A stretch of 64,000 nucleotides of DNA from Stappia indica (GTDB lineage Bacteria > Pseudomonadota > Alphaproteobacteria > Rhizobiales > Stappiaceae), in assembly GCF_020177335.1 (NCBI RefSeq), contig NZ_JAIVMG010000008.1:1-64000 (forward strand), given 5' to 3'. Under the pieces are notes generated by a model, which saw only the letters and a program-made list of their open reading frames with translations, did no database searches and was not told the DNA's origin. This document shows positions 1-64,000 of this stretch, in pieces. Every line of letters begins with the position of its first letter. Positions within the stretch are counted from its first letter, which is position 1. A program made the translations under genes and the position numbers.

Positions 1-752
1 TAGTAGCGCAGCGTGCGCCGGATGGCGCTGAGCGTGCCATACGCGTCGTCCGTCATGGTGACGGCGAGGATCGGCGCGGACACCGAGGCCATCCGCCGCA
101 GCGCCGACCGTCGCTCCCGCGGCGGATGGCTCCTTTCGAAGCGCGGCCCGCGAAAGCTCCACTCCCGGGCCACGCCGGCGGGAAGATCCTCCAGCCACCC
201 CAGCCGCCGGCCGGGGAAATAGCCGCAACAGGCCGTCAGCGCCGGCATGACGATGTGCCATTGCCAGAACATCGAGAGCCAGTGCCGTCGGGCATAGTCG
301 CCGCACCAGGCGTATTGCGCCCCCACCGTCAGCATTCGGCTGACCAGCGGCGCGCTGGCCGCAAGCCCCGGCAGGAAGCCGCCGACGCTGTGGCCGACCA
401 CCAGCAGCGGCCGCTGCCGGCGCTCTTCATGCATCAGCCGCACGGCGGCATCGAAATCCTTCTCGCCCCAGTCGCGCCACAGGTAGTCGCAGCCCTTCAG
501 ATCGGCCGGCCGCGACGCGCCAATCCCCCGATAGTCATAGGTCAGCACATCGAAGCCCCGCCCGGCCAGGAACTGGGCGTAGCGATGATAGTAGCGCGCC
601 AGCACCCCGGTGGCCGGGTTGATGATCACCTGGCCGCGGCGGCCGTTATCAGTGCCGCGCCAGAGATGGCCGCCGAGAACGACCCCGTCCTTGCAGGGAA
701 TCGTGATCTCTTCGCAGCCAATCGGTTTCAGGTGAAGGACATTGTCGTGCAT
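1..752 (-). CDS. alpha/beta hydrolase, partial (C-terminus beyond left edge)
   Basis: This reading frame is open from the ATG at 752 to the window edge, giving 250 residues. It has the serine-hydrolase elbow GHSVGG near residue 120, an upstream TYDYRGIGAS segment typical of the oxyanion-side strand, and a TMTDDAYGT segment that should carry the acid residue. The family is the COG4757-like 'predicted alpha/beta hydrolase' group. The catalytic His would lie outside the window. It is separated from the MaoC gene upstream by about 140 bp that contain a 22-bp inverted repeat, so it is probably transcribed and regulated on its own. Its substrate is unknown, and membership of the biosynthetic cluster is possible but unproven. 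Confidence 0.8.
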   Translation of the reverse strand, partial: MHDNVLHLKPIGCEEITIPCKDGVVLGGHLWRGTDNGRRGQVIINPATGVLARYYHRYAQFLAGRGFDVLTYDYRGIGASRPADLKGCDYLWRDWGEKDFDAAVRLMHEERRQRPLLVVGHSVGGFLPGLAASAPLVSRMLTVGAQYAWCGDYARRHWLSMFWQWHIVMPALTACCGYFPGRRLGWLEDLPAGVAREWSFRGPRFERSHPPRERRSALRRMASVSAPILAVTMTDDAYGTLSAIRRTLRY

Positions 753-783
753 GTCGGTCAGCCTACGCCCACGCACCCCTTGA

Positions 784-805
784 GTACATTCACTAGTGAG
801 TATAC
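784..805. promoter_or_regulatory. 22-bp inverted repeat, candidate TetR-type operator
   Basis: The two 11-base arms (gtacattcact and agtgagtatac) pair at 9 of 11 positions around a perfect core TCACTAGTGA. The centre lies about 42 bp upstream of the ATG of the hydrolase at 752, a normal place for an operator over a promoter. Its size and symmetry resemble TetR-family operators. No TetR gene is present in the window, so the regulator is inferred. Confidence 0.45.
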
Positions 806-889
806 ATTTTCGGCGCGCAACCGGTCCTGCTGACCGTCCGCGACGATAGGTCGCAGCAGGGACGGGCAAGCTCTCCCGGTGCGCGGCCG

Positions 890-1348
890 TCAGGGCTGGC
901 TGCGGCGCTGCATCACCAGTTTGGCGACCATCACCTGAACCGGCTCATCGCGCTGATTGAGCGTCCTGATCCGCAACTTGACGATCCCGCGCTTCGGTGC
1001 GGATCGGGAGGGGATGGTTTCCAGCGCGGTAATGTCGAGCCGGAGAGTGTCGCCGGGCAGGACGGATTGAGGCCAGCGAAACTCCTCGAAACCGGCGCCG
1101 ACAATCCCGCCGGCGGGCCGGAAGGCGCTGCCGACCAGAAGGCGCATGGTCAGCGCCGCCGTGTTCCAGCCGCTGGCCACCAGCCGTCCGAAGAACGTAT
1201 CGCGGGCGCGCTCATCGTTGAGATGAAACACCTGCGGATCGTATTGCGCGGCGAAGGTGACGATCTCTTCTTCGGTCACGGTGATGGATGGCGAGCCGAA
1301 GGTCATGCCGGGGACGATCTCGTCAAGATAAAGCAGGGGTTCGCTCAT
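890..1348 (-). CDS. MaoC-family (R)-hydratase/dehydratase
   Basis: A 152-residue single hot-dog protein. It shows the MaoC layout: an F-x-x-x-Y-D-P-Q-V-F-H-L-N segment (hydratase Asp/His motif), then a W-P-x-S-V-L-P-G-D-T-L segment followed by strands ending in VMVAKLVMQR. MaoC enzymes hydrate or dehydrate (R)-3-hydroxyacyl thioesters. The ATG at 1348 (MSEPLLYLD) was chosen; the longer upstream frame is compositionally non-protein and overlaps the preceding gene. It is the last gene of the leftward operon with the FabG-like, ACP and FabZ-like genes, so it probably acts on the acyl-ACP or acyl-CoA chain of the cluster. Confidence 0.85.
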   Translation of the reverse strand: MSEPLLYLDEIVPGMTFGSPSITVTEEEIVTFAAQYDPQVFHLNDERARDTFFGRLVASGWNTAALTMRLLVGSAFRPAGGIVGAGFEEFRWPQSVLPGDTLRLDITALETIPSRSAPKRGIVKLRIRTLNQRDEPVQVMVAKLVMQRRSQP

Positions 1349-1400
1349 GCCACCTCCCGTGGTTGCGTGCGCCATCCGCCAGCTCTGGCCGGATGCGGTG

Positions 1401-2141
1401 TCATCTTGCGAAGCCGCCATCGCAGCGGATGGTGGTCGACTGCACATAGCCCGGCTCGAGCAGGAACCGGACGGCTTGCGCGATTTCCTCCGGCTTGCCG
1501 ATGCGCCTGAGGGCGGAGACATCCAGAAAGGGTTGAATGCGCTCCCGGGCGAGGGGGGCGGTCATGTCCGTTTCGATGAAGCCGGGGGCGACGGCATTGA
1601 CGCCAATTCCCTTCGGGCCGAGCAACTCGCCGAGCCAGTGCGTAACGCCGATCAGCCCGCCCTTGCTGGCGCTGTAGGGAACCTGCCCGTCCGTGCCATA
1701 GACGCCCCCAAGCGAGGAGACCAGAACGATACGGCCCGCCGCCGATTGCTCCAGAAAGGGCAACGCGCTGAGGAGCAGTCGCAAGGTTCCGGTCAGATTG
1801 GTCCGGATCACCGAGGAGATCTGATCTGCCTGCAAGGTGAGGAAGGGGCCGTCATTGGTCATGCCCGCATTGCCGACCACCGCATCGATGCCGCCGAAAC
1901 GGGCGGCGACGCGGGCCGGCAGCTCTCGCGTTTCCTGCGGGTCGGACATGTCGGCCTGAAACACCTCGGCCTTGGCGCCGGCAGCTCTCACCGTCGCGGC
2001 GACCTGGTCGGCGGCAGCGCGATCGGTGCGATAGCACAGGGCCAGCCGGTGACCGTCCGGGGCCAGATGCTCGGCTATGGAGGCGCCGATGCCCCGGGAG
2101 GCGCCGGTGATGAGAATGGTCGAGGGAGATGGCGGGTTCAA
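1401..2141 (-). CDS. FabG-like 3-oxoacyl-ACP reductase (SDR)
   Basis: A 246-residue classical SDR. It has the NAD(P)-binding GASRGIG at about residues 13-19, NAG at 91-93, and the catalytic Ser near 142, Tyr156 and Lys160 in YSASK. The C-terminus (TTIRCDGG) is FabG-like and the length is normal for the family. The best start is a TTG at 2141 that overlaps the TGA of the upstream gene, indicating translational coupling; a conventional ATG would lie far inside the upstream gene in an implausible frame. It should reduce the 3-oxoacyl-ACP made by the KS pair. It is coupled directly to a degenerate SDR, so the two may form a heteromer. Confidence 0.88.
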   Translation of the reverse strand: MNPPSPSTILITGASRGIGASIAEHLAPDGHRLALCYRTDRAAADQVAATVRAAGAKAEVFQADMSDPQETRELPARVAARFGGIDAVVGNAGMTNDGPFLTLQADQISSVIRTNLTGTLRLLLSALPFLEQSAAGRIVLVSSLGGVYGTDGQVPYSASKGGLIGVTHWLGELLGPKGIGVNAVAPGFIETDMTAPLARERIQPFLDVSALRRIGKPEEIAQAVRFLLEPGYVQSTTIRCDGGFAR

Positions 2142-2839
2142 ATGTTCTGCTCCGTCAAGCCGATGCCGACAGGAACGACCAGGCCGGACATGGGAAGGTC
2201 TGCCTGAGCGAGCAGGCCGCACAGAAAGCCGGCCACCGAGGTTGCGGGCGACTTGCGGAACCGCGAGGCATAGACATTCGTGCGGTTGCGCGGGGTGCGC
2301 CACTGGTCCTCCGGAACCCGGTCGAATTCCAGCTGGACCTCAAGGCAATTGACGAGAACATCCATCCGGCGGATCTCCCGGGCAAAGCTCTTCACCGCGG
2401 CGCGCCGGGCCATCGTGTCGATGGGCGAGGTGGCTATGGGAACAAGGTACCTGGCGCTTTGATCGGGGGTGATGACCCAGATCTGCCCGCCGCGATGGCG
2501 GGCGAGCAGGCGGCCGGCGGCCTGCAGTTGCATCAGGAACGACAGGATCGCGGTTTCGTGGGAAAGCGCCAGCCGGTCGATGTCGTCGGCCGTGCGCGGC
2601 AGGTCGTGCTCGATGGCGACCGGACCGAAGACGATCCGGTCAATGGGGGCGGCCGACATGTCCCAGGCATCGAGCGCGACCACGGCAGACCCTTGCCGGT
2701 CGCCATCAGGGCGGCCGGCAGGGGCGCCAGCGGGGGCGTGATCGCCAAGCTCATGGACGGCGACCGGCAGGCCGGACAGCTTCGCGCGAAGCGCGTCCAT
2801 CAGGCTGTCGGGCTCGCCAATAAGGAGGACGCCGTTCAT
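2138..2839 (-). CDS. degenerate SDR-like protein, probably non-catalytic
   Basis: A 233-residue protein that reads like a Rossmann-fold SDR whose motifs have been lost. The N-terminal strand (VLLIGEPDS) has no GxxxGxG. The region where YxxxK should lie reads SPIDTMARRAA. The following helix and strand (FAREIRRMDVLVNCLEV) still match the SDR pattern around 'R-V-N'. The C-terminal LVVPVG resembles an SDR end. The ATG at 2839 is used; a TTG at 2857 is possible. It sits between the ACP and the FabG-like gene and is translationally coupled to the latter, suggesting a structural partner of that ketoreductase. The assignment to SDR is by pattern only. Confidence 0.65.
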   Translation of the reverse strand: MNGVLLIGEPDSLMDALRAKLSGLPVAVHELGDHAPAGAPAGRPDGDRQGSAVVALDAWDMSAAPIDRIVFGPVAIEHDLPRTADDIDRLALSHETAILSFLMQLQAAGRLLARHRGGQIWVITPDQSARYLVPIATSPIDTMARRAAVKSFAREIRRMDVLVNCLEVQLEFDRVPEDQWRTPRNRTNVYASRFRKSPATSVAGFLCGLLAQADLPMSGLVVPVGIGLTEQNI

Positions 2840-2860
2840 GTGGTTCGACACCTGCAAGGT

Positions 2861-3166
2861 CTATTGCGCCGGGGCGGCGTCTTGCGGCACGCGCCGCGTG
2901 ACATAGTCCGCAAGCGTGCCGATGGTGGCGCAGGTCTCGCGCAGGTCTTCGGGGGTCAGGTCCTGCCGGGGAAGCGAGAACTGCCGTTCGACGCCCACGA
3001 CCAGTTCGAGTGTGTCGACGGAATCGAGCGAAAGCGGCGGCTCGCTCAAGGCGGTCGCCTCATTGAGATCCTTGAGCTCGATGCCGCTTGCCCCAAGATC
3101 GAGGCGCTCGATCAGAAGGTCCTTGCAGATGAAATCGACGATCTGTTCCCTGGTAATCGCAGTCAT
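2861..3166 (-). CDS. acyl carrier protein
   Basis: A 101-residue acidic protein with the ACP fold pattern. The phosphopantetheine serine is Ser49 in LSLDSVD, followed by the helix II sequence TLELVVGVERQF. A GGAG ribosome-binding site lies about 11 bases before the ATG at 3166. It is the longest of the three ACPs in the cluster, with a short Pro/Ala tail. Because it sits with the dehydratase and reductases, it is a likely carrier for chain extension. The Sfp-type transferase at 22533 is the obvious candidate for its activation. Confidence 0.9.
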   Translation of the reverse strand: MTAITREQIVDFICKDLLIERLDLGASGIELKDLNEATALSEPPLSLDSVDTLELVVGVERQFSLPRQDLTPEDLRETCATIGTLADYVTRRVPQDAAPAQ

Positions 3167-3268
3167 ATCGGTTGCTCCGTCTTGGTTCGGATCCTGAAGG
3201 GTGCCGCGCGATGCTCCGTGCCCTGGCAACAATGTCGGCACCAATGTCGAGGCGTACGGCCTGGCTCG

Positions 3269-3763
3269 TTATTCCGCCCACCAGAGTGTCAGTTCGGCGC
3301 GCATGCACTGAACGTCTCCCCGTCGGATCGAGGTCTTGAAGGAAAAGAAGCTGCCCGGGCCGGCTGTCCCTCGCGGGCCGGGATCACGCGTCAGTCGCGC
3401 CTCCGCGACCACGGTTTCGCCCGGCAGGACCGGCGCCTTGAAGGCGGCATTGCCGGAGCCGACGAGATAGGCCTTGACCGTCTTGCCGGCGCGCAAGCCC
3501 AGCAGCACGTTCGCGGTCTGGGCAGCCATTTCCAGAAGAAGCACCCCCGGGACGATCGGGTCCCCCGGAAAGTGACCGGCAAAGAACCAGTTCCCTTCAT
3601 CGAACCGGTGGGTTCCGCGTGCGGTCAGGAGCTCGCTGTCGGCCTCCACATGGTCGACGAAGAGAAAAGGGTCCCGGTGGGCAAGCAGCCTTTTCACGGA
3701 AGCGGCGGACGCAGGGTCGGTCACGGTCTCGGGGGGAAGCATCTGGCTCTCCGAATGTCTCAT
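3269..3763 (-). CDS. FabZ/FabA-like 3-hydroxyacyl-ACP dehydratase
   Basis: A 164-residue hot-dog dehydratase. HRDPFLFVD (29-37) is the FabZ entry motif, His64 in GHFPGDPIVPG and Glu78 in LLLEMAAQ are the expected catalytic pair. It has a short N-terminal extension relative to E. coli FabZ. Two starts are possible, 3763 (MRHSES) and 3742 (MLPPE); the second has a better spaced GGAG. Neighbours are an ACP and ketoreductase genes, so it should remove water from the beta-hydroxyacyl-ACP intermediate and give double bonds. No enoyl reductase gene is seen in the cluster, which favours an unsaturated (polyene) chain. Confidence 0.9.
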   Translation of the reverse strand: MRHSESQMLPPETVTDPASAASVKRLLAHRDPFLFVDHVEADSELLTARGTHRFDEGNWFFAGHFPGDPIVPGVLLLEMAAQTANVLLGLRAGKTVKAYLVGSGNAAFKAPVLPGETVVAEARLTRDPGPRGTAGPGSFFSFKTSIRRGDVQCMRAELTLWWAE

Positions 3764-3789
3764 GCGTCCGCCGTTCCTCGTCTCGGGCC

Positions 3790-5010
3790 TCAGTTCTTCG
3801 CGGTTTCCTTCTGCTCGATGACTTCCCAGCCGTCGGTCATCGCCTTCACCAGGACAAAGTCCTTGTCGGATTCGCCCTCGTTGGTCCGGGCGATGGGGCC
3901 GAGGAGGCCGTCGACCAGGTTGAGCTTCTGGATGCCCCGGCGGATTTTTTCGCGATCCTCGGCGACGGTTTCCGGCTTTGCCTCAACGCCCTCGTTCTCG
4001 ATCGCCTGCTTGATCGCATACATGTTTTCCCAGGCCGCCATGCTGTGAAGGTCCGCATAGCCGCCGAACTGCGCCGTGGCCGCGGCCGCCGCGCGGGCGA
4101 TGTCGTTGATCGGGGCGAAGCTGGTCGGTACGATCATCCCGGCGGCCTGTGCGCCGCAATCGTCGATCAGCTGAGGGGTGGTGAGGCTGGTCAGCCCGAT
4201 GACCGCGGGCGGGTTGTAGTTCTGGCGCTCCATCTCGCGCAGCACGCCGCAGGCGGAGAACGGGTGGGCGGAAATCACCACGATATCCGCATTCACGGCG
4301 GCCATTTCCTTGACCTGCTCGACGAAGTCCACATCGTCGACCAGCCACTTCGCCTGGCCCTTCACCTCATAGCCGGCGAGCCCGGCGCGTTCCTTGATGA
4401 TGTTGTACCAGGTCTGGTTGGAGTGAACGAAGTTCTCCTCAACGCCGGCGTAGACGGTCTTCAGCTCAGGGTTTTCCTGATGCATCCACGCCCAGAGCGC
4501 ATCGTACATCTGGATCTCGTCGGGGATGTTGCGGAACGCCCAGTCGGAAATCCCGGCAAGACCCTTGCGCATCGCCACATCGGCGAAAACCGGGATCCGG
4601 TGACCGGTGTCGCTGTCATCGCCAGCCTTTTTCTGCAGGCTTTCGAACACCGGCTTCAGCACCGAGGAGCAGGTGGTGCCGATGACCGCCAGCCAATCTT
4701 CCTCTGCGAAAGACCCCAGCGTCGCGACACCGAGTTCCGAATCGCAGCGATCATCCCGATACTCGATCTCGATGCGCGCCCGTGTGCCATCGGCCAGGCG
4801 AACCCCGCCGGCGCGATTGATGAGCGATCCGGCGGCACGCATGGCCGCTTCACTGTTGTCGCCGAAGGGCTTCAGAACGCCCGACTTCGCGCCGAAGCCG
4901 CCGATCTTCACGACCCGGTCGGCAGACCAGGCCGGCTGTGCACAAAGCATGGCGGCTGCGAGTCCGACAACTGCCCCCGTACAGGACTTCACTGCAGAGA
5001 TCGTGATCAT
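3790..5010 (-). CDS. periplasmic binding protein, LivJ-like (type 1 fold)
   Basis: A 406-residue ABC-type solute-binding protein. An N-terminal signal peptide (about residues 1-29, ending AWSA) precedes the mature start DRVVKIGG. The body follows the branched-chain amino-acid/amide binding family: GDNSEAAMRAA, VIGTTCSSV, a central IVVISAHPFSACG and a C-terminal DGLLGPI segment. No permease or ATPase gene for this class lies nearby, so it is an orphan. It is the first gene of the leftward biosynthetic operon, 26 bp before the dehydratase, which suggests it binds a precursor, a signal or the product rather than feeding a normal amino-acid importer. Confidence 0.88.
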   Translation of the reverse strand: MITISAVKSCTGAVVGLAAAMLCAQPAWSADRVVKIGGFGAKSGVLKPFGDNSEAAMRAAGSLINRAGGVRLADGTRARIEIEYRDDRCDSELGVATLGSFAEEDWLAVIGTTCSSVLKPVFESLQKKAGDDSDTGHRIPVFADVAMRKGLAGISDWAFRNIPDEIQMYDALWAWMHQENPELKTVYAGVEENFVHSNQTWYNIIKERAGLAGYEVKGQAKWLVDDVDFVEQVKEMAAVNADIVVISAHPFSACGVLREMERQNYNPPAVIGLTSLTTPQLIDDCGAQAAGMIVPTSFAPINDIARAAAAATAQFGGYADLHSMAAWENMYAIKQAIENEGVEAKPETVAEDREKIRRGIQKLNLVDGLLGPIARTNEGESDKDFVLVKAMTDGWEVIEQKETAKN

Positions 5011-5161
5011 TGCTAAGCCTCTATTTTAAGGTTCACCCTTCGGGATTGAAAACGGGAGTCAGGCAAATCAAATAATACATCGTTTGATTTGCGTATTTCA
5101 TGATTATTTACATGGCATTCATTTCGAGAATGCAGACTCCATTATATAGTCAATTAGATCA

Positions 5162-5179
5162 ACTACCCTTTGTGGTAGT
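5162..5179. promoter_or_regulatory. dyad operator candidate 1 (ACTACC-N6-GGTAGT)
   Basis: A perfect inverted repeat with 6-base arms and a 6-base spacer (ctttgt). A second, related site lies 54 bp downstream. The 18-20 bp size fits a dimeric HTH regulator such as a LuxR-type protein, one of which is encoded at 12777-12983, but the sequence is not a canonical lux box. Confidence 0.45.
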
Positions 5180-5216
5180 GGGTTATGTCAATAAATATAT
5201 GTAACTAGTGGGGTCG

Positions 5217-5233
5217 CTACTATTGTTGGTAGT
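5217..5233. promoter_or_regulatory. dyad operator candidate 2 (CTACT-N6-GGTAGT)
   Basis: This site matches the first dyad at 13 of 17 positions (CTACY, six bases, GGTAGT). The 54-bp centre-to-centre distance is about five helical turns, as expected for two operators on the same face of the DNA. It lies about 70 bp upstream of the exporter start at 5303. Confidence 0.4.
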
Positions 5234-5302
5234 TGCTCGCCCTATTTTCATGATCAATTCTCTTGGCGATTTTCTATTTCGCAATTGCACCCTGGAGGGG
5301 TC

Positions 5303-6811
5303 ATGCCTGGCGTGCCCAAAGACACGGCCCCTGAACCGGGCGCCATCCTCGATCCCCGCGCCGCTCCCGAGATCGGCGGTGTTCCCATGCAAGGCTCGCT
5401 CTGGATGCTCGCAGTCATTCTGTGCGGGCAGGCTCTGGCTGCCATGGATACGGCGATCGTCAACGTGGCCGCGCCAACGCTGCAGGCCGAACTCGGCCTG
5501 TCCGGCGCCTCCTTGCAATTGACCGTTGCCGGCTATGGCCTCGCCTATGCGTCTTTCCTGATCACGGCAGCAAGGCTCGGTGATCTTTACGGCTACCGCC
5601 GCTTGTTCATGCTTGGGGTGGCGGTCTTCACGATCTCGTCGCTGGTGTGCGGCACGGCGCAAACCGCTGGTGTCCTGATCCTCGGCCGCATCCTGCAGGG
5701 GCTTGGGGCGGCGCTCCTGGTGCCGCAGGTGCTCTCCCTGATCCAGTTGAGCTACAGCGGGGCGGCGAAGGCTCGCGCCGTCGGCCTCTACTCCATGATC
5801 CTCGGGTTGGGCGCTGCGGCCGGTCAGCTTCTCGGCGGGGTCATCGTCGATATCGACCTGTGGTCGCTGAGCTGGCGCCCGGCGTTTCTGGTCAATATTC
5901 CCGTTGGCGTCGCGCTCATCGGTCTGGCGCTGTTTTTCCTACCACGGATTGTCGAGCGCCGCCGGGTCAGGCTCGATCTGGTCGGCGTTCTTGCGGTCAC
6001 CGGTGTCGCCCTCTGCGTGCTGGTGCCGTTGACCTTCGGCCGGGAGCTGGGCTGGCCGGTCTGGTCTCTCGTGATGATCGGCGCCGGCCTGCTCGCGCTC
6101 GTTGCCTTCTGGCGCTACGAGCAGGCGCTGTCGCGCCGTGGCGGCGCACCGCTGCTGGATCCCGCCTTGCTGACCATTCGCGGCGTGCCCCAGGGGCTGG
6201 GGATCGTCGCTGTCGGCTTCATCGGATACGGCGGCTGGCTTCTCACCGTTGCCCTTTATCTGCAGGTCGGCCTGGGCTTCAGCCCGCTGGTCTCGGGGGT
6301 GACCTTCGGTGCCTATGCGGCCGGCTTCGGGGTGTGGAACCTGTTCTGGTCGCGCCTGCCGGACCGGATCGTCGCCCATGCGCCCTCCGTGGCCCTGGCG
6401 ACCTTGCTGTGTGCCAGTCTGGCATTCGGGTTTCTGGTCTCCGATGGCTGGTGGCACCCGGTCGCCGGACCTCTGCTGCTGTTTGCCGCCGGCAGCGGCC
6501 ATGGCCTGAGCTTCGGCACCAGCGTCAACCGCATGACCGCTGTCATCCCGCCTTCGTTCGCGGCGTCGCTGAGCGGCCTCGTCACCAGTTGCTCCCAGTT
6601 TTCCATCGTCACCGGAACCGCGCTTTTGGGCAGCGTCTATTTCGCGGTCGCAGCCAGCGTTCCGGACGGTGAGAACGGGTCTGGCGCAGGCATGGGTGCT
6701 GTGGCGTTCGCCGTTGCCATTGGCGCGGGTCTCGGCCTCATTCTATCGGCTCGGCTGCCGTCCACTTCCTTGATTTCACAAGTTAAAAGCGCGAGGCCCT
6801 CGGATGGGTGA
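5303..6811 (+). CDS. MFS transporter, DHA2 (EmrB/QacA) type exporter
   Basis: A 502-residue integral membrane protein with about 14 hydrophobic segments, the DHA2 topology. Family signatures are visible: MDTAIVNVAAPTLQ in the first helix (motif D1), ARLGDLYGYRR (motif A) in loop 2-3, GRILQGLGAALLVPQ (motif B) and LGLGAAAGQLLGG (motif C, typical of exporters). The ATG at 5303 is preceded by GGAGGGG. It leads the rightward operon and its stop overlaps the ACP start by 8 bp. The likely job is export of the product of the cluster and self-protection. Confidence 0.9.
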   Translation: MPGVPKDTAPEPGAILDPRAAPEIGGVPMQGSLWMLAVILCGQALAAMDTAIVNVAAPTLQAELGLSGASLQLTVAGYGLAYASFLITAARLGDLYGYRRLFMLGVAVFTISSLVCGTAQTAGVLILGRILQGLGAALLVPQVLSLIQLSYSGAAKARAVGLYSMILGLGAAAGQLLGGVIVDIDLWSLSWRPAFLVNIPVGVALIGLALFFLPRIVERRRVRLDLVGVLAVTGVALCVLVPLTFGRELGWPVWSLVMIGAGLLALVAFWRYEQALSRRGGAPLLDPALLTIRGVPQGLGIVAVGFIGYGGWLLTVALYLQVGLGFSPLVSGVTFGAYAAGFGVWNLFWSRLPDRIVAHAPSVALATLLCASLAFGFLVSDGWWHPVAGPLLLFAAGSGHGLSFGTSVNRMTAVIPPSFAASLSGLVTSCSQFSIVTGTALLGSVYFAVAASVPDGENGSGAGMGAVAFAVAIGAGLGLILSARLPSTSLISQVKSARPSDG

Positions 6812-7061
6812 GAATTCAAATGCAGAAATTGTCGATGAGCTTCGTCATCTGATAGCGCAGATCATCCATCTGGATCCCGGCGCGATGGAAGCGGGGCAGC
6901 CGCTGCGCGACTACGGCATCACTTCCATCGAGCTGATCGATTTCATCAGGCGGATCGAGCGTCGCTACTCCATTTCGTTTCAGCCCGATGCGCTGAAGGA
7001 AATCACGTTGAACGCGCTCGCCGAGAATGTTCATCTGGCAATGGACGGGCAGATGCAATGA
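6804..7061 (+). CDS. acyl carrier protein
   Basis: An 85-residue ACP. The phosphopantetheine attachment is Ser41 in YGITSIELIDF, where the usual D-S-L is T-S-I. Helix III and the C-terminus are normal. The start overlaps the exporter stop, and its own stop overlaps the KS start by 4 bp (ATGA). Being directly coupled to the KS and CLF-like genes, it is the best candidate for the carrier that interacts with the ketosynthase during chain extension. Confidence 0.9.
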   Translation: MGENSNAEIVDELRHLIAQIIHLDPGAMEAGQPLRDYGITSIELIDFIRRIERRYSISFQPDALKEITLNALAENVHLAMDGQMQ

Positions 7062-8248
7062 CAGCGATTGCGATCACCGGCTCAAGCGTTTTTTCGCCAA
7101 ATGGATCGACCGATCAGAGGTTCTGGGAAAGCCTGGTGGATGGCGCCGACCGGCGCAGCCCCTGGCCCCATCGCGCTCTTGAGATCTATCCGGTCGACAA
7201 TGTCATCGCCATTCCGGAAGAGACCTGGGCGACGCTGTCAGACACCCATGGCACGACCCGGTCCAAACGGATGGCCGGTTTTCTGGCGCGCAGTGCCTTG
7301 CGGGACGCAGGCCTGCCGGTTGACGGGGCCGGGCGTGTCGGATGCGCTTTGGGCACCACCACCGCCTGCGCGGAGCTGATGGAGCTGGCAACCCTGGCCG
7401 CGGCGGACGAAGGCGCCACCCGTTCCTGGGAAGATGCGGATCTGGTGCCCCGCGAGGGTCTTTCCTGGCAGGGGCCGACCTTGACCCTGTCGACGGCATG
7501 CTCGTCCGGGCTGCTGGCACCGGCGCTGGCGGCGGACATGATCAAGTCCGGCGAGGCCGAGGCGATGGTGGCCGGCGGCATGGACGTTCTGCTGGAATAT
7601 ACGATCTGCGGCTTCAATTCGCTGCGGGTGGCGACGCAGGAGACCTGCCGGCCCTTCAGCAGCGAGCGCAAGGGGGTCATCCTGTCCGAGGGCGGGGCCT
7701 GTTTTTGCCTGGAGCCGCTGGAGGCCGCAGAGGCCCGGCAGGCCCCGATTCAGGCCGTCATTCTCGGCTACGGCATCAGCTGCGACGGTGGCCATCCGAC
7801 CGCGCCCAGCGTTGCCGGAATCGGGCGCGCCATTCGTCAGGCACTGGCCTCGGCGCAGGTGTCGCCAGTGGAAATCTCCGGCGTCATCGCCCATGGCACG
7901 GGCACGCCGACCAATGACAAGGTCGAGATCGATGCGATGCGCGATGTCTTCGGCGAGGTCCCGCTTCCCCCCGTCACCTCGGTCAAGAGCGCGATCGGCC
8001 ATGCACAGGGCGGCGCGGGCGCAATCTCGCTGCTGGCAGCGCTGCTCAGCCTGAAACACGGCGAACTTCCCGGCATCACCCACCTGGGCGAGGTCGATCC
8101 GGCGCTGGGCGCGGTGTCCGTGTCGGCACGGCCGACGCCGCTTGAAGGCTCCTGCCTGATGGTCAACGCCTTCGGGTTCGGTGGCAACAACTGCGTGATG
8201 ATTGTCGCCGATGAACGGTTCCTCGCAACCCGGAGGCAACAGGCATGA
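7058..8248 (+). CDS. beta-ketoacyl synthase (KAS II/type II PKS KS-alpha)
   Basis: A 396-residue condensing enzyme with the full Cys-His-His set: Cys148 in STACSSG, His279 in AHGTGTPTND and His315 in SAIGHAQGGAG, with Lys310 before it. The C-terminal NAFGFGGNN is typical of FabF-like KS. Length is near the family norm. It is translationally coupled upstream to the ACP and downstream to a cysteine-less KS-like partner. This arrangement is that of KS/chain-length-factor heterodimers in type II PKS and polyene systems, not of housekeeping fatty-acid synthesis. It is expected to extend a starter with malonyl-ACP; no malonyl transferase gene is present here. Confidence 0.92.
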   Translation: MTAIAITGSSVFSPNGSTDQRFWESLVDGADRRSPWPHRALEIYPVDNVIAIPEETWATLSDTHGTTRSKRMAGFLARSALRDAGLPVDGAGRVGCALGTTTACAELMELATLAAADEGATRSWEDADLVPREGLSWQGPTLTLSTACSSGLLAPALAADMIKSGEAEAMVAGGMDVLLEYTICGFNSLRVATQETCRPFSSERKGVILSEGGACFCLEPLEAAEARQAPIQAVILGYGISCDGGHPTAPSVAGIGRAIRQALASAQVSPVEISGVIAHGTGTPTNDKVEIDAMRDVFGEVPLPPVTSVKSAIGHAQGGAGAISLLAALLSLKHGELPGITHLGEVDPALGAVSVSARPTPLEGSCLMVNAFGFGGNNCVMIVADERFLATRRQQA

Positions 8249-9144
8249 CCGGCATCGTCATACGCGCCACGGCCGCCGGCAAGGCGGCGAACGACGGCAG
8301 CATGCCGGCGGATATGCTGTGCGCGGAGCGCCGCTCTCCGCGTGTCGGCGCGATCAACACCCAGGCGCGGATGGTCGTTCAGGCGCTCAGACGGTGCCTG
8401 GAAGGCAATGGCCGGCCGCAGCAGGAGCGGATCGGTCTCAGCCTCGGCACGGCCCACGGCGCAAACGGAATTGTGGAGACCTCCCTGAAGACGGCGCATG
8501 GCACGGGCTTTGAGGATGTGGTTACAGCCTGGTACGCAACGGGCCTGCCGAACTCCACCGCCGGTGTCGTGGCCAGTCTGGAGCAATTGCTCGGTCCGAA
8601 CCTCACCTTGCTCGGCGAGCAATCCGGCCTTGAGGCCATCGTCATGGCCTGTCGCCTGATCCGCGCCCGGCATGTCGATGGCATGGTGGCCGGCGGGTTC
8701 GACACCCCCGCATCGGACAGCGTGCCGGGGGAGGGGGAGGCCGCTCCTTCCGCCCCCGTGAAAACCGCACTGCCCGGCGTCGGCCTGCTCATGCTGGCGG
8801 CTGCCGAGGACACGGACAGCAATGCGGTCAGGATCCTCGGCTGGTCCAGCGACATGGTCGGCGGCCGGTCGGATGACGACCTGATCGCCGCCGCGCTCGC
8901 CGTTGCCGGACGAACAGCGGATCCGTCCAACGTGCGCAGGACCGTTCTTGGTGGCGATCGGGGCGATGGCGACTACCGGGCGGCGACGGGACCGATCCAC
9001 CTGATCGAGGTGATCGGCGCGGCGCCTGCGAGCGGTCTTCATGCGTTCATCTCACATGGCAATGACGGCAAGGCGGTGTGTCTTCTTCTGGATATTCCGT
9101 CTTCCGCAAACGGTGAAATCGGGGAGGAACAGCGTGATCATTGA
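8245..9144 (+). CDS. chain-length-factor-like, catalytically dead ketosynthase
   Basis: A 299-residue protein that aligns by pattern with ketosynthases: SLGTAHGANG (67-76), the helix after the active site (SGLEAIVMACRLIRARHVDG) and VAGGFDT (148-154). The nucleophile position reads GEQSG (124-128), so the cysteine is replaced by Glu125 or Gln126. HGTGT and the second His motif are absent or unrecognisable. It is about 100 residues shorter than the KS, mainly in the C-terminal half. The ATGA overlap with the KS gene (8245-8248) supports a KS-CLF heterodimer, where the partner shapes the chain-length tunnel. It could alternatively be a decayed KS. Confidence 0.75.
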   Translation: MTGIVIRATAAGKAANDGSMPADMLCAERRSPRVGAINTQARMVVQALRRCLEGNGRPQQERIGLSLGTAHGANGIVETSLKTAHGTGFEDVVTAWYATGLPNSTAGVVASLEQLLGPNLTLLGEQSGLEAIVMACRLIRARHVDGMVAGGFDTPASDSVPGEGEAAPSAPVKTALPGVGLLMLAAAEDTDSNAVRILGWSSDMVGGRSDDDLIAAALAVAGRTADPSNVRRTVLGGDRGDGDYRAATGPIHLIEVIGAAPASGLHAFISHGNDGKAVCLLLDIPSSANGEIGEEQRDH

Positions 9145-10072
9145 TGCGGACGCGGCCGAGGTTCTGGATGTCCTGACCTATCTGCCGGAGGAGGCCCGGA
9201 CCTGGGAGCTTGCCGAGGCCGGGCGGGTTTTCACCCATTCCCTCTGCCGGGCGGACGACGGCCAGCCGCTGCATGTGTTCGAGGCGGGCGACAGGTCCAA
9301 TCCGACGCTGCTGCTTGTCAACGCCGTCGGCATGTCCGTTCTCTTCCTGGCGGCCATCGCCAGGGAGTTGTCGCAGCAGTATCACGTGGTGAGTTGGGAA
9401 ACCCGCGGGCTTCCTCGCGCTTCGGACAGCGGCGAGGACTGCGATCTGTCGCTGGAAAGGCTGGCGAAAGACGGCGCCGATGTGCTGTGGCGGCTCGGCA
9501 TCAGTCAGCCTGCCGGCATTCTGACCTATTGCTCGGGCATTAATGTCGCGCTTTGCGGGCTCGTTCGAGGGCTGTTCACGACACGCCGTCTTTGCATCGT
9601 CAGCCCGTCCATCGAGTTGCCCGTCCCCCGGGAGGAGACGGTCTATCAGCGCACCATGCTGCCGATCTGGCGCGATGTGGCGGAGAAGGGAGCCTCGGAA
9701 GCGGCGCTCATTCAACGCCTGCTGCAAACATCCGCGTCCTCCGCTCCGGCGGGGCTTGCGGAGGAGCTCGAGGCGATCGACCGGCTGCCGTTCGTGACGC
9801 CGGAGACCACCTACACCTACGCCCGCCTGCAGGCGGCGTGCCGCGACGAAACCGTTTTCGCCGGTCTCGGCACTGTCGGTATTCCCGCGCTGGTTCTGCA
9901 CTGCTGCGACGACACGGTCATTCATGCCGATACGGCGACGACGCTCGCCGATGCCCTGCCAGCCTGTAGCTACTCCGAAATCCGGAACAGCGGGCATTTC
10001 GGCATTTTCACGTCCGACACAATTCACGGCACCGCGGTCGAGTTCTTCAACCGTGGCCGGCCGGAAGCGTGA
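9134..10072 (+). CDS. alpha/beta-hydrolase-fold protein with Cys nucleophile
   Basis: A 312-residue alpha/beta-hydrolase fold. The start is the GTG at 9134, with GGGGAGGAAC just before it and an 11-bp overlap with the previous gene. The nucleophile elbow reads LTYCSGINVAL, so the usual GxSxG serine is Cys133. Asp259 or Asp260 in LHCCDDTVIH and His288 in NSGHFGIF complete a Cys-Asp-His set. Cysteine versions of this fold are often thioesterases or acyltransferases working on thioesters. Its place between the CLF-like and AurF-like genes suggests release or transfer of the finished acyl chain. The exact reaction is inference. Confidence 0.78.
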   Translation: MIIDADAAEVLDVLTYLPEEARTWELAEAGRVFTHSLCRADDGQPLHVFEAGDRSNPTLLLVNAVGMSVLFLAAIARELSQQYHVVSWETRGLPRASDSGEDCDLSLERLAKDGADVLWRLGISQPAGILTYCSGINVALCGLVRGLFTTRRLCIVSPSIELPVPREETVYQRTMLPIWRDVAEKGASEAALIQRLLQTSASSAPAGLAEELEAIDRLPFVTPETTYTYARLQAACRDETVFAGLGTVGIPALVLHCCDDTVIHADTATTLADALPACSYSEIRNSGHFGIFTSDTIHGTAVEFFNRGRPEA

Positions 10073-10105
10073 CCGTGACCCCTCATCAGACTGCGGAGGC
10101 GTTCA

Positions 10106-11038
10106 ATGTATACCAATATTTCTGAGGATTCGGCCCTGGTACGCAATGCCCTGGCGACGCTGGGAAAGAGCTGGGATGAACGTGTTGCCGTGCGCAAGGA
10201 GCGCCTGGATCTGACCCAGTATTACGATCCGAGCATTCCCGATTTCCCGGTCTCGCTGGTGCCCTTCTGGGACGATGAGGATTTCGCCAATCTGGATCCG
10301 GACTTCAAGCTGCGGTTTCTGGCGGTCGCGTGGCTGGCCTATAATGAAAAGGCGATCTACCTGGAAGAGGCCATCGTTCAGCCCGCCTGCGCGCTCCTGT
10401 TCCGAAACGAGCTTCCCGGCGTCGGCGCGGCGCAGACCAAGCAGGTCATCGCCCAGATCCAGGTCGACGAGCAGTTCCACATCCTGATGTGCCTGGATAT
10501 CTGCCGCGTCTCCCGGCTGCGGCACGGGCTGGAAGACTACACCATGCCCGAACCGGCTCTGGGCACGCATCTGAAGGAGCTGGTCCGCAATGCGGCCGAT
10601 GCGGATGATGCCCGGATTGCCCAGGTGGCCTATGCCTCGGTGGCCGAGATGTCGATCAACGCCTACCTGAACGAGGTGGCGGGCGACATGACCATTCAGC
10701 CGCTCAACCGGATCAACACCGACATGCATCGTCAGGACGAGGCCGCCCACGGCATCGGCTTCTCCGAGATCGTCGGCTCGGTCTATCGCAGGATGTCCAC
10801 GGTCCAGCGGGATCGGTTCCGCGCCTATATCGGTGTGGCCTTGCGCGACTTCACCAAGCCGGACGAAACCTACTGGGCCTCGATGCTCGACTATCTCGAC
10901 GTCCCCAATCGCGACGCCATCTTGCAGCGGCACGCGAACACCACCCGCGGACTGGTGCTGAAGCGGAACTACACGACCATCCGCCGGTTGTTCGACGAAC
11001 TCGAAATCACCGACGCAATCGATTTCGATTTCCAGTAA
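10106..11038 (+). CDS. AurF-like di-iron N-oxygenase
   Basis: A 310-residue protein matching the AurF family (p-aminobenzoate N-oxygenase, non-heme di-iron). The iron ligands can be placed: a Glu in the NEKAIYLEE helix (probably Glu88), Glu122 and His125 in VDEQFH, Glu181 in SVAEMSI, and the diagnostic H-x3-E-x2-H as His208, Glu212 and His215 in HRQDEAAH. Known members oxidise amines to hydroxylamine, nitroso, nitro or azoxy products. In a cluster that also makes an N-N precursor, it is the natural candidate for oxidising the terminal nitrogen of a hydrazine or hydrazone. It starts 33 bp after the previous gene. Confidence 0.88.
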   Translation: MYTNISEDSALVRNALATLGKSWDERVAVRKERLDLTQYYDPSIPDFPVSLVPFWDDEDFANLDPDFKLRFLAVAWLAYNEKAIYLEEAIVQPACALLFRNELPGVGAAQTKQVIAQIQVDEQFHILMCLDICRVSRLRHGLEDYTMPEPALGTHLKELVRNAADADDARIAQVAYASVAEMSINAYLNEVAGDMTIQPLNRINTDMHRQDEAAHGIGFSEIVGSVYRRMSTVQRDRFRAYIGVALRDFTKPDETYWASMLDYLDVPNRDAILQRHANTTRGLVLKRNYTTIRRLFDELEITDAIDFDFQ

Positions 11039-11130
11039 GGCGCAAGGCCGTCCCTTTGCAGATCCGGCGGGGCTCCCCGCCGGGTGGGCGCTGCGAGGGG
11101 CCTGCTCCGGCCGGCGTGGGGGGAACGCCA

Positions 11131-12363
11131 ATGAACCTGTCAAACGGAGTGTTGCGCCGCTGGGGCCTGCTTGTCCTTGCCGGCGGCATCGTCATGGGGT
11201 TGTCGCTCGGCACACGCCAGTCGCAGGCCCTGTTCATGCTGCCGGTGTCCATGGGGCTGGACTGGGCCATCGAGGATGTGGGCTTCGCCTTCGCGCTGCA
11301 GAACCTGATCTGGGGGCTGACGCAGCCGCTGACGGGCATGATCGCGGACCGGTTCGGACCGGCCCGGGTGATCTTCTTCGGCGTGCTGCTCTATGCGGCG
11401 GGCCTCTTCGCCATGGCGCGGGCCTCCGACCTGTTGCTGTTCAATCTCAATGCCGGGGTGCTGGTGGGGATTGGCCTCGCCGGCACCGCCTTTGGCGTCA
11501 TCTACAGCGCGGTGAGCAAGATCGTCCCGCCCAGGGACCGCCCCTGGGCGATCGGGGCGGTGGGTGCGATCGGCGCCACGGTGCAGTTCCTCGTCGTGCC
11601 CTTCGTTCATGAAATGCTGAACACCCGGGCCTGGGACGGGACCTTCCTCGTCCTCGCCGTCCTGCTTCTTGCGGTTTGTCCTCTGGCCTGGCTGCTGCGG
11701 ACAAGGGGGGCGGAGGAGGTCGCCACTGGCACGGATGCGCCTACCATGGGCGCGGCGATCTACGAAGCGCTCCGCCATCGCGGCTTCTGGCTTCTTCTCC
11801 TTGGCTTCACGGCCAGCGGATTTCAACTGGCGTTCCTGTCCGGCAACGTGCCGTCCTATCTGGTCGACCGGGGCGTGCCCCTTCCGGTCGCCGGCACCGC
11901 GATTGCGCTGATTTCGCTGACCAATATCGTCGGCGCCTTCGTGTTCGGCTATGTCGGCGGTCCGGTTTTCCGGCGCAAATACACGCTCGCCTTCCTCTAC
12001 ACCTGCCGCACCCTGGCAATGGTCGCCTTCATCTCGGTGCCGCTGACACCGGTCAGCACCTATCTGTTCGCAGGCATGATCGGCTTTCTGTGGCTGGGCT
12101 CCGTGCCGCTGACCATCGGGTTGATCGGCCAGATCTTCGGGGGGCGGTATCTCACGACCCTGTTCGGCTTCGCCTTTCTCGGCCACCAGCTCGGCGCCTT
12201 CTTCGGCATCTGGCTGGCCGGCTATGTGTTCGACACAACCGGCTCCTACAGTTCCATCTGGTGGCTGTCGATCGGCGCTGGCGCGCTGGCCGCCCTGTTG
12301 CACATGCCGATCAATGACCGGCAACTGGCAAGACGCACATCAATCGAGGCGGTGCCCGCATGA
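11131..12363 (+). CDS. MFS transporter, 12-TM type
   Basis: A 410-residue MFS protein with about 12 membrane segments, starting at ATG 11131 behind GGGGGGAA. The N-terminal helix sequence GLSLGTRQSQALFMLPVS, the loop ADRFGPARV and LTNIVGAFVFGY fit the oxalate/formate and monocarboxylate-like branch of MFS rather than the drug:H+ antiporters. Its stop overlaps the start of a 48-residue membrane peptide by 3 bases (shared ATGA). It may import a precursor carboxylate or export the product; the direction cannot be told from sequence. Confidence 0.88.
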   Translation: MNLSNGVLRRWGLLVLAGGIVMGLSLGTRQSQALFMLPVSMGLDWAIEDVGFAFALQNLIWGLTQPLTGMIADRFGPARVIFFGVLLYAAGLFAMARASDLLLFNLNAGVLVGIGLAGTAFGVIYSAVSKIVPPRDRPWAIGAVGAIGATVQFLVVPFVHEMLNTRAWDGTFLVLAVLLLAVCPLAWLLRTRGAEEVATGTDAPTMGAAIYEALRHRGFWLLLLGFTASGFQLAFLSGNVPSYLVDRGVPLPVAGTAIALISLTNIVGAFVFGYVGGPVFRRKYTLAFLYTCRTLAMVAFISVPLTPVSTYLFAGMIGFLWLGSVPLTIGLIGQIFGGRYLTTLFGFAFLGHQLGAFFGIWLAGYVFDTTGSYSSIWWLSIGAGALAALLHMPINDRQLARRTSIEAVPA

Positions 12364-12506
12364 GCAAAGACCTGCCGTTCGTTTCTCTTGCCGTGAATGG
12401 GCTTCTGGTGCTGGCGCTGCTGGCGGTGCTGGTCTACGGGTTCCTTACCTATCTCGATCCCGTGTTCGTCTACACCTACGCCTCGTCCATGCGGTTTTGC
12501 GGGTAG
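12360..12506 (+). CDS. 48-residue single-span membrane peptide, possible MFS accessory subunit
   Basis: This short ORF begins at the ATG overlapping the TGA of the MFS gene (ATGA) and ends at TAG 12504-12506. It has a hydrophilic start (MSKDLPF), one hydrophobic helix at about residues 9-29 rich in Leu, Val and Ala, then a Tyr/Asp segment and a C-terminal RFCG. The stop-start overlap and single span resemble small accessory subunits found after some OFA-like MFS transporters. Function is inferred from position only. Overlap, codon pattern and the clear membrane helix make chance unlikely. Confidence 0.65.
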   Translation: MSKDLPFVSLAVNGLLVLALLAVLVYGFLTYLDPVFVYTYASSMRFCG

Positions 12507-12776
12507 GGCAGGCGCGGTCGCCGGGGCGCGCAGGCATGGTGTCCTGCTGCCTGCTTCGCCGGTTGGTCTGTGCATGAAGTGATGCGACCCGCGTGCTTTT
12601 CTGTTGAATCCAACGATGTTTCGCGCACGGCCTTCCGTTGGAAGGCCGCGCAGCGGAGATCTGTGTTCGCCGCGTTGAACCTCCCGTTCATTGCGGCGCC
12701 TGGTCGTGTCGTCGGAAGGGATTTCCCGCACTTGGAGGCCGATGGGGCGGCGTGAGGAAGCGGATGCGTTGATCCG
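12507..12776. other. intergenic space between convergent genes, with hairpin
   Basis: This stretch lies between the end of the rightward operon and the stop of the leftward LuxR-type gene. No convincing coding frame was seen; a 61-codon frame at 12570-12755 has no family features and no ribosome-binding site. It contains a 9-bp perfect stem with a GTT loop at 12628-12648. Confidence 0.6.
12628..12648. terminator. hairpin, candidate bidirectional terminator
   Basis: CGGCCTTCC and GGAAGGCCG pair perfectly around a GTT loop. The site lies between two convergent genes, where a terminator is expected. There is no clear T-tract on either side, so intrinsic termination is uncertain. Confidence 0.4.
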
Positions 12777-12983
12777 CTACTGGAGTTCCAGCAATCCGGA
12801 ACGGATCGCGGATGCAACCGTCGAGGCCCGGTTGGCGGTTCCGAGCTTCGACATCGTGTTTTTGATGTGAAAATTTACAGTGTTGATCGAGATATTCAGG
12901 ATCATCGACGTCTCGCGCGACGTTTTTCCATGCGCGGCCCACTTGAGGACCTCGATTTCACGGTCTGTAAGCTTGTTCACCAT
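12777..12983 (-). CDS. stand-alone LuxR/GerE-type HTH regulator
   Basis: A 68-residue protein that is almost entirely a LuxR C-terminal DNA-binding domain: LTDREIEVLKW, AAHGKTSRETSMILNIS, and the recognition helix INTVNFHIKNTMSKL. The spacing and the T-V-x-x-H-I segment are those of quorum-sensing-type LuxR proteins, but no autoinducer-binding or receiver domain precedes it. The upstream 450 bp are AT-rich and full of stops, so this is not an obvious frameshifted longer gene. It lies between two of the cluster's operons and is the only cluster-specific regulator seen. It could be a GerE-like regulator or a small partner of a full-length LuxR protein. Confidence 0.85.
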   Translation of the reverse strand: MVNKLTDREIEVLKWAAHGKTSRETSMILNISINTVNFHIKNTMSKLGTANRASTVASAIRSGLLELQ

Positions 12984-13441
12984 GGAGACTCCCTAGTTCC
13001 TCCGTTGAAACATTTGAATTCTCGAATTTCTCTAGAGACCGGGACGCTGCGTGGATTTTCCGCCCCTGGAAGGAGGATGCAACCAAAGGTTACATTCGCG
13101 TGTAATATGCATGCTTGTAGGTATTTTTTCTAATACTTTTTTTGAATTATATGTTTCTGTCATTTTTGACAGTGTCTTTTATCGTATAATCTGATTTTTC
13201 TTTGTCTAGTTCAAAAAAATATCAATTAGTATCATGAAGGCCTACTAATTATGTGAGTTGAGGTTGGGAGTGTCCGATTGATATACGATTTAAGTGAATG
13301 TCATAGGTAATTCTTGAAATATCAATAGCCGGCATGACTTAAAATAACTTCATTAGGTGTTATTTCAGATATCAAAATCTGTGATTGCATTGGCCGCTAT
13401 TGTTTCGATGGGAACGTGCCGAACTTTGAGGGAGAGCAGCC
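12984..13441. promoter_or_regulatory. 458-bp AT-rich non-coding region with several dyads
   Basis: No gene is seen here. The stretch is strongly AT-rich against flanks of about 65 % GC and lies between the divergent luxR-type gene and the hydrazine operon, so it should hold both promoters. Three inverted repeats can be read: TTACA-N6-TGTAA at 13090-13105, AATTAGTA-N11-TACTAATT at 13224-13250 and CAGAT-N6-ATCTG at 13366-13381. A GGGAGAG ribosome-binding site at 13430-13436 serves the GTG at 13442. The low GC could also reflect regulatory DNA acquired with the cluster. Confidence 0.65.
13224..13250. promoter_or_regulatory. 8-bp-arm inverted repeat, operator candidate
   Basis: AATTAGTA and TACTAATT form a perfect dyad with an 11-base spacer, about 190 bp upstream of the hydrazine operon. 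Its symmetry and position suggest a binding site, but it does not match a canonical lux box, and AT-rich sequence makes chance dyads more likely. Confidence 0.35.
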
Positions 13442-14731
13442 GTGAAGATGCAGATCGTCGGTGTCGGTGTGGGGCCGGCCAATCTTAGTTTGGCGTCACT
13501 TGTTTATCCGACAGGGTTGCGAAGCCAGTTTTTCGAGAAGGACAGGGAGTTCAGCTGGCATTCCGGGCTCCAGCTTCCCAATGCCAGTCTGCAGGTGTCC
13601 TTCCTGAAGGATCTGGTCACCCTGGCCGATCCGACAAACCCGTTTTCCTTCCTGGGGTATCTGCATGAACATGGCCGTACCTACCAGTTTCTGAATGCCC
13701 GGTTCGACGCGGTCACACGTCAGGAGTTCACGCAATATCTGCACTGGGCGGCGCGCAAGAACGAGAACATCCAGTTCGGCGAAGAGGTCGTCGACATCGA
13801 CTTTGACGACGATTTCGTGGTCACGACCACCGCCAAGACGGTGCGGGCGGAAAACATCTCGATTGCCGTCGGGAAGGTGCCGTCTGTTCCGGCCTTCGTT
13901 GCCGGGAGCCTGGGCGAAACCACGTTCCACAGCTCCGACTACCTCAAGCATGCGGACAAGCTGGCGAACAAGCGGGTGGCCATCGTCGGCTCCGGCCAGT
14001 CCGGCGCCGAGATCTTTCTCGATCTGATGTCGCGGGAGGGGGCGGATGCACCCGCGCATGTCTCCTGGGTGTCCCGCCGGGCGGGTTTCTGGCCGCTGGA
14101 CGATTCGCCCTTCACCAATGATCTCTTCATGCCCTGCCACCAGAACTACTTCTCCTCTCTGGGGGAGGCAACGCGGCAGCAGTTCCTGAAGGACAATGTC
14201 CTGGCCAGCGACGGCATCTCCATGTCGACCCTGAACGAGATCTATCAGGGGCTCTATATGCGCCGTTTTGTCAGACCGGCGAAAAACACCGTCGAGCTGC
14301 TGCCCAACCGGGCCGTCGAACACGCCGCTCCCGACGGACCGCGCTGGACCTTGCGCACCGTTCACGGCGAGGCCAGCACCCGCGAGATGATGAATGTCGA
14401 TGTGGTCATCTGGGCGACCGGCTATCGGAATGCGCCGCTTCACTTCATGGATAACATCGCCGAAAGGCTGCAGTATTGCGGCGACGAGGTCGCGGTTGAC
14501 GACAATTTCGCAGCGCTCTGGAACGGGCCGCGGAACCGGGCGATCCTCATTCACAACGCCAGCCGGGGCCAGAAAGGTCTCGCCGATCCGAATCTGAGCC
14601 TGCTTGCCTGGCGCAGTGCCAAGATGGTGGAGCGGATCACCGGCTTCCCCGCGTCGGTCGAGCCCATTCCGTCGGCAGTGTGCTGGGGCCCGCTCGCCTC
14701 GGTTTCCGATGAAGCGCGGAGGTCCGCATGA
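13442..14731 (+). CDS. L-lysine N6-monooxygenase-like flavoprotein (hydrazine pathway, step 1)
   Basis: A 429-residue class B N-hydroxylating monooxygenase of the IucD/PvdA/SidA family. It has the FAD motif VGVGVGPANLSLA near the N-terminus, the family segment VSFLKDLVTLADPTNPFSFL, the NADPH motif VGSGQSGAE and the C-terminal IWATGY. The start is the GTG at 13442 with GGGAGAG upstream; an ATG two codons on is an alternative. Such enzymes make N6-hydroxylysine or N5-hydroxyornithine. Immediate coupling to a glycine-oxidase-like flavoenzyme and a cupin-MetRS fusion makes N6-hydroxylysine for N-N bond formation much likelier than siderophore synthesis. No siderophore synthetase is present. Confidence 0.92.
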   Translation: MKMQIVGVGVGPANLSLASLVYPTGLRSQFFEKDREFSWHSGLQLPNASLQVSFLKDLVTLADPTNPFSFLGYLHEHGRTYQFLNARFDAVTRQEFTQYLHWAARKNENIQFGEEVVDIDFDDDFVVTTTAKTVRAENISIAVGKVPSVPAFVAGSLGETTFHSSDYLKHADKLANKRVAIVGSGQSGAEIFLDLMSREGADAPAHVSWVSRRAGFWPLDDSPFTNDLFMPCHQNYFSSLGEATRQQFLKDNVLASDGISMSTLNEIYQGLYMRRFVRPAKNTVELLPNRAVEHAAPDGPRWTLRTVHGEASTREMMNVDVVIWATGYRNAPLHFMDNIAERLQYCGDEVAVDDNFAALWNGPRNRAILIHNASRGQKGLADPNLSLLAWRSAKMVERITGFPASVEPIPSAVCWGPLASVSDEARRSA

Positions 14732-15807
14732 TGACCGGCGCGCCCTCCTTTGCCATCGTCGGTGGCGGTATCATCGGCTTCACCGTGGCCCGGGAAGTCT
14801 GCCGCGCGTTTCCCGATAGTGCCGTGACCCTGATTGACCGGGATGTCCCGGGGGCCGGCGCCTCGGCTCGCTCCGCCGGGCTGCACTTTCCGCTCGGCCG
14901 CTATCCGCGTGTGCGGGAGATGAGCCGCTACAGCGAGGAATTCTACCAAGACCTGCGCGCGGAATGTCCAGCCGCGCCGATCCATCCGCTTGGGCTGCGC
15001 GTTCATTCCGCCAAGCTGGATCACGCCGGTCTTTCCTCCATGTTCACCAGCCCCGTGACCCCTCTGGGGCCGGACGAGCAGCCGAGCCCGCTTGCGTCCG
15101 CGGACGCGGACTACCGCGTGTGGACGGTGGACGACGCCCAATATGCCGATGTTCCGGCCCTGATCGGCTTCTACCGCGAGGCGCTGGGGGGACGACTGAG
15201 GACACTCTTCGGCCTGAAGATCGCGAAGATCGAGGAGACGCCCGAGAAGGCTGTCCTGTCGACCCATGACGGCCTCAGCATCGAGGCCGATCATCTCATT
15301 CTGTGTCCCGGGCCCTGGGCGCTCTCGGATGTGTTCCGGCCCTACACCCGCAATCTCGATATTCGGATCAAGCGGGTCGTTGCCTTCCACATCGATGCGG
15401 CCGACCTCCGCGAGCCCGCCTCCGTACCGACGGTGGATCTGTTCTTCGACGAAGATGCGTTCTTCATGCCATGGGGCAAGGGAGACAAGCGTCTCTTCAG
15501 CTTCACCCGCAAGAAGTGGGACGTCACCCCCGAGGACTCCTACGGGGCGATTACCGCCGAAGATCGCGCCGAGGCGCTGGCTGTGCTTGCCCGGATCGCA
15601 CCGCAGCTGTGCGACGCGGTCGGAGGCGGTCAGGTCTTCTGCGACGCCTATAGCGCAACCGGCGCGCCGGTCGTCGCGTCGGTCACGTCCTCCGGGCGCA
15701 TTGTCTTTGCCGGGGCGGCGAATGGATCGGGCTACCGCCTCGCGCCGGCCATTGCCCGCAAGACACTCAAGGCCATTGCGAAAGTACCTGCCCGGGAGAT
15801 GGTGTGA
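14728..15807 (+). CDS. FAD-dependent glycine-oxidase/DadA-like oxidase (hydrazine pathway, step 3)
   Basis: A 359-residue member of the D-amino-acid oxidase/glycine oxidase family. The dinucleotide motif IVGGGIIGFTVA is at the N-terminus. GAGASARSAG follows the first beta-alpha-beta unit, and a C-terminal FAGAANGSGYRLAPAIA matches the family's FAD-binding end. The ATGA overlap with the lysine hydroxylase gene shows coupling. In the described s56-p1 and triacsin routes, a flavoenzyme of this class oxidatively splits the lysine-glycine hydrazine adduct and frees hydrazinoacetate; that role is transferred here by context. Confidence 0.88.
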   Translation: MMTGAPSFAIVGGGIIGFTVAREVCRAFPDSAVTLIDRDVPGAGASARSAGLHFPLGRYPRVREMSRYSEEFYQDLRAECPAAPIHPLGLRVHSAKLDHAGLSSMFTSPVTPLGPDEQPSPLASADADYRVWTVDDAQYADVPALIGFYREALGGRLRTLFGLKIAKIEETPEKAVLSTHDGLSIEADHLILCPGPWALSDVFRPYTRNLDIRIKRVVAFHIDAADLREPASVPTVDLFFDEDAFFMPWGKGDKRLFSFTRKKWDVTPEDSYGAITAEDRAEALAVLARIAPQLCDAVGGGQVFCDAYSATGAPVVASVTSSGRIVFAGAANGSGYRLAPAIARKTLKAIAKVPAREMV

Positions 15808-17855
15808 TGAGAGTTTTCAAGCTGAAGGACCAGTCGCTTCTGCCCGCGTTCGGGATCCAGATGGCTTCGGTCGATGCCTTTTCCGGAACGGACGACGTCG
15901 GGGCTGGCTATGGGGTGATCGAGCCTGAGGGCGTCACCGCCTTTCACCGCCACGATGAATGCGAGCTGTTCGCGATTCTTGAAGGCGAGGGCGTGGTGGA
16001 GGCCGACGGGGGCGACAGGATCGCCGTCGGTTCGGGCGATCTCGTCGCGATTTCCCCGTTCGACAAGCATGTGCTGCGCAACACCGGATCCGGCAAGCTC
16101 GTTTTCGCAACCGCCTACTGGCGCGATGCGAAAACCGCAATGAAGGAAGCGGAGAAGGGGGCTTCGGCGCAAGAGGAGGTGACGGATCCGGCCGCCGAGG
16201 CGCCGTGTTTCGTCTTTTCCACGCCGCCGACGCCCAATGGCGATCTGCATCTGGGCCATCTGTCCGGACCGTATTTCGGGGCCGATGTCTTTGCCCGGTT
16301 CCAGCGCCTGCTCGGCAAGACCGCCTTCCACATCACCGGAAGTGACGATTTCCAGAGCTATGTGATCGCCAAGGGGCGGCAGCTCAACAAGACGCCGCAA
16401 GAGGTTGCCGACCACTTCAGCCGCGAGATCACCGAGACCCTCGACCTTCTCGACGTTCAGATCGATCAGTTCACGCTGACCTCCCACGCACCGGACTATG
16501 AGCGTCAGGTGAAGGCGTTCTTCCAGAGTGTGGCCGCATCCGACAGCGTTCAGCGTCGGGCGGACAGCGCGGCCTTCGATCCGACGACGGATGCCTATCT
16601 CTATGAGTGTGACATCAAGGGCCGTTGCCCGACCTGCGGATCTGGATCCGGCGGCAACATCTGCGAGGAATGCGGCGAGCCGAACCTGGCCTATGACATG
16701 CTGGACCCGGTTTCGACCCAGACCGGGGCAACCCCCGTGGTCCGCCCCTGCGAGCGCTATGCGATCGCGCTGAATGACTTTGCCGATCATATCCTCGGCG
16801 CGATGCGGGAAAGCAAGGCCAGCGCACGCCTTCAGGCTCTGGCCGAGCGGGTGCTTGCGCGCGAGGATTTCCACGTTCCGATCACCCACCCACAGAACTG
16901 GGGGATTTCCCCGACCGATCCGGACATGGCCGATCAGGTCTTTTGGGTCTGGCCCGAGATGTCGTTCGGTTTTCTCTACGGGATCGAGGCGCTCGGTCAG
17001 CGGATCGGCCACGACTGGAAGGCGCTGGAGCCGCGGGACAATTGGAAGTTTGTCCATTTCTTCGGCTACGACAACAGCTTCTACCACACGATCCTCTACC
17101 CCGCGCTCTACAAGGCCGCCTTCCCCGATTGGCACGCGGACATCGAGTATCACGTCAATGAATTCCTGTGCCTTGAGGGCGATAAATTCTCGACCAGCCG
17201 GCAACGGGCTGTCTGGGGCAAGGAGGTTCTGACCCCCGAGACCGTCGATTGCGTCCGCTTCCACCTTGCGCTGACACGGGGCGAGATCGAGCGCACGAAT
17301 TTCTCGGTGAGCGCGTTGCAGGCAACCAACAGGGACCTGATCGACGTGTGGCAGGGCTGGCTTCAGGCGCTTGGGGCCGAGGTGCTCACGCGCCATGACG
17401 GCGTGGCGCCGGACGCGGGCGACTGGAGCGTCGATCACCAGGCGTTCCTGCAGCTTCTGGAGCAGCATCGCCAGCAGATCGAAACCGCCTATGGCTCCGC
17501 CGGCTTTTCGCTGAACAAGGCGGCCGACACGCTCCAGACGCTTGTTCGCGATACGATCAGATTCGTCAAGGCAAACCGGCATCTGGCGGGCCACGCCGCC
17601 GCTGCGGATCGCCACAGAACGACGATCGCCCTGCAGCTTGCGGCAGCGCGCCTTCTGTCCGATGCCACCGCGCCCTTGATGCCGCGCTTCTCCGAAGCCT
17701 TGAGAAAGGGGCTGGGGCTCGACCCGGCCAGCACCTGGCCGCGGACCATCGAGCTTCTGCCCGCCGGCAATCGGGTCACCTTGAGCGATCAGCGCTTCTT
17801 TTCCGAGAAGGTGGGCGAGAACGTCGCGCCGATCAAAGTGACGGATGCAGCCTGA
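15807..17855 (+). CDS. cupin-methionyl-tRNA-synthetase fusion, N-N bond-forming (hydrazine synthetase)
   Basis: A 682-residue two-domain protein. Residues 1-110 are a cupin with metal ligands His47, His49, Glu53 and His88. Residues 134-682 are a MetRS-like domain with HLGH at 148-151, a zinc knuckle with Cys274, 277, 286 and 289, and a degenerate KMSKS (KFSTS, 460-464). Spb40 (s56-p1) and Tri28 (triacsin) have this architecture: the MetRS domain activates glycine for ester formation with N6-hydroxylysine and the cupin drives rearrangement to the N-N bond. The ATG at 15807 shares its A with the upstream TGA. It is not the housekeeping MetRS: the cupin and context exclude that. Confidence 0.95.
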   Translation: MRVFKLKDQSLLPAFGIQMASVDAFSGTDDVGAGYGVIEPEGVTAFHRHDECELFAILEGEGVVEADGGDRIAVGSGDLVAISPFDKHVLRNTGSGKLVFATAYWRDAKTAMKEAEKGASAQEEVTDPAAEAPCFVFSTPPTPNGDLHLGHLSGPYFGADVFARFQRLLGKTAFHITGSDDFQSYVIAKGRQLNKTPQEVADHFSREITETLDLLDVQIDQFTLTSHAPDYERQVKAFFQSVAASDSVQRRADSAAFDPTTDAYLYECDIKGRCPTCGSGSGGNICEECGEPNLAYDMLDPVSTQTGATPVVRPCERYAIALNDFADHILGAMRESKASARLQALAERVLAREDFHVPITHPQNWGISPTDPDMADQVFWVWPEMSFGFLYGIEALGQRIGHDWKALEPRDNWKFVHFFGYDNSFYHTILYPALYKAAFPDWHADIEYHVNEFLCLEGDKFSTSRQRAVWGKEVLTPETVDCVRFHLALTRGEIERTNFSVSALQATNRDLIDVWQGWLQALGAEVLTRHDGVAPDAGDWSVDHQAFLQLLEQHRQQIETAYGSAGFSLNKAADTLQTLVRDTIRFVKANRHLAGHAAAADRHRTTIALQLAAARLLSDATAPLMPRFSEALRKGLGLDPASTWPRTIELLPAGNRVTLSDQRFFSEKVGENVAPIKVTDAA

Positions 17856-19396
17856 TGACGATCAAGGCCTGGCCACAGGAAACCGCGTTCCTCAACGCTT
17901 TGTTCAAGCGTCGATGGAGCGCGGAGCACAAGCTCAGCATTTATCGGTTTGGCGCCGAAGCTGAGGCCATCCCCCTGTCGGACCTGCAGGGGATGGTGGA
18001 AGGCGTCGCCGCCTGGCTGACATCCCTCGGCCTCCAGCGGCACGATCGGATCGGCATTCTGTCGTCCAACCGGCTCGAATATGTCCTTCTCGATCTTGCG
18101 GCTCTCCGGCTGGGGCTCGTGACCGCGTGTTTCGACCCCGCCTCCTTCGCGCAAGAGACTGATCTTGTGGAAAAATACGGTCTGAAGCAGCTGTTTCTGG
18201 ACACGCGGGTCGCAAGCCCGCGATCGGGCGCGGACCACGTCCTGCCCATCGAGCGGGTGCTTGAGGAAGCGGGCAAGGAGCGGGACCGGGACAGCGCCGA
18301 GCCGGTTACCTATGCCCCCGAGGATATCAGCACCATCAAGTTCACCTCCGGGAGCACGGGGATCGCCAAGGGGCTCGGCGCCACCGTCGGCAGCATCGAG
18401 CAATCGCTTCGCTCGACGCAGAAGCTGTTTTCGCACGGGCCCGGCGATACGCTCCTTGTGTTCCTGCCCTTGTCCCTGTTGCAGCAACGCTACTGGGTCT
18501 ATTCGGCCATTCTTTACTGGCACGACATCGTGATCACCGATTCCCGGCTCGCGCTGGAGGCGATCCAGAGGGAACATCCCACCGTGATCATGGGGGTGCC
18601 CGCCTTCTTCGACACCTTGAAGGAATACATCGAGATGTCGGCGGGCGCCGGCTCGCCGCGTGCCTCGGCGATCGATGTGCTGGGCGACCGCCTGCGCTAT
18701 CTCTGGACCGGATCGGCCGCCGCGCGGCCCGATACGCTGGAGTTCTTCGAGGTCACCTGCGGTGTGCCGATCTTCGAAGGCTACGGTCTCAACGAGACCT
18801 GCATCACCACCAAGAACCACCCCGGGGCCCACAAGCGCGGCAGTGTCGGCAAGCCGTTGGACGGCGTTCGGGTCGAGATCGACGCGGAGGGCCAGATCCG
18901 TGTCTCTCGCGATCACCCGGTGAACACCCGCTATCTGTTCGCGCCGGACGGCGCCTCGGAAAAGGTGTTCATGGCCGATGGATCGGTGGCGACCGGCGAT
19001 CTCGGTTACATCGACGACGAGGGCTTTCTATATGTGATGGGCCGTGCCGACGATGTGGTCGTGCTTGCCAACGGCAAGACGATCTCGGTGCGCCCGCTTG
19101 AAGAGGCAATTCTCCGGCTGCCCGAGGTGAAACAGGCGATGGTGTTCGGCACCGGGCGCCCCGTTCTGGCCAGCCTGGTTTGCCCCGCGCCCGGGACCAA
19201 TCCGGATGCGGTCAAGCGCGCCGTCCAGCAAGCCACGCGCGGCTTCGGCTCTGAAGCCGTCGAGCTGGTCATTCCCGTTGCCGATGGCTTTTCGGAGGGC
19301 GCGGGCCTCCTGACCTCGCAGGGAAAACTGCGGCGCCGGGCCATCACCGAACATTATCATCAGGCCATTCAAGAGGCGTATGGAGACCAGTCATGA
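17855..19396 (+). CDS. adenylate-forming acyl ligase (ANL family)
   Basis: A 513-residue ANL enzyme. Core motif A3 is FTSGSTGIAKG (163-173), A5 is GYGLNET, A7 is TGDLGYID and the C-terminal catalytic Lys is in SQGKLRRR. The ATG overlaps the previous stop by one base and the gene is coupled to the following ACP (4-bp overlap), so it should adenylate a small acid and load it on that carrier. In this operon the substrate is most simply hydrazinoacetate, as in the triacsin pathway. A fatty or amino acid cannot be excluded without testing. Confidence 0.9.
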   Translation: MTIKAWPQETAFLNALFKRRWSAEHKLSIYRFGAEAEAIPLSDLQGMVEGVAAWLTSLGLQRHDRIGILSSNRLEYVLLDLAALRLGLVTACFDPASFAQETDLVEKYGLKQLFLDTRVASPRSGADHVLPIERVLEEAGKERDRDSAEPVTYAPEDISTIKFTSGSTGIAKGLGATVGSIEQSLRSTQKLFSHGPGDTLLVFLPLSLLQQRYWVYSAILYWHDIVITDSRLALEAIQREHPTVIMGVPAFFDTLKEYIEMSAGAGSPRASAIDVLGDRLRYLWTGSAAARPDTLEFFEVTCGVPIFEGYGLNETCITTKNHPGAHKRGSVGKPLDGVRVEIDAEGQIRVSRDHPVNTRYLFAPDGASEKVFMADGSVATGDLGYIDDEGFLYVMGRADDVVVLANGKTISVRPLEEAILRLPEVKQAMVFGTGRPVLASLVCPAPGTNPDAVKRAVQQATRGFGSEAVELVIPVADGFSEGAGLLTSQGKLRRRAITEHYHQAIQEAYGDQS

Positions 19397-19659
19397 GCGA
19401 GCTTGAAACCACCATACGGCATCACATCGCGGCGACGGCGAAGCCCGCTCAGATCGCGCCGGAGGGCATCGACCTCACCGTCGATCTCAAGCAGGAGTTC
19501 GGCATTTCATCCATGAAGATGATCTTGCTGATGACGACCCTGTGCAAGGAACTCGGGGTCACCTTGTCGAGCTTCGACGAAAGAGACCTGGCAGGCATCA
19601 ACAGCGCGGGCGATCTGATCCGCGCCTTCGAAAAGGCCCGGGAGGGGGTGGCATCATGA
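19393..19659 (+). CDS. acyl carrier protein for the hydrazine unit
   Basis: An 88-residue carrier with phosphopantetheine Ser40 in FGISSMKMI, where the canonical D-S-L is S-S-M. It overlaps the ligase gene by 4 bp at its start and the GNAT gene by 4 bp at its end, so the three are translated as a unit. The divergent motif and this coupling distinguish it from the two chain-extension ACPs of the cluster and suggest that it carries hydrazinoacetate during tailoring. Confidence 0.9.
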   Translation: MSELETTIRHHIAATAKPAQIAPEGIDLTVDLKQEFGISSMKMILLMTTLCKELGVTLSSFDERDLAGINSAGDLIRAFEKAREGVAS

Positions 19660-20276
19660 GCTGGAAAACCGTGTTCAACGAGACGCTTGAAAACGAGCGT
19701 GTTCTCATGCGGCCGTTGCAGGCATCGGATCGGGCCGAGCTCGCCAAGATCGTGTTCGATCCGGATATCTGGCGCTATTTCGTTACCCGGATCGACAGCG
19801 AGGAAGACCTTGACGGGTTCATGGAGACCGGGCTTGCCGACATCGCGGCCGGTCGGCGCGCGGTCTTCATGATCTTCGACAAGAAAACCGGCAAGCTGGC
19901 CGGCAGCATGTGTTTCGGCAATCTCGCCGAGGCGGATCTGCGGCTTGAAATCGGCTGGTCCTGGCTGTCCAAGGCGTATCGCGGCGCGGGCCTCAACCGC
20001 TACGCCAAGCTTGCCCTCCTGACCCATGCCTTCGAGGTGCTGGGCTGCGCCCGTGTCGAGTTCAAGACCGACGTGTTGAACGAGCAGGCCCGCAAGGGGC
20101 TGAGCAACATCGGCGCCACCGAGGAAGGCGTGTTGCGCAGTTTCAATTTCATGCCCGGAGGCCGGCGCCGGGATGCGATCTTCTATTCGGTCCTCGCGGA
20201 TGAATGGCCCAGGGTGAAGGCCTTGCTGCTCGGGCAGGAGCGTGTCGAGGGTGCCCGCGATGTCCAGCCTGCCTGA
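19656..20276 (+). CDS. GNAT N-acyltransferase (RimJ/RimL type)
   Basis: A 206-residue GNAT. It opens with LENERVLMRPLQASDRAEL, typical of the RimJ/RimL group, and has the acyl-CoA-binding region around SWLSKAYRGAGLNRYAK and the helix following 'VEFKTDVLNEQARKGL'. The ATG at 19656 overlaps the ACP stop. In the triacsin pathway a GNAT succinylates carrier-bound hydrazinoacetate to mask the reactive terminal nitrogen; position next to ligase, ACP and acyl-CoA dehydrogenase supports the same role here. A different acyl donor is possible. Confidence 0.85.
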   Translation: MSWKTVFNETLENERVLMRPLQASDRAELAKIVFDPDIWRYFVTRIDSEEDLDGFMETGLADIAAGRRAVFMIFDKKTGKLAGSMCFGNLAEADLRLEIGWSWLSKAYRGAGLNRYAKLALLTHAFEVLGCARVEFKTDVLNEQARKGLSNIGATEEGVLRSFNFMPGGRRRDAIFYSVLADEWPRVKALLLGQERVEGARDVQPA

Positions 20277-21336
20277 CGTCATCACGCTCGATGGCTGCCC
20301 TCTGACCCGGGGGCAGCAGCACGGCCGGCAGGCAGCCGGCCGCATCGCTGCGTTTCTGGATGATGGCCTGGCCCGTCTCGACACCTTCCTCGGGCCGGAT
20401 ATCCGGTTGTCGGATCTTGGCCAGGACATCGCCGCCTATGGCGCGGCGATCGAGCGGGAGACGCCGGAGCTCTACCGGGAAATCATCGGTTTGAGCGAAG
20501 GCGCCGGGATCTCGATGGACGAGGCCGTGCTCTTGCAGGTGCGCAGGGAACTGGCCGGCTTCAGCCGGTTCAACACCTCCGGCGACTGCACCACCTTCGC
20601 CCGCACGGGCGAGGGCGCGGTGATCGGCCAGACGGTGGACCTTGCCGGCGATCTCGACGATCAGGTCACCCTTCTGAAGGTCCGTGACGCGGAAAGCGGG
20701 CATCGCGCGCTGGTGATGAGTTTCACCGGGCTGCTCGGCTATCTCGGTGTCAACGATCGCGGTCTGGCCGTTGGCCTCAACCTGGTGCTTGCCGGCGACT
20801 GGCGGCCCGGGTTGCCGCCCTATCTGGCGATCCGCCACCTGCTCGACAGCTGCGGGTCGGTGGAGGAGGCCATCGCCTGCCTTCGGAGGCTGGATCTTGC
20901 CAGTTCGCGCTGCTTCATGCTGTGCGATGGCGCCAACGCCGCCTTTGTCGAGGCGATGGCGGGGAAGCTGGCGGTGCATCGCGGCGCGGAACTGACCCAC
21001 ACCAACCATTTTCTCGATCCCGCCTTTGCGCCGCATGACGAGCTGAACATCTTCGCGCAGAACGGCTCGCGCAAGCGGCTCGATGCCTGCCGCAACTGGC
21101 TGGCGTCTCATGGCGCCAATCGGGAGCCGGAAAGCTATTTCGACCTGTTCAGCACCGAGCCGGTCCGGGTGAAGGACAGCGGCAACAGGGCCGTTGAAAA
21201 AACGGTGGCCTCCGTTGTCCTCGATCCGGTGAACAGGAGCCTTCACGTCCGGGCGGGCGATCCATTCGGCACGCCGACGGTGTCCTTCGACATGGTCGGC
21301 TGGGGAGAGAACAGACATGAATGTGCAAACGCCTGA
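20260..21336 (+). CDS. C45-family Ntn hydrolase (isopenicillin N acyltransferase-like)
   Basis: A 358-residue protein of the acyl-CoA:6-aminopenicillanate acyltransferase (peptidase C45) family. The N-terminal part has the RGQQHGRQ motif. The expected self-cleavage site precedes Cys110 in SGDCTTFART, which would become the nucleophile of the mature beta chain, close to Cys103 in the fungal enzyme. It also has GQTVDLAGD and NDRGLAVGLN segments seen in the family. The start at 20260 is preceded by GAGGG and overlaps the GNAT gene. These enzymes cut or transfer amide-bound acyl groups, so it may remove the protecting acyl added by the GNAT. That pairing is inference from gene order. Confidence 0.85.
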   Translation: MSSLPDVITLDGCPLTRGQQHGRQAAGRIAAFLDDGLARLDTFLGPDIRLSDLGQDIAAYGAAIERETPELYREIIGLSEGAGISMDEAVLLQVRRELAGFSRFNTSGDCTTFARTGEGAVIGQTVDLAGDLDDQVTLLKVRDAESGHRALVMSFTGLLGYLGVNDRGLAVGLNLVLAGDWRPGLPPYLAIRHLLDSCGSVEEAIACLRRLDLASSRCFMLCDGANAAFVEAMAGKLAVHRGAELTHTNHFLDPAFAPHDELNIFAQNGSRKRLDACRNWLASHGANREPESYFDLFSTEPVRVKDSGNRAVEKTVASVVLDPVNRSLHVRAGDPFGTPTVSFDMVGWGENRHECANA

Positions 21337-22519
21337 GCGAAAAGCCACCCGAGCACAGGACGGCGACTGGCTCGCGCCGGACCGCGCCGACCTGCCGTTC
21401 TTCGGCGAGGAACACCAGGCGCTGACGCGGCGCCTGTCCGACTGGGCAAGAGAGGCGGAGGGCGAGATCGCCGAGGCGCTGGACCTGCCGCCGCCCGAGG
21501 CGGTCCGCCGGCTCACCCGTCTCCTGGGGCAGGGCGGATGGTTCTCGCTGGCGCTCAAGGCTCCGGTCGACACCCGCGCGATCTGCCTCATTCGCGAGGC
21601 CTTTGCCTATCGCCATGATCTTCTCGACTATGCGTTTTCCATTCAGATCCTGGCAGCCCTGCCGTTGGCCCTGTGGGGCAGCGACATGCACCGCTCGGAA
21701 ATTCTGCCGAAGCTGTGTTCCGGCGAGGAGATCGGGGCCTTCGCGCTCACCGAGCGTGACAGCGGCTCGGATATCTCCGCCATCGGTCTGCAAGCGGTGG
21801 AAACCGACGGCGGCTTCCGCCTGACGGGCCAGAAGAGCTGGATCGCCAACGCGGATATTGCCGACCAGGTCGTCGTCCTGACGCGCACCGGCGCGGGGGC
21901 AGGGCCGCTGGGCCTGACGCTTTTCGTCGCCGACACCAGGTCCGAGGGCTGCCGGGTTCAGCCGGTCGAGCTGATCGCGCCCCGGCCCTTCGGCGACATC
22001 ACATTCGACGATTTTCTCGTTCCCACCGACCGGCTTGTCGGCGACAAGGGGATGGGGCTGGCGGTGGCCATCGATACGCTGGAGCGCTGCCGGATCACCG
22101 TCGGCGCGGCCGCCAACGGCTTTGCCCGCCGGGCCGTGGTCGAAGCCGGCGGCCACGTGCTGGAACGTCGGGCCACCGGGCGCCGCCTTGCGGATATTCC
22201 TGCCGTGCGCGGCATCCTGACAAGGATGACCGCCGCGATGCACCTGTCGCAACTGACCGTGACCGAAGCGGCCTGGGAGATGGACAGGGGCGGGGCGCGC
22301 AAGAGCCCGCTGTCCTCACTCGCCAAGCTGCATGCCACCGAGGCGGCTCAGGGCATCGTCGATCAGAGCGTTCAGTTGCACGGTGCCGCCGGGCTTGTGG
22401 CCGGCTCCGTTCCGGAAAACCTCTATCGTCAGATCCGCTCTCTGCGGCTTTATGAGGGGGCGTCGGAAGTGCAGGAAGACATCCTGAGCGAGGCGGTCAT
22501 CGCCGGAAGTCTTCGCTAG
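21317..22519 (+). CDS. acyl-CoA dehydrogenase-like flavoenzyme
   Basis: A 400-residue acyl-CoA dehydrogenase family member. The FAD and substrate signature ALTERDSGSDIS, the KSWIANADIAD segment, DFLVPTDRLVG and the C-terminal RLYEGASEVQEDI (with the usual catalytic Glu position) are all present. It overlaps the preceding gene by 20 bp. No beta-oxidation partner is nearby. In triacsin and azaserine biosynthesis an acyl-CoA dehydrogenase homologue desaturates carrier-bound hydrazinoacetate (CH2-NH to CH=N), giving the hydrazone. The same reaction is proposed here. Confidence 0.87.
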   Translation: MNVQTPERKATRAQDGDWLAPDRADLPFFGEEHQALTRRLSDWAREAEGEIAEALDLPPPEAVRRLTRLLGQGGWFSLALKAPVDTRAICLIREAFAYRHDLLDYAFSIQILAALPLALWGSDMHRSEILPKLCSGEEIGAFALTERDSGSDISAIGLQAVETDGGFRLTGQKSWIANADIADQVVVLTRTGAGAGPLGLTLFVADTRSEGCRVQPVELIAPRPFGDITFDDFLVPTDRLVGDKGMGLAVAIDTLERCRITVGAAANGFARRAVVEAGGHVLERRATGRRLADIPAVRGILTRMTAAMHLSQLTVTEAAWEMDRGGARKSPLSSLAKLHATEAAQGIVDQSVQLHGAAGLVAGSVPENLYRQIRSLRLYEGASEVQEDILSEAVIAGSLR

Positions 22520-22532
22520 AAGACGCTGCCGG

Positions 22533-23363
22533 ATGCGGGATCGCGCCAGCATGCCGACCGGGGCCGGTGGCCGCGTGATGGGGGAGTGGCCGGCGTCCGG
22601 GCGGCTCTCGCCATTGCGCGGACGGCGCCCGTTCGTGCGGGTGGCACTGCTCGATCTGGGCGATCTGGCGCCTTTGCGTGTCACGCGCATGATGGCCGAT
22701 CTCGATCCGCATGAGCGGCGGCGGGCCGGGGTGCTGCGGTCTGCCGCCTTGCGCGCCGAGTATGTGCTTGCCCACGGGCTCTTGCGGCATCTGTTGAGCT
22801 GGACCTTTCAGGCGCCCGCCCGGTCCTGGGCAATTTCAGCCGACGCCGCCGGCCGGCCGCATATCGTCTCGCCGTATCTGCATCGGGATGTCGCGGTGTC
22901 CCTGTCCCACACGCGCGGGTTCGTCGCTGCTGCAATCGCCCGGGGCTTCAGGATCGGCATCGATGCGGAACGACAGGATCCGTCGCGGTCCCAGCTCGAT
23001 ATCGCCGACCGCTTCTTTGCAGGCCAAGAGGCGGAGCGCCTGCGGGCCTTGCCGCAGAACCGGACCAGCCCGGAATTCACCGCCCTGTGGACCTTGAAGG
23101 AAGCCTTTGTGAAGGCCATCGGCAAGGGCTTCGCGCAACCGCTGAAGAGCTTCTCCTTCGACGGCGCCACGCCTGCGAGGGTCGCGTTTCACGATGCGGA
23201 ACTGGGGGCGCCGGAGCGCTGGCGCTTCGTCTCCGGCGCGTTCGACAGCGTGCATGTCTCGCTTGCCTGCGAGCTGACTGCGGGCGGGGGATCCCGCCTG
23301 CCCATGGAGGCGGTTGCCCTGGGAGGCGGGCGGCCTTTGCCTCTGAGCAGACGCTTTCTGTAG
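22533..23363 (+). CDS. Sfp-type 4'-phosphopantetheinyl transferase
   Basis: A 276-residue PPTase. Conserved motifs are AVSLSHTRGFVAAAIA, the Mg-binding GIDAE and FTALWTLKEAFVKAIGKG, which carries the W-x2-K-E-A motif. The N-terminal 30 residues are poorly conserved in style, so the true start may be the ATG at 22578 (MGEWP). It is the last gene of the hydrazine operon and would convert the cluster's three ACPs to holo form. The 90 bp after it end in a strong hairpin shared with the convergent transporter operon. Confidence 0.9.
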   Translation: MRDRASMPTGAGGRVMGEWPASGRLSPLRGRRPFVRVALLDLGDLAPLRVTRMMADLDPHERRRAGVLRSAALRAEYVLAHGLLRHLLSWTFQAPARSWAISADAAGRPHIVSPYLHRDVAVSLSHTRGFVAAAIARGFRIGIDAERQDPSRSQLDIADRFFAGQEAERLRALPQNRTSPEFTALWTLKEAFVKAIGKGFAQPLKSFSFDGATPARVAFHDAELGAPERWRFVSGAFDSVHVSLACELTAGGGSRLPMEAVALGGGRPLPLSRRFL

Positions 23364-23412
23364 CCGGGGCAATCACGGGTTTCGCGCGCCGAGAAGGCGG
23401 CCGTCACGAAAG

Positions 23413-23435
23413 CGCCGGGCCCGTTGGGCCCGGCG
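23413..23435. terminator. hairpin, bidirectional terminator between convergent operons
   Basis: CGCCGGGCCC and GGGCCCGGCG pair perfectly over 10 bp around a GTT loop, between the PPTase stop (23363) and the stop of the leftward ABC operon (23454). On the minus strand it is followed by CTTTCG, a weak T-tract. Confidence 0.65.
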
Positions 23436-23453
23436 TCTGGCGTCGATGGCGCG

Positions 23454-24535
<1,082 letters not shown>

Positions 24536-24539
<4 letters not shown>

Positions 24540-25327
24540 CCTTCGGTTTCCTTCTTCAGGCGGCGGGTGAACCGTTCGGCCCAGATCCCGACGACCGCCG
24601 TCAGGATGAGCGCCACGGTCGCGATGGCGTTGATTTCAGGGGACATGCCCGAGCGCAGCTTGGCGAAGATCAGAACCGGCAAGGTCGGCTCATAGCCGCC
24701 CAGGAAGAAGGAGCGGACGAAATCGTCGAAACTGAGCAGCAGGCAGAAGATCGAGGCGCCGAGAATGGCGGGCACCAGATAGGGCAGGGTGATCCGCAGG
24801 AACGCGATCAGCGGATCGGCGCCAAGGTCGCGCGCTGCCTCGATCTGGCTTTTCGGCAGGGTGGACAGGCGCGCCATCACGACGAGAACCACGAAGGGCA
24901 CGTTGTGGACTGCGTGGGCCCAGACGATCGCCCCCATGCCCGGCTCGATGCCAAGGCCCCGCGCGTAGATGCGGAAGGCAATCGCGGAGATGATGCCCGG
25001 GACCAGTGCCGGCAGCACGGTCAGGCCGAAGATCACCGCCCGGCCCCAGAAGCGCCGGCCTTCCAGCAGCACCGCGATCCAGGTGCCGACGACGACGGAG
25101 ATTGCCGTCGACAGCACGGCGATGACGACCGAATAGCCGAAGGTGGAGAGCACCTGCGCGTCGGCGAACACGCCCGTGTACCATTCGAAGGTCCAGGAGC
25201 GGATCGGGAAGCCGATGAACTTGCTGTCCTTGAAGCTGACCAGAACCATGAGGATCAGCGGCACGAAGACATAAAGCACGAAGGCCCAGTAGACGCAGGA
25301 GAGAAGAACGCGGTTGCCCCGGTTCAT
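24536..25327 (-). CDS. ABC transporter permease, PotC-like
   Basis: A 263-residue membrane protein with about six spans. The cytoplasmic EAA loop is EAARDLGADPLIAFLRITLP. The start at 25327 (MNRGNRVLL) overlaps the upstream permease stop by 4 bp (ATGA). The LLSFDDFVRSFFLGG segment is characteristic of the PotC subgroup. It pairs with the PotB-like permease and the PotA-like ATPase. Confidence 0.93.
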
Positions 25328-26313
25328 TTCACGTCTCCCTTTCGCAAGGCGCTCATCAGCCGCTGGAACACCACGGTGACGATCAGCGCGGAAACGAACA
25401 TGATGGTGGCGAAGGCCGCACCCGTGGGCCACTCGTCGCCGGCGACATGGAAGAAACCGGCGATGGTCTCGGCAAAGACCGTGGTGGACGGACCGCCGAG
25501 CAGGACCGGCGTGGCGTAAAAGCCCGTGGCGATCAGGAAGACCAGCGTGCAGCCGGAGGAAATGCCCTCGATGGTCAGCGGCAGCGTGACCCGCCGGAAG
25601 CGGGTCCAGGCGCCGGCACCGAGATCGGCGGCCGCCTCATTGTAGCTTTTCGGCAGCTTTTCCAGCGCGGAGTAGAGCGGCAGCAGCATGTAGAGCGCGG
25701 TCAGGTAGACGATGCCCATGCCCATGGAGAAGCTGGTGTACATGAAGGGAATCGGCCGGTCGATCAGGCCGATGCTGCGCAACAAGAGGTTCACCGCGCC
25801 GGTGTTGCCGAGCAGGATCATGATGGCGTAGGTGCGCACGATCTCGCCCACCCAGAACGGGATGAGCAACAGCAGCAGCATCAGCATCTGGTTCTTCCGG
25901 CTGACGTGCCGGGCCAGGTAATAGGCCACCGGGTAGGTGAGGATCAGCGTGCAGAAAGTGAAGGTGGCGGCGAAGAACAGGGTGCGGAAGAACGGCATCC
26001 AGAAGATGCTGTCGCCGAAGAAGCGGGCGTAGTTGTCGAGGGTCAGGTGTTGTTCCTTGCCGGCCGCGACCGGATAGGCATCGGTGAAGCTGACGCCGAC
26101 CATCTGGATCATCGGACCGAGATGCTGGGTCAGCACCCAGAGAATGGGGAAGAGCGCGAGAATCAGGAACTGGCGGCGCGGCGAGGCGCCGATCAGTCCG
26201 GCGAAGGCGCGATAGGGCGACCAGTTGACGAGGCGCCCCCAGAAGGTGCGATCGGCCTGCCGCAACGTGCTCGCAGCGCGCTCGTTCCGCGCGGATGCGG
26301 CGTCATAACTCAT
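25324..26313 (-). CDS. ABC transporter permease, PotB-like
   Basis: A 329-residue permease with about six to seven membrane spans and a long hydrophilic N-terminus (about 40 residues). The EAA loop is EAAADLGAGAWTRFRRVTLP. The ATG at 26313 lies behind AGGAGAAAGG. It is coupled to the PotC-like gene. The family mostly moves spermidine, putrescine or other small cations; the substrate is set by the binding protein and is not known here. Confidence 0.93.
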   Translation of the reverse strand: MSYDAASARNERAASTLRQADRTFWGRLVNWSPYRAFAGLIGASPRRQFLILALFPILWVLTQHLGPMIQMVGVSFTDAYPVAAGKEQHLTLDNYARFFGDSIFWMPFFRTLFFAATFTFCTLILTYPVAYYLARHVSRKNQMLMLLLLLIPFWVGEIVRTYAIMILLGNTGAVNLLLRSIGLIDRPIPFMYTSFSMGMGIVYLTALYMLLPLYSALEKLPKSYNEAAADLGAGAWTRFRRVTLPLTIEGISSGCTLVFLIATGFYATPVLLGGPSTTVFAETIAGFFHVAGDEWPTGAAFATIMFVSALIVTVVFQRLMSALRKGDVK

Positions 26314-26395
26314 GAGGGTCCCTTTCTCCTCAAGCGGACCACCCACCCCCGGAAGAAGGATCCGGGGGTGGAAACTGGAGCGATAAGCCAGAGGG

Positions 26396-27502
26396 TCAGG
26401 CGGCCTTGATGGCTTCGACGGCCGGGTCGATCAGGCCGTATTTCATCTTGTTGGCCTCGGCGCGGAAGAACTGCAGCGTGGACAGTTCCTCATCGGTGAA
26501 GGACGTGGACTTCTTCTCCAGGTCCGTCAGATGGTTGGAGGCGTCCTTGTAGGTGGAGATGTAGCCGGAGGCCTTGGTCATCGCCGCGCCGATCTCCGGC
26601 GACGACAGGATCGCGTCGAGGAAGAGATAGGCATTGTCCGCGTTCGGCGCGTTCTTGGCGATGTTGTAGGTGTAGACGAAGCCGTAGGAGCCTTCCTTCG
26701 GAATGGTCATGTCTAGCGGGAAGCCGTCGTTGATCAGCGCGGCCGCCGGGCCGTTCCAGGAATGGCCGAGGACGATGTCCTGGTTGACGAACATCTGCTG
26801 GATTTCCGCGCCGCCATCGTAGTATTTGCGCACCAGCGGCTTGTGCTTGATCAGGAACTGCTTGGCTTCCTCGACGATCCGTGCCGCTTCCTCGGGCTTG
26901 TCGAGGTATTCGACCATGTTCCCGTCATAACCCATCTTGAGCATGATGATCGACATCATGTCCTGGATGATATAGGCGGTCTGGTTGGCGTATTTCTCCG
27001 AGAACAGCGTGTCCCAGGTGCGGGCTTCCTCCGCCGACACATAGTCGGTGTTGTAGGACAGCACCTCCATGCCGGACAGGATCGGCGCGCCCCACTTGTT
27101 GTCCTTGATCGTCGACCAGTCGCTTTCGGAGAACGTGGGGTTGATGTTGCCCCAGTTCTTCAGCCGGCCGGTGTCGAGCGGCGCCAGCAGGTCGCTGTCG
27201 ATGAACTGCAGGAAGCGGTGGCCGGCCACCGTCATGATGTCGACGGTCGGGTTCGGCTGTTCGGCAGCCAGAAGGTTGAACTGCTTGCCCTGGTCGTCGA
27301 CGAGCCGGACGTTGACCTTGATGCCGGTGTCGGCCTCGAACTGCTTCTTGAAGCTCTCCGGCACGAAGTTGTTGTAGGTCCAGATGTTGACCTCGCCGCC
27401 AGCGGCATGGGCGCGGCGCAGATAGGCCGGGCTGGCGAGCGCCACCGAGCCGATCGCGGCGGCCTTGAGCAGGTGGCGGCGGTTGAGCGAGAGATTGGTC
27501 AT
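26396..27502 (-). CDS. periplasmic binding protein, PotD/PotF-like, Tat-type signal
   Basis: A 368-residue type 2 solute-binding protein. The N-terminus NRRHLLKAAAIGS is a twin-arginine-like signal with cleavage near AHA-AG. The mature part starts VNIWTYNNFVPES and contains ADTGIKVNV, as in the PotD family. AAGG ahead of the ATG at 27502 is the ribosome-binding site. It lies directly upstream of the permease genes and 50 bp downstream of an opine-dehydrogenase-like gene, which hints that the ligand is an amino-acid conjugate or polyamine. Confidence 0.92.
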   Translation of the reverse strand: MTNLSLNRRHLLKAAAIGSVALASPAYLRRAHAAGGEVNIWTYNNFVPESFKKQFEADTGIKVNVRLVDDQGKQFNLLAAEQPNPTVDIMTVAGHRFLQFIDSDLLAPLDTGRLKNWGNINPTFSESDWSTIKDNKWGAPILSGMEVLSYNTDYVSAEEARTWDTLFSEKYANQTAYIIQDMMSIIMLKMGYDGNMVEYLDKPEEAARIVEEAKQFLIKHKPLVRKYYDGGAEIQQMFVNQDIVLGHSWNGPAAALINDGFPLDMTIPKEGSYGFVYTYNIAKNAPNADNAYLFLDAILSSPEIGAAMTKASGYISTYKDASNHLTDLEKKSTSFTDEELSTLQFFRAEANKMKYGLIDPAVEAIKAA

Positions 27503-27552
27503 GTCGGTTTTTCCTTCTGAACGGTTCTTGTGATTGGCCCTTGCCATCGGGG

Positions 27553-28677
27553 TCAGCACGCCTCTTGCACGGGCGTCGTGTCGAGCCGGCCGGTCTGCGC
27601 GGCCTGCCGGAGCTCTTCCAGGCTGAACCGCGTGAGATCCAGCGCGGTCAGCAATTCGTTTTCGGCGGCAAAGTCGCGGCCATACATGGCCGAGAAGATG
27701 CGGATGCCGGCTTCGTGCAGCGTCGCCGGACGGCCGACCAGCGCGCCGAGCGCCACGGTCAGCGCGAGGCCGTAGGGCACGTCCTCGGTGACGTAGCGGC
27801 TGTCTGCGGTCGCCGGGCCGGTGCCGCCGTTGCCTTCGGTGTGCATCTGCTGGTTCATCTCGGAGATCGAGGCCACCGGCACATGGAAGGACAGGTGGAA
27901 ATGCTCGAAGATGGTGCGCACCTCAAGGCCAAGCGCCTCGGCGATGGCGAGCCGCTCCGCGTCCAGCGCCTCCAGGAGGCGGCCGACATTGGGCGTCACG
28001 TTCTGGCCCTGGCTCCAGGTCTCCCCGCGCTCCATGCGGGTCATGTTGCCAAGGGCGATGCCCATGTGGTTCTGCGGGTTGAGGTTCGACAGCGAGATCG
28101 CCAGAAGCCCGTCGCGAGCCTGGAAGCGGTCGCCGAACAGGCGCCGGCAGACGGCCTGCGCCTCCTCCGACCGGCTGGCCGGGACCGTGCACAGGTCAAT
28201 CAGCTTGCGCACGGTGTTGACCGTCACCTCGGTGCCGGACTGGCGGCGGCCGGTGACCGCCGTCGTGCCCCAGGCGGTGACCGGCGCGTCGATGCCGCGT
28301 TCGGCGAGCAACCGCATCAGATAGAGCGCACCCATCGAGGCATGCGAGGAAATGATGATGTGCTGGCCGGCGCGGATATGCGGGGCAAGCGCGTCCATCA
28401 CCGCCTTGTGGCCGTAGCCCGGCACGGCGATCAGAAGAACGTCGTTGCCGGCCGCCAGTTCGGCAGCGCTCGCGGCAAGGCGCGGGGAGAAGGTGGTTTC
28501 CAGCGCACCGGTTGCCACCAGCGGGTCGCCATTGGCGAGCGAGGCGGTTCCCTGACCCGAGGGCGACCAGAGCATCGGCTGATGGCCTCGGCCCTGCAAC
28601 AGCGCGGCGGTGGCGAAGGCGATGGAGCCGGCGCCGGCGATCCCGACTCTGGACGGTGCCGCGTCCTCACTCGTCAT
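27553..28677 (-). CDS. NAD/NADP octopine/nopaline dehydrogenase family protein
   Basis: A 374-residue protein with an N-terminal Rossmann domain (VGIAGAGSIAFATAALL, about residues 11-27) and the C-terminal opine-dehydrogenase domain, recognisable by SLSNLNPQNHMGIALGN, where the His is the expected catalytic residue. Family members form or split N-(carboxyalkyl) amino acids with NAD(P)H. The ATG at 28677 follows GGAGGAA. As first gene of the importer operon it may cleave an imported opine-like amine in the cytoplasm. Substrate unknown. Confidence 0.87.
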   Translation of the reverse strand: MTSEDAAPSRVGIAGAGSIAFATAALLQGRGHQPMLWSPSGQGTASLANGDPLVATGALETTFSPRLAASAAELAAGNDVLLIAVPGYGHKAVMDALAPHIRAGQHIIISSHASMGALYLMRLLAERGIDAPVTAWGTTAVTGRRQSGTEVTVNTVRKLIDLCTVPASRSEEAQAVCRRLFGDRFQARDGLLAISLSNLNPQNHMGIALGNMTRMERGETWSQGQNVTPNVGRLLEALDAERLAIAEALGLEVRTIFEHFHLSFHVPVASISEMNQQMHTEGNGGTGPATADSRYVTEDVPYGLALTVALGALVGRPATLHEAGIRIFSAMYGRDFAAENELLTALDLTRFSLEELRQAAQTGRLDTTPVQEAC

Positions 28678-28905
28678 GAAATGTTCCTCCCGCTTGGTCG
28701 TTTCGTATCCGTCCGGATGTGTCTCAGATGAGGCCCGTTTGTACTTCGCCCGGGCGATTCCGCGGCATAATGACGCCTTTGAAGACGCGATAGAAGCCTT
28801 GGAAGCCGTGATTGGCGCGGGAAACGCCCGCGCTACCAATCAGGGGTTTTACGTAGGCCGCAATGCGTGATGCGTCTGTTGATAGACAGGGGGCGTGCAT
28901 GGGAC
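28678..28905. other. intergenic region with large hairpin
   Basis: Non-coding stretch between the two leftward operons. It must carry the promoter of the opine-dehydrogenase/transporter operon. A compound hairpin occupies 28809-28842. Confidence 0.6.
28809..28842. terminator. compound hairpin between two co-directional operons
   Basis: An inner stem GCGCGGG/CCCGCGC (loop aaacg) is extended by an outer stem TGATTG/CAATCA with a three-base bulge. It lies after the stop of the CMD operon and ahead of the opine-dehydrogenase gene, so it may end the first transcript. No T-tract follows on the minus strand, so a regulatory leader is an alternative. Confidence 0.45.
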
Positions 28906-29493
28906 CTACGCCTTCGCCGTCTTGGCGACCGGGTCGCCGAGAACGTGCATCAGCCGGTTGGCCCAGCCGAACAGCGCCGAGGACAGGATCAGGTCGAGGA
29001 TCTCCTCCTCCGACAGGCCGGCCTCGCGCAGCTTCGCCATATCCTCGGCACCTGCTTCCGGCGGCGCCTTGGCCAGCTTGACGGCGAAATCGAAGATGGC
29101 GCGGTCGCGCGGCGACAATCGGGCGTTGGGGCCGTTGAGGAAGAGCTCGTCGGTGACCTCGGTGCTCTTTTCCAGCTTGGCATGGCGGTCGGCATGAACG
29201 GCGGCGCAGTAGATGCAGCGGTTGACCATGGAGGCGGCCAGGGCGCCGACCTCGCGTTCGGCCCGCGACATGCCGCCCGGATCGTACATGATCGCGTTGA
29301 ACAGCGGCGAGCGGACCTTCAGCGATTCCACGTCATGGGCAAGGGTCAGCACATAGGCCGAGACCTTGGTGTTGGACGGGGTGACCTTGAGCGCGTCGAG
29401 CTGCTCCGGGGTCGCCTCCTCCAGCTTGACCGGGGTGACGCGCGGCTGCCAGTCCGGAACGCTGCGGGTGAACTTGTGGACGATGCGCGTCAT
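28906..29493 (-). CDS. AhpD/CMD-family peroxidase-related protein
   Basis: A 195-residue protein with a carboxymuconolactone decarboxylase-like fold. The redox motif CIYCAAVH (C-x2-C-x3-H) is that of AhpD alkylhydroperoxidases. MSRAEREVGALAASMVNRC before it and ILDLILSSALFGWANRL after it are typical of 'peroxidase-related' CMD proteins. The start at 29493 overlaps the stop of the second CMD gene by 4 bp. It probably acts with that gene and the flavin monooxygenase, perhaps in peroxide handling or in a decarboxylation-like step; the reaction is not known. Confidence 0.87.
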   Translation of the reverse strand: MTRIVHKFTRSVPDWQPRVTPVKLEEATPEQLDALKVTPSNTKVSAYVLTLAHDVESLKVRSPLFNAIMYDPGGMSRAEREVGALAASMVNRCIYCAAVHADRHAKLEKSTEVTDELFLNGPNARLSPRDRAIFDFAVKLAKAPPEAGAEDMAKLREAGLSEEEILDLILSSALFGWANRLMHVLGDPVAKTAKA

Positions 29494-29972
29494 GCCGCGT
29501 CTCCCTGCATCAGCCGCAGACCGGCGATCAGCCGGATCTGATAGGCGAGAAAGGCGTTGAGCTCGCACAGGCGGACGATGTCGGCATCGGAAACGCCAGC
29601 GGCCTGAAGCGCGGCGATATCCTCGGCGGCAACATCGGCGGTGCGCGCCGCGACCTTGTCGAAGAACCCGACAACCGCGGCAAGATCCTCGGCGCTGCCG
29701 TCGGTCCCGGTGTCGGCAAGGCCGGCGAAGGTCCCGGCCTTCGCCAGATAGCGCCCGGCCAGGGCGTTGTCGCCGTTGAGCCGGGCCACCCGGGCGGCGA
29801 GCGCGGCGCGCAGCTCATGCGGGAAGGCGCCGGTGTCCTCGGGGGCGAGGACGGCCTCTTCCGCCGCCTGGGTCATCTCCATGATGTTGGCCCGGGTCGC
29901 GGCCGCCGCGCCGGTGGCGGTCTCAGCGGCAATGCCGGCGACGCTCAGCGCCGTCGTCTCAAAGATGCTCAT
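29490..29972 (-). CDS. CMD-domain protein (Avi_7170-like)
   Basis: A 160-residue, Ala-rich protein that resembles the group described as 'CMD domain protein, Avi_7170 family'. The C-terminal half (SDADIVRLCELNAFLAYQIRL) matches the helix pair of CMD proteins, but no CxxC is visible, so it may be a non-redox partner of the following gene. Both ends overlap neighbours by 4 bp, indicating strict co-expression with the flavin monooxygenase and the AhpD-like protein. Confidence 0.75.
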   Translation of the reverse strand: MSIFETTALSVAGIAAETATGAAAATRANIMEMTQAAEEAVLAPEDTGAFPHELRAALAARVARLNGDNALAGRYLAKAGTFAGLADTGTDGSAEDLAAVVGFFDKVAARTADVAAEDIAALQAAGVSDADIVRLCELNAFLAYQIRLIAGLRLMQGDAA

Positions 29973-31444
29973 GCAACCTGTCCTTCAGTCGCGGTCTCGC
30001 TCAGCTCGCTCGGCTGCCATTCATCGCCCTTCAGCTCGGGGGTGTCGTAGTCGAGCATCGCCTGCCAATGGGTGTCGACGTCCTCGGCATAAAGGGTGGC
30101 GGCCATGGCCCGGGCGAGCCAGGCGGCGCCTTCCGAAACGCCGGGAATGTCGCCGCTGACCTTGCCGAGGCTCGCCGAGGAGCCGTAGTTGAAGCAGTAG
30201 ACATTGCCGAGCCAGGGGGCCGTGCCCGGCTGCTTCTCGCGGAAGGTGAAATCCGGATTGAGATAGGGGAAACGGCCGAGGTCGGCGGATTCCTCGCCCT
30301 CCGGCGGGGTGTAGACATCCTCCCACAGCAGGATGTCGCTTGCTGCCGCGCCAAACTCGCGCCGCGACAGCGGATCGACGGTGAAGCCGGTGCCCAGAAT
30401 CAGGAAATCCGCCTCGTAAGAAGTGCCATCGGTGAAGTCGATCCGCACCGCGCCGTTCACCTCGCGGGTGGCGGCCACCCCCTTGCCGAAGTGGAAATAG
30501 GCGTTGGGATGACGGCTGACCCGCTTGGTCGAGCCATGCGGCGGCGGGGTCTGGGTCTTGAACGAGTACTGCATGAAGCGCCAGCGCCATTCGTCCGGCA
30601 ATTCGCCGAACCCGGCGGTGAAGCCGAAGCTGCCGATGCCCATCATCTTGTTGATGGTCGGCATCTGCTTGCGGCGGATGAGGTGACGCACCTCCGCCGC
30701 GCCGTGTTCGAGGGCTTCGGCGGCGTTGTCCACCGCCGAGGCGCCGACGCCGACGACGGCGACCCGCTTGCCCTTGAGGGCGGCAAAGTCGATGGCATCG
30801 GCGCTATGGGCCCAGAGTCGGCGCGGCAAGTCGCGGACGAAGCCGGGAATGTTGGGCTCGCCGGTGCCGTCGCGGCCGGTGGCGAACACGAGCTTGCGGG
30901 TGAGGATCGAGGCTTCTTCGGCACCCGACAGATGCAGGCGCAGAAGATCTCCTTCCGGCTCGACCCGATCCACGGAGACGCCATTCTCGACCGGAATGTC
31001 GAGCGCCTTGCGGTACCAGCGCAGGTAATCCATCCACATCGGGCGGGGGATCTTGTCCATCTCGCGCCAGGCGTCGGTGCCGAACTGTGCCCGGTACCAG
31101 GCCTGGAAGGTCAGCGCGCCATGGCCGAAGGCCGGGCCGGTCAGCTCCTTCGGCGAGCGCAGCGTCTCCATCCGGGCGTAGTTGAGCCAGGGGCCCTCGA
31201 AGCCGGCGGGGCTGCGGTCGAGCACCCGGATGTTGCGAACGCCGCCGGTCATCAGACCGAGCCAGGCGACCATGCCGCACATGCCGCCGCCGATGATGAT
31301 GACGTCGCTCACCCCGTCCTTGCGCGGGACCCAGTCCTTGCCGGGGTAGCAGAGAAACGCAAGGTCCTCGCGCAGGCGCGCCTCAAGGGCGGAAAGGCCA
31401 AGGCCGTCGATCGGAGATGCATTGGTCGTGGGCTGAGGGGTCAT
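29969..31444 (-). CDS. FAD/NAD(P)-binding monooxygenase-like oxidoreductase
   Basis: A 491-residue two-dinucleotide-domain flavoprotein. The FAD motif is VIIIGGGMCGM (about 48-58), the NAD(P) motif VAVVGVGASAVDNA near residue 230 and a third signature LILGTGFTVD near 345. A segment LRSPKELTGPAFG aligns with the substrate region of N-hydroxylating and Baeyer-Villiger type monooxygenases. It is coupled to the two CMD genes and lies downstream of a class-V aminotransferase-like gene and an MFS gene. It probably oxidises the imported amine or a derived ketone; the substrate cannot be read from sequence. Confidence 0.85.
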   Translation of the reverse strand: MTPQPTTNASPIDGLGLSALEARLREDLAFLCYPGKDWVPRKDGVSDVIIIGGGMCGMVAWLGLMTGGVRNIRVLDRSPAGFEGPWLNYARMETLRSPKELTGPAFGHGALTFQAWYRAQFGTDAWREMDKIPRPMWMDYLRWYRKALDIPVENGVSVDRVEPEGDLLRLHLSGAEEASILTRKLVFATGRDGTGEPNIPGFVRDLPRRLWAHSADAIDFAALKGKRVAVVGVGASAVDNAAEALEHGAAEVRHLIRRKQMPTINKMMGIGSFGFTAGFGELPDEWRWRFMQYSFKTQTPPPHGSTKRVSRHPNAYFHFGKGVAATREVNGAVRIDFTDGTSYEADFLILGTGFTVDPLSRREFGAAASDILLWEDVYTPPEGEESADLGRFPYLNPDFTFREKQPGTAPWLGNVYCFNYGSSASLGKVSGDIPGVSEGAAWLARAMAATLYAEDVDTHWQAMLDYDTPELKGDEWQPSELSETATEGQVA

Positions 31445-31483
31445 GGGCTGGGGACTCGCTCTTGCGATGGGATGGGGATCATG

Positions 31484-32836
31484 TCAGCCGTGCATCGGTG
31501 TCCAGCAGGGGTGGAGATCGTCGATGCGGTAGACATGACTGTGACGGTGATCGGAGCCTGAGGCCGGTGCCTCGCGCAGATGCGGATGGTCGGGCGGCAA
31601 CTCCGGGTGTGCGTGCGGCCGGGTCAGCGGATCATGCGCCGGCCAGACGCGGGTGGCGGCCAGCGCCACCAGCGCGGCGAGGCCGCACAGGATGAAAAGC
31701 GTGGTTTCAAGGGCAATCCGGCTGGCGAGCCATCCGGCCAGCGGATAGGCCAGCAGCCAGCCGGCGTGGCTCAGGGAAAACTGCGCGGCGAAGACCGAGG
31801 CCCGGTCCTCCCGGTTGGACGAGCGGGTGATCACCAGCCCGCCGGGCGTCAGCACCAGCGACGACAGCAGGCCGAACCCGGCCCAGACTGCGAAGGGAAG
31901 GGCGGCGAAGGGAAGCACGGTGGCGACCGGCGGCAATAGCGCGAAGCCGGCACCGAGCGCGGCGAAGCCGAAGACGCCCATCAGCATGCTCGATCGCTCG
32001 GACCGGCGTTCGACAAGGCGGGGAACCAGCACGGCGCCAAGCGCCGCGCCGCCGCCGTAACAGGCCATCAGCAGCGGGTAGAGGGTTTGCGCGTCGCCAA
32101 ACCGGCGGCTGGCGTAAATCACCGTGTTCACCAACACCCAGGCCATGGCAAGCGACAGGGCAAGGTTCAGGAGAAACAATCCGCGCAGCCGCGGCGTGCG
32201 GCGGTAGATCCTGAGGCCCTTGGCGGCGCGTGCCAGAAAGCGGACGCCGGGGGCAACGGCAGCGGTGACGGGAAAGGCGGTCGCCAGCAGAAAGCCGACC
32301 GAACCGGCAAAGGCGAGGGCGGCGAAGAGAAACAGGGTCTCCGGTGCCACCAGCCGCAGGACAAGCGCGGCGATGACCGGGCTCAGAACCGCTTCCAACG
32401 TATAGGCGATGCGCGACCAGGCAAGCGCCCGGGTATAGGTCTCTTCATCCGGCAGCACGTCCGGAATGACCGACTGGAACAGCGGCGTGAAACCGGCGGC
32501 CAAGACGAAGAAGGCGAAGGCAAGCCCGGCGATCTGCCAGGTCTCGGTGGCAAGCAGCATCGGCAGCAGAAGCAGCATCCGGCCCGCGTCGAGCCCGACC
32601 ATCACCCGCTTGCGGTCGCGCCCGGCGAACAGGCCCTCGGCGAGCGGGGCCAGCCCGACATAGGCGACCATCTTCAGCGCCAGCAGCATCCCCAGAACGC
32701 GCCCGCCCGCCGCATCGCCGCCGATTCGATAGGCGGCGAGGGAGAGGGCGACCGTCAGCAACCCGACCCCGAGCAGAGAGCAGATCTGCGCGGCGAACAA
32801 TGTCCGGAAGGCGGGGTGCGACAGGGGACTTTTCAA
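31484..32836 (-). CDS. MFS transporter with His-rich C-terminus
   Basis: A 450-residue MFS protein with about 12 spans (FRTLFAAQICSLLGVGLLTVAL at the start, GRMLLLLPMLLATETW, GAALGAVLVPRLVERRSERSS). The tail after the last span holds many His, Pro and Asp residues (for example HAHPEL, DHPHL, DHRHSH). The favoured start is a TTG at 32836 overlapping the upstream TGA; an ATG at 32905 would overlap that gene by about 70 bp. The tail could bind a metal or be a disordered cap. Co-operonic with the aminotransferase-like gene; cargo unknown. Confidence 0.82.
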   Translation of the reverse strand: MKSPLSHPAFRTLFAAQICSLLGVGLLTVALSLAAYRIGGDAAGGRVLGMLLALKMVAYVGLAPLAEGLFAGRDRKRVMVGLDAGRMLLLLPMLLATETWQIAGLAFAFFVLAAGFTPLFQSVIPDVLPDEETYTRALAWSRIAYTLEAVLSPVIAALVLRLVAPETLFLFAALAFAGSVGFLLATAFPVTAAVAPGVRFLARAAKGLRIYRRTPRLRGLFLLNLALSLAMAWVLVNTVIYASRRFGDAQTLYPLLMACYGGGAALGAVLVPRLVERRSERSSMLMGVFGFAALGAGFALLPPVATVLPFAALPFAVWAGFGLLSSLVLTPGGLVITRSSNREDRASVFAAQFSLSHAGWLLAYPLAGWLASRIALETTLFILCGLAALVALAATRVWPAHDPLTRPHAHPELPPDHPHLREAPASGSDHRHSHVYRIDDLHPCWTPMHG

Positions 32837-34293
32837 GAGACGAGGCTCGCTTCTCTCTGGTCGACGGGGGTGAACCGGGCGGTTCGAGGGTCCACCCGAT
32901 AGCATGGAATGTAATCTTGAGCGACAGAGGCAAGTTCATCCACAGCCTGGATGACCCGGTCGACCTTTTCATCGCTCATCAGGGCGGAAAGATTGAGGCG
33001 AACCCAGCCGGGCTTCTCCGTTTCGCGTCCAGCGCGAATGTCGGCAAGCATTGCATCCGAACGGGCCTGGTCGAGACCAAGCAGGCGATGGGCGTAGGCG
33101 CCGGCGCAGGCACAGCCGCCGCGCGCCTGGATGCCATGCACATCGCTGAGCAGCCGGGTGAAAAGCTGGTGGTGAACCAGTCCGTCCGCGCCATCGCGAA
33201 CGCGGAACGAGAAGATCGGCAGCGCGGTGGCGGGTGCCTTGCCCAGAAGGTCGATGCGCGGATTGCGCGACCAGACGGCGAGCGCGCGGCGGCGCAATTC
33301 CTGCTGCCGCTCGGTCAGCCAGTCCTGCCCGAGAGCTTCCTTGACCAGCATGGCAAGCGCGGTGCGAATGTCGCCGATGACATTGGGGGTGCCGCCTTCC
33401 TCGCGCGCGGCAAGATTGGCGGAATAGGCATGGCCCCAGGGCGAGACGAAGCTGACCGTGCCGCCGCCCGGCAGGGTCGGCCGGGTGCGGCGGGCGATGG
33501 CGTCGCGCACCACCATGACGCCGGAGCCGCCCGGGCCGCCGGGGAACTTGTGCGGCGAAAAGACGATGGCGTCACGCTCCGCATCGGTGCCGGGCTTCAT
33601 CTCCATCGGCATGTAGGGCGCGCCGGCGCCGAAATCCCAGATCGCCAGCGCGCCATGGCGCTTCAGGCAGCGGGTAACCGCGTCCACATCGGTGAGGATG
33701 CCGGTGACATTGGAGGCGGCGGAAAAGGCGCCGACGATCAGCTCCGCTCCGGCAGCGCTGGTGAGCGCGCCTTCCAGCGCGGCCATGTCCGGCCCGCCCT
33801 CCGGGGCCTCCGGGATCTCGATGACCTCGGCGCCGCTTTCGCGCCAGGGCAAGAGGTTGGAATGGTGTTCGTAGGGGCCGATCAGCACCACCGCGCGCCC
33901 GCCGCCGGCGGTGATCGCGGCGATGTCGAGCAGGCCGACGATCCGGTTGATACCGGCGGTGGAGCCGGAGCCGGTGAAGACGACGCTCATGCTGTCATCG
34001 GCACCGATCAGCCGGGCGATCTGCGCCCGGGCTTCCTCGCGCAGGCGTGTGCAGTAGCTGCCGCAGAAGGACGCCTGGGTGTGGCTGTTGGCGTAATAGG
34101 GCAGGACCCGGTCGCGAATGAAGTCCTCCACCTGCACCAGCGCCCGCCCCGAGGCGACATAATCGGCATAAAGCAGCGGCTTTTCGCCGAACGGGCCGTC
34201 GATCGGCACACCGTCGCCAATCAAACCGTCGCGGATCCGCTCTCGGATATCCGGCTGGCGAAGGGACTGGAGAAAATCGGAAAGAGGGGACAT
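32833..34293 (-). CDS. class-V aminotransferase/cysteine desulfurase-like PLP enzyme
   Basis: A 486-residue fold-type I PLP protein. The Schiff-base Lys lies in FSPHKFPGGPGGSG, preceded by the cofactor Asp in IWDFGAGAPYM and the helix ANSHTQASFCGSYCTRL near the N-terminus. A GGCACAGAYAH segment resembles the active-site Cys loop of cysteine desulfurases. It is longer than SufS (about 406). It heads the leftward operon, divergent from the Lrp-type regulator. It could remove an amino group or lyse a C-S or C-N bond of the imported substrate. Confidence 0.87.
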   Translation of the reverse strand: MSPLSDFLQSLRQPDIRERIRDGLIGDGVPIDGPFGEKPLLYADYVASGRALVQVEDFIRDRVLPYYANSHTQASFCGSYCTRLREEARAQIARLIGADDSMSVVFTGSGSTAGINRIVGLLDIAAITAGGGRAVVLIGPYEHHSNLLPWRESGAEVIEIPEAPEGGPDMAALEGALTSAAGAELIVGAFSAASNVTGILTDVDAVTRCLKRHGALAIWDFGAGAPYMPMEMKPGTDAERDAIVFSPHKFPGGPGGSGVMVVRDAIARRTRPTLPGGGTVSFVSPWGHAYSANLAAREEGGTPNVIGDIRTALAMLVKEALGQDWLTERQQELRRRALAVWSRNPRIDLLGKAPATALPIFSFRVRDGADGLVHHQLFTRLLSDVHGIQARGGCACAGAYAHRLLGLDQARSDAMLADIRAGRETEKPGWVRLNLSALMSDEKVDRVIQAVDELASVAQDYIPCYRVDPRTARFTPVDQREASLVS

Positions 34294-34379
34294 TCGGGCT
34301 CCGAGGCTGAAACTTTCCGATAGTTTGACATCAAATACGTAGGTATTTTCACATAAATCACTCTTGGATTTAAAAAAAT

Positions 34380-34395
34380 TCGATCATATGATCGA
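34380..34395. promoter_or_regulatory. perfect 16-bp palindrome before the Lrp-type gene
   Basis: TCGATCATATGATCGA is a perfect palindrome ending 3 bp before the ATG at 34399. It lies in the AT-rich divergent region between the aminotransferase operon and the regulator gene. Binding there would block translation initiation or transcription of the regulator, so autoregulation by the Lrp-type product is the simplest reading. Confidence 0.6.
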
Positions 34396-34398
34396 GGA

Positions 34399-34863
34399 AT
34401 GACCCATAAACTCGATCATTTTGACCGCCGCCTCCTGGAGGAGCTGCAGCGGGATTCCGCCCAGTCGCAACGGGCGCTCAGCGAGCGGATCGGTCTGTCG
34501 CAGAACGCCTGCTGGCGACGCCTGAAGGCGCTGGAGGAAGCGGGCATCATCCGGCACAGGACCGTGGTGCTGGACCGGAACCAGTTGCAGGCGGGGCTGG
34601 TGGTGTTCGTCATGGTCAAGACGCGGCACCATTCGGCAAGCTGGTTGCAACGCTTCCGGCGGCATGTCTCCACCATTCCGGAAGTGATCGACTTTTTCCG
34701 GATCGGCGGCGAATACGACTACCTGCTGAAGATCATCACCCGCGACATGGTCAGCTACGACGAGGTCTACAAGCGGCTGATCGACGAGGTGGAGCTGGAG
34801 ACCGTCACCTCCTTCTTCGCCATGGAGGCGATCGAGGAGCAGCGGCCGATTCCGCTCGCGTGA
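34399..34863 (+). CDS. Lrp/AsnC-family transcriptional regulator
   Basis: A 154-residue regulator. It has an N-terminal HTH (LDHFDRRLLEELQRDSAQSQRALSE, then LSQNACWRRLKALEEAGII) and a C-terminal RAM domain ending in the segment GGEYDYLLKII. It is divergent from the aminotransferase-monooxygenase operon and precedes the acetamidase gene, so it is likely to control both in response to an amino acid or amine. Confidence 0.95.
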   Translation: MTHKLDHFDRRLLEELQRDSAQSQRALSERIGLSQNACWRRLKALEEAGIIRHRTVVLDRNQLQAGLVVFVMVKTRHHSASWLQRFRRHVSTIPEVIDFFRIGGEYDYLLKIITRDMVSYDEVYKRLIDEVELETVTSFFAMEAIEEQRPIPLA

Positions 34864-35033
34864 GACGGTGCGTGCTCTCCGCCCGTGCCGTGACGACATG
34901 CCGCATGAGGGCGGTTGGCGAAAGGCGCGACGTCATCCGGTCGGCTCCCGGTCCGAAGCGGTCGGGGGACTTGGACGAACGCCGGAGGCTGCATAAGTCA
35001 TTGGTTGGACGCTTCAATAACAGGAGTTCGGAC

Positions 35034-36356
35034 ATGGCCGACGGAATGAAGACGGCGCCGGGTGCACGGCGCAGCCTGCTGGTTCAGGGGTTCACCAACA
35101 GTGTGCTCGATCCGAACGGCGAGATGCTTGGGCCGGTCGAGGATGGCGGTACCGTCATCGCCAACACCGCGCCGGGCTGCTGGGGGCCGATGATCACGCC
35201 GCGCCTGCGCGGCGGCCATGAGGTCACGCGGCCGGTGCGGGTCGAGGGCGCCGAGCCCGGCGACGGGCTGGCGATCCGCATTCGCGACATCACCGTCACC
35301 TCGATCGCCACCGCATCCGGCCATGACACCTCGCCGGAAGGCTTTTGCCTCGGCGATCCTTATGTGGCCGCGCGCTGTCCGACCTGCGATACGGTCTGGC
35401 CGGAAACCCATGTGGAGGGCATCGGCCAGGACGCGGTGAAATGCGACGTTTGCGGCAATGCGGTGAAGCCCTTCGAGGTGGAGCATGGCTATACGGTGAC
35501 CTTCGACGACACCCGCACGGTCGGTCTGACCCTGCCGCAGGCGGCGGCGGAGACCATCGCCCGCGATGCCAACCACTATGCGGCGCTGCCGGACGAAAGC
35601 CGTCAGCACTCGATCCTCACCTACGCGCCCGCCGACATGCCGGGCACGCTGGTGCGCATGCGCCCCTTCCTCGGCCAGCTCGGCACCTGCCCGTCCAAGG
35701 CCATGCCGGACAGCCACAACGCCGGCGACTTCGGCGCCTTCCTTGTCGGCGCGCCGCATGACTACGCCATCACGGCGGAGGAACTGGCCGAGCACAAGAC
35801 CGACGGGCACATGGACATCGACGCGGTGCGCGCCGGTGCGATCCTCGTCGCGCCGGTGAAGGTAGCGGGCGCGGGGCTCTACATGGGCGACATGCACGCC
35901 GGCCAGGGCGATGGCGAGATTGCCGGGCACACCATGGATGTCGCCGGCAGCGTGACGTTGCAGGTCGAGGTGGTGAAGAACTATCCGCTCGACGGGCCGG
36001 TGCTGTTCCCGCTGCTTGAGGACCTGCCGCCGCTCGCTCGGCCCTTCTCGGAGGAGGAAAAGGCCAAGGGGCAGCGTCTCGCCGCGAAATGGGGTGTGTC
36101 GGAGATGGAGCCGCTGGCGCCGATTTCGGTGATCGGTACGGCGGCCAACCTCAACGATGCCATCGAGAACGGTCTCGCCCGCGCGGCGAAGCTGCTTGGC
36201 GTCACCGTGCCCGAGGTGCGCAACCGGGCCACCATCAACGGCGCGATCGAGATCGGCCGGGCGCCCGGCGTGATCCAGGTGACCTTCCTGGCGCCGCTCG
36301 CCAAGCTCGATGCGGTCGGCCTCGGCGACTACGCGCGCGAACAATACGGCCTTTGA
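35034..36356 (+). CDS. fmdA: acetamidase/formamidase
   Basis: A 440-residue amidohydrolase of the FmdA/AmdA family. It has the ATGHDTSPEGFC-like region (here ASGHDTSPEGFCLG) and a short Cys-rich insert (CPTCDTVWP and KCDVCGNA). Further on are PFLGQLGTCPSK and GLYMGDMHAGQGDGEIAGH, which contains the metal or catalytic His residues of the family. The start at 35034 lies behind AACAGGAG. It hydrolyses short amides to the acid and ammonia. Its position after the Lrp-type gene suggests the amine-degradation locus ends in an amide. Confidence 0.93.
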   Translation: MADGMKTAPGARRSLLVQGFTNSVLDPNGEMLGPVEDGGTVIANTAPGCWGPMITPRLRGGHEVTRPVRVEGAEPGDGLAIRIRDITVTSIATASGHDTSPEGFCLGDPYVAARCPTCDTVWPETHVEGIGQDAVKCDVCGNAVKPFEVEHGYTVTFDDTRTVGLTLPQAAAETIARDANHYAALPDESRQHSILTYAPADMPGTLVRMRPFLGQLGTCPSKAMPDSHNAGDFGAFLVGAPHDYAITAEELAEHKTDGHMDIDAVRAGAILVAPVKVAGAGLYMGDMHAGQGDGEIAGHTMDVAGSVTLQVEVVKNYPLDGPVLFPLLEDLPPLARPFSEEEKAKGQRLAAKWGVSEMEPLAPISVIGTAANLNDAIENGLARAAKLLGVTVPEVRNRATINGAIEIGRAPGVIQVTFLAPLAKLDAVGLGDYAREQYGL

Positions 36357-36382
36357 GCCGGACGCGTGGTTCCATGTCTCTT

Positions 36383-36420
36383 CCGCCACGGCCCCAAACG
36401 GGCCGTGGCGGATTTTATTT
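36383..36420 (+). terminator. Rho-independent terminator of the acetamidase gene
   Basis: CCGCCACGGCCC and GGGCCGTGGCGG form a perfect 12-bp stem with a CAAAC loop, followed by ATTTTATTT. It starts 26 bp after the acetamidase stop. Confidence 0.9.
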
Positions 36421-36431
36421 CGGGGGAGGGC

Positions 36432-36956
36432 TCACGAGCCGGCTGCCGCAGGCAGGATCCCTGAAGCGGCCAGCAGCAACCCGCTCAGATAGAGCCCGAT
36501 GCCGAAGGACAGATGCGCGACCAGGCTGCGGGACCGAGCGGTCCAGGGCTTCGGCGTTCGTGATGCGGCGATGCCGGCGCCCAATCCTGGTTGCATCAGC
36601 AGGAACGGCGCCAGGACGCTGCCGATACCGATGATCAGCGCTGGAGCCAATGTCGGCCGCACCGTCCATCCCGATCCCCACACCAGCAACAGCACGGCGG
36701 CAAAGAGAACGCCGATGGCGTAATGCGCCGTCCAGCCCAGGAAGGCCTCGCCTGGAACCGGCGCCGCCTTGCCGATGGCGTCATGGATGAAGCGCCCGTG
36801 CCGGAAGTGGCCGATCCAGCGGCCCACCAGCCGGTAGTCGAGCGCGGGAATGCCGAACAGGCGTTTTTGCAGGAGCGCCCAAAGGTCCATGAAGGCCGTG
36901 GCGCCAACGCCAATCGCCACGGCGGCGAAAATCCCCGGCAGCAAGTTTCCCGTCAC
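36432..36956 (-). CDS. DUF2938 family integral membrane protein
   Basis: A 174-residue membrane protein with about four hydrophobic segments. The DUF2938 pattern is visible: GATAFMDLWALLQKRLFG at the N-terminus, RWIGHFRHGRF with a His-containing loop, GWTAHYAIG and a C-terminal LAHLSFGIGLY-like helix (here VAHLSFGIGLYLSG). The GTG start at 36956 follows AAGGAGAG. The family has no established function. Its upstream region carries a perfect 20-bp-arm inverted repeat. It appears monocistronic. Confidence 0.85.
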   Translation of the reverse strand: MTGNLLPGIFAAVAIGVGATAFMDLWALLQKRLFGIPALDYRLVGRWIGHFRHGRFIHDAIGKAAPVPGEAFLGWTAHYAIGVLFAAVLLLVWGSGWTVRPTLAPALIIGIGSVLAPFLLMQPGLGAGIAASRTPKPWTARSRSLVAHLSFGIGLYLSGLLLAASGILPAAAGS

Positions 36957-36992
36957 CTGTCTCTCCTTCGGGGTGCTCCGGCCTTGGCAAGG

Positions 36993-37040
36993 CTCACCGC
37001 TTCATCATTCAATTGATTTGTTGAATGATGAAGCGGTGAG
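36993..37040. repeat. perfect inverted repeat with 20-bp arms upstream of the DUF2938 gene
   Basis: The arm at 36993-37012 (starting CTCACCGCTTCATC) is exactly repeated as its reverse complement at 37021-37040, with an 8-base loop (ttgatttg). It lies 37 bp upstream of the DUF2938 start and after the GT61 stop. There is no T-tract. It may be a strong structured leader, an operator for a regulator not in the window, or a terminator of the GT61 transcript. Confidence 0.85.
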
Positions 37041-37117
37041 GGCCATCTGTCAACGGAGAAGAGCTGGGCTTGCTGTCTCATGGGCAAAAAGGGCGGGAGG
37101 ACGAACGTGCCTGTCAG

Positions 37118-38284
37118 TCAGTCCCGCAACCTGATGTCGAGCGCCTCGGCGCCCGCTTGAAAGGTCTGGTCGTAGTCGCCCGGTCCGCCGATCACATAGC
37201 GGTAGTCGAGGCCAAGCCGCCGGCTCAGCCAGAAATAGGTGCTTTTGACGAAGTTCTCCGGAAAGATTTCCACCACCTGGGTGCCCGGCCGGCAGAACAG
37301 CAGGTTGGTGAGCCCGGCGCCATGCACGGCGACGACCCGGTCTGCGGCGTGGAAGGTCTCGACCTGTTCCGCGAAATTGCCGTAGTGGGCGATGAAGGGC
37401 CTATAGCCATGCCGGTCGAGCACCGCGCGAACAGCCACATCGTCGCGCATGCGCCGGAGCTTGGCAGTGCCGCGATCGAGGAAAACCCGTTTGGCGCGCG
37501 TGCTGTCCTGAGGGGCGCCGTTGCCGTTGCGCAGGATCCGGGTCAGCTGGGTGGCCAGGTCCCGGGTCACCGGCATCCATTCGTAGTTGGCGCCGAGCGC
37601 GGCAATCCACTCAAGCGTTCCGCCGGAAAGCCGCTCGGACTTGCCGAACTCTTCGACCCGGAGGCAGGGGTAGGCTTTGACAAGGGCGTCGCAAGCCTGT
37701 TGCTGCACCGGATGTCCGCCGGTGGGAACCAGGGCCGTCAGCGGCAGCTCCGGCGACCGGTTTTCAAGCACGGCGAGAAGCGGCAGGATGTCATTGGCGA
37801 AAAGGTGGTAGTAGTGCCCCATGTTGGGCAGCAGCACGTATCGCCCGGGGGCGAGCTGATGACGCTGCAACCGCGCGGGCTTGCTGAAATTCCAGTTCGG
37901 CCGCGATCCGTCGAGATTGACGAGTGCTTGTTCCTGCGGTCGGAAGATCGTGCCGGTGTGACCGAGTACCTCGCAGTTCTCTAGCAGTGCCAGTTGCCGG
38001 CGCATGACGGTCTCGCCGGCCTCATTGCCCTTTGTGTCGCCGGTGTCGTTGCCGGCCGAGGGACGCAGGATATCGCGGACTTCCTCGGGTGTGACGTCGA
38101 TCTTCCAGAGTTCCTGCCGGTCTTCCAGCACCTTGGCGGCACAATCGACCGCCCGAAGGCTGATCAAGGGGAAGGCAAAGGCCCGTCCAAGCGGTGGCCA
38201 GAGCCGGATCGCACCGCGCATGAAGGACCAGCGCAGCCGACGGATGCTCAGGATCTGTCGGAGTTTTGATTTCTTGCGCGCCAT
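37118..38284 (-). CDS. glycosyltransferase family 61-like protein
   Basis: A 388-residue protein with the GT61/DUF563 signature VVAVHGAGLTNLLFC followed by PGTQVVEIFP in the C-terminal third. The middle region NMGHYYHLFANDILPLLAVL is another family hallmark. A basic N-terminus (MARKKSKLRQILSIRRLRW) suggests peripheral membrane association. Bacterial homologues occur in polysaccharide loci. It is transcribed away from the GT2 gene across a 195-bp gap that should hold both promoters. Confidence 0.88.
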   Translation of the reverse strand: MARKKSKLRQILSIRRLRWSFMRGAIRLWPPLGRAFAFPLISLRAVDCAAKVLEDRQELWKIDVTPEEVRDILRPSAGNDTGDTKGNEAGETVMRRQLALLENCEVLGHTGTIFRPQEQALVNLDGSRPNWNFSKPARLQRHQLAPGRYVLLPNMGHYYHLFANDILPLLAVLENRSPELPLTALVPTGGHPVQQQACDALVKAYPCLRVEEFGKSERLSGGTLEWIAALGANYEWMPVTRDLATQLTRILRNGNGAPQDSTRAKRVFLDRGTAKLRRMRDDVAVRAVLDRHGYRPFIAHYGNFAEQVETFHAADRVVAVHGAGLTNLLFCRPGTQVVEIFPENFVKSTYFWLSRRLGLDYRYVIGGPGDYDQTFQAGAEALDIRLRD

Positions 38285-38479
38285 CAGCGGCAGCGTGTCC
38301 TCTGTGCGGCGATGTGCGCCGGGTGATAGTGCATGTGGCCGACCGCTCAGCGTGGACGGCCCTTATCTGATGGCTTGTCATGCCACAGCGAGGGTGCGAA
38401 GAACACCTCCGGCTCACGTGTGGGCGGATCGCATCGCAGCGGTGCGGGCGGATGAGACAGATCAAGAGGTACCTTTGGA

Positions 38480-39382
38480 ATGGACGCGGCGCCGAGAGTG
38501 ACGATCGGGCTTCCGGTCTATAATGGCGAAGACTTGATGCGTGAGTGCCTGGCCTCGATCGAGGCGCAGACCTATCCGCATTTTGTGGTGAACATCCATG
38601 ACAATGCCTCGACCGACCGGACGGTCGCAATTGCGGAGGAATTTGCCGCCCGGGACGCGCGGTTCCGCATTCATCGCAATCCGGTCAATGTCGGGTCGGA
38701 GAAGAACTTCCTTGATGCATTGGATCGCGCCGACACGGAGTTCTTCCTGTGGCGCGCCGACGATGATCTGACCTCGCCGGACTTTCTTGAGCGCATGGTC
38801 GCCCGCCTTGACGAGACGCCGGGAACGGTGCTGGCCGCTGCCCGCGTGGAGTCGCGCAAGCCAAGCAAGGGACGGGTGAAGGAAATCCGCTATCCGGAAC
38901 GCTGGCCCGGTCCGCGCGTTCTCAACATCGTACGCCGCATGTTTCTGTCGCACCCCTCCTGGATCTACGGATTGTGGCGCACGGACGCTCTGCGGCGCCA
39001 CTATCGCGAAACCTGGGAAAAATACCCGGTCGGCTGGGCCAATGACCACTTGGTTCTGCTCGGAGTGATCCTTGATGACGCGGTGGTTGGCGACAATCAG
39101 GCCTGCTTCATCCAGCGGATCGGCGCACGCAAAGGGCAACTCAACGCCCCTAAGCAGCGCCGGCCGCTCAATGAGCTGCTTGCCGACAAGGAGGCCTCGC
39201 TTGCCCGATTCCGGCCCTTGTGCCGGCAGGCCGTGGACGAGCGGGAATGGAGCCCGCTCGAGCGCTTTGTCCTCAATCGGGTGATCGACCGATATGCCTA
39301 TTTCCGCGTGAGGTCCTCGCCCTGGAGGGTCTGGAAGTTGCGCATGCGCAAGAAACTGGCAGGAGCCCTTGGCAGGAGCTGA
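38480..39382 (+). CDS. glycosyltransferase family 2 protein
   Basis: A 300-residue GT-A type enzyme. It has the nucleotide-sugar strand VTIGLPVYNGEDLMRECLASI, HDNASTDRT and the metal-binding WRADDDLTSPDF (a DxD-like DDD). The C-terminus is basic (VWKLRMRKKLAG), as in membrane-associated glycosyltransferases. It is the first of the rightward sugar genes but is separated from the next ones by the convergent aminotransferase gene. The sugar and acceptor are unknown. Confidence 0.92.
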   Translation: MDAAPRVTIGLPVYNGEDLMRECLASIEAQTYPHFVVNIHDNASTDRTVAIAEEFAARDARFRIHRNPVNVGSEKNFLDALDRADTEFFLWRADDDLTSPDFLERMVARLDETPGTVLAAARVESRKPSKGRVKEIRYPERWPGPRVLNIVRRMFLSHPSWIYGLWRTDALRRHYRETWEKYPVGWANDHLVLLGVILDDAVVGDNQACFIQRIGARKGQLNAPKQRRPLNELLADKEASLARFRPLCRQAVDEREWSPLERFVLNRVIDRYAYFRVRSSPWRVWKLRMRKKLAGALGRS

Positions 39383-39391
39383 GCCCCGGTT

Positions 39392-39421
39392 CGCGCATCA
39401 GCCGCTATGAGCTGATGCGCG
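39392..39421. terminator. hairpin between convergent GT2 and aminotransferase genes
   Basis: CGCGCATCAGC and GCTGATGCGCG make a perfect 11-bp stem with an 8-base loop in the 48 bp between the two stops. Position and symmetry fit a bidirectional terminator, though no T-tract is present. Confidence 0.6.
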
Positions 39422-39430
39422 GCAGGTGCT

Positions 39431-40567
39431 TCAGCGACGCAGGATTTCTTCCAGGGCCGCCGCCACCCGGTTCACCTTGGCCTCGTCCATGTGATAGCCG
39501 GATGGCAGGTTGACCCCCACCCGGGCAATCTCGTGGCCAACCGGATTTGAGGGCAGGAACCGGGCGCTTTCCAGTTGCTCCGCATAGGCAGGAAGGGTCG
39601 AAAGCGGCGTGAAGAATGGACGCGAGTCGATGCCGCGGGCTTTCAGGCCCTCCATGATGGCGAATTTGTCGAGGCCGTAGTCGGCGTCGGGCACGATGGT
39701 GACCATCCAATAGGAATTGCTGGTGCCGGCCGGCTCGGTATTGAGGGCCACGCCTTGCAGGTTGGCGAGCCGGTCCCGGTACCAGGCGAAGATCTGGCGT
39801 TTCTGGGCGATCAGCTCGTCGAAACGCTCCATCTGGCCGAGGCCAAGGGCAGCCTGAACCGCACTCATCTTGTACTTGAAGGCCACTTCCGTGTTGAGGA
39901 AGAAGCGGTCGCCAGGCGGGCGGCCATGATCGCGCAGGGTCATCACGCGGGCATGCAGCGCGTCGTCGCTGGTCACCAGCATTCCCCCCTCGCCGGTGGC
40001 CACCGTCTTTGAGCCGTGAAAGGAGAACACGCCGATATCGCCAAGGCTTCCGGCCTGCTGTCCGGCATAGGTTGATCCCAGGGCTTCGGCGGAATCCTCC
40101 AGGAGGAACAGGTCATGCGCGTCGGCGATGGCGCGCAGGCGCTGCCAGTCGGCCATGGAGCCGTAGAGGTCGACAGCGATGATCGCCCGGGTCTTGTCCG
40201 TGATCGCAGCAACGACGGCGTCCGGATCGATACACCATGTCTCCTTGAGACTGTCGACGAACACCGGTGTTGCGCCGACATAGCTCACTGGAGCCACTGA
40301 TGCGATCCAGGTGACGTCCGGAACGATCACCTCGTCTCCCGGGCCGATGCCGCGCGCGGCAAGTGCCAGGTGGATGGCGGCCGTGCAATGGGGCAGGCTG
40401 ACTGCGTGCTTGGCTCCGACAGTCTCGGCGAACAGGGCTTCGAAACGGGCGTTGAAGGCGTTGTGATTCTGATACCAGGCATTGCGAGCCGCATCAGCTG
40501 CATAGGCCACCTCCCGATCTGTGATGGAAGGTCCGGCAACGGGCAGGAAATCGTCTGCGATGGACAT
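39431..40567 (-). CDS. DegT/DnrJ/EryC1/StrS-type sugar aminotransferase
   Basis: A 378-residue PLP enzyme. The cofactor Lys is in FSFHGSKTVATGEGG; LLEDSAEALGSTYAG supplies the cofactor Asp region; DVTWIASVAPVSYVGATPVFVD and RNAWYQNH are also family segments. The ATG at 40567 was chosen, since the upstream frame is basic and unlike the family. It would transaminate a keto-sugar nucleotide, for example the 4-keto intermediate made by the CDP-hexose enzymes downstream or another NDP sugar. It is read toward the GT2 gene and away from the methyltransferase operon. Confidence 0.93.
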   Translation of the reverse strand: MSIADDFLPVAGPSITDREVAYAADAARNAWYQNHNAFNARFEALFAETVGAKHAVSLPHCTAAIHLALAARGIGPGDEVIVPDVTWIASVAPVSYVGATPVFVDSLKETWCIDPDAVVAAITDKTRAIIAVDLYGSMADWQRLRAIADAHDLFLLEDSAEALGSTYAGQQAGSLGDIGVFSFHGSKTVATGEGGMLVTSDDALHARVMTLRDHGRPPGDRFFLNTEVAFKYKMSAVQAALGLGQMERFDELIAQKRQIFAWYRDRLANLQGVALNTEPAGTSNSYWMVTIVPDADYGLDKFAIMEGLKARGIDSRPFFTPLSTLPAYAEQLESARFLPSNPVGHEIARVGVNLPSGYHMDEAKVNRVAAALEEILRR

Positions 40568-40704
40568 ATGGGCTTCAAGGCTCCTCGCATATGGGATACC
40601 TGCTTGTGCCATAGGCCACGCATCCCGCGCAATCGACCAATTTTGACCTTGGCCTTGCCTTCGTTCGCGGCTAGGTTCGCGCAAATTTCAGGAAGGACAA
40701 GCTG

Positions 40705-41445
40705 GTGAAAGACGATCGCGCGGAGTTCGAGGAAAACAAGCGTCGCCAGTCCGTGGCGCTGGGCAAGGATACGGCCGTCTTCGAGAAGAGCCTCGATACG
40801 ATGGTCGCGCTCGATACCTATGACTACTCCTACCTCTGGAGCTGGATGGGGGTGCCGATCATCCAGTTCCCGGCCGATGTGATGGCGACCCAGGAAGTGA
40901 TCTGGGCGACCAAGCCGGATGTGATCATCGAAACCGGTGTTGCCCGGGGCGGATCGGTGATCTTCATGGCGTCGCTGCTCGAGATGCTCGGCAAGGGCAA
41001 GGTCATCGGTGTCGATATCGACATTCGTGCGCACAATCGCGACAGCATCGAAAGCCACCCGATGTCGAAGCGGATCGAACTTGTCGAAGGCTCCTCTGTC
41101 GGTGAGGACACGCTGGCCCGTGTGCGCGAGATGATCCCGCCGGGGGCATCAGTCATGGTGGTGCTCGATTCAGATCATTCCCGCGACCATGTACTGGCCG
41201 AACTGCGCGCCTATGGGCCGCTTGTCACCAAGGGGTGCTACATGGTGGTCGCCGATACCGCCGTCGGTCACCTGGATGCGGATCGCGCGCCGACGAAGCG
41301 TTCGAAGATCTGGTACAAGGGCAACGAGCCGCTGACGGCCCTGCGCATGTACATGGACGAGACCGATATGTTCGAGATCGATGAAGAGCTGAATGGCAAG
41401 CTCGTGATGTCCTCGTCACCGGGCGGGTACATCGTAAGGCGATAG
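40705..41445 (+). CDS. CmcI-like methyltransferase (cephalosporin hydroxylase family)
   Basis: A 246-residue protein of the CmcI/rhamnosyl O-methyltransferase family. It shows WSWMGVPIIQFPADVM, the SAM-binding ETGVARGGSVIFMASLL, VIGVDIDIRAHNR, LDSDHSRDHVLAELRAYGP and the His/Asp metal segment VADTAVGHL. The GTG at 40705 follows AGGAAGGAC. In polysaccharide loci such enzymes O-methylate sugars. It starts a rightward run of five closely spaced genes. Confidence 0.9.
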   Translation: MKDDRAEFEENKRRQSVALGKDTAVFEKSLDTMVALDTYDYSYLWSWMGVPIIQFPADVMATQEVIWATKPDVIIETGVARGGSVIFMASLLEMLGKGKVIGVDIDIRAHNRDSIESHPMSKRIELVEGSSVGEDTLARVREMIPPGASVMVVLDSDHSRDHVLAELRAYGPLVTKGCYMVVADTAVGHLDADRAPTKRSKIWYKGNEPLTALRMYMDETDMFEIDEELNGKLVMSSSPGGYIVRR

Positions 41446-41450
41446 ACGCA

Positions 41451-41972
41451 ATGCTGGATCGTCATGTGGCTGTCAGTCTGCGCTTGCCGACGCAAGCCGA
41501 TATCAGCGGTTTCGCGGAGATCCGGTCGGACGCCGATATCCAGCATAGCCTGCTTGCCTATCCAGGCGGCGGGGCAGCCATTGACGTTGAGGGGTGGCTA
41601 GACCGCAAGCGTCAGGATCCCGATTGCATTGTTCTGACCGTCGCCACTTCGAGCAATGCGATGGTTGGCTATGTGCAATTCGCGCAAGTGCACCGGCGTG
41701 GGCGCCATGCGTATTTCGGTATCGCCATTTCCCGCAAGTGCTGGGGACACGGCTATGGGCGTGCTGCCGTCGCCGCAGCGCTGGCCTATGCGCGTAGCGA
41801 GATGGGATTGCGCAAGGTGATGCTTGAAGTGCGGGCGGACAATACGGCCGCCTGCAGGATCTACGAGAATGCCGGATTCAGGGCCGTTGGAACCATGCGA
41901 CGCCACTATTTTGACGGCACGCAGTGGCATGACGTTCATTTGATGGAAGCCTGTCTGGAGACGTCGGCATGA
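41451..41972 (+). CDS. GNAT acetyltransferase
   Basis: A 173-residue GNAT with SLRLPTQADISGFAEIR at the start, the acetyl-CoA loop CWGHGYGRAAVAAAL and ENAGFRAVGTMRRHYFDGTQWHDVHLM at the end, as in sugar N-acetyltransferases such as WecD-like or PseH-like proteins. It follows the methyltransferase gene by 5 bp and overlaps the next by 4 bp. It likely acetylates the amino sugar made by the DegT-type enzyme. Confidence 0.9.
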   Translation: MLDRHVAVSLRLPTQADISGFAEIRSDADIQHSLLAYPGGGAAIDVEGWLDRKRQDPDCIVLTVATSSNAMVGYVQFAQVHRRGRHAYFGIAISRKCWGHGYGRAAVAAALAYARSEMGLRKVMLEVRADNTAACRIYENAGFRAVGTMRRHYFDGTQWHDVHLMEACLETSA

Positions 41973-42694
41973 CGCGGGTGGTCATTTCCCAGCCGATGTA
42001 CCTTCCCTGGGCCGGGTTTCTGGCGCAAATGGCCCTCGCGGATGTCTATATCTGGCTGGACGACGCGCAGTTTTCCAAGGGCAGCTTCACCAATCGGGTG
42101 CAGGTCAAGACCGACGCCGGCATGAAATGGCTGTCGATTGCGCTCGAGGGAAAGGGAAGCCATCGTGCCATTCACGAGCTCGTTCCCGCAAAGGCTGATT
42201 GGCACCGAGCCCACCGCGCGCTTCTGCTGCAGGCCTTGCGTGACCGGCCTCACGCGAATGCGGTGCTGGACCTGTTCGATGGGTTGCCCTTCGACGCTGC
42301 TCTCGTCGAGACGCTGATCGCCAGTGCGGAGGCTCCAGCTGCAAAGTTGGATGTGTTGCCGGTGCGGCGATTGCGGTCCTCGAAAATGGGCGTCGATGGT
42401 CGCTCGTGGGACCGGGTCCTGCGTCTTGTGCAGGCGGTCGGCGGAACCGAATACATCACCGGGCATGGCGCGTTGTCTTATCTCGACCATGAGGCCTTCG
42501 AGGCTGCCGGTATTGCCGTGTCCTACATGGACTATGCGCCGCGGCCATGGCCGCAGTCGCCAGCGCCTTTTACGCCCTACGTCACGTGTCTCGATCTGCT
42601 TGCCAGTCTTCCCGCTGAGGAGGCGGCTACCCATTTGTGCCCTGCGACGTTAGGCTGGCGTCAGTTCAAGGATCGTAAGGAAACCGGATTGTGA
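41969..42694 (+). CDS. WbqC-like family protein
   Basis: A 241-residue protein with the WbqC signature: VVISQPMYLPWAGFLAQMALADVYI near the start, LDDAQFSKGSFTNRVQVKT, and TEYITGHGALSYLDHEAF toward the end. WbqC-family genes occur in O-antigen and capsule clusters; the biochemical role is not settled, with amino-sugar modification often suggested. The ATG overlaps the GNAT stop by 4 bp, tying the two steps together. Confidence 0.92.
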   Translation: MTRVVISQPMYLPWAGFLAQMALADVYIWLDDAQFSKGSFTNRVQVKTDAGMKWLSIALEGKGSHRAIHELVPAKADWHRAHRALLLQALRDRPHANAVLDLFDGLPFDAALVETLIASAEAPAAKLDVLPVRRLRSSKMGVDGRSWDRVLRLVQAVGGTEYITGHGALSYLDHEAFEAAGIAVSYMDYAPRPWPQSPAPFTPYVTCLDLLASLPAEEAATHLCPATLGWRQFKDRKETGL

Positions 42695-43527
42695 CCAAGG
42701 ATATTGCAGCGCACGCGGACGCCTTCCGCAAGGACGGATATACCATTATCCGTGGTTTCTACGACCCCGCAAAACAGGTCGAGCCGGTCCGGCAGGGCGC
42801 TCGCTGGATCATCGAGGCGCTGTGCCGCAAGTATGGCGTCGATGCACCGACCGCGACGGTCGAGGACGCGCTCGGTCCGGGATACCTTGCCCTTGCCGCC
42901 GCCAGCCGTGCCTGGGGTGGGGAAGTCTATGATGCGGTGAAGCAGATACCGGCCTTCATGAGTCTTGTCAGCGATCCGCGCAATTCAGAGCTGTTCGCGG
43001 CCCTGCGCCCGGGCGCGGTTCCCGGATTGGCGGCAGGCGGCTACGGCATCCGCATCGATGCACCGGGAGAAGCGAAGTTCCGTGCGCCCTGGCATCAGGA
43101 GTTTCCCGCCCAGTTGCGCAGCCCGGATGGCATTGTGTTCTGGTCGCCACTGATCCCCGTCTTTCCGGAACTGGGACCGGTGGAACTGGCGGTCGGCTCC
43201 CACAAGGAAGGCATTGTCCCGGTGTGGGAGGATGACGGCGGCGTGGGCAAGACCGGCGCCTATGCGCTGCGTCTCGACCGGGAAGAGGAACGGCTTGCCC
43301 GCTATCAGCACGCTGCGCCGCTGACCGAACCTGGTGACCTCATTTTGATGGATTTCCTCACCTTGCATCAATCCGGGCAAAACCGTTCTGATATTCCGCG
43401 TTGGTCGATGCAGTTCCGGTATTTCAACTATGCCGATCCGCTCGGCGAGAAGCTGAGCTGGAAAGGCTCGTTTGCTGCGGGGCAAAGCTTTGCGACAGTC
43501 CTGCCGGAACTGGTGGCCTCCCGATGA
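42691..43527 (+). CDS. phytanoyl-CoA dioxygenase-like Fe(II)/2-oxoglutarate enzyme
   Basis: A 278-residue protein with the PhyH layout: an N-terminal FRKDGYTIIRGFYDPA, the first iron-ligand motif in WHQEFPAQL (His-x-Glu rather than the usual His-x-Asp), VELAVGSHKEG, then the second His in DFLTLHQSGQN and the Arg for 2-oxoglutarate in SMQFRYFN. The GTG start overlaps the WbqC stop. It may hydroxylate or oxidise a sugar or lipid of the surface polymer. If the His-x-Glu is read correctly, activity with an unusual ligand set is still possible. Confidence 0.82.
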   Translation: MTKDIAAHADAFRKDGYTIIRGFYDPAKQVEPVRQGARWIIEALCRKYGVDAPTATVEDALGPGYLALAAASRAWGGEVYDAVKQIPAFMSLVSDPRNSELFAALRPGAVPGLAAGGYGIRIDAPGEAKFRAPWHQEFPAQLRSPDGIVFWSPLIPVFPELGPVELAVGSHKEGIVPVWEDDGGVGKTGAYALRLDREEERLARYQHAAPLTEPGDLILMDFLTLHQSGQNRSDIPRWSMQFRYFNYADPLGEKLSWKGSFAAGQSFATVLPELVASR

Positions 43528-44660
43528 CTCAATGCCGCATTTGCAAAACCGAGATGCCGGCGCCGGCCTATGCCGCGCCGGCACCGGCGATGACATCGCT
43601 GTCAACCCTGATCGCAACGCCGACCGAGGTGTTCGTCTGCGATGCTTGTGCGCATGTGCAATCACCGGATCTGCCGGATGTGCAGGCGTTCTACGATCGC
43701 GAGTACCGGATCTCGTTGCAATCCGACGAACACGATCAGCTCTATGAACAGCGCGACGATGGTCCGGTGTTTCGAACCGGACATCAGGCGTCGCTCGTTC
43801 TGGGCCTTGATCTGCCGGATGGTGCGAAGGTTCTGGATTTCGGCGCCGCCAAGGCGACCACCCTGCGTGCGGTTCTCAAGCAGAGGCCGGACCTGCATCC
43901 TCATGTTTTCGACGTGTCCGAGGACTATCGTGAGCACTGGAATGGCTGGGTGGATGTTGCCGATCAGGCCACCTATCGTTTGCCTGAGGCCTGGTCCGGG
44001 CGTTTCGATCTGATCACGGCGCATTTCGTGCTGGAACATGTGACCGATCCGGTCGGCATTCTGGCGGAGCTGCGCGCCTGTCTTGCGCCGGGTGGGCGGT
44101 TGTTCTTCACCGTGCCTGATCCGGTCGGCAACTCCGGCGACTTGCTCGTGGCCGACCATCTCAATCATTTCACCACCTCCAGTCTGACGGAAGCTTTGCA
44201 CCGCGCCGGATTGCGGCCGCTAGCGATCCGCCAGGATCAGTTTCGCGGCGCCCATGTGGTGTTGGCGACACCGGCTCTGAATGGGGAGACGCTTGGTCCG
44301 GCGACCGGCGCGGCATCATGCGCTGAAACCGTGCGGGATTTGCTGAAGAATTGGGAGCATGCTCTGTCGAGCATTGATGCAGCTCAGATCGATGGCAAGA
44401 CATTTGCGATCTATGGCGCAGGCTTCTATGGCACGCTGATCGCCAGCCGCTTTTCGGAGAAACCGGTTTGTTTTCTTGACCGAAATCCGCATTTGCAGGG
44501 AACTGAGCATATTGGTTGCCCGGTGTTGACCCCGGAGGCATGCCCGGTCGGGGTCGAGCTGATTTTCGCAGGGCTCAATCCGGATCATGCGCGGCGCATT
44601 CTGCCTGCCGACGCCGCCTGGAAGCCGGACGGGGCGCGGATCGTCTATCTCAACGGGTAA
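43524..44660 (+). CDS. zinc-finger SAM methyltransferase (C-methyltransferase-like)
   Basis: A 378-residue protein in three parts. Residues 1-60 hold a zinc-binding Cys set (CRICKTE and CDACAHVQ). A class I methyltransferase core follows (VLDFGAAKATTLRAVL, DLITAHFVLEHVTDP). The C-terminal NAD-like domain has IYGAGFYGTLIAS. This is the order of sugar 3-C-methyltransferases such as TylC3-like enzymes. The ATG overlaps the dioxygenase stop by 4 bp. A second, more typical member of the family lies at 46624, so this one may act on another position or on a non-sugar group. Confidence 0.87.
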   Translation: MTQCRICKTEMPAPAYAAPAPAMTSLSTLIATPTEVFVCDACAHVQSPDLPDVQAFYDREYRISLQSDEHDQLYEQRDDGPVFRTGHQASLVLGLDLPDGAKVLDFGAAKATTLRAVLKQRPDLHPHVFDVSEDYREHWNGWVDVADQATYRLPEAWSGRFDLITAHFVLEHVTDPVGILAELRACLAPGGRLFFTVPDPVGNSGDLLVADHLNHFTTSSLTEALHRAGLRPLAIRQDQFRGAHVVLATPALNGETLGPATGAASCAETVRDLLKNWEHALSSIDAAQIDGKTFAIYGAGFYGTLIASRFSEKPVCFLDRNPHLQGTEHIGCPVLTPEACPVGVELIFAGLNPDHARRILPADAAWKPDGARIVYLNG

Positions 44661-44779
44661 GCGACAGTGCCGCCAAGCATTGGTCACGTTGCCCTGCATT
44701 GTCATGGGCGGCGCCGGTCCCTATAAGATCGGCGCTGTCATCCTGAACATCCCACAGCGGGCGCGGGGCTCAAGAGTTC

Positions 44780-45550
44780 ATGAAAGCCGTTATTCTCGCC
44801 GGAGGTCTCGGAACCCGGATCTCCGAAGAAAGCCATCTTCGGCCCAAACCCATGATCGAGATCGGCGGACGGCCGATCCTCTGGCACGTGATGAAGATCT
44901 TCGCGGCCAATGGCATCTCCGATTTCGTGATCTGCCTCGGCTATCGCGGCTACATGATCAAGGAGTATTTCGCCAATTACGTGCTGCATGCCTCCGATGT
45001 CACCATCGATGCGCGCAGCGGCGAGATCATCTATCACCAGACCACCGCCGAGCCCTGGCGCGTCACCCTGGTGGAAACCGGCGCCGACACGCTGACCGGC
45101 GGCCGGGTCAAGGCGGTTGCCGATTATCTCGATGCCGATGAGCCCTTCTGCCTGACCTATGGCGATGGCGTTGCCGATATCGACATCGCCAGCGAGGTGG
45201 CCTTCCACAAATCGCACGGCAAGCGGGCAACCGTGGCCAGTGTCATCCCGCCGGGCCGCTATGGCGCGCTGGAAATGACCGGCAACCGGGTCGACCGTTT
45301 CACCGAGAAGCCGCCGGGGGACAACGCCCGGATCAATGGGGGCTTCTTCGTTCTCAATCGTGATGTGATCGATCTGATCGACGGCCCGCAGACCTCCTTT
45401 GAGGGTGAGCCGCTGATGGAACTCGCCAGCTCCGGCGAGCTGATGGCCTGGCGCCATGACGGTTTCTGGCATCCGATGGACACCTTGCGCGACAAGAACC
45501 ACCTGGAACAGCTCTGGCAGGGCGGCAAGGCGCCCTGGAAGGTCTGGTAG
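44780..45550 (+). CDS. rfbF: glucose-1-phosphate cytidylyltransferase
   Basis: A 256-residue nucleotidyltransferase, the usual RfbF length. It has AVILAGGLGTRISEES, RPKPMIEIGGRPILWH, YGDGVADIDI (metal Asp) and RFTEKPPGDNARINGGF. It makes CDP-glucose from glucose-1-phosphate and CTP. It opens a four-gene set with RfbG, a methyltransferase and an epimerase, spaced by 3 bp or overlaps. The 119-bp gap before it shows no gene and may contain a promoter. Confidence 0.97.
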   Translation: MKAVILAGGLGTRISEESHLRPKPMIEIGGRPILWHVMKIFAANGISDFVICLGYRGYMIKEYFANYVLHASDVTIDARSGEIIYHQTTAEPWRVTLVETGADTLTGGRVKAVADYLDADEPFCLTYGDGVADIDIASEVAFHKSHGKRATVASVIPPGRYGALEMTGNRVDRFTEKPPGDNARINGGFFVLNRDVIDLIDGPQTSFEGEPLMELASSGELMAWRHDGFWHPMDTLRDKNHLEQLWQGGKAPWKVW

Positions 45551-45553
45551 CCC

Positions 45554-46627
45554 GTGACCGCACCCAATCCTGATTTCTGGCGGGGAAAGCGCGTTTTCCT
45601 GACCGGCCATACCGGTTTCAAGGGAGCCTGGGCTTCCCTGTTGCTTGCCCGTCTCGGTGCCGAAGTGACCGGATATGCGCTCGCGCCGGAAGGCACGGAA
45701 AGCCTCTTTGCCCTCGCCGGTTGCGACAAGGGCATCGACAGCCGGATCGGCGACATCCGCGATCGCGCCGGGCTTTCCGCGGCGCTGACCGAGGCACGTC
45801 CAGACATTGTGCTGCATATGGCGGCCCAGGCCCTGGTGCGCCGGTCCTATGCCGAGCCGGTTGAAACCTGGCAGACCAACGTGGATGGCACGCTGCATCT
45901 GCTGGAAGCCCTGAAGCCGCTTGGCCATCCGCCGGTCGTTCTGGTGATCACCTCCGACAAGGTCTACCGCAACGACGAGACCGGGCGGCCCTTCATCGAG
46001 GAAGATCCGCTCGGCGGCCATGACCCCTACTCGGCGTCCAAGGCGGCCTGTGAAATCCTCACCGCGAGCTGGCGCGACTGCTTCGCCGCCGACCATGGCA
46101 TCCGCCTGGCAAGCGCCCGGGCCGGCAATGTGATTGGTGGCGGCGATTTCTCTCAGGATCGGATCGTGCCGGATATCTGGCGCGCGGTGCGGGACGATCA
46201 GGAGTTGCAGTTGCGCAATCCCGGAGCGACCCGGCCCTGGCAGCATGTGCTCGATTGCCTGAACGGTTATCTGCTTTACATCGAGGCGCTGGCGGGTGAG
46301 GGCGGTGTGCCGCTGTCGCTCAACTTCGGCCCGGCGGACAGCAAGGGCCGGACCGTGCGCGAGATCGCCGAGGACATTCTCTCCGCCATCCGGCCGGGCA
46401 GTGACTGGGCGCAGGCTGCCGACGCCGGTCCGCGGGAGATGGCCAAGCTGACCCTGGATACCAGCCGGGCGCGCGCGCTTCTGGGCTGGACGGATCATCT
46501 TGCCGGTGCGCGCCTGTCCGCCTGGACGGCGGACTGGTATCGCGCCTGTGCGGAAAGAGGCGACATGCGCGCGCAAACCCTGAGCCAGATCGACAGTTTC
46601 CTGAAAAACGCAGGCCAATCGCAATGA
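45554..46627 (+). CDS. rfbG: CDP-glucose 4,6-dehydratase
   Basis: A 357-residue extended SDR. It has the NAD motif TGHTGFKGAWASLLL near residues 16-30, VLHMAAQALVRRSY, VITSDKVYRN and the catalytic Tyr/Lys in YSASKAACE. The start is GTG at 45554 behind GGAAGG. It converts CDP-glucose to CDP-4-keto-6-deoxyglucose, the branch point for deoxy and branched sugars. Its stop overlaps the next gene by 4 bp. Confidence 0.97.
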   Translation: MTAPNPDFWRGKRVFLTGHTGFKGAWASLLLARLGAEVTGYALAPEGTESLFALAGCDKGIDSRIGDIRDRAGLSAALTEARPDIVLHMAAQALVRRSYAEPVETWQTNVDGTLHLLEALKPLGHPPVVLVITSDKVYRNDETGRPFIEEDPLGGHDPYSASKAACEILTASWRDCFAADHGIRLASARAGNVIGGGDFSQDRIVPDIWRAVRDDQELQLRNPGATRPWQHVLDCLNGYLLYIEALAGEGGVPLSLNFGPADSKGRTVREIAEDILSAIRPGSDWAQAADAGPREMAKLTLDTSRARALLGWTDHLAGARLSAWTADWYRACAERGDMRAQTLSQIDSFLKNAGQSQ

Positions 46628-47865
46628 CTGCAAACTCTCCCGCCTGCCGGTTCTGCGGCGCGCCCCTCGACACCCTGTTCGCCGATCTTGGCGAAACGCC
46701 GTTGTCCAATTCCTATGTCACCGAGGCCGACGTTGCCGCCGGCCGGGACACGGCGCATCCGCTGGTCGTACGGGTGTGTGGCTCCTGCTTTCTCGTTCAG
46801 GCGGACGAGGTGGTACGCCACGCCGATATTTTCGGTGCGGACTACACTTACTTTTCGTCCTATTCGGACAGTTGGGTCGCTCATGCCGGCCGGTATGCGG
46901 AGGCCATGCGGGCGCGTTTCGGTCTTGGCCCGTCTTCCCGGGTGATCGAGGTTGCCAGCAACGACGGCTATCTGTTGCAGCACTTCAAGGCGGCTGGGGT
47001 GCCGGTTCTGGGCGTCGAGCCCACCGCCAGTACGGCAAACGCGGCGATTGCCAAGGGCATCGACACCCGCATCGAGTATTTCGGCAAAGCCTTCGGCCAG
47101 AAGCTTGCGGCGGAAGGGATCCGCGCGGATCTGACGGCGGCCAACAATGTGCTCGCCCATGTTCCGGATATTCTCGACTTTGCCTGCGGGTTCACCGAAG
47201 TGCTGACGCCGGAGGGCGTGGCGACCTTCGAGTTCCCGCATCTTCTGAACCTGATCAATCTCGTGCAGTTCGACACGATCTATCACGAGCATTTCTCCTA
47301 CCTCAGCCTGCTGGCGGTGGAGCGGGTGTTCGACAAGGCGGGCTTGCGCGTCTTCGACGCCGAGGAACTGCCGACCCATGGCGGGTCCCTGCGGGTCTTC
47401 GCCTGCCGCAAGGAGGCGGGCCATGCGGAGCAGCCGGGCGTTGCGGCCATCCGCGCCGCCGAACGGGCCGCCGGGCTCGACACGCTGGCCGGCTATGCCG
47501 GTTTCCCGGAAAAAATCCGGGCCTGCTGCGAGAGTTTCCGGGCCTTTCTGGACACGGCGCGCGCAGAGGGGCGCACGGTTGCCGCCTATGGCGCAGCAGC
47601 CAAGGGCAACACCTTCCTCAATGTGTGCGGGGTGACGGCGGAGGAGATCACCATGGTCGCCGACCGCAGCCATGCCAAGCAGGGCAAGCTGCTGCCGGGC
47701 AGCCATGTGCCGATCGTCGATCCGGCGGAACTGATCGCCTCCCGCCCGGACTATGTAGTGATCCTGCCGTGGAACCTGGCGGATGAGATCCGTGCCCAGT
47801 TGGGCGAGTTGGAACAGGGCGGAACCCGGTTCGTCACCGCCGTGCCCGAGACCCGGATCTTGTGA
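46624..47865 (+). CDS. NDP-sugar C-methyltransferase
   Basis: A 413-residue three-part sugar C-methyltransferase. The zinc domain has CRFCGAPL and CGSCFLVQ. The SAM domain follows as RVIEVASNDGYLLQHF and GVEPTASTANAA. Then come the catalytic-region segments TIYHEHFSYLSL and ELPTHGGSLRVF, and a C-terminal AYGAAAKGNTFLN. These are hallmarks of the TylC3/NovU-like group that methylates C3 of 4-keto-6-deoxy sugars. Coupled to rfbG, it probably makes a 3-C-methyl CDP-deoxyhexose, a branched sugar. There is no rfbH-like 3-dehydratase in the set. Confidence 0.93.
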   Translation: MTANSPACRFCGAPLDTLFADLGETPLSNSYVTEADVAAGRDTAHPLVVRVCGSCFLVQADEVVRHADIFGADYTYFSSYSDSWVAHAGRYAEAMRARFGLGPSSRVIEVASNDGYLLQHFKAAGVPVLGVEPTASTANAAIAKGIDTRIEYFGKAFGQKLAAEGIRADLTAANNVLAHVPDILDFACGFTEVLTPEGVATFEFPHLLNLINLVQFDTIYHEHFSYLSLLAVERVFDKAGLRVFDAEELPTHGGSLRVFACRKEAGHAEQPGVAAIRAAERAAGLDTLAGYAGFPEKIRACCESFRAFLDTARAEGRTVAAYGAAAKGNTFLNVCGVTAEEITMVADRSHAKQGKLLPGSHVPIVDPAELIASRPDYVVILPWNLADEIRAQLGELEQGGTRFVTAVPETRIL

Positions 47866-48398
47866 TGCTGAGCTTCCAGGCGACCGACCTGCAGGATGTG
47901 GTGCTGGTGGAAACCGGCGCTCACCGGGACGAGCGTGGCGGCTTTGCTCGGCTTTACTGTCCTGAGGCCTTTGCCAAGGCGGGGATTGCCTTCACTCCCA
48001 GCCAGATCAACCTGTCGACCAATACGCTGCGCCACACCTTGCGCGGGCTGCATTTCCAGGCGCCGCCACGGGCCGAGGCCAAGTTCGTGCGGGTGGTGAC
48101 CGGTGCGATCCACGACGTTGTGCTGGATCTTCGCCCGGACAGCCCGAGCTATCGCCGTTGGCAGGCGTTCGAGCTGTCGGCGGATAACCTGCGCGGCCTG
48201 TTCATTCCCGAAGGCTGCGCCCATGGCTTCCTGACCCTGGAGGATGACACCGGCGTTCTCTACCAGATGGGGCGCCCCTATGAGCCGGGACATGCCGCCG
48301 GCATTCGCTACGACGACCCGGCCTTTGCGATCGACTGGCCGGCGGCGCCGGTCTCGATCTCCAGGGCCGACCAGGAGTGGCCTCTGTTTGTCGGATAA
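47865..48398 (+). CDS. RmlC-like sugar 3,5-epimerase
   Basis: A 177-residue cupin-type epimerase: DERGGFARLYCPEAF, QINLSTNTLRHTLRGLHFQAPP (with the catalytic His of the family), FVRVVTGAIHDVVLDLRP, FIPEGCAHGFLTLEDDTGVLYQ and a final IDWPAAPVSIS. The ATG at 47865 shares its A with the previous TGA; a GTG 3 bases earlier is possible. With CDP-sugar neighbours it likely epimerises the C-methylated CDP-4-keto sugar rather than dTDP-rhamnose precursors. Confidence 0.93.
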   Translation: MLSFQATDLQDVVLVETGAHRDERGGFARLYCPEAFAKAGIAFTPSQINLSTNTLRHTLRGLHFQAPPRAEAKFVRVVTGAIHDVVLDLRPDSPSYRRWQAFELSADNLRGLFIPEGCAHGFLTLEDDTGVLYQMGRPYEPGHAAGIRYDDPAFAIDWPAAPVSISRADQEWPLFVG

Positions 48399-48501
48399 AG
48401 GTGGGGCGCAGGTCCCATGTGCATTGATCATGCCAGTGCGTTGACCCCGTATTGCCGGGCAACGTACCATCGACCGTAAATTGTATTTTTCCTCAAGACA
48501 T

Positions 48502-49074
48502 ATGGACGATCTGATGCAGTCAGCGCTTTCACTCTTTCGTGGATTTGCCCGTTCGCGCCTCACTGCGCTTCTCGCGGCGCCTTTGCTTCTGGCTCTTGCC
48601 GGCCCGGCCGCCGCGCAGTCGGAAAGCCCGGCCAAGCCCGCTGGTGAGCCGGCCCCGAACTGGGTCGTGCAATGCGCCGAGGCCAAGGAGGGCAAGGCGA
48701 AGCAATGCCGCGCTTTGCAGAACATCGTCATGCAGAAGACCGGGCAGCGGCTGTTGACCGTGGTGGTGGAGCCGCGCGACAAGGCGCCGAACCATGCGCT
48801 GGTGCTGGCGCTGCCGCATGGCGTGTTCCTGCCCGCCGGAGCCTCGATTCAGGTTGACGACGGCAAGCCGGCGCCGATGGTGATCCAGACCAGCGATGCC
48901 AATGGTGCCTATGCGGGCATGGCGATCACCGACGACCTGCTCGCGTCGATGAAAAAGGGCGAAACCCTGAAGATTGCCTTCAAGACGGCACAGCGACAGG
49001 ACCTGGCGGTGCCGGTCACCCTGATCGGCTTCACCGCCGCTTATTCGCAACTGGGCAAGGCGGCGACGAACTGA
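48502..49074 (+). CDS. ialB: invasion-associated locus B (IalB) family protein
   Basis: A 190-residue secreted protein. A signal peptide (about 5-40: Arg-containing start, then LLAAPLLLALAGPAAAQS) leads to a mature domain with WVVQC, KQCRALQNIV, LPHGVFLPAGASIQVD and GETLKIAF, the IalB pattern. Two Cys may form a disulphide. IalB homologues are widespread in alphaproteobacteria and periplasmic or outer-membrane associated; in Bartonella they affect erythrocyte invasion. The start at 48502 is one of three close options (48481 TTG, 48514 ATG). A clear hairpin terminator follows. Confidence 0.88.
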   Translation: MDDLMQSALSLFRGFARSRLTALLAAPLLLALAGPAAAQSESPAKPAGEPAPNWVVQCAEAKEGKAKQCRALQNIVMQKTGQRLLTVVVEPRDKAPNHALVLALPHGVFLPAGASIQVDDGKPAPMVIQTSDANGAYAGMAITDDLLASMKKGETLKIAFKTAQRQDLAVPVTLIGFTAAYSQLGKAATN

Positions 49075-49119
49075 CCCCGTTCGCGTCCTTCCCGCGACCG
49101 GGCTGAGGCCCGGCCCCCT

Positions 49120-49154
49120 GCGAGGGCGATGATTCTCGCCGCCCTCGCGTTTTG
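49120..49154 (+). terminator. Rho-independent terminator after ialB
   Basis: GCGAGGGCG and CGCCCTCGC pair over 9 bp with an 11-base loop, followed by GTTTTGT. It lies between the ialB stop and the convergent SapC-like gene. Confidence 0.75.
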
Positions 49155-49167
49155 TCTGCAGGCTTCT

Positions 49168-49944
49168 TCAGGCGGCCTTGGCCGCGATCTGGCGCATCAG
49201 GTCCGGCCAGTTACGCATCGAGATGAGGTGGCAGTAGATCGCGCTGAGGGCGCCCGCCTTGCGCAGGTCAAGGAACGCCTCATCCGATAGGGCGTTCAGC
49301 CGGTTCTCGTCGACGATCTGGAAATCGGCCACCGTCAGCACTTCGCCCGAAGGCAGGGTGAAGCGGCCCTCGTTCGGCACCAGCAGGTCGTGCTCGGCCA
49401 GTTTTGCCAGAACCGCCTCGCTTTCCCGTGCTTCGCGCTGATAGGCCCCGCAAAACTCCAGCGCCTTGCGGGTCGCCTCGGTCGGCTCGCCCTTTTCGAA
49501 CAGCGCCGTGTCGCCCTTCTTGCTCAGCTTGCCGCTCCGCGCATCGATGCACAGCGCGAATTCCGTGGAGGCGTCGTTGCGCGCGAGGATGAAGGGATAG
49601 CGGCGCACGTAGGAGGGCACGTAGACATCGTCTTTCCAGGCCCCATCGGCGTCTACGAAAACATTCTGGTCGCGCCGCAGGCCGAGCACGGCGATGGCCG
49701 CCGGTGGGGTGGTGTTGGCAGCGAAGACGATCGGATAGTGGCGCGCGGCCGGGGCGAATTCCACCGCATTGATCGGCACCGCGTGACATCCGCGGGCAAA
49801 ATCGAAGTTGGGCCGGGTGTCCAGCGCCAGATCACCATGCCGATCCGCGCGCACCGGCTCAGGGGCTTGGTAGAAGAGCGGCAGCCCGGAGGGGGCCGCG
49901 CCGTCTGTGCGCGATGCGCCGGTTCCGGCAGAAGATTGCGTCAT
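49168..49944 (-). CDS. SapC family protein
   Basis: A 258-residue protein matching the SapC family (S-layer-associated protein SapC-like). Typical segments are LPLFYQAPEPV, HAVPINAVEFAPAARHYPIVFA, YVPSYVRRYPFIL, FALCIDARSGKLS, and a C-terminal LRKAGALSAIYCHLISMRNW. It has no signal peptide, so export, if any, would not be by Sec. Homologues are common in marine alphaproteobacteria, often near TonB receptors and tryptophan halogenase-like genes, none of which is seen here. The ATG at 49944 was chosen; the upstream frame is basic and unlike the family. Confidence 0.87.
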   Translation of the reverse strand: MTQSSAGTGASRTDGAAPSGLPLFYQAPEPVRADRHGDLALDTRPNFDFARGCHAVPINAVEFAPAARHYPIVFAANTTPPAAIAVLGLRRDQNVFVDADGAWKDDVYVPSYVRRYPFILARNDASTEFALCIDARSGKLSKKGDTALFEKGEPTEATRKALEFCGAYQREARESEAVLAKLAEHDLLVPNEGRFTLPSGEVLTVADFQIVDENRLNALSDEAFLDLRKAGALSAIYCHLISMRNWPDLMRQIAAKAA

Positions 49945-50123
49945 GGTGTCCAATTCCTCATTTGCAAAATAGGGGGGGGGCGATGGCCGGTGCTTCGGAA
50001 ACTTTTTGTACAGTTCCAACGTCAAGTTGCCTAGAGTGGCGGGTACAGGCAATGCGCGGTATCGGCGCTCCGCCCAAGGGCTGTGCGCCTTGCGCGTGCG
50101 CAGACGGTGCATCAGGAGCAGGC

Positions 50124-50564
50124 ATGACAGTTGACACGACCGGTCGGGCCCCGCATCGGGGCGTAACCTTCCAGGATCGGGAAGTCCTGCTGGATGGCGG
50201 TGCTTTCCACGGCTGCGTTTTTATCCGCTGTCACATGGTCTACGAAGGCGGCGTGCCGCCGGTGTTGTCGGGGTGTCACTTCGAGGGATGTCGGTGGGGT
50301 TTTGCCGGTGCGGCGGCGAACACGCTGCTCATGCTCGGGGCGCTGCGGCAGGGGGGCTTCGAGGCGGTGGTGGATAGGACCCTGGCCGCCATTCACGATG
50401 GCTCGGTTCTGAACAGCCCCGCGGCTGAGGCGGTGGCGTCGACGATGAATGTCTCGTCTTCGGCAACGGGCCGGGGGGCGATCGATCTGGGTTTCGGTAC
50501 CTTCCCGATCCCCCGGATCCTTCGTCGGCGCCAGGCCGCGAATGATCCGACGGCGACCGAGTAA
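50124..50564 (+). CDS. hypothetical protein, Cys-containing
   Basis: A 146-residue protein of unknown function. CAGGAG precedes the ATG at 50124. The N-terminal half reads as short strands with Cys at regular spacing (FHGCVFIRCHMVYEGG and GCHFEGCRWGF), reminiscent of a small beta-helical or pentapeptide-like fold. The rest has a hydrophobic helix (AANTLLMLGALRQGG) and a low-complexity tail. It lies 34 bp before the DUF6916-like gene and is probably co-transcribed with it. Confidence 0.6.
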   Translation: MTVDTTGRAPHRGVTFQDREVLLDGGAFHGCVFIRCHMVYEGGVPPVLSGCHFEGCRWGFAGAAANTLLMLGALRQGGFEAVVDRTLAAIHDGSVLNSPAAEAVASTMNVSSSATGRGAIDLGFGTFPIPRILRRRQAANDPTATE

Positions 50565-50598
50565 CATCACAGGCAGAAGGTTTAAGGGAGCGACTTGC

Positions 50599-50901
50599 AT
50601 GAACGACTGGCCTGCCCTTGAGATCCTGACGAAGGAGGATTTCGAAACGCGCCGCGACCGCAAACTGCATCTGGCCGCCGGCGGCGAAACCATGCCGCTT
50701 GAAATCACCGAGATCACGAAAATGGGTCAGTCACAGAGGAACGGCGGTGCGTTTTCGGTGGTGTTTCGGGGGCCTGCCGAACCGGTCGTCGACCAGGCGG
50801 TTCACTGTCTTGAGTTCGAGGGTATGAAACCACTGGAGATCTTTCTGGTGCCGGTTGGCGAGGACGCCGGTGGCCGGCTCTATGAGGCGGTCTTCGGCTG
50901 A
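50599..50901 (+). CDS. DUF6916-like small protein
   Basis: A 100-residue protein ending in IFLVPVGEDAGGRLYEAVFG with FSVVFRGPAEPVVDQAVH in the middle, a pattern matching the DUF6916 family. AAGGGAG precedes the ATG. Members often lie next to tail-collar (MdpB-like) genes, as here with three of them on the opposite strand. Its role is unknown; the association suggests a part of a surface or tail-fibre-like assembly. Confidence 0.72.
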   Translation: MNDWPALEILTKEDFETRRDRKLHLAAGGETMPLEITEITKMGQSQRNGGAFSVVFRGPAEPVVDQAVHCLEFEGMKPLEIFLVPVGEDAGGRLYEAVFG

Positions 50902-50924
50902 CGCGGCCATTGCCGTAAGAGACC

Positions 50925-50974
50925 AAACCGGCCGTCATGTCTGAGGATCGGCGACTGAGGGGGGCGGCCGGTTT
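50925..50974. terminator. long-loop inverted repeat between convergent genes
   Basis: AAACCGGCCG (50925-50934) and CGGCCGGTTT (50965-50974) are perfect reverse complements separated by 30 bases, between the DUF6916-like stop and the stop of the leftward GNAT gene. T-rich ends on both strands make it a plausible bidirectional terminator. Confidence 0.5.
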
Positions 50975-51002
50975 CCTTATGGGCTGTGCGATCCACGCGG
51001 CA

Positions 51003-51554
51003 TCAGCGCGGCGCCGGATCCCAGCGCATCAGGTGATAGACACCCTTGTCCTCCCGCTTGGTGAAGCCGAGACGGTGATAGAGACGCATCGCCGGGTTGT
51101 TGTGCTCCACATGGATGCCGACGCCGAGGCCAGCGCGCGTCGCCAGCGTCATCACGTCCCGCATCATCGCTTCGCCAAGACCCTGCCCACGGGCCTCTGG
51201 CAGAAGGGCGATGTCGATGATGCGAATTTCCGAGGGCCAGCGTTCCAGGTAGAGCCGTCCCGCCGGCTCTTGCCGCCACTCGACAAGGAGCCAGTCCGCA
51301 TCCGGGTAATGCGCCATGTAATGGCTGTGCTGTGCCCGGAACTGCATGTCGAGAAAGGCCGATTTCTCGGCCTCGCTCCAGGGAAGGGGCGCGAGCTCCT
51401 CCGCCCGGGTCGATCCGTAAAGCAGGCTGAGGAACGGAAGATCGGCTTCCTGGATACGGCGAAACCGCAGACCGCGCGCCCGCGCACGCGGCAGGGAAGG
51501 CAGGCGGCGCCGGCCAGCGGTGCCGCCCGGAATGGCGAGCGCGTCGGCGGGCAT
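51003..51554 (-). CDS. GNAT acetyltransferase of the tail-collar operon
   Basis: A 183-residue GNAT. It has LRFRRIQEADLPFLSLLY, the acetyl-CoA loop PEARGQGLGEAMMRDVM and HVEHNNPAMRLYHRLGF, which are classical motifs. The basic, Ala/Arg-rich first 30 residues may mean that the real start is internal. It begins one base after the propeller gene's stop, so it is the last gene of the collar operon. A co-operonic GNAT suggests acetylation of a collar or lectin protein, or of a small molecule; the target is unknown. Confidence 0.88.
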   Translation of the reverse strand: MPADALAIPGGTAGRRRLPSLPRARARGLRFRRIQEADLPFLSLLYGSTRAEELAPLPWSEAEKSAFLDMQFRAQHSHYMAHYPDADWLLVEWRQEPAGRLYLERWPSEIRIIDIALLPEARGQGLGEAMMRDVMTLATRAGLGVGIHVEHNNPAMRLYHRLGFTKREDKGVYHLMRWDPAPR

Positions 51555-51555
51555 C

Positions 51556-52833
51556 TCAGCCGGTCTGTGGCGGGGTCAGGTCCCGTACCACGCCAAAGGA
51601 GCCGATGCCGCCCTGCGCCAGCGTGTCCCACCCGGCTTCCCAACTGGTGGAATCGACCGTGTATTGTGAGAGGCACTGCAGATCGGCGTTGGCATCGACC
51701 CGCTGGAAGAGCGTCAGCCGGCCATCCGCATTGTAGTCCATGGCGATCTCGCCGAAACCGGAGGCTACGCCGATCTGTTCCCAGCCGATCCACTGCTGGA
51801 AGAGCGGGTCGATCTGCACATTGCCATGCACCCCCTTGTTCTCGTCGATTGCGACAAGGACGAGACGAGAGGCGGCATTGAAAGAGGCGGTCAGCGCGAC
51901 CAGCGGAACGCCGGTCATGCCAAGCCGCGCCCAGGTCGACCAGGTTGCCTCTCCCGGCGGCTGTTGCCGGATCTGCACGACCTGGGCAAGGGCCCCGATC
52001 ATGAAGATGTTGACCGCACCTTCCTTATCGAGAACCACAGCCGGCGCGGAGGTGGCGCCGCCGCTTGCACTGGTGTCGAGGCGCTGCCAGCCGGTCCAGT
52101 CCGTCACCTTCAGGGAGACGTCGGTCTTCTGCTGGTTGACGTAGACCTGCTTGTCCTCTGCCTCGGGGCCGATGGCCGCGATCAGCACGCGCCCGTCGGC
52201 ATTGTTGCCCAGGGTGATGCGGGACACCGGGGTGTCGGTGCCAAGGGATTGCCAGTCGCTCCAGGGTGTCTCAGGCGGTGCGGCTTCATGGACGGTAATG
52301 GTGATCGGGTCGGTTTGCCCCGGCGGGACCTGCTCGATGGTCCTCTCGACGATCCGGTCCGGGTTCTGGTAGATCCACCAGACCGCGCCGGTCGCATCGT
52401 CGACGCCGAAGACCGCGACCCGACCGCCGGCGTTGACGGTCATGGCAAGCTGGGCAAAGCCGCCGCAACCGGCCGGCAGGCCGAGACTGACCGGTGCATT
52501 CCAGCGTTGTACGCCATCCGGTGCTGCTGGCGCTTCATCGATGTACTGGACGTCGGTTGAGGCCTTGGTCTGGGCCACCATGGCCACCCGGCCATCCAAG
52601 GTGGCACCGCTTGCCAGCACGCTGTAGGCGGTGTCGTTGATCCGGGTCCATTGCGTGGTCCATGCCCCGTTCGGCGCCGGCTGGGCGTTCCAGGAGAGCG
52701 TATCCCCGGCATTCACGTCGATGGCGATCACCATCAGCCGCGAAAGCTCGGCGAAGGGCGTTTCCGCTGGCGCGCCCTGCGGCAGGAACGCGTCCTCTTC
52801 CAGCTCGATTTCAGTTCTCTCGGCATCGCTCAT
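51556..52833 (-). CDS. beta-propeller, lectin-like repeat protein
   Basis: A 425-residue protein with repeated units of about 45-60 residues. Each carries a W-x-x-W-x-x-(L/I) core (WTTQWTRI, WSDWQSLG, WTGWQRLD, WSTWARLG, WIGWEQIG, WEAGWDTL) followed by A-x-N-A-D-G-R-(L/V)-like strands. This is the look of PLL/tectonin-like sugar-binding beta-propellers, with seven blades likely. No signal peptide is present; the start is acidic (ERTEIELEED). It lies in the tail-collar operon, so it may be a glycan-binding part of the same structure. Confidence 0.75.
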   Translation of the reverse strand: MSDAERTEIELEEDAFLPQGAPAETPFAELSRLMVIAIDVNAGDTLSWNAQPAPNGAWTTQWTRINDTAYSVLASGATLDGRVAMVAQTKASTDVQYIDEAPAAPDGVQRWNAPVSLGLPAGCGGFAQLAMTVNAGGRVAVFGVDDATGAVWWIYQNPDRIVERTIEQVPPGQTDPITITVHEAAPPETPWSDWQSLGTDTPVSRITLGNNADGRVLIAAIGPEAEDKQVYVNQQKTDVSLKVTDWTGWQRLDTSASGGATSAPAVVLDKEGAVNIFMIGALAQVVQIRQQPPGEATWSTWARLGMTGVPLVALTASFNAASRLVLVAIDENKGVHGNVQIDPLFQQWIGWEQIGVASGFGEIAMDYNADGRLTLFQRVDANADLQCLSQYTVDSTSWEAGWDTLAQGGIGSFGVVRDLTPPQTG

Positions 52834-52876
52834 GATCGCGCTCCTGTGCGAAAATCGTGTCGTGGCGGGGCCGCAC

Positions 52877-53404
52877 TCAACCGCGGGAGGGATAGAGCCC
52901 CTGCAACGCGATGATGAAATTGATGGCCAGAAACGGCTGCAGGTTGTTGTGGGGCTGTGACCCGCCGGCGGGCAGCACCGCGGCATCCTCCATGGGGACA
53001 AGGTTGCTGCTCGTGTCGGTTTGATAGGCGAGGCCGCCCATCGACTGGGCCGGGACCTGGTTGGCAGAGGGCACCTGAGACGAGGCGCGGAACGAGTCCG
53101 CGCGCATCGTGTGCCGGTGCTGGGGCATCTGCGCTTCGGTCAAGGTCACCGTCTCGACGCCGCCGCGCTGACCCAGGCGCCGGGAGGTCAGCCCGGGGCC
53201 CCGGCCGGGATGCATCGGCGCGCGCCCTTCAAGGTTCGGCAAGGCGGTGGTGGTGCGGCCGTCGCCGCCATAGGTGGTGCCGATCAGCGAGAACAGCGCC
53301 GTATTCTGGGCAACGGGCAACAGTTGACCGTTGCAGAATGCCCAGCTTCTGGGAGCGAAATTGCCAGCGAAGATGCGGATCTCCGCAATGAAGGGTTCAG
53401 ACAT
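52877..53404 (-). CDS. tail-collar domain protein, paralogue 3 (MdpB-like)
   Basis: A 175-residue tail-collar protein. It opens MSEPFIAEIRIFAGNFAPRSW, then AFCNGQLLPVAQNTALFSLIGTTYGGDGR, with the core LPNLEGRAPMHPG and a C-terminal AINFIIALQGLYPSR. The family (COG4675, 'microcystin-dependent protein') is the distal-tip or short-tail-fibre domain of phage, but is often chromosomal. It follows paralogue 2 by 12 bp in the same leftward operon. The variable middle, between the GHxH-like PQHRHT segment and the C-terminus, is where ligand specificity would lie. Confidence 0.9.
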   Translation of the reverse strand: MSEPFIAEIRIFAGNFAPRSWAFCNGQLLPVAQNTALFSLIGTTYGGDGRTTTALPNLEGRAPMHPGRGPGLTSRRLGQRGGVETVTLTEAQMPQHRHTMRADSFRASSQVPSANQVPAQSMGGLAYQTDTSSNLVPMEDAAVLPAGGSQPHNNLQPFLAINFIIALQGLYPSRG

Positions 53405-53416
53405 GGCGGGTCTCCC

Positions 53417-53935
53417 TCAATGCCGGCTGGGATAGATGCCGAACAGCGCGATGATGAAATTCACGCACAGATACGGCATCAGGTTGGTATGCGAGCGGCT
53501 GCCGCCGGTGTTGGTGATGGCGCTGCTGGCGAACTGATCGGTGGGGGAGGCGTCGGTGAAGATGGCGACGGTGGGGCTTTCACCGATCAGGGTATTTTGC
53601 GGCGAACTGACGGTGGCCATGTCGGTCATCGCATTGTAGGTGTGGCCATGCGAGGCGAGCTGATTGACCGTGAGGGTCACGTTCTCCGCACCGCCCTTGG
53701 CTCCCAGGCGCCGTTCCGACAGGCCCGGCCCATGGCCGGCATGGATCGGGATGCGCCCGCGCAGGTCCGGAAGCCCGAAGGTGGTGCGCCCGTCGCCGCC
53801 GTAAATGGTGCCAAGCAGGGAGAACAGGGCGTCGTTCTGTGAGACAGCGAGCAGTTGCCCGTCGCAAAAGGCCCATCCGCGAGGGGCGAAATTCCCCGCG
53901 AACATGCGAATTTCACCGACAAAGGGTTCGGACAT
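53417..53935 (-). CDS. tail-collar domain protein, paralogue 2 (MdpB-like)
   Basis: A 172-residue paralogue of its two neighbours. It shares the start MSEPFVGEIRMFAGNFAPRGW, AFCDGQLL, GTIYGGDGRTTFGLPDLRGR and the C-terminal VNFIIALFGIYPSR. The middle (TYNAMTDMATVSSPQNTLIGE) differs clearly from the other two. Lack of a signal peptide argues against Sec export. Tandem duplication followed by divergence of the central loop is visible on comparison. Confidence 0.9.
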   Translation of the reverse strand: MSEPFVGEIRMFAGNFAPRGWAFCDGQLLAVSQNDALFSLLGTIYGGDGRTTFGLPDLRGRIPIHAGHGPGLSERRLGAKGGAENVTLTVNQLASHGHTYNAMTDMATVSSPQNTLIGESPTVAIFTDASPTDQFASSAITNTGGSRSHTNLMPYLCVNFIIALFGIYPSRH

Positions 53936-53986
53936 TCAGGTGGCCCTCCCAAGCCTTCAAAGGGATCGGTCGTTCTGTCGTGGGGA

Positions 53987-54508
53987 TCAGTTGCGTGAGG
54001 GGAACAGGCCCTGGAGGGCGATGCAGAAATTGACGGCCAGATAAGGCTGCATATTCTCATGCGCCTGGCTGCCGCCGACATGGGTCAGTGTTGCGGAACT
54101 GAGGGCTTGGCGCGATGCCGCCGATGAGGACGGGGTGTAAAGGTCTGGCGTCGCCGCCAGGATGTGACCGCCTGGCAGAATGTGATTGGCCGGCGTGTTG
54201 GAGGCATAGGCGATATGATCGTGCTGCGGCATCTCATTGGGACTGAGCGTGTGGGTTTCCTCGCCGCTCTTTTGGCCCAGCCGATGTTCGCTTCCTCCGT
54301 CACTGCGCCCCACATGGATCGGGGTGCGTCCGCGCAGGTCGGGGAGGGCGAAAGTGGTGCGCCCGTCGCCGCCATAGGTCGTCCCCAGCAGGGAATAAAG
54401 CGACTGGTTCTGGTTGATGGGCAGGATCTGCCCATCGCAAAAGCCCCAGCCACGTGGTGGGAAATTAAAACCCACCATCCGGACTTCGGCGAGGAATGGC
54501 TCGGACAT
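53987..54508 (-). CDS. tail-collar domain protein, paralogue 1 (MdpB-like)
   Basis: A 173-residue first member of the collar triplet. It begins MSEPFLAEVRMVGFNFPPRGW at 54508 and has GFCDGQILPINQNQSLYSLLG, LPDLRGRTPIHVGR, PQHDHIAY and the C-terminal VNFCIALQGLFPSR. The upstream 150 bp are AT-rich and should carry the operon promoter. No capsid, tape-measure, lysis or integrase genes are nearby, so this is not a recognisable prophage. Confidence 0.9.
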   Translation of the reverse strand: MSEPFLAEVRMVGFNFPPRGWGFCDGQILPINQNQSLYSLLGTTYGGDGRTTFALPDLRGRTPIHVGRSDGGSEHRLGQKSGEETHTLSPNEMPQHDHIAYASNTPANHILPGGHILAATPDLYTPSSSAASRQALSSATLTHVGGSQAHENMQPYLAVNFCIALQGLFPSRN

Positions 54509-54665
54509 ACGGTGTTCCCCAATTTGGTCAGCGAGAGGTTTATTCAATTATAGATTGCTTAATTTATAGAAACCTCTCATGCGAGTATGTCGTCCTTCCG
54601 CTACGCAATCAAGGGTCTTGGCGCCGCTGCCAATGATAAATTTCCGGATCTCGCACCATCGTTGA

Positions 54666-57600
54666 TCAGGGCAGCGGGCAAGCCCCGCCGCCCTGGATCA
54701 CGCCGCCGCTAGCCAGGGACGTGGCGACGACTGGAGCGCCGGTGTTGCGGCCCTGCAGATACGCCTCGATCGCGGCGCCGTCATTCGCAGCTCCACCATA
54801 GCCATTGAGGTTGACGGTCGCGCTCGAATTCGCGCGGAGGGCGACTTCCTGGGCACTGGGTGTGGTGGTCGTCAGGTTGTTCTCATAGCCGGTGCCGCCA
54901 AGATCGAGGCAAAGCTGATTGCCGTCACGGCTGTCGGCGAAGACTGCCGCGAAGGCGAAGGCGGAACCGGTCTCCGTCACGGTGTTGTTGCGGACCGTTG
55001 CGTTCAGGATTGCCTGATTGGAGCTGCCGTCCTTCGCTGTGAGGGCGATGCCCACACCGCCGAAGTCATGGATCGTGTTGTTCTCGATCAGCGCGGTCAT
55101 CGTGCCGGCGCTCGCGGACGTGGCATGTCCAAGGATCGTGAGGGAGATGCTATCGTAGCCGGCGGAGCCGATGACCCCCGCAGTGCCAATCGCGTTGCCG
55201 GTGATTGTGATCGCGTTACTGGAATTGCTGTTTGCGTGGTGAACCGCAATTGCGCCGCCGGAGAAGCCACCACCGACGGAGGTCATGGTATTGCCGCTGA
55301 TCGTCGTTGAGGTGACAGTGGCGGTTCCGTCCAGGGTCAGTTGGATGTTGTAATCAGCGTTATTGCTGAAGCTGCTGTTCTGCACGGTGATCGTACCGAT
55401 GGCGGCGCCGCTCAGCAGGTCGATGGAGATGCCATCCCGGTAAGAGCCCGTGGTGACATTCTGCAGGGTGCTGTCATCGAGCAGGAATGAGGTCATCCCC
55501 GTTGCGCCCGTTTCCTGGACCACGCGAATATTGGAGTCGTAATTGCCGGAGGCGATCAACTGCGACAGGTCGTAGGTGCCGCTGCCGTCAATAATACTCA
55601 GGCCATGCTCTGCATTTGCATTGCCGTTCGACGACAGGGTCATTCCGTTCAGTGTCAGGTTGTTCACGCGCAAGGCATCGATGCCTTGGTCGGCGGACCC
55701 CGTGACCGTCATGTGCGACAGGTTTACGTCAACCGTATTGATCAGCCAGATGCCAGTCCCTGTGCTGTTCCGGATCGTTCCGCCCGAACCGTTGCCGCCG
55801 CGCGCCGGGACGGACCCATCGCCGGTTACGGTAAGGCCGCCTGCCGTGCCGGTGGTTTTGAGGAGGATGCCAGAGGTCGCACCATTCGACGAGATCGACT
55901 GGAAGGTCAGTCCGGCGGCGCCGATGGTGGTGTCGGTGACATTGAGCGCTGTTCCGGTGGTGGTTGTCAGGGAGTTGCCCGCCCCTTGCACGGTGACCGT
56001 GCCGCCGCCGGCTGCGACGAAGCCCGCACCCGACGTCGCGTCGATATCGAGGCCGCCGCCGATGAAGTTGATCGCGGAACCCGCATTCCCGGTCAGGTTG
56101 ACGGCGGTCTGCATGCCGCTGTTGATCGTCTTCGTGCCACCGGAGAAGTTGAGGGTGGTCCCGCTGACGCTGTTCGCCACCAAAAGGCCGGTCCCGGTGG
56201 ACCCGGTGATCGTCATGTTTCCCGTCAGATTGACCGTGCCGCCGACGCCGAGGAGCCTCATGCCGGTCCCGGTGCTGCCGGTCGAACGGGTGTTCGTTGC
56301 GTTCAGGTTCAGCGTGGTGTTGCTGATGTCCAGCACCGCGCGGCCGTTCGATGTGAGGCCGCCCGCGCTCGTCGTGCCGATATTCAGCGTGCCCGTGTTG
56401 CTGGCAAGAATGGCCGAGGCGTTGACCGCGGAAATGCCCGTGATCGTACTGAAGGAGAATGTTCCGGTGTTGTTGACGAGTTTGACGCCGCCGCCGCTTT
56501 CTACCATGTCGTCGTGATCGATCCAAAGGGTGTCGATGGTGATGCCGCCCGCACCCAATGTCGTGTTGGCGATGTCGACCGCATAAGTGTCCGCGCCGAG
56601 GATGTTATTTGTTCGAATTGTACCGCCGGAAATGGTCAGTACGCCTCCGTCGTTGGCGACGATGGCCTGACCGGTCGTCAACGGTCCGCCTGTGCGAGGT
56701 TCGTCGTTGTAGACGAGACTGTTGAAGTTGATGGCTGCCGTACTGTTGTTCGTCAAGACGAAGCCGTCGCCTGCGGATGCGCTGGCGTTGGCATAATGGC
56801 GAACCTCGATCTGGCCCAGGAAGTCGGCGGTAAAGCTTGCAGCGGAATTGGTGATCGAAACGCCGCTGCCCGTCGGATTGCGAATAATCGAGCTGTTGTT
56901 CAGCGTGAAGCTGCCCGAGTTGTTGTCGAGGCGAATGCCGGTCGCGACATTGTCCGCCGTCGCGTCTGACCCGATGGTCACCGTGCCGAAGGAGAAAGTG
57001 CCCGAGGACGAGGAAATGTCGATGCCGTTCGCCGTGCTGCCGGCAATGTCCATCGAGTTGGCGGTGAAGGTGCCCGGGCCGCCAACGTTGGTCATGGTCA
57101 CGGCATTGCCGGTGACCTTGCCGGACGAGGCGAGCGTGTCGAAGGCCATGCCGCCCGCATCGATCGTCACGCTGTTCAGCGAGATCAGCTGTCCGGTGGT
57201 GGTGTTGATCGTGTTGGTGCCGGTCGCGGTGCCGGTGAGGGAGCCGCCGCCCGAGCCGTCAAGCCGCAGGCCGCTGGTCAGCGCCAGACCGGAGAAATCG
57301 AAAGTGGAGGCGCCCGCAGTGGTGGCGACGTCGATTGCGTCGCCGCCGGTTCCGCCGCCGATGCTGCTGAACCGGATGATCAGGTCTTCGGCAGCCGCGT
57401 AGCTGGCGGCGATGCCATCGAACGTTCCGCCATTGGTGATCTGGACGTTCTGGATGCCGGAGGATCCGGCAAGGGTCACCGTGTCGCCGGTGGCGGAGGT
57501 CAGGGTCGGCAGCACCGTGTCGATGCCGGTAGCGGGGGCGGCGACCACCGAGGACGAGCCCATGCCGGTCAGCTTCACACTGGCCGGAGCCCCGCCGCCG

Positions 57601-60600
57601 GAGATCCCGAGGGTCGAAACGTCGATGCTCTCGCCGGCCTTGAGGCCGATCAGCACCTGCCCATCGGCAAGGTCAAGCGAGCTTTCTCCCTGGGCGTTCA
57701 GGTCGATCAGGTCGCTGACGCCGTTCACGTTGGTATCGATCAGCACGATCACATTGGCACCGGACGCCTCCGCCTCGCTGGCGGTGCCCGGGTCGGCGAA
57801 GGTGCCAAGGCCGGAGGTGCCTGCGTTGTCGATGACGAAGACGGTCGGGCCCGCCAGGTTGGCGACATTGCTGGCGCCGAAACCGACATCCTCGAAATTA
57901 TACTCGCCGGTGGCCGTGGTGCCGGTCGTGACGATGGCGAAATTGCCGGCAATACCGGAGGTGTCGATCAGGCTGGCGACCGGGGCGGAGCCATCGCCAT
58001 ACTGGAAGCGGACGCCATTGGCGATGTCGGCATTGGTCAGGTCGATGCCGACCTGCACGCCCTGGATCGTGCCGGAATTGGTGGTGACCACATCCTTGCT
58101 GTTGTCGTAGCCGGTGAGGTCGATGCCTCTCGAGCCGGTCTGGCTCGTGCCGCTGATATCGAGGCTCGCGAAAGTGATCTGGCCGTCGAAGGTGCCGCCA
58201 GAGAGGTTCAGACCTGTTCCCGCGCCGAGATTGGTGATGTCGACATTGCCGAAGGACATGTTGCCGTTCGTGCCGGTCGCCCGGATGCCGTTGCCGCCCG
58301 CTCCCATGGCAATCGTCATGTCGCCAGTGGTGAGCGTTCCGGAGTTGCCAGTGAGGAGCAGACCGTCGCCACTGGCCAGCGTCAGGTTGACCGCGCCGAA
58401 GGTCATGTTCGACGAGACATTTGTCGCGGCGATCGCCGACCCCAGGGTTCCCGAGATCGAGGTTGTGCCGCTGACGGTGAACGCACCTCCGGTAATGGTG
58501 TGGAGCCCGAGGCCCGGGCCTGCGATATTCGTGCCTGTGATGGAGGTGAAATTGACGCCGCCGGCGCCAAAGGCAATACCCGCGAAGTTGGCGATCTGCG
58601 CGTTGTTGACCGCAAGTGATCCGGTGCCGACGGACAGCGTTCCGCCGTTCTGAACGATCATGCCGAAGCCGCCATCCGTCGCCACATCAATGTCGGCGAA
58701 ACTGATCGTGACGGCCTGGGTGGCGTTGTCGATGAACACGCCGTGGCCACCAAGTGCGGTCGTGGTCCCCAGATCCAGCGTGCCGGTAAAGGAGACCGTA
58801 TTCGCACCGGTCGCGCCGCTGGACCAGATGCCGGTGGTGCCGGCTCCGTTGGCGACGATCGAGCCGGCATGGGTGAAGCTGCCGCCAGAGCGGCCGGTGA
58901 TCGACACTGCGGTTCCGGACGTATTGTCGATCGAGCTGGCGGTGTCGAAGGTGAAGACCGCGTCGCCGCCGCTGATCGCCAGCGTGTTGCCGCCGGAAAT
59001 ATCGACATTCGTGGCGTTGATGGTGCCGCCGGCGTTGTTGAACGCAATGCCGTTGGCCGCGCCGGAGATCGAGATGTTTTCAAGCGTCGTCGTGCCGGTG
59101 GTGTTGTTCAGCGTGATCGAGGTGCCGGTCACGCCGGTGCTGGTGACATTGCTGATGGAGGTGCCGGCGGCATTCAGCCGAATGTCATTGGCATTGCCGG
59201 AGAAGGTGACGCCGCTGATCGTGGTGTTGGTCGAGGGCGTGATCTCGATGCCGTAATTGGCGAAGTTGCTGATCCGCGACCGCTCGATCAGGGTTCCCGT
59301 GGCGCCGGCGCCATTGTCCTTGATGCCGCGCGCGGCAGTGCCATTGCCTTCCAGGTCGAGGCCGGCGATGCGGTTGCCGCTCGATCCCAGCGTGACAACA
59401 TTGGCGCCGGCGCTGCTCGTCAGCGTCGCCGCGCCGTTGCCGGTCGGGTCGTCGATGGTCAGACCCGGGGCGAAGAGCTGGATGGTCGGCGGTACGGTGA
59501 GATTGACCACAATCGCCTGACTGCCGCCGGCCCCGTCACCGAAACTCAGCAATTGCTGGGTGTCTTTCAGGTTGAGGGTGTTGTCGCCATTGGTGCCTGC
59601 TGCGGTGATCGTGCTGCCATTGTTGATCAGGATGATGATATCGCCGGCCGCCGCTGCAAGTTCCGCAGCGGCAAGCGTCATCGGGTTCGCCGCATCCGAG
59701 CCGGACCCGTCGCCGCCGCCGCCCGCGCCATCGGCATCGACGAAGTAGATCCTGCCGATACCGAAGCCCTTGCCGGGGCTGCCTGCGAAGGCCACATCCT
59801 GGAAATTGTAGGTGCCGGCGACCGGGGCGGAACTGGCGTCGATGGCCGTCGTTGCGGCGATGGTCGATCCGGTATCGACACCGCTCTCGCCATCACCGAA
59901 GGTGAAATTGGCGTTTGAGGCCGCATTGAGGAACACACCGGTATCGACGCCGGCAATCGAGCTGGAGGCCCCGCCGGCGACCGTATCGCCAAGACGGATG
60001 GTCTGGCCGCCGAGCACACCGCGCAGGTCGACACCGATGGTGCCGGTGGCGCTGCTGCTGGTCAGGTCGAAATCATCGGCCGTCACGGCGGCGTTCAAGG
60101 TTGCGCCGCTGACGTCGAAACCGGTGCGGTTGTCGTTGTCGAGCGCAATGTCGATGTTGTCGAAATGGATCGTCCCGTCGATCGTGCCGGCGATCCTGAT
60201 TGCGGCGGCATCGGCGGGAAGCGCTGGAATGAGCAGCGCGAGCGGCGCGCCAATCGTGCTGTCGGCTCCGGGGTTGGTGATGGTCACCTGGCCGAAGCTG
60301 ATCGCGCCCGAGGTGTCGGTGATGCGGATCGCATCATCCACCGTATCGGCGATCGTCGTGGTTCCGGATACGGAGAAGCTTCCGGTATTGCCCTTGAGGT
60401 CGAGGCCGACCGTGGCGCCGCCGGTGGTAAATTCCCGGCCGGCACCTGGCGCCGGCATCGCTGTCGACTGGATGTCCAGGGTGTTGAAGCTGATATTCGC
60501 CGCGGAATTGGCCACTGCGACTGCAGTGACCGTGCTCCGCAGGTAATTGCTGCCGATTTGGGAGGCGACTTCCGGGGACAGGATCGTGGTCGCGCCGGTC

Positions 60601-63600
60601 ACGGTGAAGGCGCCGGTGAAGTTCTCGATTTGGAGGGCATTCCCGCCGGTCAGCCGGGTGAGAGACAGCTCGCTCAGGGTGATGGTGCCGGAAACCGGCC
60701 CGCCGCCGCCGAGCGACATCCTGTCGCCGGAAACCGATCCGTCGGCGATGTTCACGGCAAGACCCGGCTGATTGCCCTCGACCTGCAGGGTCGTGCTGTA
60801 GACATTGGCATCGTAGTCGTCGAAGGCGATCGTGCCTTGGTTCCGGCCGGCGGACGTCGTGAAGAAGACGCCGCTTCTGATCGCCTGCGCGGCGCTGCCT
60901 GCCTGGAAGCGGCCTCCGGCAACGGTCTGCAATCCGGCGGTCGCAAGATCGCTGTCGAAGGTCACGCCACTGAAGGTGACGCCATTGCCGAACAAGGTCG
61001 GGTCGAAGGCAGTGGCATCGCCAACCAGCGTGTTGTCGGAGAAATCGGTGACGATCAGGTTTCCTGCAGGGCCATGGCCGAACAGGCGAACGCTGCTGTC
61101 CTCCGTCTTGAAGGTCGAGTTGGCAATGGAGACGATCGCCCGGTCGTCGCCCTGGGTCTCGACAAGGATGCCGAATTCGTTTTGGGCAACCGCCGCGCCC
61201 GAGGCATCGTGGTTGATGGTGAGGCCATTGATGTCCAGCGTCAGGCTACGTGTCGCGCCGACATCGTTCTGGAGGACCTTGACGCTGCTGAAATTGCTGC
61301 CGGAGGCCACCGTGTTCAAGGTGCCGCCCTTCAGGGTGAAGGTGCCGTCGACATTCTGGAGCAGCATCGAGTCCATATTGGCGTTGGTCGCAATGACCTC
61401 GTCAAATGTGACGTTGCTGTTGATGCCATTCAGTTCAATCACACGCGCGTTGGCCGCAGTCACCCTCTCGCTTGCCGCGTCACTGATCCGCAGCGTGCCG
61501 CCGCCGAAGGCGAGCAACCCGGTGTACCCCTGCGTGGCGATGTCGAGGCCGCCATCGAAGGCAATGGTCGAGGTTTGTCCGTTGTTGTCGATGTTGACGC
61601 CCAAGCCGCCACCGAGCGCTGTTGTGGTGCCCAGCGACACCTGACCGCCGAAGGTGACGTCGCTGGCGCCCGTTGCGCTGTGGACGACAATGCCGGAGGC
61701 ACCGGCGCCGTTGGACGAAATCGTGCCGTAATGGCTGAAGCTGCCGCCGATGCGACCGGTGATCGACACCGCGGCCCCGGCGGTATTGTCGATCGAACTG
61801 GAGGCGTTGAAGGAAATCGCCGCATCCCCGCCGGATACGGCAAGCGCATTGCTGCCGGTGATGTCGACGTTGTTGCCGGTAACGGTCCCCTGGGCATTGA
61901 TGATGGCGACGCCCGTTCCGGAGGTGTTGTTGACCGACACGTTGGTCAGGGTCACGGCACCGGTGGTGTTGGCAAGGGAGATGCCGTTGACGGCGGTCGT
62001 GCCGCCCGAACCGATGGTGACCCCTTCGATGGTCAGTCCGGAAATGCCCGAGCCCGACAGCGCCGTCCCTGCGCTGCTGCCCAGGGTGATGTTGCGCACC
62101 GCATTGTTGTTGCCCACCTCAATGGTGCTGACCGCGCCCGACGAATTGGTCAGCGTGGCCGCGCCATTGCCGGTCGGGTCGGAAATGACCGTCGAGCCTG
62201 CGGGGATGTTGTCGCCGGTGATGTTGGCGGCGACCAGAAGGCCGGCATCGACAAAGGTGCGGCCGTCGCCGAAGGTGTCGACGGTCTGGTTGTCAGCAAG
62301 GGCGAAGGTGAGACCCGCCGTGTCGATTGCCGCGCCATCGTTGATCAGGATGAAGTTGACGGTGCCAAGGCCACCAGCGGCGCCAATCGCGGTGGAGATG
62401 GAGGCCCGGTTGTCGACCGAGGAGCCATCCCCGGTGCCGGTCGCCGTGGCGGCGACGAAATAGTTCGGCGTGCCTGCGGACAGGAAGTTGAAGCCACCTG
62501 TGAAGGTGGTGGTGCCGAAGGAGTAGCTGCCGTTCGCGGCGTTGACGCCGATACCGTCCAGCGCGAAGGCAAGCCCGCCGATGTCACCGCCACCCCAGGT
62601 GAACACCGCATTCGGCGCGGCGAAGGCCGCGCCATTGGTGCCGAGGACGATGCCCGTGCCCACATTGGTGATGGTGCCGCCATTGGTGATGGTGACACTG
62701 CGCCCGTTCAGCGTGCCGGAAATGTCGACGCCCTTGCTGCCGGCAACACCAGTGCCGGTGACGTCCAGGCTCTGCATCGCGAGCGTGGCGTCGGCGCCCG
62801 CCATATTGAGACCGGTTCCCCCGCCAAGACCGGTGATGTCCACATCGCCGAAAGTCAGGGTCGCGTTGGTCGTGCCGCTGAGGTCGATACCGTCGCTGGA
62901 CGCCGCCGCGCCCAGGCCGTTGATCTCGGTGGTGCCGGAAAAGCCGTAGCTGCCGCCGCCGCTGACCTGGATCCCGTCGCCGCCGACCGTGTTGGCGGTG
63001 AAATCGGTGACATTGATCACGCCGGTGTTGTTGGTGAAGGTCAGCGCGTTGCCGGTGACATTGCTGATGCTGACCGTCGACAAGTTTGTCGTGCCGGTGT
63101 TGTTGGCAATGGTGATGCCGCTGCCGGCGCCGTTGATGGTGATGTTCGACAGGGTGGCGGCGTGGTTGTTCAGGAAGATGGCGCTGCCGCCGATGCCGCT
63201 GAACGAGAGGTTCGATAGCGTCAGGTTGCTGGCGCCGGTGATGTGAATGCCGTCGCCCGTGGTGTTCTGCAGCGACAAGTCCTGCAAGGTGGCATCGGCA
63301 ACGCCGCTGCCGCCTACCGCGATGGCGCCGCCCTGGATCGTCAGGTCGCGGATGGTCGCGCCGTTGGCGAGGGTGACCGTGGTGACGCCCGGGTCGCCAT
63401 CGATGGTGCCATTGGTGCCCGACAGCAGAAAATTGGTGGTGGTTCCGTCGCTGAGCTGCACCGCGACCGTCTCGCCGCCGCCGGTCAGGATCTGCCCCTG
63501 CTGCAGGGTGATGCCGGAGGTGGAAATGGTGCCGTTGTCGCCCAGTGCGATCACCAGCCCGTCAACACCGGCATTCGCCACCGCCGTTGCCAGGGACGTC

Positions 63601-64000
63601 GGGTCGGCGAAAGAGCCGGTGCCGCCGCCGACGCTGTCGGCATAGTAGACCCCGCCGTAGACCCGGCCGGTTTCCGGGTTGATCACGGCCACGCTGCTTG
63701 CGGCGGACGTGCTCGTCTTGTTGCCCGCGCGGATGCCCTTGTCGCGGCGCACGCCTTCGGTCATCCGCTGTTCCAGCGGCGACAGGGTGCTGCGGGTGCC
63801 CGCATCCGTGGTGCCGCCGAACAGCGGAATCCGCAGCCGTGCGCTCGCCAGCGCGTCCAGATCGTCCTCGCTGTCGAGCACCAGTTCCGCGCCGAGGGTA
63901 AAGCGCGAGCCGGAGAAGCCGAGCACGTCGTCGATCCGGTATTCCAGACCAATCCGGCCGCCGCTCTGGGTGTCATACCCGTCCCGGTCGTAGACATAAC
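54666..64000 (-). CDS. giant beta-helix surface protein, partial (N-terminus beyond right edge)
   Basis: The frame is open from the window edge to the TAA/TGA-type stop at 54666, giving more than 3,110 residues. The first 60 visible residues (LEYRIDDVLGFSG, FTLGAELVLDS, ARLRIPLFGG) look like the last strands of an outer-membrane beta-barrel of inverse-autotransporter type. The rest is Gly/Thr/Asn/Ser-rich right-handed beta-helix with many N-x-x-G-T turns. Four times a 'YFVD/YYAD...GTGS...A.P' segment recurs (near 63650, 62480, 59750 and 57845), marking module starts. The end reads GGGACPLP. It is probably exposed on the cell surface as an adhesin or glycan-binding protein. The long frames read on the other strand are codon-bias shadows. 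Confidence 0.85.
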   Translation of the reverse strand, partial: YVYDRDGYDTQSGGRIGLEYRIDDVLGFSGSRFTLGAELVLDSEDDLDALASARLRIPLFGGTTDAGTRSTLSPLEQRMTEGVRRDKGIRAGNKTSTSAASSVAVINPETGRVYGGVYYADSVGGGTGSFADPTSLATAVANAGVDGLVIALGDNGTISTSGITLQQGQILTGGGETVAVQLSDGTTTNFLLSGTNGTIDGDPGVTTVTLANGATIRDLTIQGGAIAVGGSGVADATLQDLSLQNTTGDGIHITGASNLTLSNLSFSGIGGSAIFLNNHAATLSNITINGAGSGITIANNTGTTNLSTVSISNVTGNALTFTNNTGVINVTDFTANTVGGDGIQVSGGGSYGFSGTTEINGLGAAASSDGIDLSGTTNATLTFGDVDITGLGGGTGLNMAGADATLAMQSLDVTGTGVAGSKGVDISGTLNGRSVTITNGGTITNVGTGIVLGTNGAAFAAPNAVFTWGGGDIGGLAFALDGIGVNAANGSYSFGTTTFTGGFNFLSAGTPNYFVAATATGTGDGSSVDNRASISTAIGAAGGLGTVNFILINDGAAIDTAGLTFALADNQTVDTFGDGRTFVDAGLLVAANITGDNIPAGSTVISDPTGNGAATLTNSSGAVSTIEVGNNNAVRNITLGSSAGTALSGSGISGLTIEGVTIGSGGTTAVNGISLANTTGAVTLTNVSVNNTSGTGVAIINAQGTVTGNNVDITGSNALAVSGGDAAISFNASSSIDNTAGAAVSITGRIGGSFSHYGTISSNGAGASGIVVHSATGASDVTFGGQVSLGTTTALGGGLGVNIDNNGQTSTIAFDGGLDIATQGYTGLLAFGGGTLRISDAASERVTAANARVIELNGINSNVTFDEVIATNANMDSMLLQNVDGTFTLKGGTLNTVASGSNFSSVKVLQNDVGATRSLTLDINGLTINHDASGAAVAQNEFGILVETQGDDRAIVSIANSTFKTEDSSVRLFGHGPAGNLIVTDFSDNTLVGDATAFDPTLFGNGVTFSGVTFDSDLATAGLQTVAGGRFQAGSAAQAIRSGVFFTTSAGRNQGTIAFDDYDANVYSTTLQVEGNQPGLAVNIADGSVSGDRMSLGGGGPVSGTITLSELSLTRLTGGNALQIENFTGAFTVTGATTILSPEVASQIGSNYLRSTVTAVAVANSAANISFNTLDIQSTAMPAPGAGREFTTGGATVGLDLKGNTGSFSVSGTTTIADTVDDAIRITDTSGAISFGQVTITNPGADSTIGAPLALLIPALPADAAAIRIAGTIDGTIHFDNIDIALDNDNRTGFDVSGATLNAAVTADDFDLTSSSATGTIGVDLRGVLGGQTIRLGDTVAGGASSSIAGVDTGVFLNAASNANFTFGDGESGVDTGSTIAATTAIDASSAPVAGTYNFQDVAFAGSPGKGFGIGRIYFVDADGAGGGGDGSGSDAANPMTLAAAELAAAAGDIIILINNGSTITAAGTNGDNTLNLKDTQQLLSFGDGAGGSQAIVVNLTVPPTIQLFAPGLTIDDPTGNGAATLTSSAGANVVTLGSSGNRIAGLDLEGNGTAARGIKDNGAGATGTLIERSRISNFANYGIEITPSTNTTISGVTFSGNANDIRLNAAGTSISNVTSTGVTGTSITLNNTTGTTTLENISISGAANGIAFNNAGGTINATNVDISGGNTLAISGGDAVFTFDTASSIDNTSGTAVSITGRSGGSFTHAGSIVANGAGTTGIWSSGATGANTVSFTGTLDLGTTTALGGHGVFIDNATQAVTISFADIDVATDGGFGMIVQNGGTLSVGTGSLAVNNAQIANFAGIAFGAGGVNFTSITGTNIAGPGLGLHTITGGAFTVSGTTSISGTLGSAIAATNVSSNMTFGAVNLTLASGDGLLLTGNSGTLTTGDMTIAMGAGGNGIRATGTNGNMSFGNVDITNLGAGTGLNLSGGTFDGQITFASLDISGTSQTGSRGIDLTGYDNSKDVVTTNSGTIQGVQVGIDLTNADIANGVRFQYGDGSAPVASLIDTSGIAGNFAIVTTGTTATGEYNFEDVGFGASNVANLAGPTVFVIDNAGTSGLGTFADPGTASEAEASGANVIVLIDTNVNGVSDLIDLNAQGESSLDLADGQVLIGLKAGESIDVSTLGISGGGAPASVKLTGMGSSSVVAAPATGIDTVLPTLTSATGDTVTLAGSSGIQNVQITNGGTFDGIAASYAAAEDLIIRFSSIGGGTGGDAIDVATTAGASTFDFSGLALTSGLRLDGSGGGSLTGTATGTNTINTTTGQLISLNSVTIDAGGMAFDTLASSGKVTGNAVTMTNVGGPGTFTANSMDIAGSTANGIDISSSSGTFSFGTVTIGSDATADNVATGIRLDNNSGSFTLNNSSIIRNPTGSGVSITNSAASFTADFLGQIEVRHYANASASAGDGFVLTNNSTAAINFNSLVYNDEPRTGGPLTTGQAIVANDGGVLTISGGTIRTNNILGADTYAVDIANTTLGAGGITIDTLWIDHDDMVESGGGVKLVNNTGTFSFSTITGISAVNASAILASNTGTLNIGTTSAGGLTSNGRAVLDISNTTLNLNATNTRSTGSTGTGMRLLGVGGTVNLTGNMTITGSTGTGLLVANSVSGTTLNFSGGTKTINSGMQTAVNLTGNAGSAINFIGGGLDIDATSGAGFVAAGGGTVTVQGAGNSLTTTTGTALNVTDTTIGAAGLTFQSISSNGATSGILLKTTGTAGGLTVTGDGSVPARGGNGSGGTIRNSTGTGIWLINTVDVNLSHMTVTGSADQGIDALRVNNLTLNGMTLSSNGNANAEHGLSIIDGSGTYDLSQLIASGNYDSNIRVVQETGATGMTSFLLDDSTLQNVTTGSYRDGISIDLLSGAAIGTITVQNSSFSNNADYNIQLTLDGTATVTSTTISGNTMTSVGGGFSGGAIAVHHANSNSSNAITITGNAIGTAGVIGSAGYDSISLTILGHATSASAGTMTALIENNTIHDFGGVGIALTAKDGSSNQAILNATVRNNTVTETGSAFAFAAVFADSRDGNQLCLDLGGTGYENNLTTTTPSAQEVALRANSSATVNLNGYGGAANDGAAIEAYLQGRNTGAPVVATSLASGGVIQGGGACPLP

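Follow-up and report, generated by a model that had tools for sequence, protein, structure and literature searches.

The dob cluster of Nocardia yields 4-diazo-3-oxobutanoic acid and diazoacetone (Pfeifer et al. 2026, PMC13061610). Dob3, its AurF-like ferritin-fold diiron oxygenase/oxidase (FDO), oxidizes a hydrazone to a diazo group, and has been reported as the first enzyme in biosynthesis to do so (Pfeifer et al. 2026, Nature; PMC13061610). The route from lysine N6-hydroxylation to a hydrazonoacetyl-carrier protein has been shown in parts for enzymes of the dob, azaserine, triacsin and s56-p1 systems, and published mining based on Pfam criteria recovered 129 hydrazone clusters in Actinobacteria and Proteobacteria. 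Hydrazines are also formed by the KinJ-family heme hydrazine synthases, including those of 'cluster E' (PMC12154649), and KinJ and AzaEFG have been proposed to be interchangeable.

The window analyzed here, the whole 64,000-nucleotide stretch of Stappia indica DNA, holds a candidate cluster of about 22 genes at 890-23363, comprising an eight-gene α-hydrazonoacetyl-carrier-protein cassette, a reducing type II polyketide synthase (PKS), an AurF-like FDO, two MFS exporters and a phosphopantetheinyl transferase (PPTase). We propose that the cluster probably directs the biosynthesis of a small diazo polyketide (estimated probability about 0.62). The genes named in the original prediction were located at or near the positions it gave. 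Three acyl carrier proteins (ACPs) are encoded, two in the PKS operons and one in the cassette. The operons further hold a degenerate SDR, a Peripla_BP_6 binding protein, a Cys α/β hydrolase and the PPTase. The features are as follows:

890-1342 (-): MaoC-like hydratase/dehydratase (PF01575, E 2.7e-14; ORF opens at 1522, start at about 1342 by homology)
1401-2138 (-): ketoreductase (KR), FabG-like SDR with Ser-Tyr-Lys (PF00106, E 5.6e-52; TIGR01830, 210 bits, below cutoff)
2138-2839 (-): degenerate SDR-like protein lacking Tyr-xxx-Lys (neither Pfam nor NCBIfam gave a hit)
2861-3169 (-): acyl carrier protein 2 (PF00550, 22.9 bits, cutoff 20.8)
3269-3763 (-): FabZ-like 3-hydroxyacyl-ACP dehydratase with His/Glu motif (PF07977, E 2.2e-15)
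3790-5010 (-): periplasmic amino-acid/amide-type binding protein (PF13458, E 2.6e-35; signal-peptide-like N terminus by eye)
5162-5179 (divergent promoter): operator-like palindrome ACTACC-N6-GGTAGT (degenerate second copy at 5216-5233)
5285-6811 (+): predicted MFS exporter 1 (PF07690, E 4.6e-36)
6804-7061 (+): acyl carrier protein 1 (PF00550, E 4.1e-12)
7058-8248 (+): type II ketosynthase (KS) with Cys-His-His (PF00109/PF02801)
8245-9144 (+): short CLF/KS-beta-like partner, Gln replacing the active-site Cys (PF00109, E 1.7e-11, residues 30-158 only)
9041-10072 (+): α/β hydrolase with a nucleophile-elbow Cys, probably starting near 9125 (TIGR02427 match of 44 bits, under the cutoff)
10106-11038 (+): AurF-like FDO (PF11583, E 1.5e-28)
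11056-12363 (+): predicted MFS exporter 2 (PF07690, E 2.8e-29)
13442-14731 (+): lysine N6-hydroxylase, DobG/Spb38/AzsL type (PF13434, E 2.9e-102)
14728-15807 (+): FAD-dependent oxidase, glycine-oxidase/Spb39 type (PF01266, E 3.1e-28)
15804-17855 (+): cupin-MetRS hydrazine synthetase, Spb40/Tri28/DobE type (PF09334 and PF07883)
17855-19396 (+): adenylating ligase, DobC/AzsP/Tri29 type (PF00501, E 7e-47; tree)
19393-19659 (+): carrier protein, DobQ/AzsQ/Tri30 type (PF00550, E 1.2e-5)
19656-20276 (+): GNAT, proposed hydrazinoacetate (HAA) succinyltransferase, DobB/AzsS/Tri31 type (PF13302, E 1.3e-17)
20242-21336 (+): C45 hydrolase, proposed desuccinylase, DobA/AzsT type (PF03417, E 2.6e-25; NF040521 above cutoff)
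21317-22519 (+): acyl-CoA-dehydrogenase-like flavoenzyme, DobM/AzsF/Tri22 type (PF02770 and PF00441)
22533-23363 (+): PPTase (PF01648, E 5.9e-17)

The window begins at the contig end, where a truncated ORF (3-809) encodes another α/β hydrolase with no sign of cluster membership.

The cassette is complete, with each of the eight gene types that triacsin, azaserine and Nocardia dob have, and all six Pfams of the published hydrazone-cluster mining are present. As judged by tblastn, seven of the eight genes have matches in the N. ninae dob locus, with 40-62% identity over at least 90% of their length (lysine N6-hydroxylase 49%, FAD oxidase 40%, cupin-MetRS 49%, ligase 44%, GNAT 62% and acyl-CoA-dehydrogenase-like flavoenzyme 46%), and no tblastn match to the cassette carrier protein was obtained in that locus. 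The cupin-MetRS, 96% identical to its S. taiwanensis counterpart, sits among cassette-bearing relatives in the tree, in line with the placement that the original prediction had expected for this enzyme. Its HLGH and KFSTS motifs and cupin His/Glu residues are invariant across five relatives; so are E54 in the HxHDExE stretch and K461 in KFSTS, which correspond by motif, not by alignment with PyrN, to the key PyrN residues E56 (cupin Glu) and K458 (synthetase Lys). The choice of amino acid differs within the cupin-MetRS family, and we infer glycine as the substrate from the GNAT and the ligase. Characterized examples had been thought actinobacterial, which is true of the published ones considered here, but homologous cassettes also occur in other Proteobacteria: within the examined flanks the cassette is complete in S. 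meliloti and four gammaproteobacterial loci, and incomplete in three other alphaproteobacterial and two betaproteobacterial loci.

By analogy with the homologous enzymes, biosynthesis would start with lysine N6-hydroxylation, the cupin-MetRS would couple N6-hydroxylysine with glycine, and the FAD oxidase would free HAA. The GNAT would then succinylate HAA, the ligase load the carrier protein, the dehydrogenase oxidize the bound intermediate and the C45 hydrolase desuccinylate it, giving a hydrazonoacetyl-carrier protein.

The sequence motifs of a type II PKS are all found, namely an active KS, a Cys-lacking partner, a discrete ACP, a KR and a dehydratase. The catalytic residues of KS, KR and FabZ are intact in the window; those of the KS are kept in Pseudovibrio and B. 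stagnalis, and the FabZ His/Glu motif is conserved in all three lineages. The solved structures closest to the KS are 9s5h and 6kxd, ranking above FabF, and we take the latter to be the ishigamide KS-CLF Iga11/12. A type I PKS as in dob (TE-KS-AT-ACP) was rejected since the window has discrete KS, CLF and ACPs, and an azaserine-type NRPS joining hydrazonoacetyl to serine was rejected since Pfam identified no NRPS condensation domain in the 22 cluster genes. We suggest that KS/CLF would accept the hydrazonoacetyl starter and add at least one malonyl unit, with KR, FabZ and perhaps the MaoC-like protein reducing and dehydrating the product to a conjugated chain. The Cys α/β hydrolase, whose [TA]YCSG motif and His are conserved in 3/3 lineages, is a candidate release or cyclizing enzyme, and the MFS proteins would export the product.

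Attack of a hydrazone nitrogen on a thioester gives a pyridazinone, and closure of a vinylogous diazo compound gives a pyrazole. The hydrazone could end in a ring instead of a free diazo group, either as a pyridazinone formed after KR and dehydratase action or as a pyrazole formed from an FDO-made vinylogous diazo, with the Cys hydrolase aiding closure; we consider this outcome unlikely. KR and FabZ could supply the double bond required, and the cispentacin AmcF model is the fourth-best NCBIfam match to the KS over its full length, but its 194 bits fall under the cutoff of 325, and assignment of the KS to the cispentacin type was rejected on this basis. AmcG, a shortened CLF termed a cyclization factor, acts after a single C2 extension, and the CLF-like partner in the window is likewise short (299 aa, Gln-for-Cys kept in 3/3 lineages; pLDDT 37.7 for a structure model built from two sequences). 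Against a ring, the NCBIfam models that the CLF matched were weak ones for KS/thiolase proteins, with no AmcG model among them.

In the proposed route to a diazo product, the FDO would act like Dob3 and turn the hydrazone at the chain end into a diazo. All seven metal-site residues published for Dob3 are conserved in it (E87, E122, H125, E181, H208, E212 and H215), that is, six metal ligands and the seventh His of FDO N-oxygenases, which makes a diazo product the best prediction. The enzyme is not a Dob3 orthologue, as judged by its identity of 28.7% to Dob3 (31.2% to AurF, 28.0% to CmlI) and by rejection of a joint clade in an AU test on 15 rows with the group chosen after the first tree (p 7.9e-5), which suggests independent recruitment. 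Its nearest outside relative, 42% identical, is encoded next to pabAB and NRPS/PKS genes, a neighborhood pointing to arylamine N-oxygenation. Because Dob3 is not closer to the FDO than AurF and CmlI are, and the nearest outside relative has this neighborhood, the enzyme's assignment to a hydrazone substrate and a diazo function is carried by context. AurF and CmlI are six-electron N-oxygenases, and the intact seven-residue site and position outside the Dob3 clade would also fit an N-oxygenase giving an N-hydroxy, azoxy, nitramine or nitro product from a hydrazine or hydrazone nitrogen. We regard this as improbable, given that the sole FDO tested beside the same cassette produces a diazo group.

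The gene set is inherited together in a second genus. A Pseudovibrio contig (11000-44102 of the 44102 examined) carries 21 of the 22 genes, the exception being the PPTase, which was not seen within that stretch and has the highest dN/dS of the 22 genes (0.41). The Pseudovibrio cassette is inverted and relocated to the other side, and retention of the set despite this move indicates that PKS, FDO and cassette behave as one unit. Between the window and S. taiwanensis, dN/dS is below 1 for 22/22 genes (range 0 to 0.41), and the FDO differs by 34 synonymous and 0 nonsynonymous changes. Identities to Pseudovibrio and B. stagnalis are 80% and 59% for the FDO, 74% and 51% for the KR, and 60% and 36% for the degenerate SDR; the MaoC-like protein is 98% identical in S. 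taiwanensis and 72% in Pseudovibrio, with nothing matching it in the B. stagnalis stretch examined. Conservation of the KR, FabZ, two PKS ACPs and degenerate SDR in all three lineages argues for reductive processing, and makes it very improbable that a single condensation without reduction yields 4-diazo-3-oxobutanoate or diazoacetone, with the KR and dehydratases serving another purpose. Such a product would fit the shared cassette, FDO and one ketosynthase, but the PKS type differs from that of dob.

The operator-like palindrome, a pattern picked after inspecting these same sequences, matches once in the window against 0.01 expected, and occupies the corresponding position in both S. taiwanensis and Pseudovibrio. 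The binding protein (3790-5010) has no adjoining permease gene; it is 80% identical in Pseudovibrio, has a dN/dS of 0.024 against S. taiwanensis, and is 59% identical over 124 aa to a B. stagnalis protein adjoining an ABC operon.

On the B. stagnalis replicon plas2, the PKS, the FDO and the back half of the cassette recur at 30-59% identity. Common to both loci are the ligase, carrier, GNAT, C45 hydrolase, dehydrogenase, ACPs, KS, CLF, Cys hydrolase, KR, FabZ, degenerate SDR, FDO and both MFS proteins (53% for exporter 2), whereas in B. stagnalis a KinJ-type protein and a ferredoxin replace the lysine hydroxylase, FAD oxidase and cupin-MetRS, MaoC is absent, and heme-oxygenase-like, aldolase, thioesterase and radical SAM genes are added. 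The lysine route had no match on plas2, the replicon searched in this genome. The 623-aa front-end protein aligns with kin/fzm-type hydrazino-cassette proteins (2/7 Streptomyces records examined). Matched by spacing with a 6-aa insertion allowed and with KinJ itself outside the alignment, KinJ R497, M498, H541, R551 and R570 fall on R467, M468, H511, R521 and R546; the sixth residue, C468, falls on a Thr, which counts against a swap. The cluster also encodes an FdxA ferredoxin, presumably of the 7Fe type. The KinJ preprint describes 7Fe ferredoxins in Burkholderia clusters. The KinJ-type front end supports the published idea of two interchangeable hydrazine sources, and these sequences point to an exchangeable front end, lysine/cupin-MetRS alternating with a KinJ-family heme enzyme plus ferredoxin.

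More tentatively, and with the odds somewhat against it, we envisage one hydrazonoacetyl-primed reducing type II PKS line, in which the hydrazine source was swapped wholesale between lysine/cupin-MetRS (Stappia, Pseudovibrio) and nitrite/heme KinJ (Burkholderia) and the FDO was recruited independently of Dob3. Its product would be a vinylogous diazo acid, e.g. 4-diazobut-2-enoate or a longer omega-diazo polyene, with possible closure to a pyrazole.

Natural products with a diazo group are few in number and unstable; the FDO is a second, independently derived candidate for the hydrazone-to-diazo step. The PKS is possibly hydrazone-primed and, being discrete, separately testable; the natural swap of hydrazine-forming modules makes KinJ/AzaEFG interchangeability directly testable. 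The original prediction that HAA is produced, modified while carrier-bound and linked to a reducing type II PKS with an AurF-like oxygenase finds support in homology, in residue conservation and in the joint inheritance of the genes in a second genus, and its broad product range (hydrazone, diazo, azo or N-oxide) can be narrowed, by inference, to a diazo compound or derived heterocycle. The prediction was made without the precedent of Dob3, and the combination that it did not recognize has precedents, since triacsin unites the cassette with a type II PKS and dob unites it with a type I PKS and an FDO. Nor can the cluster be called undescribed: the literature searched contained no paper on it, but it fits the Pfam criteria of the published mining and may be included in the 129-cluster set.

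Compared with highly reducing type II PKSs (6KXD KS-CLF; AmcF/AmcG), the window shares a KS with a Cys-lacking partner and a discrete KR and dehydratase, but its starter is predicted to be hydrazonoacetyl and its KS scores under the AmcF family cutoff. The azaserine (azs/aza) and rhizobial pSmeSM11b clusters, the latter alphaproteobacterial, have the hydrazone cassette but are NRPS-based, with a heme-oxygenase-like or iron-containing redox enzyme; in azs a 3-oxoacyl-ACP synthase transfers the hydrazonoacetyl group, and aza is without an FDO. The triacsin (tri) cassette feeds a type II PKS, as PMC10445470 describes, and the triacsin descriptions consulted mention no FDO; tri uses nitrite and the N-nitrosylase Tri17, whereas Pfam gave no genes of this kind in the window cluster. 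The dob cluster differs in its type I PKS (TE-KS-AT-ACP, no KR/DH named) and in Dob3, which lies in another clade at ~29% identity, but shares with the window the hydrazone cassette, one AurF-family FDO, a C-C bond-forming PKS step and an MFS exporter.

The genes named in the original prediction, which had joined hydrazine biosynthesis to a reducing type II polyketide synthase (PKS), were all identified by Pfam and NCBIfam. The window is the initial 64 kb of a 249-kb contig (genome, 4.66 Mb), and the 22 genes of the cluster (890-23363) are arranged in three operons, where gene starts are ORF starts or guesses from homology:

Operon 1, minus strand: binding protein, FabZ, ACP, degenerate SDR, KR, MaoC
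Operon 2, plus strand, divergent from operon 1: MFS, ACP, KS, CLF-like protein, alpha/beta hydrolase, AurF-like ferritin-fold diiron oxygenase or oxidase (FDO; 10106-11038), MFS
Operon 3: lysine hydroxylase, FAD oxidase, cupin-MetRS, ligase, ACP, GNAT, C45 hydrolase, dehydrogenase, PPTase

Between the window and S. taiwanensis, dN/dS is below 1 for all 22 cluster genes and lowest for the FDO (34 synonymous and 0 nonsynonymous changes); at the protein level, 21 of the 22 are 93–100% identical to their S. taiwanensis counterparts and the PPTase 84%. No gene could be called convincingly in the AT-rich gap at 13000-13440, which resembles a promoter; an Rfam search of the window returned zero matches at gathering score. 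The divergent promoter carries paired operator-like palindromes, ACTACC-N6-GGTAGT (5162-5179 and 5216-5233), found at the same position in S. taiwanensis and Pseudovibrio, yet no regulator gene was recognized in the cluster. Another palindrome (5063-5092) is present in S. taiwanensis with one mismatch, and was absent from the Pseudovibrio and Burkholderia stagnalis stretches in a search allowing up to five mismatches.

Inside the PKS operon of both Stappia and Pseudovibrio lies a lone Peripla_BP_6 binding protein (3790-5010; 80% identical, dN/dS 0.024), for which product uptake, sensing or sequestration are candidate roles. Its B. stagnalis relative (L108, the plas2 cluster, 40493-40921) adjoins branched-chain-type ABC permease and ATPase genes near the cluster. 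Elsewhere in the window, the region adjoining the cluster (23454-34293) encodes ABC transporter genes, an octopine-dehydrogenase-like protein (27553-28839), a flavin monooxygenase-like protein, an MFS protein and a class V aminotransferase, and may form an opine-like or metallophore locus of its own. A 3086-residue ORF (54666-63926, minus strand), with a beta-helix domain as its sole match (PF13229, 29 bits), is a possible large surface or secreted protein.

As judged by gene content, the operon 3 cassette is of an already known type, common to triacsin, azaserine and dob, where, according to the available text of the respective papers, the same gene types lead to a carrier-bound alpha-hydrazonoacetyl thioester (PMC13061610, PMC10445470, PMC11705231). 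We compared the 22 window proteins by tblastn with 85 loci, comprising five plasmid records and 80 loci from a genome scan (80 of 252 relatives, the other 172 being left out). Matches were obtained for the lysine hydroxylase in 84/85 loci, GNAT in 70, C45 hydrolase in 61, dehydrogenase in 57 and the small carrier protein in 46, and the seven cassette proteins other than the carrier co-occur in 50. In a cupin-MetRS tree of 34 hand-picked rows (32 of the 85 loci, locus L003 and the window), the window sits among cassette-bearing loci, separate from a five-row rhizobial group without GNAT; this tree thus does not show the placement of cupin-MetRS outside hydrazine-forming clades that would have counted against the original prediction. 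The split between cassette and non-cassette rows is not clean, since three further rows without a GNAT match fall within the actinobacterial cassette branch.

The five rhizobial loci (L006, L078, L085, L086 and L089) encode cupin-MetRS and lysine hydroxylase and lack the hydrazone cassette in the stretches compared; their cupin-MetRS proteins form a tight clade of their own, and at least one locus (L006) lies beside nif genes. A different N-N compound may therefore be produced by symbiotic rhizobia.

An uncultured Pseudovibrio contig contains 21 of the 22 cluster genes at 50–80% identity, all but the PPTase, which did not appear in the 33 kb compared; the cassette is inverted and relocated to the opposite end of the PKS block. 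Retention of the operons through this rearrangement is good evidence that they act together. The S. taiwanensis cupin-MetRS is 96% identical to that of the window, and at E 1e-60 or better the protein was found in two of 61 relatives (own included), both of the same genus (2/14 genomes of the genus), while 385 genomes sampled from the class gave the window's own protein and one at 30% identity. KS matches occur in 7/85 loci, at 60% or more in loci L010 and L011 only, and the remaining PKS genes reach 58% or more only in Stappia and Pseudovibrio (the L010 stretch ends before its first operon, which was seen separately). A CLF search returned the window's own protein and one weak match in 372 genomes of the class, and one plasmid record.

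By alignment, the KS, KR and FabZ retain their catalytic residues. Gln replaces Cys in the CLF, and the alpha/beta hydrolase has Cys at the nucleophile position, each in 3/3 lineages, while the second SDR protein is without the Tyr-Lys pair in both lineages aligned; we take these PKS and hydrolase motif assignments from general knowledge. With the KR and FabZ, the predicted intermediate would be 4-hydrazonobut-2-enoyl-ACP or a longer conjugated hydrazone. The nearest solved structures to the KS are 9s5h and 6kxd, of which the latter is described as a typical KS-CLF in the available text of PMC10698177, and the KS also resembles cispentacin AmcF with a score below the cutoff. By description, the short window CLF recalls cispentacin AmcG, which that text terms a cyclisation factor and from which some CLF secondary structures are absent (PMC10698177); by analogy, an AmcG-like short CLF would fit one extension.

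Among the papers listed in searches of the openly licensed literature for Stappia/Pseudovibrio and for B. stagnalis, none concerns this cluster, and those listed for B. stagnalis do not name the species. The dob paper, in its available text, describes a screen for an AzaE homologue together with six Pfams; it mined 129 clusters from Actinobacteria and Proteobacteria and reports five further architectures (PMC13061610). Because the window cluster contains an AzaE homologue and all six Pfams, it may already be among the 129. The Burkholderia type would probably have escaped that screen, since the plas2 replicon has no AzaE match.

This second type emerged when 72,556 plasmid records were searched with the FDO, giving 11 records, and with the CLF, giving one, B. 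stagnalis YJ-2 plas2.

Identity of B. stagnalis plas2 proteins to those of the window
Back half of the cassette: ligase 42%, carrier 30%, GNAT 57%, C45 hydrolase 49%, dehydrogenase 41%
PKS: KS 51%, CLF 46% (189/299 residues), KR 51%, FabZ 43%, ACP 31%, degenerate SDR 36%
Other: FDO 59%, hydrolase 42%, MFS 54%, second MFS 53%

Lysine hydroxylase, FAD oxidase and cupin-MetRS had no match in the 41-kb plas2 stretch, and Burkholderia is absent among 65 records matched by cupin-MetRS at E 1e-40. Immediately upstream of the ligase is a 623-residue protein, with FdxA further down; searches of Pfam, NCBIfam and the PDB left the 623-residue protein unmatched at the thresholds applied, and it matches seven Streptomyces plasmid records at 26–28%. 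In the two records inspected, the homologue lies between ferredoxin and glutamine synthetase, adenylosuccinate lyase and GNAT genes, a setting like the kin/fzm hydrazino cassette as described in the available text of PMC6133997. Five residues of the heme hydrazine synthase KinJ, named in the available part of PMC12154649, land on invariant positions by spacing, and a sixth, C468, does not. In gene content, the two clusters form a concrete pair with a putatively swapped front end, since either one accompanies a shared set of PKS, FDO and back-half genes, B. stagnalis being known from plas2 alone. A search of the window's genome for a KinJ homologue, run without a positive control, gave no match.

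Ligase and GNAT trees were built from hand-picked rows (32 of the 85 loci, L097, the plas2 cluster and the window). They neither establish nor reject a single Stappia, Pseudovibrio and B. stagnalis clade (AU p 0.29 for ligase, 0.095 for GNAT). The unconstrained ligase tree places Stappia among alphaproteobacterial rows and B. stagnalis beside two betaproteobacterial ones (both starred); in the GNAT tree, B. stagnalis again falls beside this pair (92/95) and the Stappia group is unplaced. Because these placements differ, the cassette may have joined the PKS-FDO core separately in the two lines. In Burkholderia, the core is accompanied by two B12-binding radical SAM proteins, a haem-oxygenase-like iron protein and a class II aldolase (L108, 1147-4631 and 18431-19969), absent from the window cluster and hinting at a further elaborated product.

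Finally, we compared the FDO with Dob3, the AurF-family FDO that oxidizes 4-hydrazono-3-oxobutanoate to a diazo compound and whose metal-site residues are listed in the available text of PMC13061610. We assigned the ORF of the Nocardia ninae dob locus (L036) as Dob3 because the published numbering matched exactly. The window FDO keeps 7/7 of these positions, and shares 28.7% identity with Dob3, 31.2% with AurF and 28.0% with CmlI. FDO matches occur in 5/85 loci (L010, L036, L056, L063 and L075), that of L011 lying just beyond its locus edge. The window FDO found itself and three proteins at 29% identity in 372 genomes sampled from its class, and the B. stagnalis FDO found two (30% and 25%) at E 1e-30 or better in 399 genomes sampled from the order to which a Ramlibacter genome belongs. 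Two trees were built, of 18 rows (L007 was tried and gave no FDO match) and of 15 rows (without Pantoea and genomes G797 and G162). In both, the window groups with Pseudovibrio and B. stagnalis, followed by a B. glumae FDO that adjoins pabAB and NRPS/PKS genes (support 95/92 and 90/87), and Dob3 groups with CmlI. The expected orthology to Dob3 was rejected, a joint window and dob clade having an AU p of 7.9e-5, for a group picked after the first tree and with the tool flagging long branches that meet. Diazo formation arose at least twice in the AurF-like family if the window FDO, like Dob3, carries it out.
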